In this document: in pieces, positions 1-39,643 of the stretch
Layout: each line of letters opens with the position of its first letter
Position numbering within the stretch: position 1 is the stretch's first letter
NCBI RefSeq assembly: GCF_003950295.1
Contig: NZ_RHNP01000029.1
Span: 1-39,643 of the forward strand
Origin: Loigolactobacillus iwatensis
Lineage (GTDB): Bacteria > Bacillota > Bacilli > Lactobacillales > Lactobacillaceae
DNA length: 39,643 nucleotides
Direction: 5' to 3'
Notes under the pieces: generated by a model
What the model saw: only the letters and a program-made list of their open reading frames with translations
Told to the model about the DNA's origin: nothing
The model's database searches: none
Position numbers and translations under genes: made by a program

Positions 1-351
1 GTCAAGCAGTAATTTGAATTTTTATTCAATCAATATTCAAGTTTACTTAACGCGACAACTTTTATAGTTTAGCAAGATTCTAATTTGTTGTCAAGAATTT
101 CTTTAATCAACCTAATTGACCAAGCAAGTTAATCTCTGACAACAAATAATACTATACCAACATTGCCCTGCATCGTCAACAAAAATCTCTAAATTTAATG
201 AGATATTTTCTATACCCGAACGTTCCCAAAGTATTAGGCTTAATAATAATGGATTAATACTCACAATGACAGTCTCAATTAGCCGAATATTCAGCCAAAA
301 ATCGTTTAATTATACAATCCCAATACTCAATTTTTTTGAAATTAACCAAAT
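1..351. other. AT-rich intergenic stretch, no gene seen
   Basis: About 350 bases without a convincing reading frame, RNA gene or strong promoter. It is very AT-rich and lies beyond the terminator that closes the ltaS gene. The gene to its left is outside the window. I see nothing specific here. Confidence 0.5.
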
Positions 352-480
352 AAAAGAGGCTGGAACAAAAATCCCAGCCTCTTTTATTTCCGATCATTAG
401 TCTAGAACGTACGCCAAAGGTCTGTGTTCATGCACCACATGCTGGAAAAACACAAGAACCTTCTTTTTCAAACACGACCA
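352..480. repeat. Type-A repeat with terminator hairpin downstream of ltaS
   Basis: A strong hairpin at 352-385 (AAAGAGGCTGG / CCAGCCTCTTT arms, loop ACAAAAATC) with T-runs on both sides, so it can terminate ltaS transcription arriving on the minus strand. It is followed by a tail (TTTCCGATCATTAGTCTAGA, then ACGTACGCCAAAGG) that recurs in similar form at 22643-22752 and 28771-28861. A CTTTTTCAAACACG motif at about 463-477 matches the inverted ends of the larger intergenic repeats. That makes this copy a junction of the two repeat types. Confidence 0.7.
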
Positions 481-516
481 CAGCTAATCAAAACTAACCT
501 TTATCCCGCGCCCTTG

Positions 517-2595
517 TTACTTACTAGACTTCAATTCTGGTGCATCCGTTTCGTAATCACTCATGGTCGATTTGCCATTATTCTTTGCCTTAACACTAGT
601 TGGATCATCTTTTTCAGCTTTCTTAAGCTTCTTCACTCCAACTGACTCCTTATAATTAAAGTCACTTTTAATAACTTTCTTGAAACCTTCTGGCTGATAA
701 AAACGTAGCAAATCACCGTTCACTACTTTATCCGACGCCGACAATTCTGTTGTAACGTGATTTTGTAAATTATCAACAGTAACTTTCTGTTTTGCCGATA
801 AATGCTTAATCTCTTTACCTGTTTGTGAGTTATAAACATCACCGCCATACTTAGTATAGGTTGGTGAAACAAAATCGCCATTCCGGAAGGCAACGGTTTG
901 GTTACGATTAGGTGCCAACAAATCTTGGCCAAACTGGATAGTATCCTGATTCTTTACGCCTAGTAAATTCAAAATGGTTGGCAATACATCAATTTCACCA
1001 CCGTAAGTATGGTTAATACCACCTTTAAGTCCAGGCATGTGGATCATAAACGGAACCTTTTGAAAGTTAGCTAAATCATAATTAGTAACTTTCTTCTTGC
1101 CCAGCAATTTCGCAATTGCCGGTTTATGGTTATTCGATATTCCGTAATGATCACCATACAAGACAATCATACTATTTTTGTCTAAACCAGTTTTCTTTAG
1201 ATAACTCATAAATTCACCAACCGACTGATCCAGATAATGTGCTGTCTGCGCGTATGGATCAACTGTCGAATCACCTGTATCAAAAGCATCAATACTCTTA
1301 TTTTTGCTATCAAGAATATAAGGGTAGTGATTAGTCACGGTGATCAGTTTAGCGTAAAACGGCTGTGGTAACTGCTGAATATATTGAGCAGAATCCCGCA
1401 GGAAAATCTTATCTTTCATCCCATAACCTACATTATATTTTACCTTATCAGCGTTTTTGTAATAGTCCTTACTAAAGAAATAGTCATAGCCCCAAGATTT
1501 ATAAGCATTGTCACGATTCCAGAAGCTAGGCACATCCCCGTGAAAAGAGGCGGTGGTGTAACCCTTTTGGTCTAAAATTGCTGGTGCGGCCTGGAAAGTA
1601 TTAGTTGTGCCATCCGTAACCATGGCCGCCCCTTCAGGTAAACCAAACAAACTATTTTCTAGCATTAATTCAGCGTCGGCCGTTTTACCCTGACCAACCT
1701 GATTATAAAAATTATCAAAACTCAAAGTATCGTTTTCGTGGTACAGCTTATCAATATTTGGCATAATCTCTTGCCCGTTAACTTTATAATCGATCATAAA
1801 TTGTTGCAGGCTCTCCAAGTGAATCACAAAAACATTCTTCCCTTTGGCCACACCACTGTACTGAATGTTAGGAGAAATACGATTCTTTTTTAAATAATTT
1901 TGAACGCTAGCCAAATCAGAACTATTGGCATTGGCCTTAATCGTATTATTCTTAGTTGTTTTAACACCATCGTAAACCGTATAAGCTTCCAAACCTAAAT
2001 ACTTGACGATGTAATTATTATCGAATGTTCGTGTTAACAAACCGGACCGATCACTTTCCGCCAAACTTAAGTTAGCACCAAATAAAACAACGGCTAAGGC
2101 ACTAATTGTGGCGGCATAACGAAGTTTAAATGGATTGGTGTCCATCTTAATCCATTTGAACGCAACAAAGATAATCAGTAATGCGACGTCTAAAAAGACG
2201 AGAAAATCGGTGGGCTTTAAAATACCGGCAATACTCTTACTTAGATTGGTAGAAACTGAACTTGATCCCTTCATCAAATTAAACGTCAGAAAATCAGAGA
2301 ATTCCCGATAATATAAAATATTAGAAAATAACCAAGTTGAAAGGATTGCGTCAATTCCAATCATAAACCAGTAAGATTTACGACCGCGCATGTAAAGCGC
2401 TAAACCGAAAAGTAGAATTGCAAAAGGTAATGGGTTCAGCGCAAGCAGCAGTTCTTGCATGCTCCCCTTTACGCCCAAATTAAATTTAGTTCTATAAGCG
2501 ATATATGATTTCACACTAAAAAGTAATACTGCGAGGATAAAGAAGCCTAACCTCGAATTTAATCCAAGGCGTACTTTCTTTACTACTTGCCTCAT
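517..2595 (-). CDS. ltaS: Lipoteichoic acid synthase (LtaS family, sulfatase fold)
   Basis: Polymerises glycerolphosphate from phosphatidylglycerol into the lipoteichoic acid backbone on the outer face of the membrane. The 692 residues show about five N-terminal membrane segments (near 14-34, 50-69, 74-96, 131-148, 160-180) followed by an extracellular sulfatase-type domain. Residues in the family's metal and nucleophile positions are visible: E261 (HLESL), T305 (GQGKTADAE) and D482/H483 (YGDHYG). The spacing is nearly that of S. aureus LtaS (E255, T300, D475, H476). The C-terminus is a lysine/serine-rich tail. The ATG is preceded by a GGGGGC ribosome-binding site. The gene is monocistronic: it has its own promoter at 2645-2673 and a hairpin terminator at 352-385. 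LtaS paralogues (LtaP/YvgJ types) also exist, so synthase versus primase is inferred from the five-segment architecture only. Confidence 0.92.
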   Translation of the reverse strand: MRQVVKKVRLGLNSRLGFFILAVLLFSVKSYIAYRTKFNLGVKGSMQELLLALNPLPFAILLFGLALYMRGRKSYWFMIGIDAILSTWLFSNILYYREFSDFLTFNLMKGSSSVSTNLSKSIAGILKPTDFLVFLDVALLIIFVAFKWIKMDTNPFKLRYAATISALAVVLFGANLSLAESDRSGLLTRTFDNNYIVKYLGLEAYTVYDGVKTTKNNTIKANANSSDLASVQNYLKKNRISPNIQYSGVAKGKNVFVIHLESLQQFMIDYKVNGQEIMPNIDKLYHENDTLSFDNFYNQVGQGKTADAELMLENSLFGLPEGAAMVTDGTTNTFQAAPAILDQKGYTTASFHGDVPSFWNRDNAYKSWGYDYFFSKDYYKNADKVKYNVGYGMKDKIFLRDSAQYIQQLPQPFYAKLITVTNHYPYILDSKNKSIDAFDTGDSTVDPYAQTAHYLDQSVGEFMSYLKKTGLDKNSMIVLYGDHYGISNNHKPAIAKLLGKKKVTNYDLANFQKVPFMIHMPGLKGGINHTYGGEIDVLPTILNLLGVKNQDTIQFGQDLLAPNRNQTVAFRNGDFVSPTYTKYGGDVYNSQTGKEIKHLSAKQKVTVDNLQNHVTTELSASDKVVNGDLLRFYQPEGFKKVIKSDFNYKESVGVKKLKKAEKDDPTSVKAKNNGKSTMSDYETDAPELKSSK

Positions 2596-2644
2596 AAGAA
2601 TTTGCCCCCGTCAAAATAGATTTATCTGAACTCAAGTCTCCTAA

Positions 2645-2673
2645 ATCATACTGGATTTCTTTCTGAAAAACAA
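2645..2673 (-). promoter_or_regulatory. Candidate promoter of ltaS
   Basis: On the minus strand, -35 TTGTTT (2668-2673) and -10 TATGAT (2645-2650) are separated by exactly 17 bases, about 50 bases upstream of the ltaS start codon. Inference from sequence match only. Confidence 0.5.
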
Positions 2674-2812
2674 TTGTCCTTGCTAAGCTTCACAAAATAT
2701 TTACTTTTAGCCGCACTAAATATGATCAAAATCGGCCTTGATTGCATTAATAATAACTAGGTCTAGATTATTCTTGTATCAAATACTTATTAATGCACTC
2801 CAAATATAAAAG

Positions 2813-2842
2813 TATCGCCAAAGAGAATACTCTTCAGCGATA
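2813..2842 (-). terminator. Terminator of the YkuJ-like gene
   Basis: Hairpin with arms TATCGC-GAAGAG and CTCTTT-GGCGATA read on the minus strand, followed by CTTTTAT. It begins about 30 bases beyond the stop codon of the upstream small gene. Confidence 0.6.
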
Positions 2843-2870
2843 AGGTGATGGCCTATTATGATCAAAAGAA

Positions 2871-3107
2871 CTAGTCGTCTAAGAGATCAAAAATCTCTAT
2901 TGCAATTAAATCAATGTCATCAAACTGGAATTTCTGGTGTTGCGCCAGTTCTTCCAACTCATAAGTTTCGGTTTTTGGATCATAGGTAACTAATCCTCGT
3001 TCCGCACCATCCTTTTCAAAACGGCGTGTCTGTTCTTCATTGTCACTTGCATCTTCTTGCATTGCTGCTAAACGATGAATAATGGCAACTAATTGTGAGC
3101 TTTTCAT
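2871..3107 (-). CDS. YkuJ-like protein (DUF1797)
   Basis: A 78-residue soluble acidic protein closely resembling B. subtilis YkuJ (79 residues) in length and layout: an N-terminal helix (residues 1-16), a central strand region (GLVTYDPKTETYEL) and a closing FDDIDLIAIEIFDLL segment. The family's function is not established. The ATG has a good AAGGGAG site eight bases upstream. A TGG-TATGAT extended -10 at 3142-3150 could be its own promoter. The gene stands alone between two hairpins, so it is probably monocistronic. Family assignment is by recognition of the sequence; no function is proposed. Confidence 0.8.
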   Translation of the reverse strand: MKSSQLVAIIHRLAAMQEDASDNEEQTRRFEKDGAERGLVTYDPKTETYELEELAQHQKFQFDDIDLIAIEIFDLLDD

Positions 3108-3141
3108 AGCGAGACTCCCTTCATCCAGTCTTCAACATATA

Positions 3142-3150
3142 ATCATACCA
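3142..3150 (-). promoter_or_regulatory. Extended -10 element of the YkuJ-like gene
   Basis: TGG-TATGAT on the minus strand, about 35 bases before the start codon. No good -35 is visible, as is common with TGn-extended -10 promoters. Confidence 0.35.
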
Positions 3151-3239
3151 GAAAAAAGTAAAAAAGGGACTTTTTCCCACTGACTTATTTTAATTTTAAT
3201 CTAAAACCTGGTCAATTGGCCAATTAAATCCGTTAAAAT

Positions 3240-4268
3240 TTAAGTTTGATCTTTAAGTTCTACCACCTTGTCAGGTTTAACGACCATGGCAAACATGCCA
3301 ATAAACATTCCTAAATAATACGTCATTACACGCCATAATATCATTGCTAACACCAGTTTGCTATTGGAAGTTATAAACGTCGCAAAAAGTGCCTTAAAGC
3401 TCAATTCGGCACCACCTGAGCCACCTGGAATTGGAAACAGTGAAATAATCATAACGATCATGATATGCATCACTAAAACTTCAAAAAAATTGACCTTAGT
3501 TAGCCCTAACGATAGCAAAACAAAGTACGGCACACTGTAATAAAAGATTAGCTGAATGAAAGTTAACAAACTAGCAACAACGATTGTCTTAGTATCTCGT
3601 TTAATCCGTAAACTTTCGGCATAAAAATTATCAATTTTGTGATCCAGCTGCTCCCTAATTTTGGCGACACGTTCGGCCTTCATAAATAATTTAAGTGGGC
3701 GTAAACACAGATGAACCAATTTTTTTGTAAAATTATACCAATACATCACCATTAATAACCCAGCAATAACCGTTAAATGCATAACAAAACCAAAGACAAC
3801 TAACCACGCTAAGTAAGTGAATTTAGCGGCCACTAAGTGAAAGCCGAACACTAAGGTTAAAATAAAATTAATTAAAACCATCGCCTGAAAAACGACAAAC
3901 TTCATCAATAAAAGTGAGCTGGCCCGGCCACCGTCAATCCCCGATTGCATTAAAGCAACCAATTGTGCGGGCTGGCCCCCTGAAGAAAAGGGCGTAATTG
4001 AGTTAAATAGTTGTTCGACTAAAGGAATTCGTAAAGCATTTTTGAGCGAAAACTTTTCCACTCTCTTTTTTAGTAAAACCTTAACAACAAAGGCCTCAAA
4101 TAGCCAATAAAATCCCATACACAAAGCCGCAACACCAAGCCACCAGAAATTTAGGTGCATCAAATCGTGAGCCAGCTGCTGCAAGTTGGTCGCCCGTAAC
4201 TCGTACCAAAAAATTCCGACGCCTAAAGCAAGCATTGCAACTAAGGCCGCAATGTTTCGCCGACTCAT
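3240..4268 (-). CDS. YbhN/LPG-synthase-type flippase-like membrane protein
   Basis: An integral membrane protein of 342 residues with about eight hydrophobic segments. The PFSSGGQPAQ and FPIPGGSGGAE motifs are typical of the lysylphosphatidylglycerol-synthase transmembrane family (UPF0104, PF03706). It lacks the cytosolic aminoacyl-transferase domain of MprF, so it is the stand-alone membrane form. Its start overlaps the end of lafB by four bases (ATGA), so the two are translationally coupled. It is the last gene of the lafA-lafB operon. Context suggests handling of a lipid or glycolipid intermediate, perhaps transbilayer movement. That role is inference; the family's substrates are mostly undetermined. 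Confidence 0.82.
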   Translation of the reverse strand: MSRRNIAALVAMLALGVGIFWYELRATNLQQLAHDLMHLNFWWLGVAALCMGFYWLFEAFVVKVLLKKRVEKFSLKNALRIPLVEQLFNSITPFSSGGQPAQLVALMQSGIDGGRASSLLLMKFVVFQAMVLINFILTLVFGFHLVAAKFTYLAWLVVFGFVMHLTVIAGLLMVMYWYNFTKKLVHLCLRPLKLFMKAERVAKIREQLDHKIDNFYAESLRIKRDTKTIVVASLLTFIQLIFYYSVPYFVLLSLGLTKVNFFEVLVMHIMIVMIISLFPIPGGSGGAELSFKALFATFITSNSKLVLAMILWRVMTYYLGMFIGMFAMVVKPDKVVELKDQT

Positions 4269-5293
4269 CGCTTACCTTCTTCGGCCTGCTTTAAGTAAAA
4301 GTCATGCCAAATACCGGCCAGACGATCTTCGGAATAGTAAGCGGCCCCCTCACGTGCACGCTCGGTCATATATTCTTGCGCCGCCTGATTTTTTTTCAAG
4401 GTAGCAATTTTTTCATTCATAACGTCCACATCAGTCGCAGCAACGTAATACCCGGCAATAATTGACCGGTACAAAGAAAGATCACGCAACAAGACTGGCG
4501 TGCCACAAGCAAAGCTTTCCAAAACCGACATCGGAAATAATTCATTATACGAAGGTAATAAAAATAAATTACTCAAGTTATAATAATCAACTAACTTTTC
4601 CCGCGGAACGATTCCTGGGAAACGTAAATTAGCTGGTGGGTTATCCAAAATTTTTTTATATCTAGCGTAGCCATCCGTCATTTTTCCAAACGAAAAGCCT
4701 CCCGCCCAGATAAATTGAATATCAGGATTACGTTTTGCCAGGGCAACAAAATCGTCGACTCCCTTGCGCTCTTGAATTTGTCCGGCACCAAAAATTATAA
4801 ATTGATTTTGTTTTAAGTGATATTGACTACGCAGATCACTTTTCTCAGTTGCATTTTTTTCATAAAATTCTTTTTTTGAAACAAAATTAGGAATATAGCT
4901 AATTTTGTTGGCCGGAATGTTGTACTTCAATAACTTAGGAATAAAGCTGGGATTAACGACAACTATGTGATCCATTCGTTTATAAAAAGCAATCACGTAA
5001 CGGTAGAATAAGCCTTTGAATGGCCACGGAATTGTTAAGCTTCCTTCTAAAGTTTCTGGCAAAAAGTGGACGTAGCCAATCTTTTGTCCCCGTCGTTTAA
5101 AAAAAGTCGATAAAAAAAATTGCGGATCAATAGTGTGATAATGGCTAATATCAGACCTTCCGTACTGATTAACCGTAATTTTAAACTCATCTTTAAAGCG
5201 AGTCTCCAAAAGGTGAATTAATTCTGTATAGGCACTGCCAACACCTTGCCCCTTCACTTTAGTTGCACTAGAAAACATGTGTATATTTAGCAT
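4265..5293 (-). CDS. lafB: GT4 glycosyltransferase, LafB/CpoA-like glycolipid extension enzyme
   Basis: Probably adds the second sugar (galactose in characterised lactobacilli and streptococci) to glucosyl-diacylglycerol, on the cytosolic membrane face. The N-terminus (MLNIHMFSSATKVKGQGVGS) and the 342-residue length are of the CpoA/LafB type. It has a GT-B fold, with the family's EX7E signature at residues 251-259 (ELFPMSVLE) and a FGAGQIQERKG nucleotide-sugar region near 168-178. An AGGAGA site precedes the ATG. It lies 17 bases behind lafA and overlaps the following membrane-protein gene by four bases. The sugar specificity cannot be read from the sequence. Confidence 0.82.
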   Translation of the reverse strand: MLNIHMFSSATKVKGQGVGSAYTELIHLLETRFKDEFKITVNQYGRSDISHYHTIDPQFFLSTFFKRRGQKIGYVHFLPETLEGSLTIPWPFKGLFYRYVIAFYKRMDHIVVVNPSFIPKLLKYNIPANKISYIPNFVSKKEFYEKNATEKSDLRSQYHLKQNQFIIFGAGQIQERKGVDDFVALAKRNPDIQFIWAGGFSFGKMTDGYARYKKILDNPPANLRFPGIVPREKLVDYYNLSNLFLLPSYNELFPMSVLESFACGTPVLLRDLSLYRSIIAGYYVAATDVDVMNEKIATLKKNQAAQEYMTERAREGAAYYSEDRLAGIWHDFYLKQAEEGKR

Positions 5294-5310
5294 AGTTGAC
5301 TCTCCTAATT

Positions 5311-6489
5311 TTACTCACTTATGTCGGCTGAATCTTGCTCTAAAGTGCTGTAATAAGCCTGCGAATTTTGATAAAAAGCAACAACTTCGTGCGCAAAATG
5401 TTCGGCCGAAATATCATGTAATTTACTTAAACGTGGTTTGGGATCATTAAACACATTAGGATGAGCCAAATAGTTAGTTATTTGATGTATCATTTCTGCC
5501 TCAGTTGAAAAAGTAGTTCCAATCGCCGGATCATCTAATAAATCAGTTGTGTACGGACTAACCGCCGCAACACTTTTTAAGCCGCTTGCCATTGCCTCAA
5601 CGTAAGTTAATCCCTGAGATTCGGATTCAGAAGCCGAAACAAATAGATCAGCCATGTGATAATAGGCCGAAACGTGATCATTAGGAACTTCACCAGTAAA
5701 ATAAACGTGCTGCTGTAACCCTAGTTGCTGCGCCTGCTTTGTTAAATCCTCTCGTGCTGGACCATCACCAACAATTACCAGTACGGTTTTAGGCTGCTGC
5801 TGAAGTACCTTAGGTAGGGCATCGATTACTTCATGAATATTCTTTTCATAAGCAACTCGACTTAAAGACAATAAAATGGGAACTCCTGGTTCAATCCCTA
5901 GTGACTGCCGTGGGTTGGTTAGAATCGGTTTTTCATATTTTGAAATATCAATTCCAGTTGGAATAATTTTCATTGGAATTTTAACCCCATAATCACGTAG
6001 CGTTGTCACAACTCGGGAACTAGGTGCAATGACGCCATGCATATTATGTAAGTAGGCGTGCATTGCTTGCTTAACATGATACGGTCGTAACAGCTTACCG
6101 TTCAAAATATAATGTAGGTAATCCTGATACATCGTGTGGTAAGTATGCACGCAAGGAATTTTCAAATTTTTGGCAACAAATTTACCAATGTAGCCCATTG
6201 AAAATTCAGTTTGCGTATGAACAATATCAAGATCCAAATCACGAGCAACCTGATAAGCGCGAAATAGTCCCCGAACCGCAATTCGTCGGTCAGTAAACGA
6301 AACAAACGGCACACTAGGGAAACGAAAAATGTTAGGTTCAAATTCATCTTTATCCACATGGGGGTCCGTTGTTGTAAAAATATAAACCGAATGTCCTTCA
6401 CGTTCCAATTCATCTTTTAACGTTCTAATAGAGGTTGCAACCCCACTCACCTGAGGAAAGTAGGTATCAGTAAATAATCCAATATTCAC
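5311..6489 (-). CDS. lafA: GT4 glycosyltransferase, LafA-like 1,2-diacylglycerol glucosyltransferase
   Basis: Expected to transfer glucose from UDP-glucose to diacylglycerol, giving the first glycolipid of the lipoteichoic acid anchor. The 392-residue GT-B protein opens with GLFTDTYFPQVSGVATS and has the retaining-enzyme EX7E motif at residues 290-298 (ESQGLTYVE). It has a PTGID segment near 177-181, all usual in MGlcDAG synthases. The start codon is GTG, fixed by an AGGAGG site ten bases upstream. It is the first gene of a three-gene operon with lafB and the YbhN-type gene. A promoter with a 17-base spacer sits at 6525-6553. The bgsB/bgsA and spr0982/cpoA pairs are the corresponding known pairs in enterococci and pneumococci. 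Confidence 0.85.
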   Translation of the reverse strand: MNIGLFTDTYFPQVSGVATSIRTLKDELEREGHSVYIFTTTDPHVDKDEFEPNIFRFPSVPFVSFTDRRIAVRGLFRAYQVARDLDLDIVHTQTEFSMGYIGKFVAKNLKIPCVHTYHTMYQDYLHYILNGKLLRPYHVKQAMHAYLHNMHGVIAPSSRVVTTLRDYGVKIPMKIIPTGIDISKYEKPILTNPRQSLGIEPGVPILLSLSRVAYEKNIHEVIDALPKVLQQQPKTVLVIVGDGPAREDLTKQAQQLGLQQHVYFTGEVPNDHVSAYYHMADLFVSASESESQGLTYVEAMASGLKSVAAVSPYTTDLLDDPAIGTTFSTEAEMIHQITNYLAHPNVFNDPKPRLSKLHDISAEHFAHEVVAFYQNSQAYYSTLEQDSADISE

Positions 6490-6524
6490 GTGTGGTTGTC
6501 CTCCTTTGTCTTTTAGTTAGTTTA

Positions 6525-6553
6525 ATTATAGTGGGAAGCATACTTAAGCGCAA
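6525..6553 (-). promoter_or_regulatory. Promoter of the lafA-lafB-ybhN operon
   Basis: Minus strand: a perfect TATAAT -10 (6525-6530) and TTGCGC -35 (6548-6553) with a 17-base spacer, 36 bases before the GTG start. Confidence 0.6.
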
Positions 6554-6665
6554 ATGCCATGATTTAGCATAACGAAAACACCAGTAAAATAAATCACTCC
6601 AAAGTCTGATTTTCACGACCAACTATAGTCACTAGCCTACACTTTTCTTTAACTCACTGCATAAA

Positions 6666-6702
6666 AAAATGGTAAGAAATCAATTCGATTTCTTACCATT
6701 TT
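6666..6702 (-). terminator. Terminator of ptsHI
   Basis: Perfect 15-16 bp stem (AAATGGTAAGAAATC / GATTTCTTACCATTT) with a five-base loop, ending in a T-run on the minus strand, ten bases after the ptsI stop codon. Confidence 0.9.
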
Positions 6703-6711
6703 GAATTTAAT

Positions 6712-8436
6712 CTATTGATTTGTTGCTTTTTTTACTAAATTAATGACATCTTCGTTGGTTTCCGCTTCAGTGACTGCTTGATCCGCAATTTTCTTCATAT
6801 CAGCAGTGTCTAACCGCCGCATCAAACTACGAATCTTCAGGATTGAAGTAGCACTCATTGAATATTCATCTAAGCCAAGGCCAAGTAAAACTGGAACCAT
6901 GATTGGATCACCAGCAGCTTCACCACACATGCCAGCCCACTTGCCTTCCTTATGTGCAGCATCAATCGTCCGCTTAACTAAGCGTAAAATTGATGGATTA
7001 TAAGGTTGGTATAGGTAAGAAACATGCTCATTACCGCGATCGGCGGCCATGGAGTACTGGATTAAATCGTTTGTTCCAATACTGAAGAAATCAGCGTATT
7101 TAGCTAATTTATCGGCAATTACTGCTGCTGCAGGGATTTCCATCATCATACCGACTTCAATCTTATCAGCAACTGGTGTACCAGCATCAATTAACTTCTG
7201 ACGTTCTTCCTCATAAATTGCCTTTGCCTGTTTGAATTCATTAACAGTTGCAATCATTGGGAACATGATGGCCAAATTACCGTAATGAGAAGCACGCAAT
7301 AAAGCACGCAACTGCGTCCGGAAAATGTCTTGGCGATCAAGACTAATTCGGATAGCACGGTAGCCCAAGAATGGGTTCATTTCCTCAGGAAGTGGCAAAT
7401 AAGATAAATGCTTATCTCCACCAATATCCATCGTCCGAACAACGACTTGGTTACCGTTCATTCCTTCAAGAGCAGCCTTATAGGCCTTAAATTGTTCATC
7501 TTCAGTTGGTAATTCAGCGGAATCCATATATAAGAATTCTGAGCGGAACAAGCCAACTGCTTCTGCACCATTGTCCACAGCTGCAGGTACATCATTTGGC
7601 GTACCGATGTTTGCTGCAGTTATGAAACTCTTACCATCTTTTGTGATGGTTTTTTCGTTTTTAAGCTTTTCCCATTCAGCTTTTTGAGCGGCAAAATCTT
7701 TGGCCGCCTGATCATATTTTTTGACATCGTCAGCACTAGGATCAATAACCCCAACACCGCCGTTACCATCAACGATAACCATTTGGTCCGCTTTGATTTC
7801 ACCTGTTGCCTTTTCCGTCCCAACAATTGCTGGAATTTCAAGGGAACGCGCCATAATTGCTGAATGGCTGGTCCGACCACCAAGATCAGTGATGAACCCT
7901 TTAACGTATTTACGGTTTAACTGAGCAGTATCACTTGGTGTAAGATCATGCGCAATAATGATAACTTCTTCATCAATTAGCGAAGGATTTGGTAAAGTGA
8001 CACCTAGTAAATGGCTCATTAATCGCTTTGTAACATCACGAACATCTGCTGCACGTTCTTGCATGTACGGATTATCCGTCATCGCTTCAAACATTTGAAT
8101 AAAGTTAGCTGATACGTCACTAAGGACTTGTTCAGCATTAACTTTTTTATCCTTAATACCACTTTCAATTGCACCAACAAATTCTGGATCATCCAAAATC
8201 ATCATGTGCGCATCAAAAACTTGGGCCTCTTCCTCACCCAAGCTCTTAGCAGCTGTTTCGCGAACTAACTTTAATTCCGCACTAGAAGCAGCGACCGCTT
8301 TATGTAAACGATCAACTTCTGCTTGAACGTCATCAATCGACTTTTTAGAAAATGATAAATCAGGTTGAACGAGCAAATATGCCTTTGCCCGTGCAATGCC
8401 GTCAGATGCAGCAATCCCTTTTAACATTTCCGTCAT
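6712..8436 (-). CDS. ptsI: PTS enzyme I (phosphoenolpyruvate-protein phosphotransferase)
   Basis: Takes phosphate from phosphoenolpyruvate and passes it to HPr, the first step of all PTS sugar uptake; cytosolic. The length of 574 residues is normal. The active-site histidine is H191 in [13 protein letters not shown], and the PEP-domain cysteine is C504 in [11 protein letters not shown]. Arginines of the PEP-binding barrel (LFRSEFLYM near 296-304, MDIGGDK near 336-342) are present. Its ATG overlaps the ptsH stop by one base (TAATG), so the genes are translationally coupled. A strong hairpin terminator follows. Confidence 0.98.
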
Positions 8437-8702
8437 TAGTCTGCGAGTCCTTCTTTCTTCATTGTATCTGCAACCGCATTAATTGCGTCTGCTTCATCAG
8501 CACCTTCAGCAGAAATCGAGACATCAGCACCTTGGCCAACACCAAGCGACATGACACCCATGATTGATTTTAAGTTAACAGACTTGCCCTTATATTCAAG
8601 GTTAACATCTGAATTAAACTTACTAGCAGCCTGTACTAATAATGTAGCAGGACGTGCATGAATACCTGTTTCTGCAATAATATGAAAATCGCGTTTTTCC
8701 AT
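8436..8702 (-). CDS. ptsH: Phosphocarrier protein HPr
   Basis: Carries phosphate from enzyme I to sugar-specific EIIA proteins. In Firmicutes it also acts as the CcpA co-repressor when phosphorylated on serine 46. The 88-residue protein has the catalytic H15 (GIHARPA) and the HPr-kinase site S46 ([11 protein letters not shown]), both intact, so both PTS transfer and catabolite signalling should work. First gene of the ptsHI operon. A GAAGGAG site lies eleven bases before the ATG. A leader hairpin (TTAGGG / CCCTAA, 8741-8769) and cre-like sites lie upstream. Confidence 0.98.
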
Positions 8703-8740
8703 AACTAATCATACTCCTTCAACTTATATATTAAGATATG

Positions 8741-8769
8741 TTAGGGCTTTCCCTTTTTTGGTACCCTAA
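8741..8769 (-). promoter_or_regulatory. Leader stem-loop before ptsH
   Basis: Six-base-pair TTAGGG/CCCTAA stem enclosing an A-rich loop, about 40 bases upstream of ptsH. It has no T-run after it on the minus strand, so it is not an ordinary terminator. It may stabilise the mRNA; its function is unknown. Confidence 0.3.
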
Positions 8770-8813
8770 GGCGAAACGACATTCCAATCACTCGATTGTC
8801 CTTTCACTGTTAA

Positions 8814-8842
8814 ACATTACCATTTTTTTAACGGTTCGACAA
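8814..8842 (-). promoter_or_regulatory. Candidate ptsHI promoter
   Basis: Minus strand: TTGTCG (8837-8842), 17 bases, TAATGT (8814-8819) with a TGG extension before the -10. It places the transcript start near 8807, about 105 bases before ptsH. Confidence 0.4.
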
Positions 8843-8848
8843 CCACTT

Positions 8849-8862
8849 TGCTACCGTTTTCT
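8849..8862 (-). promoter_or_regulatory. cre-like CcpA site, proximal
   Basis: AGAAAACGGTAGCA on the minus strand fits 12 of 14 positions of the cre consensus TGWNANCGNTNWCA. It lies just upstream of the candidate -35, a location where CcpA generally activates rather than represses. Confidence 0.4.
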
Positions 8863-8928
8863 TGAGTAATTTCAATGTTTAATAAAAATTTAGCAATCGT
8901 TTTCGCCATCATAATGGTATATACCGTT

Positions 8929-8942
8929 TGTTACCGTTTTCT
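8929..8942 (-). promoter_or_regulatory. cre-like CcpA site, distal
   Basis: AGAAAACGGTAACA on the minus strand fits 13 of 14 cre consensus positions, with only the first base off. It differs from the proximal site at one position and lies exactly 80 bases from it, between ptsH and the small upstream gene. Confidence 0.5.
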
Positions 8943-8952
8943 TACAAATCGG

Positions 8953-9144
8953 TTATTTTTGTCCTGCAGTTCGATCATAATGATAGGTAATGTTCCCACC
9001 TCGATGAGCCTCACCCACAATACTTTTACGTCTCGGATAATCCAACCAAGCCGTCCGAAAAGCGTAAAAGTCATCTTTAGAAACTTCAATTAACTTTCTT
9101 TTTCCGGCCTCTAATTCTGTTAATTGTGTTTTATAATCGGTCAT
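8953..9144 (-). CDS. Small hypothetical protein (63 aa)
   Basis: I do not recognise this family. The protein is soluble, charged and rich in K, R, E and D, beginning MTDYKTQLTELEAGKRKL and ending YHYDRTAGQK. A predicted N-terminal helix is followed by aromatic residues (FYAFRTAWLDYPRR). GAGG lies nine bases before the ATG, supporting real translation. It is divergent from clpE and shares a 230-base intergenic region with it; no separate terminator is seen before the ptsH promoter. Its position between ptsH and clpE and the credible ribosome-binding site make a real gene likelier than a chance frame. Confidence 0.6.
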   Translation of the reverse strand: MTDYKTQLTELEAGKRKLIEVSKDDFYAFRTAWLDYPRRKSIVGEAHRGGNITYHYDRTAGQK

Positions 9145-9210
9145 TTTCTTTGCCTCATTTCTTTTCCTATCCTATAATAACAGTGTACACGACATGAGGT
9201 TGAAATAAAA

Positions 9211-9236
9211 TTAGCACTCAAAAATATTTCTGCTAA
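9211..9236. promoter_or_regulatory. Degenerate CIRCE-like inverted repeat
   Basis: TTAGCACTC (9211-9219) matches the left half of the HrcA operator CIRCE exactly. The right half is only TTCTGCTAA (six of nine) with an eight-base gap instead of nine. It lies upstream of the clpE -35. HrcA control is possible but unproven. Confidence 0.25.
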
Positions 9237-9253
9237 ATTTTTGTGTTAATTCC

Positions 9254-9282
9254 TTGCATCTCAAAACATTAATTTGTATAAT
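9254..9282 (+). promoter_or_regulatory. clpE promoter
   Basis: TTGCAT (9254-9259), a 17-base spacer and a perfect TATAAT (9277-9282). The expected start near 9289 falls at the edge of the CtsR operator. Confidence 0.75.
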
Positions 9283-9291
9283 GCATTTGAA

Positions 9292-9308
9292 GGTCAAAGA
9301 TGGTCAAA
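9292..9308 (+). promoter_or_regulatory. CtsR operator
   Basis: GGTCAAA-GAT-GGTCAAA is a perfect match to the CtsR heptad direct repeat (RGTCAAA-NAN-RGTCAAA). It covers the start of transcription, so CtsR binding would block initiation until heat or protein-damage stress. Confidence 0.92.
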
Positions 9309-9374
9309 TTAATCTTTGCCTTTTACCCTATCTATAACGACAATAATTATGTATGAAAGGTTGTGAAATAGTCG

Positions 9375-11612
9375 ATGCTATGTCAAAACTGTCATAAGAA
9401 CGAGGCAACCATCCATTTATATACAAATGTCAATGGCACTCGCCAACAGATCGATCTTTGTCAAAATTGTTACCAACTATTAAAGAAGCAACAAGGTAAC
9501 CCAACTGGTGGTCAACCAATTAATGCGGCTGGCACTGGCGATCCATTTGGCTTTAGTAACTTAGACGACATTTTCCGGGCTATGGGCCAAGGTAGTATGC
9601 CTGAGAATAATGGCCAATCATTTCAACAAGGTCCCCAGACGCAAGCCGGTGGTAACGGCGGTAACAGTCGTGGTGGTAAAAATGGGAATGGTGGCCTACT
9701 TGAACAATTTGGTGTTAACCTCACCAACTTAGCTAAGCAAGGTAAAGTTGACCCAGTCATTGGTCGCGATAAAGAAATTGAACGTGTCATTGAAATTCTA
9801 AATCGTCGAACAAAAAATAACCCAGTCCTCATTGGTGAGGCTGGTGTTGGTAAAACGGCAGTTGTTGAGGGCTTGGCCCAAAAGATTGTGGCCGGACAAG
9901 TACCACAAAAACTCCAAAATAAAGAAATCATTCGCTTAGATGTTGTCTCATTGGTTCAAGGAACCGGTATTCGTGGTCAATTTGAACAACGGATGCAACA
10001 GTTAATGGATGAGGTTCGTAAAAATGAAAATGTCATTCTCTTTATTGATGAAATTCACGAAATTATGGGCGCCGGTAATGCTGAAGGCGGAATGGACGCT
10101 GGCAACGTTTTGAAGCCTGCCCTTGCTCGTGGCGACTTCCAATTAGTTGGTGCGACGACTTCAAATGAATACCGTAAAATTGAAAAAGACGCAGCACTTG
10201 AACGCCGTTTTCAACCAGTTCACGTTGAAGAACCAACTGTAGATGAAACCGTGAAGATTTTAAAGGGATTGCAAAAGAAGTATGAAGATTACCATCACGT
10301 TAAGTATACTGATGAAGCAATCAATGCTGCTGCAACTTTGTCTAATCGTTATATTCAGGATCGTTTCTTACCAGATAAGGCCATTGACCTACTGGATGAA
10401 GCTGGTTCTAAAAAGAACTTAACGATTAATACGGTTGATCCAAAAGTTATTAAAGAAAAGATGCAACAGGCCGAAAATCAAAAACAGCAGGCCTTAAAAC
10501 AAGAAGATTACGAAAAAGCTGCTTACTATCGTGATCAGGTCAAAAAATTGACTAAAATGCAGGCTAGCGATACTGCTAGTGAGGATACACCATCCATTGG
10601 TGAAAGTGACATGGAACAAATTGTCGAAGAAAAGACAAATATTCCTGTCGGTGAATTACATTCAAAAGAACAGAAACAATTAAGAACGTTAGCTAGTGAC
10701 CTTGACAAACATGTAATTGGTCAAACTGAAGCAGTTAACAAGGTTGCGCGGGCAATTCGCCGGAATCGAATCGGCTTTAATAAATCTGGTCGCCCAATTG
10801 GTTCCTTCTTGTTTGTTGGTCCTACTGGTATTGGTAAGACCGAGCTAGCTAAGCAATTGGCGCAAGAATTATTTGGTTCAGAGGACTCCATGATTCGTTT
10901 TGATATGAGTGAATATATGGAGAAACATTCGGTTTCTAAGTTAATCGGTTCACCGCCTGGCTACGTTGGTTACGAGGAAGCTGGTCAATTAACTGAAAAA
11001 GTTCGTCGTAATCCCTATAGCTTAATTCTACTTGATGAAATTGAAAAAGCGCATCCTGATGTGATGCACATGTTCTTACAAATTCTTGACGACGGTCGTT
11101 TAACTGATGCACAAGGTCGAACCGTCAGTTTCAAGGATACGATTATCATCATGACCTCTAACGCGGGTCAAGGTGATGCTGAAGCCAATGTTGGTTTTGG
11201 TGCAGCAGCTGCTGGTCAAACACATTCAATTATTGATCAGCTTTCTAATTACTTTAAACCTGAATTTTTAAACCGTTTTGACGATATTGTTGAATTTAAC
11301 TCCTTAACGAAGAAAGATTTGTTGAAGATCGTTGATTTGATGTTGACCGACGTTAATCAAATGACCGCCGATCAAGGTTTAACTATCCACGTTACTGAGG
11401 CTGCCAAAGAAAAGCTCGTTGATCTTGGTTACAATCCTGCCATGGGTGCACGACCGTTACGCCGTGTTATTCAAGAACAAATTGAAGACCAAGTTGCTGA
11501 TTATTATTTGGACCACGCTGATGAAAAAGAATTAGAGGCTCATCTCTTAAAGGATAAGATTGTGATTGACTCACAGAAACAGGCAATTCAACCCGCAACG
11601 GATAAGGCTTAA
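9375..11612 (+). CDS. clpE: ATP-dependent Clp protease ATP-binding subunit ClpE
   Basis: HSP100 unfoldase that feeds damaged proteins to ClpP. The 745 residues show an N-terminal zinc finger (C3, C6, C29, C32) and a glycine/glutamine-rich linker (about 40-107). The first AAA+ domain has Walker A GEAGVGKT at 154-161 and Walker B ILFIDE at 221-226. A UVR-type coiled segment lies near 362-395, and the second AAA+ domain has Walker A GPTGIGKT at 482-489. The zinc finger and UVR segment distinguish ClpE from ClpC and ClpB. The only visible Shine-Dalgarno (GAAAGG) ends 14 bases before the ATG, which is unusually far, but no other start fits. Regulated by the CtsR box above; followed by a strong terminator. 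Confidence 0.97.
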
Positions 11613-11623
11613 ACAATGATTTA

Positions 11624-11673
11624 AAAAGCTTCCAAGCAACCAGTAAATTAACTGGCCGCTTGGAAGCTTTTTA
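11624..11673 (+). terminator. Terminator of clpE
   Basis: Long stem AAAAGCTTCCAAGC / GCTTGGAAGCTTTT followed by T's, beginning twelve bases after the stop. The loop contains a second small inverted repeat (CCAGT / ACTGG). Confidence 0.92.
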
Positions 11674-11759
11674 TTTTACCACCTCTGCAATATGGCGTAC
11701 CACCATTTCTATCGGGCTTGTTTGAAAGCATAATAATTCTCTTTTAGCAAGTAATTCTT

Positions 11760-11765
11760 TATAAT
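11760..11765 (+). promoter_or_regulatory. -10 element of the DUF1827 gene
   Basis: Perfect TATAAT about 35 bases before the start codon. The corresponding -35 region (TTCTCT at a 17-base spacer) is poor. Confidence 0.4.
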
Positions 11766-11800
11766 ATTAAGAAAGAACCAGTCTAAGGAGGCACACTAAT

Positions 11801-12094
11801 ATGAAATTAATTGATGTTACGAATAGTTATGTTGACGTGGTGACCAATCAACTGAATAGTACTGATGCCCATCACGTTCGCGTTTATTCACTAGGTAATA
11901 CGACAGTCATTTTTACTAAGGCAACCAATCACGACGAAATTTTATTAACTAATCGATCACGCAACATTCAAGAAAGCGAAATCGATTTTGTGTTAGATCA
12001 GTTGGTTCACCTGACCCAGGCCGAAGTCAAGCCAATCATTTCAGATAAATTAGCCGAAATTTCAATTACTCACAACAATAAAGTTAATAGCTAA
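11801..12094 (+). CDS. DUF1827 family protein
   Basis: A 97-residue soluble protein beginning MKLIDVTNSYVDVVTNQLNS with a VRVYSLGNTTVIFTKA strand pair. This is the signature of DUF1827, a family seen in lactobacilli, streptococci and enterococci, often near clpE. No function is known. AAGGAGG lies just before the ATG. It has its own -10 and terminator although it follows clpE in the same direction. Association with clpE may be positional only. Confidence 0.85.
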   Translation: MKLIDVTNSYVDVVTNQLNSTDAHHVRVYSLGNTTVIFTKATNHDEILLTNRSRNIQESEIDFVLDQLVHLTQAEVKPIISDKLAEISITHNNKVNS

Positions 12095-12106
12095 CTTGAC
12101 TTACCA

Positions 12107-12157
12107 AAAGTTAAGTCGCCTGTAAATTTATAACTAGCTAAGGCGGCCTAACTTTTT
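12107..12157 (+). terminator. Terminator of the DUF1827 gene
   Basis: Arms AAAAGTTA-GTCGCCT and AGGCGGC-TAACTTTT with a run of six T's, starting twelve bases after the stop. Confidence 0.85.
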
Positions 12158-12225
12158 TACGTGTGATTTTTCACGCTCATTTGTAGCCAAGCAGACACAA
12201 AAGCAGAAATTAACGTATTCAATTT

Positions 12226-12254
12226 TTTACACAGTTAGAAAAGACTGCTAAACT
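12226..12254 (+). promoter_or_regulatory. Promoter of the MucBP-like gene
   Basis: TTTACA (12226-12231), a 17-base spacer and TAAACT (12249-12254), 50 bases before the start codon. Confidence 0.5.
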
Positions 12255-12304
12255 AAAAATAAAGCGGTTTAACAAACAATCACCGACAAGGGGGAAATTT
12301 TAAG

Positions 12305-13411
12305 ATGAGAAAATTTTTACGTCTCATTCGGCGTTTACTCAATCCTAAAAAAGTGGCCGTCCCCACTTCAATTGAAGTTTCCACACCAGAACTTCCCGCA
12401 GTTGAGCCACGTAGCACTGCATCATTGGCTTATTTGTCACCAACGCGGGTACTTATTCCGGTGGTCCAATCTGCCCTTGTCGTTGTCTTTTACCTAACCG
12501 AGACGGGTGAACAACTCGCTAAACCATTAATTCTTAGTGGCTATTTAAACCAGGCCTTTAAAGTTGATTTCCCAGAATTTAATAATTATTACTTGACCAC
12601 AATTACAAATTATCACAGTTATTTTGTCTACCCACGCACGAGTATTCAATTAACCTACGCCCAACAAGTTGCGGCCCCAGTGATTGTCTTTCACTTTAAT
12701 CAAGAACACCAGCTTTTACATCATGAATACTTGGTTGGTACATTAGGTGCTACTTACCAAACGCACCACCTCCGCTTAAAACAGTACCGTGCTGTTCGCG
12801 CGACAAGTAATCGCCAGGGCCGTTTTAGTGGCAAAACCCAGATTGTAAATTACTTTTATCAAACTTCTGCTATCGTTTGGTCAACGCGCTACTTAGATAG
12901 TTACGTTAACCTGCGCGCTCAAGTTCAAGCATTTCGCTTTCCTGGTCAATCACCTTTGCGGTATAGCCTACCAAAGCAATCAATCTGGCGGATATTTCGT
13001 AAGGTCAAAATCCTTGATGGCAGTCTTTGGTATGACCTTGGCGGCCAGTGGATTTCCGTTGCTCACGCGCAACGGCTTAAGCAATCCCCATTTATTCGCC
13101 AACAACCAAGGCAATTAACGCCGCCACTGTTTAGACAAACCGCAATTATTCCAGGAACACGCCGAGCCGCCATCTCGTTTGCTAGCGGTCAAGCCGTTAC
13201 AACCTGGTCAAAGCCCTATGGTGACCCACTGCATCGTCTTCGTCACGGTGAGATCGTTAATATTATCAAGGGAACGATTTTAAATAATAATAGTGTTTGG
13301 TACGAGTTAGAGGATGCTTCATGGCTTGAAGAACATTACTTACACTTATTACCCCCAATTAATTTATTTAACCAGCCAATTCAACGCTTACAACTTTCTG
13401 AACAGGCTTAA
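12305..13411 (+). CDS. MucBP-like / SH3-like repeat protein without export signal
   Basis: 368 residues. Two tandem segments (about 58-119 and 125-187) follow the MucBP beta-fold pattern: a VVVFYLTETGEQL-type start, a glycine turn and a closing LTYA or NYFY strand. Two SH3/GW-like segments follow (about 190-256 and 285-347), with WYDLGGQWI and WYELEDASWL cores. Such domains normally sit on secreted or wall-bound proteins. Here the N-terminus (MRKFLRLIRRLLNPKKVAVP) is basic and lacks a hydrophobic core, and there is no LPxTG. It is either cytosolic, exported by another route, or attached through its amphipathic N-terminus. A GGGGG site sits before the ATG. Domain calls are by pattern only. Confidence 0.7.
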   Translation: MRKFLRLIRRLLNPKKVAVPTSIEVSTPELPAVEPRSTASLAYLSPTRVLIPVVQSALVVVFYLTETGEQLAKPLILSGYLNQAFKVDFPEFNNYYLTTITNYHSYFVYPRTSIQLTYAQQVAAPVIVFHFNQEHQLLHHEYLVGTLGATYQTHHLRLKQYRAVRATSNRQGRFSGKTQIVNYFYQTSAIVWSTRYLDSYVNLRAQVQAFRFPGQSPLRYSLPKQSIWRIFRKVKILDGSLWYDLGGQWISVAHAQRLKQSPFIRQQPRQLTPPLFRQTAIIPGTRRAAISFASGQAVTTWSKPYGDPLHRLRHGEIVNIIKGTILNNNSVWYELEDASWLEEHYLHLLPPINLFNQPIQRLQLSEQA

Positions 13412-13423
13412 TAATTAAGATAC

Positions 13424-13521
13424 AAAAAATGGGTCAAAGAGTAGTTTAAAGGGTTATTTCACTTTAACAATTAATTTGCTAAGTGGTAATCCTTTTTTCT
13501 TACTTTTTGACTCATTTTTTT
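13424..13521. terminator. Long bidirectional terminator between convergent genes
   Basis: Outer arms AAAAAATGGGTCAAA / TTTTTGACTCATTTTTT, with an inner arm pair (GGTTA-CACTT / AAGTGGTAATCC). A-runs and T-runs on both sides suit termination of the MucBP-like gene (+) and prfC (-). Confidence 0.75.
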
Positions 13522-13551
13522 GCACTAAAACCGTGCTGTCCTAACGGCTTG

Positions 13552-15165
13552 CTAATGCTTTTTACTGGCAGAAACCATATTTGTTGATAACTTCTCAGTT
13601 AACTTAATGTCCGGATACTTCTGCTTAAACCAACGCTCCGCAAATTCATTCTCAAATAAGAATAGCGGCGCATCATTTTGATCACGAACTAATAAGTTCC
13701 GTGAAGAGGACATCTTTTCGTCTAATTGCTCAGGATCAATCCAGCGGGCAATCTTTTCGCCCATTGGCTCCATGATCACGTCAGAATTATATTCGTTTTT
13801 CATCCGGAATTGGAAAACCTCAAACTGTAATTGGCCAACTGCTCCAAGAACGTAATCATTAGTTAAATAGGTTCGGTACAATTGAATGGCACCCTCTTGC
13901 ACTAACTGATTCATGCCCTTGTGAAATGATTTTTGTTTCATCACATTTTTTGCATTTACTTTTACAAATAATTCAGGCGTAAACTGCGGTAATTTTTCAA
14001 ATTTAATGTGCTTTTTGCCGGTATAGATTGTATCGCCAATTTGAAAATTACCTGTATCATAAAGACCAACAATGTCACCAGCTACAGCCGACTCAACTGC
14101 TTCCCTAGTATTAGCCATAAACTCAGTTGAATTGGACAAACGTAATTTACGCTGGGTTCGCTCTAGCGTAACGTCCATCCCCCGCACAAATTCACCTGAA
14201 CAAACTCGAATAAAGGCAATTCGATCACGGTGATTAGGGTTCATGTTAGCCTGAATCTTAAAAACAAAGCCAGAAAACTCACTTGCTACTGGTTCAATGA
14301 GGTCGTCATCCTGCGTTTTATGTGCGGCCGGTGCAGGTGCGTACTCTAAGTAATTTTCCAAGAAAGTTTTAACTCCAAAATTAGTTAAGGCAGACCCAAA
14401 GAATACTGGCGTCTGTTCCCCCTTGGCAATTTTGGCCGCATCAAATTGATTACCCGCCTCTAATAGTAACTGCGTGTTTTCTAATGCCTGCTGGTAAATT
14501 GATTCCTTTTTCAAGGGGTGATCACCAATAATTTCACCAGTTTCTTTATCCAACGGTAAATATTGGCGACCATCTGCATCGGGATGATACAGAGCTACTC
14601 GCTGATTATATATATCATAAAGGCCACGTAGATCCCGGCCCATTCCAATTGGCCAGTTCATTGGGTACGCTTCAATATTTAATAATTCCTCTAATTCGGC
14701 AATTAAATCTAGCGGTTCCCGAGCATCACGATCCATTTTATTCATAAACGTAAAGATCGGAATTCCTCGCATCCGACAAACCTGAAAAAGCTTTTTGGTT
14801 TGTGGTTCAATCCCCTTAGCTGCATCAATAACCATGACTGCCGAATCAACGGCCATCAAAGTTCGGTAAGTATCCTCAGAAAAATCCTCATGACCTGGTG
14901 TATCCAAAATATTAATTCGCTTACCTTGGTAATCAAACTGCATTACGGAGCTAGTTACAGAGATCCCCCGTTGCTGCTCAATTGCCATCCAATCGGATTT
15001 AGCAAATTGACCGGATTTTTTCCCCTTAACAGTACCGGCAGAACGAATAACGCCACCAAATAGCAGCAATTGCTCTGTAATTGTCGTTTTACCAGCATCA
15101 GGATGTGAGATGATAGCAAATGTCCGCCGTTTACTCACTGCTTGCTCTAATTCTTTATTTTGCAT
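13552..15165 (-). CDS. prfC: Peptide chain release factor 3
   Basis: GTPase that recycles release factors 1 and 2 from the ribosome after termination. The 537 residues carry a P-loop SHPDAGKTT near 20-28, the G3 motif DTPGHEDF and the G4 motif NKMD. The RF3-specific regions follow, including [13 protein letters not shown] near the C-terminus. Length and motifs are those of RF3 rather than EF-G. An AGGAAGG site lies before the ATG. It is 71 bases downstream of the CNNM/CBS gene in the same direction and may be co-transcribed with it. Confidence 0.96.
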
Positions 15166-15236
15166 AACTTAGTTCCTTCCTAAAAGGTAGCTTAACTAGG
15201 TTCTAAAACTATTTTTAGCACAGTCTAATCAGTTAC

Positions 15237-16541
15237 TTAGTCATTCTCATCGGCCGACGATGCCGTTACAGCAGCCGGCAACTCGACCCTAATATCCAAT
15301 AATCGCGAACCATCCATTTCACCCGTTGTCAACTTAATGTTGTTAGGCAAAGTCATGGTTAGCTGCTGGCCTTCTTCTGGAATCGTTCCTAAACCAGTCA
15401 ATACGTAGCCTGCAATTGTATCAACATCTGGATTATCTAGGTCAGTTGTAAAGAGATCATTAAAGTCATCCAAGGGCATACTTCCCTTAACGGTGTAGTG
15501 ACGTTCATCTATCTGGCGATAAGGAACCTCGGCCTCATCGGTCTCGTCATCGATTTCACCAACAATTTCTTCTAGTAAATCTTCAATGGTTACTAAACCA
15601 ACTAAACCGCCGTATTCATCAAGTAGGATTCCCATTTGATTTTGGCTTTTTTTCATTTCATATAATAAATCGTCAATCATTATTGTTTCCGGAACGTAAA
15701 GTGCTTCTTGCATAACCTCTGTAAGTTGAACATTTTCAAAACCAATTTCATGCGCACGTTGCATAATATTTTTAATGTGGACAATTCCAACAACCTTATC
15801 CTTATCCCCCTTGTACACTGGGATTCGAGAATAATTCTGATTTAAAATTGCTGTAATGTTCTGTTGGTTAGTATCATCTATGTTAATCATAAAGGCATCT
15901 GTCCGCGGTACCATAACCTCACGGGCCATTTTACGCCGCATTTCAATAATTCCTTCAAACATTTCAAATTCATCAGATTCAATGACGCCGCTTTTTTGGC
16001 CACTTTCAATCATATCAACCATATCTTCGCGGGTTAATTCCGGGCGTTCAACGCTAGCACCAGATGGTCCTAACTTCGCCAACAACCATAATAATGGCCT
16101 AAACAACTGCGTTAATAAATTAACGAAACTCGCTGCCATCAAGGCCAATGATTGAGCTCTAGCTTGACCAAATTTACGCGGTAAAACACTAGTAAAACTG
16201 AATAAAATAATACTCATAAATACCGCAATCAAAAAGCCTAACAGCGTCTCATTAGTAAAATCAGGCCAAAGTCGGACACCGACTAATAAGCCTAATACAC
16301 CAATAGAAATATCAATAAAGACGATCAACAGCTCTAAGGTTGCACTAACCGCAGTTACTTGATTAACTACTTTTAGCAAGCGCTTAGCCTTTCGTTTACC
16401 CGCATCAACTAAACGCTGTGCTTGGGCCTTTGATATCGTATTTATTGCAATCATTACCGCAGTTAAAAAGCCACGTAAACCAATCAAAACAAGTGCTAAA
16501 ACCAATTGCACCCATATATGACTGCCAGGGTCAGAACTCAT
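15237..16541 (-). CDS. CNNM/HlyC-CorC family protein with CBS domains
   Basis: Membrane protein of about 434 residues. The N-terminal DUF21/CNNM transmembrane part (to about residue 180) is followed by two CBS domains (the TDAFMINIDD and VGIVHIKNI region, then LLDEYGGLVGLVTIEDLLEEIVGEI). A C-terminal CorC_HlyC domain comes last. Relatives are linked to magnesium or cobalt export or Mg resistance; the older name hemolysin is not a safe function. The frame extends seven codons upstream to a TTG. I place the start at the ATG at 16541, eleven bases behind GGAG, but a GTG five bases behind it is also possible. DEAD/DEEG acidic residues close the protein. Confidence 0.88.
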   Translation of the reverse strand: MSSDPGSHIWVQLVLALVLIGLRGFLTAVMIAINTISKAQAQRLVDAGKRKAKRLLKVVNQVTAVSATLELLIVFIDISIGVLGLLVGVRLWPDFTNETLLGFLIAVFMSIILFSFTSVLPRKFGQARAQSLALMAASFVNLLTQLFRPLLWLLAKLGPSGASVERPELTREDMVDMIESGQKSGVIESDEFEMFEGIIEMRRKMAREVMVPRTDAFMINIDDTNQQNITAILNQNYSRIPVYKGDKDKVVGIVHIKNIMQRAHEIGFENVQLTEVMQEALYVPETIMIDDLLYEMKKSQNQMGILLDEYGGLVGLVTIEDLLEEIVGEIDDETDEAEVPYRQIDERHYTVKGSMPLDDFNDLFTTDLDNPDVDTIAGYVLTGLGTIPEEGQQLTMTLPNNIKLTTGEMDGSRLLDIRVELPAAVTASSADEND

Positions 16542-16594
16542 CGCCACATCCACTCCGTTCAAATTTTATTAATCGATTGTCTTAAAATACTATC

Positions 16595-16840
16595 AGATGC
16601 TACTTCGCAATTACGGTTAGTTATTTACAAAAAACGCAAATAACGCATGCTACTACGAATATTACCTATTCCCGTGACAAAAACCAAGGGACACGGTTAT
16701 AAAACCCATAACTGTGTTTTCCCAACTAAATTCGTCTCGCTCACCGCAAGAACTAGCAAGGCAAAGAACGCTAAGTTGAAACATGGCAGCCGCAGAAATC
16801 CGTTTTTTCAAACACGTTTCCACCAAATTAGTCAGAAAAA
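16595..16840. repeat. Large intergenic repeat, copy B0
   Basis: Non-coding repeat of about 245 bases between the CNNM/CBS and AI-2E genes, and the explanation of most of this 450-base gap. The right end has GTTTTTTCAAACACGTTTCC and then ACCAAATTAGTCAG. The left inverted end is eroded. Internally it aligns with copy B2 (33351-33635): TTACGGTTAGTTATTTACAA, then GGTTATAAAACCCATAACTGTG. The latter forms a hairpin. Short reading frames inside it are not conserved between copies. Confidence 0.75.
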
Positions 16841-17016
16841 CACAATCTAGTTTGATCAACATCACTATCAAAACCAGTAATAATCATTGTGTACTAGTAG
16901 TTAGCCAACAATTGTAGCTCTAAGCCAATTTTTTGCAGCATCCACACAAAAATCGTTTCAAGACATTTCTAAAAGTCACTGTCAAATACTAACATTAAAT
17001 ACCGTTCTTTTCAATT

Positions 17017-18162
17017 TCATTCGTTTGGACTATCCGATTTTTGGGTTTCAGTTTCGGGTAATTCCTTTTCACGTGTACGTAGTTGGTAAATGTCCCAAAA
17101 ATACTTAACAACCGTCTTAACGATTGCGTAAAAGGGAATTGCTAAAATCATTCCGAGTATTCCGGAAATATTACCGGCCACCAATAACAAAATAATGATC
17201 GTCAAAGGATGAATTGATAGCGTTCGGCCGATAACGTTGGGATAAATAAAGTTCCCATCCACCTGTTGAACAACCACAACAACGATGATCACCAATATAA
17301 TCTGCATTGGTGACACAGTTAGGGCCACAATCAAAGCCGGCGCAATCCCAATATACGGTCCAACGTAGGGAATAATATTGCAAATACCGGCAATAAAACC
17401 CAGTAAAAAGGCGTAAGGCATACCGATCAACAAATAACCTAAAAAGGTGAAAACACCAACAAAAGTACACTCAATAAGTTGGCCACCAATATAGGTTGAG
17501 ATTGTTTCGCCCATTTTTGAAAGTAAATCAGTTGTCTCGGCTTTATAGCGGTTGGGCATTAATTTTTGAATACTGGGAATTAACCGGTGACCATCTTTCA
17601 GCATATAAAACAACATCACCGGAATAGTGATGGCTGTAACCGCAACGCTTGTCACGGTGCCAACTACGGAACCAAGGCTAGAAGTGACCGAACTCATGAC
17701 AGACTGCAAGATATCACTAAAGGATAAATTCAGTTGATTGATGTATTTTTCAGCATTAACATTCTGTAGCCACGGGCTTTTCAGCCATTCACGGGCGGTT
17801 TTTTCCATGGCCGACGCAAAGTCCGGCAAACTAACAACTAATTGCGCAATTTGCTTAACTAGATTTGGAATAACGGTCATCACAATCAGTGCCAAACCAC
17901 CAAAGAAAATTAGGAAAACAATTAAAATTGCCCAATTTCGGGAAATCTTCAAATGACCCAATAATTTAATTAGGGGATTAAATAGATAAAACAAAAATCC
18001 CGCAATTAGAATAGGAATAAACAGGGTTGAAACAAAAGTTCCAATTGGTGAAAAAACAAAACTAATTTTCGTACAAACAAAAATTAAGCTTGCGACAATT
18101 AACAGTTCTAGTGACCAAAACATTAATCGTGACTTTCGTAGCCATTCAAACATCCACATCAT
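17017..18162 (-). CDS. AI-2E family (PerM-type) membrane permease
   Basis: 381-residue polytopic membrane protein of the PF01594 family. It has an N-terminal pair of hydrophobic segments, a long amphipathic stretch (about 105-150) and then five C-terminal segments, including LLGFIAGICNIIPYVGPYIG, the family signature. Members export small molecules or act as ion antiporters; autoinducer-2 export holds for few, so the substrate is unknown. AAAGGA precedes three clustered ATG codons; the second or third may be the real start, which would shorten it by one or three residues. No clear terminator is visible downstream. Confidence 0.9.
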   Translation of the reverse strand: MMWMFEWLRKSRLMFWSLELLIVASLIFVCTKISFVFSPIGTFVSTLFIPILIAGFLFYLFNPLIKLLGHLKISRNWAILIVFLIFFGGLALIVMTVIPNLVKQIAQLVVSLPDFASAMEKTAREWLKSPWLQNVNAEKYINQLNLSFSDILQSVMSSVTSSLGSVVGTVTSVAVTAITIPVMLFYMLKDGHRLIPSIQKLMPNRYKAETTDLLSKMGETISTYIGGQLIECTFVGVFTFLGYLLIGMPYAFLLGFIAGICNIIPYVGPYIGIAPALIVALTVSPMQIILVIIVVVVVQQVDGNFIYPNVIGRTLSIHPLTIIILLLVAGNISGILGMILAIPFYAIVKTVVKYFWDIYQLRTREKELPETETQKSDSPNE

Positions 18163-18199
18163 TTCCTTTCACACTGGCCAGTTTACACCGTGCGCGTTA

Positions 18200-18208
18200 T
18201 GTTATAAT
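18200..18208 (+). promoter_or_regulatory. Extended -10 promoter of the GNAT gene
   Basis: TGT-TATAAT, 70 bases before the start codon. A TTTACA is present at a short 15-base spacing (18182-18187). Confidence 0.5.
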
Positions 18209-18279
18209 TATTTTACCAAATTTAAGAAAACTATTTCATTTAGTCGCTTAGTTCTAAATCTTACAAAGAAGGTTGATCC

Positions 18280-18711
18280 ATGAAAATTCAACATACTACT
18301 GACACGACGAGCCGGCTTTATCAAGACGCCTTAAGTATTCGGAAACGTGTTTTCGTCCACGAACAGAATGTAAGTCTTGCCCTTGAAATTGATGAAAATG
18401 AAACTAAAACCATTCACTTTGTTGGTTACGTCAATGACCAGCCTGTGACCACCGCTCGGTTACTCCCTGAAAAAAAAGCCTTTCACGTCCAACGGGTGGC
18501 GACTCTCAAAATAGCACGTGGCCACCATTATGGGCAACAATTATTCACTGCCTTAGAAAACTACGCCGTGGCGCACAATAAACCGGCATTAATCCTTGGT
18601 GGCCAAGATCAGGCACTAGGCTTTTACGAAAAACTCGGCTTTCATAAAACAGAGCGGCCAGGCTTTCTAGACGCCGGCATCCCCCACCACGAAATGTATA
18701 AGCAGTTATAG
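18280..18711 (+). CDS. GNAT family N-acetyltransferase
   Basis: 143-residue acetyl-CoA-dependent acyltransferase. The N-terminal part IRKRVFVHEQNV resembles the ElaA/YjcF branch. The acetyl-CoA loop is HVQRVATLKIARGHHYGQQL (about 69-88), and the C-terminal motif is GFYEKLGFHKT. The substrate cannot be told. A GAAGG site lies seven bases before the ATG. It is a single-gene unit with its own promoter, convergent with the DUF402 gene. Confidence 0.88.
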   Translation: MKIQHTTDTTSRLYQDALSIRKRVFVHEQNVSLALEIDENETKTIHFVGYVNDQPVTTARLLPEKKAFHVQRVATLKIARGHHYGQQLFTALENYAVAHNKPALILGGQDQALGFYEKLGFHKTERPGFLDAGIPHHEMYKQL

Positions 18712-18809
18712 GTTAGCGTAAGTCACTCCAGCTTGTAATTCAATTACGACCTACCACTCACCAAATGTCTAAATAAAGTACACTTAGAGCAAGTTTGATA
18801 ATTATTTTA

Positions 18810-18880
18810 TTAGTATTTTCCTGACTAATGTGGTCTAAACTTGCTTAAAAAGCCGGTTCTCGACCGTTTTTTCAAATACT
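18810..18880. repeat. Minimal intergenic repeat, copy E
   Basis: A near-palindrome (TTAAAAAGCCGGTTCTCGAC then CGTTTTTTCAAA) made of just the two inverted ends of the larger repeats, fused back to back. Its left flank (TTAGTATTTTCCTGACTAAT) matches the flank of copies B0 and D. It lies directly before the 18897-18945 hairpin. Confidence 0.6.
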
Positions 18881-18896
18881 CCCGCAATAGCTGTAT

Positions 18897-18945
18897 AAAA
18901 GAGGAGGTTAAGACAAATTCCATTTTGTCTCAACCTCCTCTTTTT
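18897..18945. terminator. Bidirectional terminator, type-A repeat variant
   Basis: Arms AAAAGAGGAGGTT-AGACAAA and TTTGTCT-AACCTCCTCTTTT, with A and T runs on each side, between the convergent GNAT and DUF402 genes. It resembles the AGAGGCTGGGACAAA hairpins elsewhere but lacks their tail. Confidence 0.88.
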
Positions 18946-19024
18946 ACTGACTAAATGTAGTCGTCTAAACTGTAAATAAAAGTAGTTTTTTTCACACGCT
19001 ACTTCATTAAAATTCATTCCATGG

Positions 19025-19558
19025 CTACCGGTGGGCGAGTTCTAAATAACGATTGTACCAAATATCAATATACTCTTTGGAGAATGGCCCTTTATGGTTA
19101 TCCGACCAATCAACCAAAATATTAACGTTGGCCTTTAAAATTTTATCGGTTGCGTTTGAATAACCCCAGCGTTGCCGGTTTACTTGGTATTCATCAACAT
19201 CTAATAATTTACGTTCACCGTCAGGAAACACCTTAACATCCAAATCATAATCGATATACTTCAGTGCCTCGCGATCTAAAACGTACGGCGATGCTAGGTT
19301 ACAATAGTATGAAACGCCATTGTCCCGAATCATCGCAATAATATTAAACCAATAATGCTTGTGGAAAAAGATGATCGCGGGTTCCCGGGTAAGCCAGCGG
19401 CGGCCATCCGATTCCGTCACTAAAGTATGATCATTACAACCAATAATTTCGTTTTCCGAGGTTTTCAAAACCATCGTATCACGCCACGTCCGGTGTAAAC
19501 TGCCATCATGTTTATAACTTTGGATCGCGAACGATTCCCCTTCTTTTGGAATACGCAT
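19025..19558 (-). CDS. DUF402 family nucleoside tri-/diphosphatase-like protein (YgaC type)
   Basis: 177-residue soluble protein of the family whose characterised members hydrolyse nucleoside di- and triphosphates (Ntdp). Family-typical segments are [10 protein letters not shown] (about 22-31), a CNLASPY stretch and the acidic metal-site region [29 protein letters not shown] site precedes the ATG. It has its own promoter at 19606-19634 and lies 105 bases downstream of recX in the same direction. Family assignment is firm; the physiological substrate is not known. Confidence 0.88.
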
Positions 19559-19605
19559 GCGTCACCCTGCTTTCTAGAAGCTGTTAACACCGAATTATCA
19601 TGAAC

Positions 19606-19634
19606 ATTATACCAAAATTTACCAGTTGTGACGA
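19606..19634 (-). promoter_or_regulatory. Promoter of the DUF402 gene
   Basis: Minus strand: TCGTCA (19629-19634), a 17-base spacer and TATAAT (19606-19611) preceded by TGG. Confidence 0.6.
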
Positions 19635-19663
19635 TGATTTAATGAAAGTTTCCTGAAAGTCAC

Positions 19664-20467
19664 TTACTGATTTGTTAGTTGTTCATCTAAAAAACGATTA
19701 ATTTCATCCAAATGAAAGCCTTTTTGGTACAATCGCTGCTTAATTTTTTGGCGTCTTTTGTTTGCTTCCAAACGCGCCGTTTGCCGCATTACTTTCTCAC
19801 CTTGCTGTACTAGAGCTTGCCATTCTCGCTCTGGGTCAGGTTCTAAATCTAATTGCAGCAAAATCTGATCAAGACTTTCTCCAGAAAATCCTTTTTGCAT
19901 TAAGCCTAAACGAACTTTTTGTTTTTGCTGGCTAAAACTAAGCTTCTGGTAATGCTTTGCCAATTTTTGTGCGGCCTTAAGTCCGTTAGCAACCAAATCA
20001 TTCGTCTGGTAAAGCTCTAACGCATCTTCAATTGAGTTTTCCTTAATTCCCTTTTCCTTCAGCTTTTGAGTAATCACAGTTGGTCCCTTGTCACTTGTTA
20101 ACATGACTGTCCGCACATAACTTGCAGCATAATCTTGATCATTAACTAAATTTAATTCCTGCAACTTAGCAATAATCTGTTGTCGAGCGCTGACAGGTAT
20201 TTCGTGTTTTTTTAAATAAAGCCGAACTTCCATCTCGGAACGTAGCTGATGGCTTAAATACGTTAGCGCCAATTGGTAAGCCTTGGACACATTGTCGGCG
20301 GCCATCAACGTTTGCTGTAATTTTTTTGGAACTTCCATTCCCTTAAACAAACGGTACTCAACTAGGACTGATTCACTAACTGGAAAAGCGTACTGTTCAT
20401 CTAAATAAACGTTGTAGCGCCCTTTACGCTTTTGTGCCTCAATCATAGTAATCACAGGCTGTGCCAT
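19664..20467 (-). CDS. recX: Regulatory protein RecX
   Basis: Binds RecA filaments and limits recombination and SOS activity. 267 residues, the long three-repeat form usual in lactobacilli. Helical repeats are visible as YLSHQLRSEMEVRLYLKKHE, LNLVNDQDYAASYVRT and KVRLGLMQKGFSGESLDQIL. I chose the ATG at 20467, seven bases behind AGAGGGGG; the open frame runs nine codons further to a TTG with no site. It has its own promoter (20499-20528) and no obvious terminator. Divergent from the RumA-type gene across 740 bases filled mostly by repeats. Confidence 0.95.
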   Translation of the reverse strand: MAQPVITMIEAQKRKGRYNVYLDEQYAFPVSESVLVEYRLFKGMEVPKKLQQTLMAADNVSKAYQLALTYLSHQLRSEMEVRLYLKKHEIPVSARQQIIAKLQELNLVNDQDYAASYVRTVMLTSDKGPTVITQKLKEKGIKENSIEDALELYQTNDLVANGLKAAQKLAKHYQKLSFSQQKQKVRLGLMQKGFSGESLDQILLQLDLEPDPEREWQALVQQGEKVMRQTARLEANKRRQKIKQRLYQKGFHLDEINRFLDEQLTNQ

Positions 20468-20498
20468 TGTGTCCCCCTCTTTCGTTATATCCAATTAC

Positions 20499-20528
20499 AT
20501 TATACCTAAATCATTCCACGTAATGCAA
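20499..20528 (-). promoter_or_regulatory. recX promoter
   Basis: Minus strand: TTGCAT (20523-20528), an 18-base spacer and TATAAT (20499-20504), about 30 bases before the start codon. Confidence 0.6.
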
Positions 20529-20558
20529 ATGTATGTTCGCCTAGTCCGTATTCGGCTA

Positions 20559-20567
20559 TGTTATACT
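20559..20567 (+). promoter_or_regulatory. Possible extended -10 facing the RumA-type gene
   Basis: TGT-TATACT on the plus strand, before both repeats. If used, the transcript of the RumA-type methyltransferase would have a leader of about 630 bases containing both repeat copies. No good -35. Confidence 0.25.
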
Positions 20568-20584
20568 TATTTGGTGGTTGGAAA

Positions 20585-20842
20585 ATACTTTTACGCGTAT
20601 CTTCTTGACCCATTTAGTGTAAACGTGTTTGAAAAAGCAGATTCCTGTGCTTGCCATGTTTCAACTTGGCGAATTACGCCGTAGTTGAATGGACAACGTA
20701 TGGAACATCAGGATTATTAGCGTACTTAGCTAATAATCTTCAATTGCGGAATAGTAGTTACGATCGCCAAATCATCTGTTTCACAGCTAATTCGTCAATC
20801 TAGACTAATGCTCGGAACCTGGGCGCTTTTTCAGGCACTCTC
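20585..20842. repeat. Large intergenic repeat, copy C1
   Basis: Non-coding. Left end AAACGTGTTTGAAAAAGCAG; right end CTTTTTCAGGCACTCTC is its partial inverse. Read on the minus strand, the interior aligns well with copy B1 (33122-33345), for example TTATTAGCTAAGTACGCTAA, then ACGTTGTCCATTCAACTA and CGCCAAGTTGAAACATGGCA. The flank GACCCATTTAGTGT is also found beside copy D. Confidence 0.8.
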
Positions 20843-20846
20843 AGTT

Positions 20847-21172
20847 TAAACGTGTTTGAAAAAGCAGATTCCTGCAGTGACCAAGACGAATTAAGTCGCG
20901 AAAATACACTTACAGCCTTTGTAACTGTGCTCCTTGGCTTTTGCCACAAGAAGAGACAACATTCGTAGCATCAAAAGTTATTTGTGCTCTTTGCAAATAA
21001 CTAACTGTAAATTGCAAAGTGGTAGTTGAGTGGACAACGGATGAAATATCAAGGTTATTAACGGTCTAGGTTGCGATTTGAACTTTGGTTTATCTTAGTC
21101 CGATCGACAGCGTCAGCGAGGCCAGTAATAATCCCCAATTGCAAAGTAGAATCGAACCGCTTTTTCAAACAA
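20847..21172. repeat. Large intergenic repeat, copy C2
   Basis: The longest copy, about 325 bases, head to tail with C1 after only four bases. The ends are AAACGTGTTTGAAAAAGCAG and GAACCGCTTTTTCAAACA. On the minus strand its first half resembles the B1/C1 subtype and its second half the B0/B2 subtype (CAGTTAGTTATTTGCAAAGA, GGAGCACAGTTACAAAGG), so it looks mosaic. It ends 34 bases before the next start codon. Confidence 0.78.
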
Positions 21173-21206
21173 TCTTGAAGCAAATAAATTTAAGTGAGGC
21201 AAATTA

Positions 21207-22610
21207 ATGGCTAATTCAAACTACGAACACGGTACTAGTAACATCGAAATCGGACAACGTTTTCCCTTAACAATTAAGCGCCTAGGCATTAATGGTGAAG
21301 GTATTGGCTACTACAAGCACACCGTTGTTTTTGTGCAAGGCGCACTTCCCGACGAAGTGGTTGTTGCCGAGGTCGTTGCAACGGCGCCACATTTTATTAC
21401 GGCTAAGATCCACAAAATTCGGCAACAAAGTCCAGCCCGGGTTACACCAAGAGACGAGCAGTACGGTGACGTTGGCGGGATTGAGCTAGAACACCTTGCT
21501 TATCCCGAACAACTTAAATTCAAGGCCGATGTTATCCAACAGGCCTTAGAAAAATTTAAGCCCCAGGGTTACAAAAATTACGATATACGGCCAACGATTG
21601 GTATGGCTGACCCCTACGAATACCGCAATAAGGCCCAATTTCAAGTTCGGCAAATTAATGGTCACGTTGCCGCTGGTTTATACCGAAAAAATAGTCATGA
21701 TTTAGTTGATTTACCGACTTTCAGCACCCAACGACCAGCGATTATGTCAACAATGCGCTACTTAGTCAACTTAATTGAGCAATTGGCAATCCCAGTTTAT
21801 GATGAAACTGCAAAATCCGGCATCATCAAAACAATTGCCATACGAGAATCAATCACAACTGGCCACTTACAGGTCACTTTGATCACTAACACACCCAAAT
21901 TGCCTAAAAAGCACGCTTTGTTAACAGCAATTGCGGCCGACCTACCTGAAGTAACTTCCGTTATGCAAAACATTAATCCTGGTGAAACTAGTTTAATTTG
22001 GGGCGAAGAAACGCGCCGCTTGGCTGGTGATACGTATTTAACCGAAACGATTAACGGCTATACTTTTAAACTATCTGCCCGGGCTTTCTTCCAATTAAAT
22101 CCCAAACAAACGGAAAAGCTTTATCAGTTAGCAGAACAGGCGCTTAATTTATCCCAACACGAAACTTTAATCGACGCCTACTGCGGTGTTGGTACACTGG
22201 GGATCTCTTTGGCCCACACGGCGAGTGAAGTTCGCGGGATGGATACAATTCCTGAAGCTATCGCTGACGCCAAAGAAAATGCTGAACTCAACCAAGTCAC
22301 CAATGTTCACTATGAAGTCGGTAAGGCTGAGGAGCTACTTCCTCAGTGGTTGCGTGAAGGTTTCGAACCCGATGCCTTAATTGTGGATCCACCACGAACT
22401 GGCCTAGATAACCAACTACGCCAAACCATTCTTGACAGTCGCCCAGAAAAATTTGTTTATATCAGTTGTAATCCTTCAACTCTTGCCCGGGATCTTGTGA
22501 GCCTTGTGAAAGACTACCGCGTTGATTATATTCAGTCAATTGACATGTTTCCCCAAACGGCACGGGTCGAAGCAGTCGTCAAGTTTAGTAAACGCCAATT
22601 ATACCGTTAA
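21207..22610 (+). CDS. RumA/RlmCD-type 23S rRNA (uracil-5-)-methyltransferase
   Basis: SAM-dependent m5U methyltransferase. 467 residues: a TRAM domain (about 15-70), a central domain and a C-terminal Rossmann domain with DAYCGVGTLG, a VDPPRTGLD motif and the catalytic cysteine in YISCNPSTLARD. The N-terminal iron-sulfur cysteines of E. coli RlmD are absent: the CxxCGGC region reads DEQYGDVGGIELEHL. Firmicute relatives (RlmCD) methylate U747 and U1939; which target this paralogue uses is unknown, because a second family member lies at 37887-39251. A GTGAGG site precedes the ATG. Two intergenic repeats lie just upstream and a terminator hairpin follows. Confidence 0.93.
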   Translation: MANSNYEHGTSNIEIGQRFPLTIKRLGINGEGIGYYKHTVVFVQGALPDEVVVAEVVATAPHFITAKIHKIRQQSPARVTPRDEQYGDVGGIELEHLAYPEQLKFKADVIQQALEKFKPQGYKNYDIRPTIGMADPYEYRNKAQFQVRQINGHVAAGLYRKNSHDLVDLPTFSTQRPAIMSTMRYLVNLIEQLAIPVYDETAKSGIIKTIAIRESITTGHLQVTLITNTPKLPKKHALLTAIAADLPEVTSVMQNINPGETSLIWGEETRRLAGDTYLTETINGYTFKLSARAFFQLNPKQTEKLYQLAEQALNLSQHETLIDAYCGVGTLGISLAHTASEVRGMDTIPEAIADAKENAELNQVTNVHYEVGKAEELLPQWLREGFEPDALIVDPPRTGLDNQLRQTILDSRPEKFVYISCNPSTLARDLVSLVKDYRVDYIQSIDMFPQTARVEAVVKFSKRQLYR

Positions 22611-22642
22611 AGAAAAGTACTTTTCTAAATTATATAGCCGGA

Positions 22643-22752
22643 AAGAGGCTGGGACAAAAGTCCTAGCCTCTTCTTATTTCCGCACATTACTCTAGGACGT
22701 GCACCAAAGTCCGGGTTCACGTGCCTCCAAAAACGACTTTTTCGCACTCTTC
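22643..22752. repeat. Type-A repeat with terminator hairpin
   Basis: Hairpin AAGAGGCTGGGAC / GTCCTAGCCTCTT at 22643-22672 terminates the methyltransferase gene. The tail (TTATTTCCGCACATTACTCT, then GGACGTGCACCAAAG) matches the copies at 352 and 28771. The far end GACTTTTTCGCACTC is an imperfect inverse of the start and resembles the ends of the larger repeats. Confidence 0.75.
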
Positions 22753-22836
22753 TTTTATTTGGCAGCGTAAAGATTGAATCTAGCACTTAATTCCGCCACA
22801 ATGAAGCTACTAACAGTAAAGGAGCGCGACTAATTT

Positions 22837-24204
22837 ATGGCCTATAAAGCGATTAACCCTTATAACGGTGAATTAATCAAAGAGTTCCCGTCAGCAACTA
22901 AGCAAGACGTCGAACACGCTTTAGCAACTGCGGATCAATACTATCATGCTGCCAAAACCCAATCTTACGACGAACGGGCGCACCAATTACAGAAATTAGC
23001 AACTGAATTTCGTCAAAATATTGATCAGTACGCAAAACCCCTGACAACCAATATGGGTAAACTTTTTAGCGAGGCACAAGGCGAAGTAGAAAAGAACGCC
23101 GCTTTTGCGGAATACTACGTTAAACACGGTGCCGAAGCTTTACAAAATATTTCCTATAACGATGTTCCAGATAAAACCGCCTACGTGGAGTTTAACTCGA
23201 TTGGCGCCATCATGACCGTTGAACCGTGGAATTTTCCCTACACTCAGGTCATGCGCGTTTTTGCTCCGAACTTCATTATTGGTAATCCAGTTATTCTCAA
23301 GCACGCCAGTATTGTGCCTGAATGTGCAATGGCCTTTGCTAGTGCAGTTGAAAAGGCCGGCATTCCGGCAGGCGCTTTTACCAACCTTTTTGTCGATCAT
23401 GATCAAGTTGAGCAAATTATTGCCGATCATCGTATCCAAGGAGTTGCACTGACTGGCTCGGCCGGCGCCGGTAATCAAGTTGCCGCGCAGGCTGGTAAAT
23501 ATCTCAAAAAATCAACGATGGAACTAGGCGGCACTGATGTTTTCATTGTTCTCGATGATGCTGATCTGGAAGCTGCCATCAAGGGAGCGGTAGCCGCACG
23601 CCTGAAAAACGCCGGCCAAGTTTGTACTGCCGCCAAACGTTTCATCGTTCAAAGTAATTACTACGCCGACTTTATTGCCGGCCTAAGTACTGCCTTTGCC
23701 AAACAAAAATTAGGTGATCCCTTTGCGGCAGAAACAACCTTAGCCCCACTATCATCTAAAAAAGCCCAACAGAAGCTGCAGAAGCAAGTGCAAGATGCCA
23801 TTGCTGGCGGTGCCAAACTACTTTGGGGTGATCCAACGCCAATTGAAGGTCCCGGGGCACAATTTAGTCCGCTAATTTTTGCCGGAATTCAACCTGGAAA
23901 TCCCCTTTTTGATCAGGAATTCTTTGGTCCAGTTGCGCAAGTTTACCAGGCCGCAGATGATGCCGAAGTGATTAAAATTGCAAACAATTCGAATTTTGGT
24001 TTAGGTGGCGCCATTTATTCTGCTGATTTAGAACGAGCAAAACGATTGGCCAGTCAAATTGAAACCGGCCAAATTGCGCTTAACCAACCCCTAAATTCTT
24101 ATCCGAATTTTCCCTTTGGTGGTGTTAAACAATCTGGTTACGGCCGGGAACTTAGCGACTTTGGTATTCGTGAATTTGTTAACGCTAAATTGATTTTGTA
24201 CTAA
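22837..24204 (+). CDS. NAD(P)-dependent aldehyde dehydrogenase, succinate-semialdehyde type
   Basis: Oxidises an aldehyde to its acid. 455 residues, close to the Sad/YneI type (about 460). The catalytic cysteine is C263 in NAGQVCTAA, the general base is E229 in MELGGTD, the substrate-site N132 is in EPWNFPY and the coenzyme loop is TGSAGAG at 206-212. GabD-like preference for succinate semialdehyde is common in this branch but not provable here. GGAG lies twelve bases before the ATG, rather far. Single-gene unit, convergent with galU. Confidence 0.9.
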   Translation: MAYKAINPYNGELIKEFPSATKQDVEHALATADQYYHAAKTQSYDERAHQLQKLATEFRQNIDQYAKPLTTNMGKLFSEAQGEVEKNAAFAEYYVKHGAEALQNISYNDVPDKTAYVEFNSIGAIMTVEPWNFPYTQVMRVFAPNFIIGNPVILKHASIVPECAMAFASAVEKAGIPAGAFTNLFVDHDQVEQIIADHRIQGVALTGSAGAGNQVAAQAGKYLKKSTMELGGTDVFIVLDDADLEAAIKGAVAARLKNAGQVCTAAKRFIVQSNYYADFIAGLSTAFAKQKLGDPFAAETTLAPLSSKKAQQKLQKQVQDAIAGGAKLLWGDPTPIEGPGAQFSPLIFAGIQPGNPLFDQEFFGPVAQVYQAADDAEVIKIANNSNFGLGGAIYSADLERAKRLASQIETGQIALNQPLNSYPNFPFGGVKQSGYGRELSDFGIREFVNAKLILY

Positions 24205-24233
24205 ATAGTTCTTTCTAACTACAAATGAGCACT

Positions 24234-24317
24234 AAAAAGGACCAAGGATTTTTGAATTCAATTCCGTCGAATTAGGCTAAACCGGAGTTGAATCGCAAAA
24301 GTTCTTGGTCCATTTTT
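24234..24317. terminator. Bidirectional terminator between aldehyde dehydrogenase and galU
   Basis: Long imperfect hairpin with outer arms AAAAGGACCAAG / CTTGGTCCATTTT and inner arms (TTTTG-ATTCAA-TCCG / CGGA-TTGAAT-CAAAA), flanked by A and T runs. Confidence 0.82.
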
Positions 24318-24319
24318 AT

Positions 24320-25207
24320 TTATTTTTTACCCTCTAATTGATGACCTAAATTAATGATGTAATCACGTAATTCATCCCGTAACTCTGGATGTTGTAGGCC
24401 AAACTCGATGTTTGTCGTTAAATAGCCGAACTTATTCCCAGTATCGTAACGTTTGCCCGTAAACTGTCGTGCAAAAACACGCTGCGTTTTGTTCATATGA
24501 TCGATGGCATCAGTTAACTGAATTTCGCCACCAGCATCTGGCTTTTGGGTTGCCAAACTATCAAAAATTTCTGGGGTAAACAAGTAGCGACCAATAATGG
24601 CAAGATCACTAGGTGCCTGTTGTGGTGTTGGCTTTTCGACAAAGCTTTCAACGTTAAACAGACCAGGCTTAGTTTCTGAAGATGGCTTAATAACGCCATA
24701 CTTAGAAACTTCTTCATGTGGGACCTTCATAACGGCCAGTGTCGAAGCGTGAGTCTCCTCGTAATCGTTCATCAACTGTTTGGTTAGCGGTACCTTAGCC
24801 TGGGTGATATCATCGCCTAACATAACAACAAAAGGCTCATTGGCGACAAAGTCCTTGGCAAGTGACACGGCATCCCCTAAGCCTTTCGGGTATGACTGGC
24901 GAATAAAGAATAGGCGAACCCCCATATTAGTCGTACTCTCGACTAATTTTAACAATTTGTCTTTGTGCCGATTTTTCAAAACCATTTCTAATTCAGGAAC
25001 TGAATCAAAGTGGTCCTCAATTGGTCGTTTTCCCTTGCCAGTAATAATCAACATGTCCTCAATGCCGGCAGCCTTGGCCTCTTCAACTAAAAATTGAATG
25101 GTTGGAACGTCAACAATTGGTAGCATTTCCTTCGCCATTGCCTTCGTTGCTGGAAGTAACCGTGTCCCTAATCCTGCTGCCGGAATAATTGCTTTACGCA
25201 CTTTCAT
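24320..25207 (-). CDS. galU: UTP-glucose-1-phosphate uridylyltransferase
   Basis: Makes UDP-glucose from UTP and glucose-1-phosphate in the cytosol, the sugar donor for LafA-type glycolipid synthesis and other surface glycans. 295 residues, normal for GalU. The nucleotide-binding start [19 protein letters not shown] (5-23), the catalytic FVEKP motif and the [12 protein letters not shown] region are intact. An AAAGGAG site lies before the ATG and a promoter is at 25249-25272. Single-gene unit. Confidence 0.97.
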
Positions 25208-25248
25208 AGAAAAATTTCTCCTTTGTTCTTTTTAATATCTCTCTTTAA

Positions 25249-25272
25249 GTATAACTTATCACAAAGCAAATG
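25249..25272 (-). promoter_or_regulatory. Candidate galU promoter
   Basis: Minus strand: TATACT (25249-25254) about 42 bases before the start codon. The -35 is weak (CTATCA at an 18-base spacer). Confidence 0.35.
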
Positions 25273-25283
25273 ATAGCATTTTG

Positions 25284-26189
25284 TTATGATTTACCCTCAC
25301 GTTGTCGTTTAATTAGATCCTGTATGCGGCTGGATTTTCGAACCTCACCATAAAAAGTTTGCTCAACAACAACGTTTATCACTGCACCAAACATTGAAAT
25401 CCAGGCCGCGAAATCTAACCAAAGCATCAAGACGACAAACAGGCCTAAAGTTCCGTAATCCAGTACGGCGTGGGCAAAATAACGAACGTACAGTGAAAAT
25501 AATTGCGCCAAACCTAACCAGCCCGCCGTTGCAATCAAGGCACCTGGTAAAACGCTACGTAAACGTAAATGGACGTTAGGTAAAATAAAATAAATCAAGG
25601 TCAGCATGACGAAAACAACCGTAAAAGTAACCGGCAACTTAAATGTTTTAAATGTATCAATTAGCTGCGCCGGCCAATCTAATCGCGGTGCCAAATAAGT
25701 CAACACTTCTTGACCAAAACTAAAAATAAAAATTAAAACAACTAAAGCCAACATTAAAAATAACGTCATTACTAACGCAATTAGCCGGATAATGAGAAAG
25801 TTCTGGCCCTCAAGTACACCATATGTACGATCCATCATGCGTTTTAACGCATTAACGCCACGACTGGCCGCCCATAGCGTCCCAGCGGCACCAATTGATA
25901 ACAGACTGCCACTCCCGCGTTTGACGAAAGAATGCATTAATGGCCACAAATGCTGATACAGTGTACTGGGAATGGCCGCCTCAGCGTACCGTGAAATATT
26001 TTGGCCATTAATATGTAGTAGTGGCATCAAGTTACCTAAAAAAATTAGCAGCGGAAATAATGACAACAATTCCCAATAGGCAATAACCACCGCACCATCA
26101 TTAATACCGGCGTGGGTGAAGCAATCAACAAAAATCGAAATAAAGCGCCTAAAAGTCGATTGCTCTGACTTCCTTATTTTTTTTGCCAC
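25284..26189 (-). CDS. YihY/BrkB family membrane protein
   Basis: 301-residue integral membrane protein of PF03631 with about six hydrophobic segments. The family pattern is visible (AYWELLSLFPLLIFLGNLMP, then WAASRGVNALKRMMDRTYG). Once called ribonuclease BN, but that was withdrawn; the true role is unknown. The start is GTG, fixed by GGGAG eight bases upstream. A 150-base leader follows the promoter at 26350-26377. The C-terminus is a charged cytosolic tail. Confidence 0.9.
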   Translation of the reverse strand: MAKKIRKSEQSTFRRFISIFVDCFTHAGINDGAVVIAYWELLSLFPLLIFLGNLMPLLHINGQNISRYAEAAIPSTLYQHLWPLMHSFVKRGSGSLLSIGAAGTLWAASRGVNALKRMMDRTYGVLEGQNFLIIRLIALVMTLFLMLALVVLIFIFSFGQEVLTYLAPRLDWPAQLIDTFKTFKLPVTFTVVFVMLTLIYFILPNVHLRLRSVLPGALIATAGWLGLAQLFSLYVRYFAHAVLDYGTLGLFVVLMLWLDFAAWISMFGAVINVVVEQTFYGEVRKSSRIQDLIKRQREGKS

Positions 26190-26349
26190 TATTTCCGCTC
26201 CCTTCCAGTAAATTTATTTTTTTAAAATTATTTTTATTAGTCCTCTATCATTTGAATTAGGCCAAGAAGGCACCAGCACTCTGCTTAACCATTCTTTAGC
26301 AAGTTAGTAGCCTTTTTTAAGCTGCCCACCAAATCGGTTAAACTATTAC

Positions 26350-26377
26350 ATTATACCGAAAAAAATTAATTTGTGAA
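26350..26377 (-). promoter_or_regulatory. Promoter of the YihY gene
   Basis: Minus strand: TTCACA (26372-26377), a 16-base spacer and TATAAT (26350-26355). Leaves a leader of about 150 bases. Confidence 0.5.
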
Positions 26378-26518
26378 CTTGAACCGATCAAAGTTAGACC
26401 TTACACGTTTTTGTTTACCAGTTTTACTAATAAATGTAGGACAAGTAAATGAGATTATCTTCGCCAAGGCATGGTCGATACTTTTCAATTTTAGGTTAGT
26501 GTGAAACAAAGACAATTA

Positions 26519-26547
26519 TTTTCAATCCACCAGAACTTTGTTATAAT
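26519..26547 (+). promoter_or_regulatory. Flavodoxin promoter
   Basis: TTTTCA (26519-26524), 17 bases, TATAAT (26542-26547) with an upstream TGT extension, 30 bases before the start codon. Confidence 0.65.
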
Positions 26548-26577
26548 CAAGGCTGGATCATTAAAGGAGCGAAGAAA

Positions 26578-27027
26578 ATGGCAAGCGCAAAAATCGTGTA
26601 TGCAAGTATGACCGGCAACAATGAAGAAATTGCCGATATTGTTTCAGAAGCGTTAGAAAACCTTGACGTTGACGTTGAAGTTGATGAAATCTCCCAGGCC
26701 GATGCCGAGGACTTTGAGGACGTCGATATCTGTATCGTTGCGACTTATACTTACGGCGATGGTGAATTACCTGATGAGGCCGTTGACTTCTTTGAAGATC
26801 TTGAAGAAGAAGACTTGGCCAACAAAATATATGGTGTCTGTGGTTCAGGAGATACCTTTTACGATGATTTTGGCAAATCCGTAGATGATTTTGACGCTGC
26901 GTTTCAAAAATCTGGCGCCACTAAGGGTGCAGAAACCGTCAAAGTCGATTTAGAAGCAGAAGAGGACGATATTGAGCACCTTGAGGCCTTTGCTAAGAGT
27001 CTAGTTGAAAAGGCTGCTAATAATTAA
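26578..27027 (+). CDS. Flavodoxin
   Basis: Small FMN-binding electron carrier, 149 residues, very acidic as usual. The FMN phosphate loop is SMTGNNEEIA (10-19), the isoalloxazine loops are ATYTYGDGELPDE (about 55-67) and the GVCGSGDTFYDDFG segment. Short-chain type. Physiological partners cannot be read from the neighbours. AAAGGAG lies just before the ATG. A repeat (27065-27177) and a hairpin (27235-27291) follow. Confidence 0.95.
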   Translation: MASAKIVYASMTGNNEEIADIVSEALENLDVDVEVDEISQADAEDFEDVDICIVATYTYGDGELPDEAVDFFEDLEEEDLANKIYGVCGSGDTFYDDFGKSVDDFDAAFQKSGATKGAETVKVDLEAEEDDIEHLEAFAKSLVEKAANN

Positions 27028-27064
27028 GCGTGGTTCTAAAATTGGGTGAAGCTAGTTTGGAAAC

Positions 27065-27177
27065 TATCTTTACTAGTATTTACTTGGCCAATTTAGTGTA
27101 AACGTGTTTGAAAAAGCAGATTCCTGTGGTTAGTCTAGATTGACAAATGCTCGGAACCTGAGCACTTTTTCAAACAC
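27065..27177. repeat. Short intergenic repeat, copy D
   Basis: A deletion form of the large repeats. The flank plus left end (CCAATTTAGTGTAAACGTG, then TTTGAAAAAGCAGATTCCTG) is followed after only about 35 bases by the other end (TGCTCGGAACCTGAGCACTT, then TTTCAAACAC). Relative to copy C1, a 16-base internal segment (TTAGTCTAGATTGACA) is in the opposite orientation. Confidence 0.72.
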
Positions 27178-27234
27178 CCCCTAAATTATTTAGTAAAACT
27201 CAATTCACTATCGTTTTAAAACATTCATTAATTA

Positions 27235-27291
27235 GAAAGTCGATCCGGAGATTACTTGTGTTAAGCTTAACACAGACTAGATCGGCTTTTT
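27235..27291 (+). terminator. Nested hairpin before the GT2 gene
   Basis: Outer arms AAAGTCGATC / GATCGGCTTTTT and, within the loop, a perfect 16-base palindrome GTGTTAAGCTTAACAC. The T-run makes it a terminator. It is 208 bases after the flavodoxin stop but only 35 bases before the GT2 start, so it could also act as an attenuator of GT2. Confidence 0.7.
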
Positions 27292-27325
27292 GTTAGCAAT
27301 TATTTTTAAGGAGGCGTGGCAGAAT

Positions 27326-28258
27326 ATGCCTGGTAAATTATCTTTAATTGTTCCCTGCTTTAACGAAGAACAAACCTTACCACTATTTTACCCAGCTACA
27401 GAAAAAATCAAAACTCAACTGCGCGGCCTATCGTTGGAATATTGGTTTATTAATGATGGCTCTCGCGACAGTACCCTAGACAAATTAAAGCAGCTACAAC
27501 AAAATGATCCAGAACACGTCCACTATATTTCCTTTTCCCGTAATTTTGGTAAGGAATCCGCACTGTACGCCGGTTTGCAAGCGGCAACTGGTGATTATGT
27601 TGCGGTGATGGACGCTGACCTACAGGATCCACCTGAATTGCTGCCAACGATGCTTGCTGGCATTCAGGATGAACATTATGATATTGTCGGCACGAAGCGA
27701 ACTGATCGCAAGGGTGAACCACCAATTCGATCATTTTTCTCAAATCTTTTTTACCGGCTAATTAACCACATCTCTAACACGCCAATTTTAAATGGCGTTC
27801 GGGATTTTCGGCTGATGACCCGGCAAGTTGTCGACGCCATTTTAGCGATGAAAGAATACCGTCGCTTCTCTAAAGGTATTTTTAGTTGGGTGGGTTTTAA
27901 CACTAAATACTTGCCCTACGAAAACCATGATCGGATCGCCGGAAAGACTTCCTGGTCCTTTGGCAAATTATTTAAATATTCACTAGATGGCATTGTGGCT
28001 TTTTCCGAACTACCTTTATCCATCGCCTCATTTGTCGGCTTTTTCTCATTTGTTATCGCGATCATCGCCTTATTTTTCATCGTTATTCGGCAATTGGTCT
28101 TTGGTGACTCCGTGGCTGGCTGGGCTTCAATCGTTTCAATCATGATTATGGTTGGTGGCTTGCAACTACTTTGTTTGGGGATTGTTGGTAAATATATTGG
28201 CAACATTTATCTAGAAGTTAAAAATCGCCCAATTTACATTATTAAAGAAAAAAAATAA
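27326..28258 (+). CDS. GT2 polyprenyl-phosphate glycosyltransferase (GtrB/CsbB type)
   Basis: Transfers a sugar from a nucleotide donor to undecaprenyl phosphate for glycosylation of surface polymers outside the cell. 310 residues: a GT-A domain with VPCFNEEQTLP, an INDGSRDST site, VMDADLQDPPE and FSRNFGKESAL, then two C-terminal membrane segments (about 240-265 and 275-298). The start is the ATG at 27326, directly behind AAGGAGG; the frame extends twelve codons to a TTG inside the terminator, which I reject. No flippase (GtcA-like) or transferase (YfhO-like) gene is adjacent, so the partners must be elsewhere. Confidence 0.92.
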   Translation: MPGKLSLIVPCFNEEQTLPLFYPATEKIKTQLRGLSLEYWFINDGSRDSTLDKLKQLQQNDPEHVHYISFSRNFGKESALYAGLQAATGDYVAVMDADLQDPPELLPTMLAGIQDEHYDIVGTKRTDRKGEPPIRSFFSNLFYRLINHISNTPILNGVRDFRLMTRQVVDAILAMKEYRRFSKGIFSWVGFNTKYLPYENHDRIAGKTSWSFGKLFKYSLDGIVAFSELPLSIASFVGFFSFVIAIIALFFIVIRQLVFGDSVAGWASIVSIMIMVGGLQLLCLGIVGKYIGNIYLEVKNRPIYIIKEKK

Positions 28259-28328
28259 GCGTATTTCTGCAGAATTACCCACCGCATTTTCAATAATAAG
28301 CGGTTTACTTTTTCTGAATACGTTTTTT
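28259..28328 (+). terminator. Terminator of the GT2 gene
   Basis: Arms CGTATT-CAGAA and TTCTG-AATACG (four-base bulge) followed by TTTTTTT. Confidence 0.65.
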
Positions 28329-28422
28329 TATAATTAAGCAGACACACTAATTTTCAAAGTAATTTCAGTCAATAAAGCTCGCAAATTTGAATGCTTTTAG
28401 GCACACTGGTAGGTTGATAAAA

Positions 28423-28653
28423 ATGTATTTTATTTTACTAATTATTATAAGTATTAGCTTGTTACTCAGTGTGTTTGGCACTAGTCTTGTTCTTGCTAAT
28501 CGTAACAGTGTCAACTGGAAGATCATTTTGACGCTACTTTGTGTTATCTTAATTTTTGGGCTTAGCCTTGGCTATTTTATTTGGCTACGTCAAAATCACC
28601 CGCAACTTTTATTTGCGCTTAAATCAGTCCTTTACAACTATTTAAAAGCGTGA
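28423..28653 (+). CDS. Small two-segment membrane protein
   Basis: 76 residues with two hydrophobic segments (about 2-25 and 33-54), a short loop (ANRNSVNWK) and a basic C-terminal tail. I do not recognise the family. I use the ATG at 28423, nine bases behind a weak AGG; the frame opens earlier at a TTG. A TATAAT at 28329-28334 is the only promoter-like signal nearby. It lies just upstream of tRNA-Arg in the same direction and might be co-transcribed with it. A credible but unproven gene. Confidence 0.5.
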   Translation: MYFILLIIISISLLLSVFGTSLVLANRNSVNWKIILTLLCVILIFGLSLGYFIWLRQNHPQLLFALKSVLYNYLKA

Positions 28654-28669
28654 GAAAATTAATTCATTC

Positions 28670-28743
<74 letters not shown>

Positions 28744-28770
28744 TCACGTAAATCTATTGAATAACTAAAA

Positions 28771-28861
28771 TAGCAAGAAGCCAGGACTTTTGTCCTGGCT
28801 TCTTGCTATTTCCGATCATTGTTCTAGAACATGAACCCAAAACCGACTTTTGTCTCACTCC
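28771..28861. repeat. Type-A repeat with terminator hairpin
   Basis: Hairpin AGCAAGAAGCCAGGAC / GTCCTGGCTTCTTGCT at 28773-28808 lies between tRNA-Arg (+) and the convergent DUF3284 gene (-). The tail TTTCCGATCATTGTTCTAGA matches the copy at 352. The far end CCGACTTTTGTCTCACTC is inverse to the repeat's own start. Confidence 0.8.
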
Positions 28862-28864
28862 ATG

Positions 28865-29278
28865 TTAGTATGATTTTTCAATCTGCAAAAACATTTTCCT
28901 AAAGTTACGGCGTTTTAGTGCTCCTAAGAAAGTTTCCCTAGTAACATCCACTAATTGTTGCCATAGCCCGAGGGAGATATTCTGTTCTTGATACACAACC
29001 CGACTTTGATCGGCATTAATTGTTGTTAAATCATAACTTACCTTGCGCTTATTATGCTTAGTCGTCATCTCGTAGTGATAGCTTTGATTAAGGATGTTTT
29101 TGGTGATTCGAACCTGAGCTTTAGTTTCGGGATCCAGCTGCTTATCGTAAGTGAAACCTTGTAACTGACTAACAGATAAAACTTCACCTGTCTGCGCCTT
29201 AATTTCAAAAAGCTCAGCATCAATAATTTTACTGTATAAAAAGGCCGCCGGAATATTCAATAATTGTTCGATTCTCAA
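28865..29278 (-). CDS. DUF3284 family protein
   Basis: About 137 residues of the DUF3284 family, a START-like small protein common in lactobacilli and other Firmicutes, without known function. It begins MRIEQLLNIPAAFLYSKIID and includes the ITKNILNQSYHYEMTT strands. The frame starts five codons earlier at an ATG without a ribosome-binding site; a TTG at 29278 lies directly behind GGGGGTGA, which I take as the start. Single gene, convergent with tRNA-Arg. Confidence 0.8.
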   Translation of the reverse strand: MRIEQLLNIPAAFLYSKIIDAELFEIKAQTGEVLSVSQLQGFTYDKQLDPETKAQVRITKNILNQSYHYEMTTKHNKRKVSYDLTTINADQSRVVYQEQNISLGLWQQLVDVTRETFLGALKRRNFRKMFLQIEKSY

Positions 29279-29387
29279 AGTTATCACCCCCATAAGCTTG
29301 CTTACTATCGAGAATCATATTTCTACCTTAAAGTATACGCTTCTCTAATTCTAAATGGAATTTTTTAGTATGAGTAATGTAAGGGCT

Positions 29388-30653
29388 TTATTGGTCAACC
29401 TTTTTATTAGCTTTGTGTTTACCTTTATTACGTTGATCACGCTTACGATGCTTTTTCTTTGGTTTTTCCACCGTTTTTGGTTCCAATTTTGGTGTACGCT
29501 TATGCTTGCTTGTCGGCCGCTGCTTGGGCTTTTCTACTACCGAAACTTTAGTCGGATCAGTGGTTAACGTCTGCTGGGTTAAATAAACGGGGGTCAGTTG
29601 ATACTCATCCCGAACAACTTGTTTCAAATCACGAAAATCACGCTTATTTCCCAAGTTAATTACTAAACCATCATGCCCCATACGCCCAGTTCGGCCCACT
29701 CGGTGAATATAAATATCCAATTCACGAGGCAGATCAAAATTAACAACTGCTGGTAAGGCCGCAATATCTAATCCGCGGGCAGCCACGTCGGTTGTTAACA
29801 ATAGTTTAACCTTGCGTTGGCGAAAATCAGCCAGCGCCTTTTCACGTTCAACTTGCCGCATTTGACCGTTTAAAACAGCGAAAGAAACGTGCTGGTGGCC
29901 TAAGACCTCTGCCGCATTCGCCATTTCGGCTAAGGTTGCAAAGAACACAAGCCCATAGAAATCGTCTAACCGGCTTAAACGCCGCAACATATCTGTTCGC
30001 TTACGAATTGGTGTTTCCAATAAGTAATGCAGTACTTTACCAGCACTGTCATCAATCTTGCGCACGTCAATCGTCTGAATCGGTAACCCAAACCACTTTG
30101 GTAATTCATCTAAAATTGGGGTTTTTGTTGCCGAAAAGAAAGCCAATTGGGTTTCTCCCGGTGCACGCCGAACAATATCCCGCGTCTTTTCTAACTTGTC
30201 CGGTACTAATTGTTGATCGGCTTCGTCAATAACAATCGTTTGTAAGGTATGCAGTTTCACCTTCCGTTGATCGATTAATTCCAACAAACGCCCCTCAGCG
30301 GCCACCAAAACTTCAGGCTTTTTCTTCAACCGCTCAATCTGGCGTTTAATGTTGGCGCCGCCAGCAACGGCCTGAATTGTTAGGCCAACTGCCTTAGCAA
30401 ATGGCTGAATTGCAGCCTTTTCCTGCATAACTAATTCCTGTGACGGTGCTAAAATTAAAAGTTGAATGCCTTGGCCCGGTAATAATTTTTCTAATAGAGG
30501 TAACGCAAAGGCTAACGTCTTACCTGAGCCAGTCGGTGCCAGGCCCAAAATAGAGACGTCTTTTTTTAACGGCTCATAAACTGCCTTTTGAATTGCTGTT
30601 AATTCACCTAAACCTAATGCTTGCCATGGTTCCGTAAATCTTTCACTTGGCAT
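29388..30653 (-). CDS. DEAD-box RNA helicase (YfmL-like)
   Basis: 421-residue ATP-dependent RNA helicase, compact like B. subtilis YfmL. Visible motifs: Q-motif region (ELTAIQ), motif I APTGSGKT (39-46), DEAD (143-146), SAT, and HRVGRTGR with the second RecA domain. The motif usually reading TPGR is AEGR (VAAEGRLLEL). The last 60 residues are lysine-rich (KHKRTPKLEPK, then KKKHRKRDQRNK), a likely RNA-binding tail. The start is the ATG at 30653 behind GAGG; the stop of the upstream oxidoreductase lies inside that ribosome-binding site, so the two are coupled. Confidence 0.93.
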   Translation of the reverse strand: MPSERFTEPWQALGLGELTAIQKAVYEPLKKDVSILGLAPTGSGKTLAFALPLLEKLLPGQGIQLLILAPSQELVMQEKAAIQPFAKAVGLTIQAVAGGANIKRQIERLKKKPEVLVAAEGRLLELIDQRKVKLHTLQTIVIDEADQQLVPDKLEKTRDIVRRAPGETQLAFFSATKTPILDELPKWFGLPIQTIDVRKIDDSAGKVLHYLLETPIRKRTDMLRRLSRLDDFYGLVFFATLAEMANAAEVLGHQHVSFAVLNGQMRQVEREKALADFRQRKVKLLLTTDVAARGLDIAALPAVVNFDLPRELDIYIHRVGRTGRMGHDGLVINLGNKRDFRDLKQVVRDEYQLTPVYLTQQTLTTDPTKVSVVEKPKQRPTSKHKRTPKLEPKTVEKPKKKHRKRDQRNKGKHKANKKVDQ

Positions 30654-30661
30654 GATTTTCC

Positions 30662-31657
30662 TCAATTCTCTTGATCAGCAGCAAATTCAATTCCTGCTGA
30701 CTGTCTTAATTTAAATAACACTTGATTAACTGCTTGACTTGTTTTTAATGCCGAATTGGCCATTTGATGATCCTGCGTCGTCATTATCGAATAAAAGGCC
30801 TCTGCTTCATGCGTCATTGGGTTTTCATCGGCTGGTTCGCCTAATTCAACCGTTTTACCATCTGGTTGATGCCGAGTTACCTGGGCTAAATCAGCAGCAT
30901 TAGGAGCCAATACCAGCGTTTCGTGTAGCCCGTAAATTTCCGATGGTAAATAAGAAGTAGCATTTTTACCAAAGATTAACGTCACGTTAAAATCAGGATA
31001 CGTCAGGATAGCCGTCCCCCTACCGTCAACTCCCGTTGGTAAAAGGTTAGCAAAATAATGAACGTCATCTGGTACACCAAACCAGGAAACGGCGTCGTAA
31101 ACGACGTACACGCCTAAATCCTGCAGCGAACCACCAGAGAATTTAGGCGAAAAAATATTCGGTGTCTTACCGGCTAAAACTTGATCGTAACGGGAAGAAT
31201 ATTTCATGTAAACTAACGTCGCTCCCTGCACCTGATCCAGCGTTTGAATGGCCTGTTTGGTAATTTGAAAATTAGGTTCATAAACGTGGCGGGCAGCCTC
31301 AAATAAGAACAACTGCGGCTTTTTGGCTAATAAGGCAGTAATTGTTGCCATTTCCGTTGGGTTAGAGAACGCTGGCTTTTCTACGATGACATTCTTGTCA
31401 GCTTCTAAAGCAGCCTTTGCCTGTTCAAAATGTAAACTATTTGGTGAAGCAATGTAGACAACGTCAAAACTGCCTTGGGAAAAGAAATCCGCTAAGGAAG
31501 TGAAAACTTCGCCAGCTTCGTACTTGGTCGCTACTTGCTGTGCCTTTTCTTCAGTTCGCGAATAAACACTGGTTAGTTGATACTTCTTGGTACTTAAAGC
31601 AGCCTGAATAAACTGTTCGGTAATCCAATTTGTCCCAATTATGCCAAGTTTTAACAT
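30662..31657 (-). CDS. Gfo/Idh/MocA family NAD(P)-dependent oxidoreductase
   Basis: 331 residues. The N-terminal Rossmann fold has GIIGTNWI near the start, the EKPAF motif typical of this family lies near residue 94, and an alpha/beta substrate domain follows (GGSLQDLGVYVVYDAV). It oxidises or reduces a sugar-like substrate that cannot be named. Two in-frame ATGs: the first abuts GAGAGG, the second (31657) is nine bases behind it and is the better start. First gene of a two-gene unit with the DEAD-box helicase, a pairing with no obvious functional logic. Confidence 0.9.
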   Translation of the reverse strand: MLKLGIIGTNWITEQFIQAALSTKKYQLTSVYSRTEEKAQQVATKYEAGEVFTSLADFFSQGSFDVVYIASPNSLHFEQAKAALEADKNVIVEKPAFSNPTEMATITALLAKKPQLFLFEAARHVYEPNFQITKQAIQTLDQVQGATLVYMKYSSRYDQVLAGKTPNIFSPKFSGGSLQDLGVYVVYDAVSWFGVPDDVHYFANLLPTGVDGRGTAILTYPDFNVTLIFGKNATSYLPSEIYGLHETLVLAPNAADLAQVTRHQPDGKTVELGEPADENPMTHEAEAFYSIMTTQDHQMANSALKTSQAVNQVLFKLRQSAGIEFAADQEN

Positions 31658-31767
31658 GTCAATCATCCTCTCAATTCAATAAAGTTTTTAACATCAGCTT
31701 TTCACTCTCTCTATTTTAACCCAGTCCCATAAAAAAAGCGATTGACGTACTGTTTAAAGAGATTTCG

Positions 31768-31776
31768 TGCTATGAT
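31768..31776 (+). promoter_or_regulatory. Extended -10 of the DUF4828 gene
   Basis: TGC-TATGAT, 32 bases before the start codon. A TTGACG lies 23 bases upstream of it, too far for a normal -35. Confidence 0.4.
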
Positions 31777-31807
31777 GTGTCTAAGAGAGATTGAAAGGTG
31801 TGCAATC

Positions 31808-32194
31808 ATGAGATTAAAAAAATGGGCAACTGGTGGCGTTAGTTTTATTAAGCAATTATCAACTTACTTAACTCGCCGTCCCACCAAAACGCCACCAGTA
31901 AAACAAGCCAATTTGCCTTCACTTTACATTGGCACGTGGACTTTCTATGATGAACAACAAAAGCGGCACCACACCTTTCAAGTATCATCCCGCCTAACAA
32001 TTAAAATTGATGGTAAACCTTTAGCGGGTAAAATTATAAAATTAACGGCAAAACAATTACTTTTTTTAGATCAATATGGCTACGAACTGCTAATTACTGC
32101 TGATGAACAGCAACCGGCAACCATCTTTGATGAGGCAGATCAACGCACCTATCCAATTGCACATCTCAAAAAAGATGCCACAAAAGAAGTTTAG
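31808..32194 (+). CDS. DUF4828 family protein
   Basis: 128 residues. A basic N-terminal segment (about 1-40) is followed by the DUF4828 domain: YIGTWTFYDEQQKRHHTFQV, then LTIKIDGKPLAGKIIKLTAK and FLDQYGYELLI, closing with DEADQRTYPI. The function is unknown. The ATG sits nine bases behind AAAGG; the frame is open 22 codons upstream, but that part overlaps the promoter. Single-gene unit, divergent from the oxidoreductase, with its own terminator. Confidence 0.8.
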   Translation: MRLKKWATGGVSFIKQLSTYLTRRPTKTPPVKQANLPSLYIGTWTFYDEQQKRHHTFQVSSRLTIKIDGKPLAGKIIKLTAKQLLFLDQYGYELLITADEQQPATIFDEADQRTYPIAHLKKDATKEV

Positions 32195-32247
32195 CTTTGA
32201 CTGCCTAATGCAGAAAGTTATTTGTAAAATACAATTCAAACACAGAT

Positions 32248-32300
32248 AAAAGGCTCCGGAATTTTTCAGTTAACCTGACTGAATATTCTGGAGTTTTTTT
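32248..32300 (+). terminator. Terminator of the DUF4828 gene
   Basis: Long stem CTCCGGAAT-TTCAGT / ACTGAATATTCTGGAG with seven T's after it. Confidence 0.88.
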
Positions 32301-32332
32301 ATCGTTTATAATTATATCAAACACCATAGCAA

Positions 32333-33082
32333 TCATTGCCCTAACGAAATAAATTGCTGCCAGCGGGCCTGTTTATGCAAATAGACTAAAGTTGTATATC
32401 TCTGATTTTGGCCGGCAACCTTTAGTTTCCCGGCTTCACTATATTCCCAAAAAACCAAATTATGCTGATCTTTAGGTAACCGTTGACTGGCCAATGCATA
32501 CGGTAGTTTTAAACGCCTAAGTAAAGTTGTCGCCACTTGCTGATTGCCTAAAAGAACAACTGAGCGATGATAATTTGTTCGCAATAAATTTACAAACTCA
32601 CGCAGATGCGCAATTTGCCGCGAACTTGTCGGCGGCTCTTTTTGGTAGTTTCCGTAATAAATGACGTTAATCATAATGGGTAGATTACCACTTTGTTGGC
32701 CCACGGTTTGGCTAAACTGCCGGTATTGAGCCTTAGGACTACTGGTGAAGCTATAATCCTGATAAACACCGATGGCCATATTAGTGCCAACTGCTCGCCA
32801 ATAATTGGTTGAAAAATTGTCATCACTATAACTTTTCCCCTGACTTGCCCGTAAATAAACAAAATTAACGCCGGCCTTTTGTAAATTCTGAAAATCCAGA
32901 AAGCCATCATCCTGACTAACGCGCAAACCCAATATCGGAAATGATTTTATATCCGGTCGCGTGCCCTCGTGAAATTTATGATAACCAAAACCGCCAATAA
33001 CCCCAATTAAACAAAGCAGTAATGTCAACATGATCAGTCGTTGACGCCACTGCTTTTTTCGCTTTAGCCGTCTACTCAACAT
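32333..33082 (-). CDS. Membrane-anchored GH25-like protein lacking canonical catalytic residues
   Basis: 249 residues: a basic N-terminus, one hydrophobic segment (about 17-34) that looks like a signal anchor, then a GH25 lysozyme-like fold outside the cell. The fold is recognisable from LDFQNLQKAGVNFVYLRASQ, NYWRAVGTNMAIGVYQDYSF and PIMINVIYYGN. GH25 muramidases use an aspartate in G-[IV]-D-V-S and a D-x-E pair on the fourth strand. Here these read GLRVSQ (R54) and INVI (N139, I141). Cell-wall hydrolysis by the known mechanism is therefore doubtful, although sugar binding may remain. AAGGAG lies nine bases before the ATG. A repeat abuts its promoter. Confidence 0.82.
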   Translation of the reverse strand: MLSRRLKRKKQWRQRLIMLTLLLCLIGVIGGFGYHKFHEGTRPDIKSFPILGLRVSQDDGFLDFQNLQKAGVNFVYLRASQGKSYSDDNFSTNYWRAVGTNMAIGVYQDYSFTSSPKAQYRQFSQTVGQQSGNLPIMINVIYYGNYQKEPPTSSRQIAHLREFVNLLRTNYHRSVVLLGNQQVATTLLRRLKLPYALASQRLPKDQHNLVFWEYSEAGKLKVAGQNQRYTTLVYLHKQARWQQFISLGQ

Positions 33083-33105
33083 TTAACATCGCTCCTTATT
33101 TTTCT

Positions 33106-33134
33106 AGTTTAACACGATTTAGAGAGTGTTTGAA
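33106..33134 (-). promoter_or_regulatory. Candidate GH25 promoter using the repeat end as -35
   Basis: Minus strand: -10 TAAACT (33106-33111) with TGT extension, a 17-base spacer and TTCAAA (33129-33134). The -35 lies within the inverted end of repeat B1. Confidence 0.4.
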
Positions 33135-33345
33135 AAGGCGGTTAGCTTCTGAGGATTAGCCTAAACGGACGAATTATCTGTGAAACAGATAGTTTGGCTG
33201 TTGTAGCTACTATTTCGCAATTGAGAATTATTAGCTAAGTACGCTAATAATTTTGATGCTGCATACGTTGTCCATTCAACTAAGGCAAAAACCGCCAAGT
33301 TGAAACATGGCAACCGCAGGAAGCTGCCTTTCCAAACACGTTTCA
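33122..33345. repeat. Large intergenic repeat, copy B1
   Basis: About 224 bases, with ends GAGAGTGTTTGAAAAGGCGG and CCTTTCCAAACACGTTTC. The interior includes GAATTATCTGTGAAACAGAT (an inner ATCTGT/ACAGAT stem), TTATTAGCTAAGTACGCTAA and ACGTTGTCCATTCAACTA, all shared with copy C1 in opposite orientation. Non-coding. Confidence 0.8.
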
Positions 33346-33350
33346 GAAGA

Positions 33351-33635
33351 GAGTGCCTGAAAAAGCGGTTAGATTCTACTTCACAATTACGGTTAGTTAT
33401 TTACAAAGATCACAAATAACTCACAATGCTACGAACGTTGTCCATTCTTGCGGCAAAATCAAGGAACACAGTTATAAAGTCCATAACTGTGTTTCCTCGA
33501 CTAAGCCCGTCTCAGTCACCGCCAGAAACATGGCAGCTAGGCGAAAAGAGACGCGCAGCGGATCGTTCGACTAGCGTAGCTATACGTAATAATTTGCTTT
33601 TTCAAACACGTTTCCGTTAGGTTAATCACGCAAAT
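33351..33635. repeat. Large intergenic repeat, copy B2
   Basis: Head to tail with B1 after a five-base junction. The ends are GAGTGCCTGAAAAAGCGG and TTGCTTTTTCAAACACGTTT. Two hairpins are visible: GTTATTT / AAATAAC (about 33396-33421) and GGAACACAGTTAT / ATAACTGTGTTTCC (about 33461-33495). Both recur in C2, and the second also in B0. Together with B1 it fills the 675-base gap between the GH25 and permease genes. Confidence 0.8.
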
Positions 33636-33684
33636 TCTTTTAAATCCAATCGGACCTAAAAATACCAAAACCCGAACACCTTTT

Positions 33685-33713
33685 ACGACACACTTTAGTA
33701 GCCGTGTTATAAT
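33685..33713 (+). promoter_or_regulatory. Promoter of the APC permease
   Basis: ACGACA (33685-33690), 17 bases, TATAAT (33708-33713) with a TGT extension; 45 bases before the start codon and outside repeat B2. Confidence 0.6.
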
Positions 33714-33757
33714 GCTTTTATTCGGCTTTTTTTATTTTAATTATAAGGAGTTTCACC

Positions 33758-35080
33758 ATGGATAAGAACGGTTTAAAACGTGACATCGGCCTTTTTCCGG
33801 CGCTGGCAACTGTCATGGGGACAGTTATTGGCGGCGGTGTTTTTTTCAAGGCCGCCAGTGTTGTCAGCGCAACAAAATCCGCCAACTTAACGTTGTTTGT
33901 TTGGCTCTTAGGCGGAATCATCACTATTTGTGCCGGCCTAACTGTGGCTGAACTCGCCACTGCCTTACCACAAACTGGTGGTGCCGTTAAGTATATTGAA
34001 TACACTTACGGAAAACCCTGGGCTTTTTTGCTTGGCTGGGCGCAAATGCTGATTTATTTCCCGGCAAACGTTGCGGCACTTTCAATCATTTTTAGCACTC
34101 AATTACTTAACTTGTTTAACATTGGCCACTCCTGGTTAATTCCAATCGCAATTTTATGCGGAACGAGCCTCACCTTAGTCAATCTTTTAGGAGCTCGCTT
34201 CGGCGGTGCATTACAAGTTGTAACGCTTATTTTTAAATTAATTCCAATTGCCTTAATTGTTTTATTTGGTTTTTTAGCCAAAAACCCAGTTCACTTTAGT
34301 CTCATCCCACTAACGAGTGGTGGCCATAGTTCTTTTGCGGCTGCATTAAGTAGCGGTTTACTGGCAACTATGTTTGCTTACGATGGTTGGCTAAACGTTG
34401 GTACGGTTGCAGGCGAATTAAAAAATCCCCAGCGTGATTTACCCCGGGCCATCATTTTAGGTCTAGCACTAATTACACTGATCTACGTATTAATCAACGC
34501 GGTTTTCTTACGTACGTTACCAGTCGGTCAAATTGCCGGTAATTTAAATACAGCCGCGGACGCCGCCATCAGGATCTTTGGTAATTTTGGTGGTAAACTT
34601 GTTACCTTAGGCATTCTGATTTCAGTTTACGGGGCCATCAACGGCTATACAATGACGGGAATGCGTGTTCCTTTTGCATTGGCCTATGAAAATCAGTTGC
34701 CGTTCAGCAAACAGTTAAAACGGCTATCTAAAACAAAAGTTCCTTACGTTGCCGGATTATTTGAACTGGCGATTGCTGTTATCATGATGTTGGTCGGCAG
34801 CTTTGACCTTTTAACCGACATGCTAGTTTTCGTCATTTGGATCTTTAGTACAATGATTTTTGTTGCTGTATTTATTCTTCGCCGCCGTGATCCTAAACTA
34901 GTCCGACCGTACAAAGTCCCATTTTACCCAATCGTACCGCTAATTGCGTTACTAGGCGGCTTATTTATCTTAATTGAAACTTTGTTGACAAAACCACTTT
35001 TGGCCGTTATTGGCATTAGTATCACGTTACTTGGCTTGCCCGTTTACTACTGGCACCGCGCACATCGAACAAAAATCTAA
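33758..35080 (+). CDS. APC-superfamily amino acid permease (SteT/LAT-like)
   Basis: 440-residue transporter with about twelve membrane segments. The substrate-binding loop of segment 1, VMGTVIGGGVFF, and the segment-6 region MFAYDGWLNVG resemble the serine/threonine exchanger SteT and the light chains of LAT exchangers. Which amino acid is moved is unknown. AAGGAG precedes the ATG. Single-gene unit with its own promoter and a strong terminator, convergent with the NCS2 permease. Confidence 0.88.
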   Translation: MDKNGLKRDIGLFPALATVMGTVIGGGVFFKAASVVSATKSANLTLFVWLLGGIITICAGLTVAELATALPQTGGAVKYIEYTYGKPWAFLLGWAQMLIYFPANVAALSIIFSTQLLNLFNIGHSWLIPIAILCGTSLTLVNLLGARFGGALQVVTLIFKLIPIALIVLFGFLAKNPVHFSLIPLTSGGHSSFAAALSSGLLATMFAYDGWLNVGTVAGELKNPQRDLPRAIILGLALITLIYVLINAVFLRTLPVGQIAGNLNTAADAAIRIFGNFGGKLVTLGILISVYGAINGYTMTGMRVPFALAYENQLPFSKQLKRLSKTKVPYVAGLFELAIAVIMMLVGSFDLLTDMLVFVIWIFSTMIFVAVFILRRRDPKLVRPYKVPFYPIVPLIALLGGLFILIETLLTKPLLAVIGISITLLGLPVYYWHRAHRTKI

Positions 35081-35081
35081 A

Positions 35082-35136
35082 GCAAAGGTCCCATTAGCTA
35101 TTTAGCGTAAAGCCAATAACTAATGGGGCCTTTGTA
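35082..35136. terminator. Bidirectional terminator between the two permease genes
   Basis: Arms GCAAAGGTCCCATTAG / CTAATGGGGCCTTTGT, with one mismatch, starting two bases after the permease stop. Confidence 0.8.
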
Positions 35137-35163
35137 ATTTTAAGCCACAAAAATTTTTGCCGG

Positions 35164-36492
35164 CTACTCCAGATTCAAAATCCACATAAAGCCAAGGAAA
35201 ACGAAGAATAGAAGGTACATTATTGGGTGAACTTCCTTACCACGCTTGGCCGCAATCATTGTGATTGGGTAAACGATCACGCCTAAGGCAATCCCGTCAG
35301 AGATACTGTAGGTTAGTGGCATACCAATGACAATTAAAAAGGCTGGAATTGCAATTTCCATTTTTTCCCAGGAAATATGTTTCAATGATTGCGCCATCAT
35401 CACGCCAACCATAATTAAGGCTGGGGCCGTTACTTGATCGGTGACCACGGCCAATAATGGCGAAAAGAATAGACCTAAAATGAACATAACACCTGTGACG
35501 ACGGCGGTCAGGCCAGAACGACCACCAACCGCAATTCCCGCAGATGATTCAACGTAAGCACCAACTGGTGAAGTTCCTAATACTGATCCGGCTAGCATGG
35601 CGGTTGAATCGGACATTAATGCCTTACCAACTCGTGGCATTTTGTTATCCTTCATAAAACCGGCTTGCTGGGCTAAACCAACTAAAGTTCCTGCTGTGTC
35701 AAAAAAGGTCACTAGTAAGAAGGTTAAAACAACAACCCACAGCTGCACGGTATTGATATCACCAATGTGCATTACCCCAACACCAAATGTTGGTGCCAAG
35801 CTTGGTGCACCAGCAATCCAATGGGTTGGCGCCGAAATTAAGCCGGTTGCTAAGCCCAAAATTGCCGTTAGAGCCATGCCGATAAAAATACCACCTGGTA
35901 CGTTTCTAACTAACAATACTGCCGTAACAATTAGACCAAAAACGGTCAGCCAAGTTGTCCCGCTAAATGAACCTAAACCAACAAGCGTTGATTTATTTGC
36001 CACGATTAATCCGCCATTACTTAAACCTAAAAACGCAATGAATAAACCAATGCCGCTTGAAATTGCGTACTTTAAATCACTGGGAATAGCATCGATAATT
36101 AATTCACGTAATTTGAAAACGGTAATTACCATAAAAATCAGTGAAGCGACAAATACGCCTGCCAGAGCAGTTTGCCACGGTATTTTCATACCGATGACAA
36201 CCGAATAGGCAAAGAAGGCGTTGATTCCTAGTGCTGGCGCCGTAGCAATTGGATATTTTGCCAAAACACCCATCAAGATACACCCCAGCGCACTCGCCAA
36301 GGCCGTTGCTGTAAAAACAGCCCCTTTATTCATACCCGCTGCCCCTAAAACACTTGGATTAACGAATAAAATATACGCCATTGAAATAAATGTTGTAAAG
36401 CCTGCTAAAATTTCCCGTTGAACCGTCGTATTTAACTCATCCAGCTGAAAATATTTTTTAATGCCTGTCACCTGGCCATCCCTACTCTCCAT
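35164..36492 (-). CDS. NCS2-family purine permease (AzgA/PbuG type)
   Basis: Proton-coupled uptake of a purine base, probably guanine/hypoxanthine or adenine. About 442 residues with 12-14 membrane segments. AzgA-branch motifs are clear: REILAGFTTFISMAYILFVN, then TAPALGINAFFAYSVV, TFFDTAGTLVGLA and TSPVGAYVESSAGI. The open frame starts at a TTG; I use the ATG at 36492, behind GGACGGA. A GTG seven codons further in, behind GTAGGGA, would fit the usual IKKYFQLDE start just as well. No purine riboswitch is recognisable in the leader. Confidence 0.92.
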   Translation of the reverse strand: MESRDGQVTGIKKYFQLDELNTTVQREILAGFTTFISMAYILFVNPSVLGAAGMNKGAVFTATALASALGCILMGVLAKYPIATAPALGINAFFAYSVVIGMKIPWQTALAGVFVASLIFMVITVFKLRELIIDAIPSDLKYAISSGIGLFIAFLGLSNGGLIVANKSTLVGLGSFSGTTWLTVFGLIVTAVLLVRNVPGGIFIGMALTAILGLATGLISAPTHWIAGAPSLAPTFGVGVMHIGDINTVQLWVVVLTFLLVTFFDTAGTLVGLAQQAGFMKDNKMPRVGKALMSDSTAMLAGSVLGTSPVGAYVESSAGIAVGGRSGLTAVVTGVMFILGLFFSPLLAVVTDQVTAPALIMVGVMMAQSLKHISWEKMEIAIPAFLIVIGMPLTYSISDGIALGVIVYPITMIAAKRGKEVHPIMYLLFFVFLGFMWILNLE

Positions 36493-36523
36493 ATAATAAA
36501 ATCCGTCCAAAACAACAGTTTAA

Positions 36524-36551
36524 ATCATATAATAGGTGAATTTGAATGTAA
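36524..36551 (-). promoter_or_regulatory. Candidate promoter of the purine permease
   Basis: Minus strand: TTACAT (36546-36551), a 16-base spacer and TATGAT (36524-36529), 31 bases before the chosen start. The leader is too short for an aptamer if this is the start site. Confidence 0.45.
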
Positions 36552-36673
36552 ATAGCCGTTGAGCATTTAGCTCCAATCTTTACCGGCCTAATCTAGTCAC
36601 AACAAACCAGCTCCCCAATATCAAATTAACCATTTAAATCCCCAAAAGCGATGGAATCTTACGTCAATTTTTC

Positions 36674-36730
36674 ATCTAGGCGGCTTTCCAAACACTCCTA
36701 GAATTGCTAAACACCTTTGGCGTACGCTCT
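36674..36730. repeat. Remnant of the intergenic repeats
   Basis: Contains GGCGGCTTTCCAAACACTC, the inverted end of the larger repeats, followed by ACCTTTGGCGTACGCTCT. Reversed, the latter matches the tail of the type-A repeat at about 403-420 with one difference. It fills part of the gap between the divergent purine permease and DegV genes. Confidence 0.55.
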
Positions 36731-36755
36731 AATAAAATTCATTGAGGCTTAAGGA

Positions 36756-36783
36756 TTGCCTTTGTAAAAAATGAGCGTAAAAT
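36756..36783 (+). promoter_or_regulatory. Candidate degV promoter
   Basis: TTGCCT (36756-36761), 16 bases, TAAAAT (36778-36783), 34 bases before the start codon. Confidence 0.45.
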
Positions 36784-36816
36784 AAGGTAGATAAATGCGA
36801 ACTAAAGGAGTCCATC

Positions 36817-37686
36817 ATGTATCAGTTATTAACCGATTCAGCCGTTGATCTCCCCTACCAAGTTCTTGCCGATAAACACGTCGATTTTGTGTCGATGCAG
36901 GTTGACATAAACGGGGAAGATTTTAAAGACGACTTAGAGCACCACTTTGATTTAAAACATTTCTATCAACAAATTGATAAAGGCGTCATGCCATCAACTA
37001 CACAAATTAACGTTGGTCAGTTTGTGGCATTCTTTAAGCCTTACGTTGAGGCCAAAATATCAATTTTATACCTTGGTTTCTCTTCTGGACTCAGTGGCAC
37101 TTATAATAGCGCCCTACAGGCCAAAGAGATGTTACTTAATGATTATCCCGACGCGCAAATTTACTTGGTTGATTCATTGGCTGCCTGTTGTGGTGAAGGC
37201 TTAATGTTGCTGGACGCCATTGATAAACGGGATGCTGGGATGCCGATTGATGAACTTGCTAATTGGCTAACCACTAATGCCTTACATTACCGCCAGTGGT
37301 TCACCGTTGATGATCTTAACTATCTCTATCACGGCGGTCGGGTATCGCGTACCTCGGCCACCGTTGGCTCACTGCTACATATTAAACCAGTGATGGACGT
37401 AGATACTGTCGGCCACTTGCGCGTCGTTAAAAAGGCCCGCTCACGTCGGCGGTCACTAGAGACATTGGCTGCTAACACACTGGAGACACTTGCCAATTAT
37501 GAAAATCCTAGAATTATCATCGCCACTAGTGCTGCACCAGATGCCGCTAAGCTAGTCCACGACCAATTAATTGCTAGTGTTCCCAACGCACAAATTCTAC
37601 TTGAACACATTGGTCCAACCATTGCTAGCCATACTGGCTTAGGCTGTGTCGCGGTTTTCTCATTAGGCGTCACGAAACGCGCTTAA
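36817..37686 (+). CDS. DegV family fatty-acid-binding protein (FakB-like)
   Basis: Binds a fatty acid and presents it to the kinase FakA for phosphorylation, feeding exogenous fatty acids into phospholipids. 289 residues of the normal length. The lipid-binding signatures are present: DSAVDLP (7-13), PSTTQ (59-63), SSGLSGTYNSA (89-99), a GGRVSRT loop and the conserved histidine in ASHTGLG near 270. AAAGGAG lies before the ATG. Single-gene unit. Which fatty acid it prefers cannot be seen. Confidence 0.93.
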   Translation: MYQLLTDSAVDLPYQVLADKHVDFVSMQVDINGEDFKDDLEHHFDLKHFYQQIDKGVMPSTTQINVGQFVAFFKPYVEAKISILYLGFSSGLSGTYNSALQAKEMLLNDYPDAQIYLVDSLAACCGEGLMLLDAIDKRDAGMPIDELANWLTTNALHYRQWFTVDDLNYLYHGGRVSRTSATVGSLLHIKPVMDVDTVGHLRVVKKARSRRRSLETLAANTLETLANYENPRIIIATSAAPDAAKLVHDQLIASVPNAQILLEHIGPTIASHTGLGCVAVFSLGVTKRA

Positions 37687-37828
37687 ACTGCTGTGAAAAA
37701 GACTGCCCTTTAGCTGGGAATGGGCCAAAAATCAGTTTTGGGTTTACTATGACGTAGGCCAATCCAATAATAGCGCGCTGGTTATTGAATTAGCTGTAGT
37801 CGTGTTTGTCCAACCTATTGGGCAAAGC

Positions 37829-37858
37829 AAAAAGCTTACCGATTACGGTAAGCTTTTT
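37829..37858. terminator. Bidirectional terminator
   Basis: Perfect 13-bp stem AAAAAGCTTACCG / CGGTAAGCTTTTT with a four-base loop, between degV (+) and the second RumA-type gene (-). Confidence 0.92.
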
Positions 37859-37886
37859 ATGTGTCTAAAATTTTAATTTTTAAAAC

Positions 37887-39251
37887 TTAATCCAAGCTCA
37901 ACATTGTGACACTCTCGATGTGTTGCGTTTGAGGGAACATATCCACTGGTTGGGTTTCTTTTGCGTGATAACCAAATTCTTGTAACAAACTCAAATCACG
38001 AGCCAATGTTGCTGGGTTACAACTAACATAAACCACTCGCTTTGGCTTCATTTGGCCAACTGCATCGACAAATGATTTGGCCAAGCCTTTGCGTGGTGGA
38101 TCAACCATCAAAACGTCAGCTTCTAATCCATCGGCCTTCCACTGTTGCATCACTTCTTCAGCCTTGCCAGCTTCAAATTTCACGTTATGGATACCATTTA
38201 ATTTAGCGTTTCGCTTTGCATCGGCTACTGCTGGAACGACAACTTCAACACCGTAAACGTACTTTGCGTGTTGCGCCATTGCAAGTGACATCGTTCCGAT
38301 ACCTGAATAAGCATCGATAACAACTTCCTTACCGGTTAAGCCGGCTTGCTCAATGGCACGTGTGTATAAACGTTCAGTCTGAACTGGATTAACTTGATAG
38401 AATGATAACGCCGAAATATCGAAGTTTAAACCAAGAATTTGATCGCGAATGAATGACTTGCCGTATAACTTCTTAACCGTCCGGCCAAGTACAACGTTCG
38501 TATTCTTAGGATTAACACTTTGCATAATACTAACAACTTCAGGTATTTTATTTAAAATACCCGCAATTAATTCGTTCAAATGCGGTACATCTCTTGTGCG
38601 CGTGATTAAAATAACCATCATTTCGTGGCTAAAATGACCACGGCGAATCATGATATTACGCATAACCCCTTTTTGCTGGGATTCATTGTACGGCGCAACG
38701 TTATATTGGCGCAATAAGTCGCGAATAATCACAATGGCCTTATCAATGGCTGGATCCTGAATATAATAATCCTCCATTGGCACCAAATTATGACTACCCT
38801 TTCGGTAAAAGCCAGTCTGAATTTCACCGTAAAGCATCCGTACTGGTACTTGCGCCTTATTCCGGTAGGCGTAAGGCTTTTCCATACCAATTGTTGGTAA
38901 CACGGGAATATCTAAATGACTCTTTTGGAAGACCTCAGCGATTTGGTGTTGCTTGAACTTCAACTGACCTTCATAGCTTAAATGGCCTAATGGCGCAATT
39001 CCGGTTTGCATGTATGCTTTATCTTTTAAGTCAACTCGATCAGGACTTGTTGTCAGCAATTCTAATGCACGAGCAAAGCCAAAGTTCTTGCCTGTTTTGG
39101 TCACAACAAGTTTGACCTTTTCTCCCGGTAAAGTATCCGCGACAAACAAAGGGTAGCCGTCAACCTTGGCAACACCCATTCCTTCATAAGTTAAATCTTC
39201 AATATCAACTGTTAGTTCTTGATTTTTTTCAACTGGTGCCGTTGTTTTCAT
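37887..39251 (-). CDS. rlmD: RumA/RlmCD-type 23S rRNA (uracil-5-)-methyltransferase, second copy
   Basis: SAM-dependent RNA m5U methyltransferase, 454 residues. TRAM domain (about 10-66), central domain, and a catalytic domain with DAYSGIGTMSLA, VDPPRKGL and the nucleophile cysteine in YVSCNPATLARD. As in the paralogue at 21207-22610, the iron-sulfur cysteines are missing (the region reads DKAYMQTGIAPLGHLSY). The two proteins differ widely outside the motifs, so this is old duplication rather than recent copying. An AGGAG site precedes the ATG. The symbol is the usual family annotation, not proof of target. Confidence 0.93.
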   Translation of the reverse strand: MKTTAPVEKNQELTVDIEDLTYEGMGVAKVDGYPLFVADTLPGEKVKLVVTKTGKNFGFARALELLTTSPDRVDLKDKAYMQTGIAPLGHLSYEGQLKFKQHQIAEVFQKSHLDIPVLPTIGMEKPYAYRNKAQVPVRMLYGEIQTGFYRKGSHNLVPMEDYYIQDPAIDKAIVIIRDLLRQYNVAPYNESQQKGVMRNIMIRRGHFSHEMMVILITRTRDVPHLNELIAGILNKIPEVVSIMQSVNPKNTNVVLGRTVKKLYGKSFIRDQILGLNFDISALSFYQVNPVQTERLYTRAIEQAGLTGKEVVIDAYSGIGTMSLAMAQHAKYVYGVEVVVPAVADAKRNAKLNGIHNVKFEAGKAEEVMQQWKADGLEADVLMVDPPRKGLAKSFVDAVGQMKPKRVVYVSCNPATLARDLSLLQEFGYHAKETQPVDMFPQTQHIESVTMLSLD

Positions 39252-39585
39252 AAAATCTCCTATTCTTAAAACCTTATCTACGAATTTGTTTCATACTGCG
39301 ACTAATCATACCATATTTCAGAAAAAGTACCACTATTCTAAGAATATCAATCTCCGTGTCTAAAAGCCGTCTGAATTTTACCTCGCCATTGAGATTGACT
39401 GGCAATAAATTTACATCTTTAAACCAGCTATGCTTATCCCGCCAGCAATACCTGCCAACTACTGTTTCATCATTGTTAAGCAGTAAATCAAAAAAGCCAG
39501 CTGGCCTAACTTCACTATAGCAAGTAAATCACTCACTGTGGTGGAATTGCGCCAACTAACTTTGTTGGCTCTATACTTTTTCCTG
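39252..39585. other. Intergenic stretch, no gene seen
   Basis: About 330 bases upstream of the methyltransferase with no convincing coding frame. A short perfect palindrome GCCAGCTGGC lies near 39498 and an imperfect inverted repeat (GCCAAC / GTTGGC) near 39551-39569. Confidence 0.4.
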
Positions 39586-39615
39586 TTGATCGTTTACAAA
39601 GTGGTAAACTATTAA
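39586..39615 (+). promoter_or_regulatory. Promoter with operator-like palindrome for a gene beyond the window
   Basis: TTGATC (39586-39591), an 18-base spacer and TATTAA (39610-39615). The spacer is exactly the inverted repeat GTTTAC-AAAGTG-GTAAAC (39592-39609), which looks like a repressor binding site. The controlled gene would begin past 39643. Confidence 0.45.
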
Positions 39616-39643
39616 CAGGATTTTTTGGGCCCTTGAATTTACA

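What the first reader, a model, noticed from the sequence alone, without database searches (positions are those of the whole stretch)
16595..33635. Family of structured non-coding intergenic repeats with inverted ends GTGTTTGAAAAAGC(G/A)G
Seven copies (16595, 18810, 20585, 20847, 27065, 33122, 33351) and two remnants (about 455 and 36674) lie only between genes in 40 kb. They have inverted ends, shared interiors over 200 bases in both orientations and no conserved reading frame. One side often carries a further shared flank (TGACTAATTTGGTGTAAACG-like). This fits a MITE-like or structured-RNA repeat family, but no transposase or obvious target duplication is visible. I do not recognise it as a named element.
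Basis: partly seen in the sequence, partly recalled or inferred. Interest (0 to 1): 0.72.

Follow-up and report, generated by a model that had tools for sequence, protein, structure and literature searches.

The report
Stop-codon-hugging RNA hairpin repeats in lactobacilli
These intergenic repeats belong to a large, apparently undescribed family of about 111-base hairpin elements spread through many lactic acid bacteria, shaped as if they act as RNA and very often sitting a few bases behind the stop codon of a gene.

Summary
The window (a Loigolactobacillus close to L. backii) carries long, branched or broken members of a genome-wide repeat family: 291 end motifs against 7 in the control, 138 covariance-model matches among 150 scored candidates. 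The basic unit is 5'-AGA-[111-nt hairpin GTG...CAC]-GTTT-3'. The arms co-vary: 97.6% of cells paired, 23 of 46 pairs with double-sided changes. Wobble pairs show which strand is selected: GU 101 versus AC 22; in other species and genera that sense folds better in 45 of 48 copies. Matches occur in 85 of 251 Lactobacillaceae genomes and 15 of 40 genera, including Lp. plantarum EGD-AQ4 (30). No Rfam family fits. Copies spread as discrete units without detectable target duplication. The main new finding lies outside the window: arrays start within 10 nt of a co-directional stop codon in 24 of 51 cases (1.5 expected); no window copy does. Best reading: a dispersed, sense-selected 3'-UTR hairpin that works like stop-proximal REPs or ERIC but fails membership tests for both. 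How it moves and what it does remain inferred.

The parts
33126..33339 (+). 214-nt element with both ends; folds as a multi-branched structure closed by the outer stem
   Evidence: RNA fold -78.8 kcal/mol, z -7.3; model match 33126-33242, 43.5 bits
33353..33609 (+). 257-nt element, 13 nt behind the previous one (head-to-tail array)
   Evidence: RNA fold z -4.46
20625..20838 (-). 214-nt element; not present as a separate unit at this locus in L. backii
   Evidence: core match 20755-20807
20852..21172 (-). 321-nt element with extra arms, upstream of rlmD; present in L. backii
   Evidence: fold z -2.91, 1 of 100 shuffles as good
27104..27177 (-). 74-nt internally deleted element; L. backii keeps only its R end
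   Evidence: model match 52.4 bits
16595..16815 (+). element with intact R end and missing L end
18841..18879 (-). collapsed copy: L end and short hairpin followed by the R-flank module
20576..20624 (-). R-flank module (TGACYNATTTAGTGTAAAC-like) beyond the R end; also at about 27055-27103, 18790-18840 and 16816-16840
   Evidence: read
460..475 (-). remnant R-type end next to a copy of a second repeat family
36680..36699 (-). remnant L-type end (AGGA|GTGTTTGGAAAG)
   Evidence: read

Best explanation
A non-coding dispersed element whose unit is AGA-[about 111-nt hairpin]-GTTT. Shown: the arms are kept complementary while their sequence changes; one strand (L to R) is favoured as the folded molecule; near-identical units recur in unrelated surroundings with similarity falling off at AGA and GTTT; units form head-to-tail arrays and gain or lose branch modules; arrays very often begin 1-10 nt behind a co-directional stop codon, and in two genomes of another genus are usually followed by an intrinsic terminator. 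Inferred: there the element is transcribed as the 3'-UTR hairpin of the upstream mRNA. A ribosome finishing the gene must meet or open the outer stem, so the hairpin couples translation termination to the fate of the mRNA 3' end (ribosome pausing and tmRNA rescue, or protection from or exposure to RNases), as described for stop-proximal REPs and for ERIC. New copies are probably placed by an unidentified enzyme acting in trans. The copies of this window, which face gene starts or are broken, would be members not at such a site.
For: Covariation: 35 distinct copies, 97.6% cells paired against 36-47% when slid, 23 of 46 pairs with double-sided change. Strand: GU 101 vs AC 22, in columns 39-56 GU 93 vs AC 5; other species and genera: 45 of 48 fold better L to R, GU 175 vs 51. 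Unit borders: 186 non-orthologous pairs, identity 0.98/0.81/0.79 at -1..-3 then 0.42 and 0.35; 0.98/0.85/0.87/0.96 at +1..+4 then 0.55. Unit shared between genera: 87% identical copies on L. curvatus plasmid p-1.1928_1 and in Loigolactobacillus G004, no DNA similarity beyond the unit, 12 and 10 nt behind stops of ORFs with different C-termini. Stop adjacency (10 nt or less): own genome 24 of 51 arrays (1.5 expected), L. backii 12 of 36 (1.7 expected); 20 nt or less: G098/G068 15 of 20, other loci 22 of 39. Control: R end facing a stop within 10 nt, 2 of 37. Terminator within 130 nt behind 12 of 15 stop-adjacent arrays of G098/G068 against 78 of 205 other stops.
Against: No RNA or protein data. 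Many arrays are not stop-adjacent (27 of 51 in the own genome, 24 of 36 in L. backii), and no window copy is. In L. backii most arrays (21 of 36) are not even co-directional with the L-side gene. Counting single elements instead of arrays, orientation to neighbouring genes looks unbiased (32/27/24/20 of 103). The outer stem shows no strand preference in this genus (GU 7, AC 8), so it may act in DNA. A first, cruder terminator search in Loigolactobacillus found 1 of 36 against 66 of 692 stops. Some copies are near-perfect palindromes, so arm copying occurs too (L. backii bC51:2679). Genes were called by a crude longest-ORF rule.
Confidence: 0.5

Rival explanations
1. The hairpin is selected as single-stranded DNA: a strand-specific recombinase or transposase recognises the folded strand (as with IS200/IS605, REP/RAYT or integron attC; these comparisons are recalled), and the RNA-like features are by-products. 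Insertion would be without duplication at a short target such as ARA|G, which is common at stop codons.
For: Strand polarity, free stem sequence and lack of target duplication fit structure-specific single-strand recognition. At four loci where G068 lacks the element, the bases around the junction look like TTAGA|GATT, CACAG|GAAG, ATAAA|GGAT and TTTAA|GTAT (read by eye; flanks only about 80% alike, so uncertain).
Against: No Y1 transposase found in this genome or L. backii, the two richest in copies; the two genus members that have one hold the fewest copies. A target as short as ARA|G does not explain 24 of 51 arrays within 10 nt of a co-directional stop with about 1.5 expected in the same gaps.
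Confidence: 0.25
2. Ordinary MITE: internally deleted derivatives of an insertion sequence with GTGTTTGAAAAAGC ends, moved by its DDE transposase.
For: In this genome and L. backii the ends are nearly fixed inverted repeats, copies are non-coding and dispersed.
Against: No target duplication; in other species the end sequence is not conserved, only its self-complementarity; no transposase among 15 ORFs tested by Pfam of the 19 that lie between copies; strand polarity unexplained.
Confidence: 0.1
3. The complementarity is kept by a mutational process (template-switch correction of quasi-palindromes), not by selection.
For: Some L. backii copies have turned into near-perfect palindromes as if one arm had been copied onto the other (bC51:2679; locus opposite C4:38544).
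Against: The asymmetric features that such correction would erase (4-nt bulge on the 5' side, bulged A30, A.G mismatch, L-specific TGAGSATTAGCC) are kept in nearly all of the 35 copies and recur in other genera; GU/AC asymmetry.
Confidence: 0.07
4. The stop-codon position is passive: units land anywhere, insertions in genes are lost, and the TAGA end of the unit itself supplies the stop.
For: 11 of 36 stops lie at distance 3, and in 6 of these the stop is the TAG of TAGAGA; TAG is used in 16 of 36 against 198 of 702 in all ORFs. At S:55006 the occupied gene ends one codon earlier than the empty one.
Against: Stops lie at many distances (1 to 10) and are TAA in 18 of 36. ORFs running into the element are few (2 of 36 at -8, one locus seen in two species; 2 of 16 in G098/G068). 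R ends next to stops are rare (2 of 37). Two orthologous loci keep stop-adjacent three-unit arrays whose units look unrelated in their stems (by eye).
Confidence: 0.25

Closest known systems
ERIC / IRU (enterobacterial 127-bp imperfect palindrome)
   Same: Dispersed over a bacterial family, intergenic, full-length imperfect hairpin of about the same size; reported effect on stability of the upstream transcript that depends on orientation (PMC2229807, passages seen).
   Different: No target duplication or TA termini found here; outer stem sequence free across species; arrays and branch modules; stop-codon adjacency. Homology to ERIC was not tested by sequence.
REP elements / REPINs with RAYT transposase
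   Same: Hairpins; REPs within 15 nt of a stop codon are reported to stall ribosomes (PMC12306157, passages, citing earlier work); GTAG REPs often provide the stop TAG (PMC3733652, passage).
   Different: 111 nt instead of 20-40 bp; AGA...GTTT borders instead of a GTAG/CGTC tag; no Y1 transposase found in the two richest genomes.
BOX and RUP of Streptococcus pneumoniae
   Same: Intergenic repeats of Lactobacillales; listed among stem-loop families in PMC2267715 (passage).
   Different: No Rfam match; RUP has TIR and target duplication (PMC2229807 table). Not compared by sequence.
Efa-1 of Enterococcus faecalis (163 bp, 65 copies)
   Same: Intergenic stem-loop family in the same order (PMC2267715, table passages).

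Membership tests
REP/RAYT | 20-40 bp palindrome | tested here: not met
   commonest unit 111-112 nt; REP size from the start of the PMC3733652 abstract
REP/RAYT | GTAG or CGTC tag at one end | tested here: not met
   borders AGA and GTTT: 102, 108, 115 and 114, 106, 113, 114 of 130 per position
REP/RAYT | Y1 (RAYT) transposase in the genome | tested here: not met
   PF01797 at E 1e-5: 0 in G000 and G001; found in 2 of 8 genus genomes, G002 and G003, which have the fewest copies
MITE (DDE type) | fixed terminal inverted repeats | tested here: inconclusive
   nearly fixed in this genome and L. backii; freely varying but self-complementary in other species
MITE (DDE type) | target-site duplication | tested here: not met
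   no offset and length shows convincing excess in 130 flank pairs
MITE (DDE type) | related full element with transposase | tested here: inconclusive
   none among 15 Pfam-tested of 19 ORFs between copies in about 1.04 Mb of two genomes; whole genome not examined
ERIC | about 127-bp full-length imperfect palindrome, intergenic | tested here: met
   111-nt hairpin; 91 of 109 copies do not overlap a crude ORF by more than 20 nt
ERIC | TIR with TA termini and target duplication | tested here: not met
   feature from the PMC2229807 table
ERIC | sequence homology to ERIC | not tested
   no ERIC sequence was compared
Known Rfam family | match to one of 4227 covariance models | tested here: not met
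   window at gathering cut-off: only the tRNA; seven loci with units of L. backii and other genomes at E up to 0.1: four matches far below their families' cut-offs

The most novel reading that the evidence does not exclude
A mobile RNA module of lactic acid bacteria that settles at stop codons: arrays of sequence-variable, structure-conserved hairpins placed between stop codon and terminator read out ribosome arrival and set mRNA 3'-end decay or tmRNA-dependent output for dozens of genes per genome, with units exchanged and replaced while the array position is kept.
Probability: 0.35. Interest if true: 0.82.

Novelty: new variant of a known kind. Interest (0 to 1): 0.68.

Why it matters
It would be an uncatalogued structured repeat found in a third of the sampled Lactobacillaceae genomes, including Lp. 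plantarum, with strong covariation and a position (1-10 nt behind stop codons) that gives a direct, cheap test of how hairpins at stop codons affect translation termination and mRNA decay in Gram-positive bacteria. It also poses a clean question about mobility: which enzyme moves a unit whose ends are not a sequence but a structure.

Tried and rejected
Simple chance or A/T-rich end artefact: rejected. Known RNA family: no Rfam match. Target duplication: none seen. Partner gene between copies: 19 ORFs, two of them inside elements; 15 were tested by Pfam (the other 4 are L. backii counterparts of tested ones): 11 are metabolic, transport, regulatory or similar genes, 4 have no Pfam match, none is a transposase. 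RAYT/IS200: not found where copies are most numerous. Phages: no match for two queries. The Lig. salivarius plasmid copies looked like unit-level transfer, but homology with Lp. plantarum runs over 416 bp, so they are not evidence for it; the L. curvatus plasmid copy is. Clean single-unit insertions between this genome and L. backii: none at the gaps of the three aligned chains that I looked at (about 88 kb); instead both species mostly keep elements at the same places with exchanged modules or ends. The empty-looking site at 16603-16863 looks like a rearrangement of an older copy (by eye). The orientation test on single elements looked negative; the signal appeared after merging arrays and leaving out ORFs lying inside them. 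A first terminator finder was too crude and is not used for the argument. Weak hits outside the family (7 genomes, 1-3 hits each) were not pursued except L284.

Literature: ten searches of open-access papers showed no description of this family in lactobacilli; I saw listings, and passages of PMC2267715, PMC1590033, PMC12306157, PMC3733652 and PMC2229807; a look into PMC5009743 found nothing. The L. backii genome papers listed were not opened, and subscription papers are not covered. Liang et al. 2015 on REPs at stop codons is recalled and known here only through passages of PMC12306157.
Full report
WHERE. The 467-aa RlmD protein beside the copies is 98% identical to that of Loigolactobacillus backii JCM 18665, and aligned DNA is about 92% identical (118 kb), so the window comes from a close sister of L. 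backii. Copies lie beside ordinary genes: recX, rlmD, an AI-2E transporter family gene, flavodoxin, a GH25 hydrolase, an amino-acid permease.

THE OBSERVATION. The end motif occurs 14 times in the window against 1.44 expected, and 130 + 161 times in the genome at up to 2 mismatches against 2 + 5 for the reversed control. In six contigs (407 kb with the window) 64 elements with both ends have quantised lengths: 111/112 (30), 214/215 (8), 257-259 (5), 269-274 (4) and 17 others from 68 to 370. The ends differ: L is ...AGA|GTGTTTGAAAAAGCGGTTAGATTC, R read inwards is ...AAAC|GTGTTTGAAAAAGCAGATTCCTGC. The longer forms carry extra hairpin arms; one 214-nt window copy folds as a branched structure (z -7.3); two other window copies have z -4.46 and -2.91.

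STRUCTURE. I aligned the 35 distinct 111-nt copies found in the sequence held at that point (25 from this genome, 10 from L. backii). One long hairpin with conserved asymmetries (4-nt bulge on the 5' side, bulged A, A.G mismatch) accounts for them: 97.6% of 1610 cells paired, 23 of 46 pairs changed on both sides, 0 of 500 shuffles as good on paired cells, double-changed pairs or cells, or covariation score; one measure, further pair types, was reached by 121 of 500; slid controls 36-47% paired. Departures from Watson-Crick pairing are mostly GU on the L-to-R strand (101) and rarely AC (22), which would be GU on the other strand; almost all of this lies in columns 39-56 (GU 93, AC 5), none in the outer stem (7 to 8). 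Two copies folded singly agree (-53.5 against -45.4 and -53.6 against -41.0 kcal/mol). The 35 are related, so these counts are not independent events.

OTHER SPECIES. A covariance model gives 138 matches here and 101 in L. backii (150 candidates scored in each, partial matches included) and 13-53 in the six other genomes of the genus, matches in 85 of 251 genomes and 15 of 40 genera of the family at E of 1e-4 or less (15 candidates scored per genome, stricter filters, so a lower bound), and in 22 of 36 genomes reached through named loci: for example Lp. plantarum EGD-AQ4 30, Lp. herbarum 60, Pediococcus ethanolidurans 21, Levilactobacillus koreensis 36, Lacticaseibacillus saniviri 23, Agrilactobacillus yilanensis 57; none in Levilactobacillus brevis, in the two Weissella, two Leuconostoc and two Apilactobacillus genomes searched there, or in the Streptococcus. 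In the order, 7 genomes of other families among the 198 searched gave 1-3 weak hits each. For 48 copies of other species and genera (44 of the 73 matches after dropping repeats of the same place, opposite-strand matches and fragments, plus 4) the L-to-R sense folds better in 45, GU 175 against 51, and the outer 12 pairs are Watson-Crick in 507 of 576 cells although the stems differ from each other at 5.25 of 9 positions on average. The model helped to choose the strand, but the flanks, which are not in the model, agree: AGA in 42, GTTT in 40 of the 48, and in none on the opposite strand.

UNIT AND MOVEMENT. Among 186 pairs of copies at least 90% identical in different places, identity is high to -3 (AGA) and +4 (GTTT) and then drops towards background, with a weak tail on the right. 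Over 130 flank pairs no duplication appears. One unit is shared (87%) between Loigolactobacillus G004 and a mobilisable plasmid of Latilactobacillus curvatus, with no DNA similarity beyond it, 10 and 12 nt behind the stops of ORFs with different C-termini. Between this genome and L. backii the same loci hold elements whose arms or ends have been exchanged or added (for example an extra arm at C23:92217; a different interior behind the same flank at C4:48414 and bC57:24308). Between two genomes of another genus (G098, G068) some loci are filled in one and empty in the other (55006, 58939, 98603, 117853; one the other way round, L294:13329-13555), and two others keep a stop-adjacent three-unit array whose units look unrelated in their stems (L299:7240-7589 and L293:9229-9584).

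POSITION. With arrays merged, the L end lies within 10 nt behind a co-directional stop in 24 of 51 arrays here and 12 of 36 in L. backii, against 1.5 and 1.7 expected for random place and orientation in the same gaps; four loci are counted in both species. In G098/G068 16 of 20 arrays are co-directional, with the stop 1-7 nt before the unit in 12 and overlapping it by 11 nt in 2 (45 of the 49 matches were given, leaving out opposite-strand matches and one partial; 40 of these elements had a gene on both sides). In loci of other species, mostly best model matches and so not a random sample, 26 of 39 arrays are co-directional and 22 of these lie within 20 nt. The R end faces a stop within 10 nt in 2 of 37. 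Behind 12 of 15 stop-adjacent arrays of G098/G068 an intrinsic terminator follows within 130 nt, against 78 of 205 other stops; a cruder search in Loigolactobacillus did not see this (1 of 36 against 66 of 692). None of the window copies is stop-adjacent: they face gene starts or are broken.

MECHANISM. The most economical reading is a dispersed RNA hairpin that at its preferred site forms the 3' UTR directly behind the stop codon. Reports seen in part support two ways of acting: REPs within 15 nt of a stop stall ribosomes and lead to mRNA cleavage (passages of PMC12306157), and ERIC destabilises the upstream transcript in an orientation-dependent way (passage of PMC2229807). Which applies here, or whether the stop position mainly reflects where insertion is possible, is not decided by sequence. 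Single-strand DNA recognition remains a serious rival for the strand polarity, although no Y1 transposase was found.

VERDICT. A real, large, apparently undescribed family; it fails defining features of REP, ERIC and DDE-type MITEs that could be tested, but works like the first two.

Noticed in passing
window about 22643-22750, 28775-28860, 37730-37800 and 402-435: A second modular repeat family that begins with a terminator-like hairpin (GGGACAAAAGTCC) and carries CTAGAAC, GTTCACGTG and GGGTTTACTGCGTAACG parts; insertions and arm gains differ between this genome and L. backii, and units of the main family sit inside it at the same place in two copies (C23:97323, C23:84861).
   Followed up: partly
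L. backii bC51:2679-2789 and bC57:14784-14891 (locus opposite C4:38544): Copies that have become near-perfect palindromes, as if one arm had been copied onto the other.
   Followed up: partly
NC_006530.1 36930-37054 and five more Lig. salivarius plasmids: A Lp. plantarum-like unit inside a longer transferred segment, 0.3 kb from a recombinase gene.
   Followed up: partly
L284 1481-1640 (genome G404, another family of the order): A single hairpin with the same GCGGTTAG bulge pattern; possibly a distant relative outside Lactobacillaceae.
   Followed up: no
window 28670-28743: tRNA-Arg (CCT) gene next to a copy of the second repeat family.
   Followed up: no
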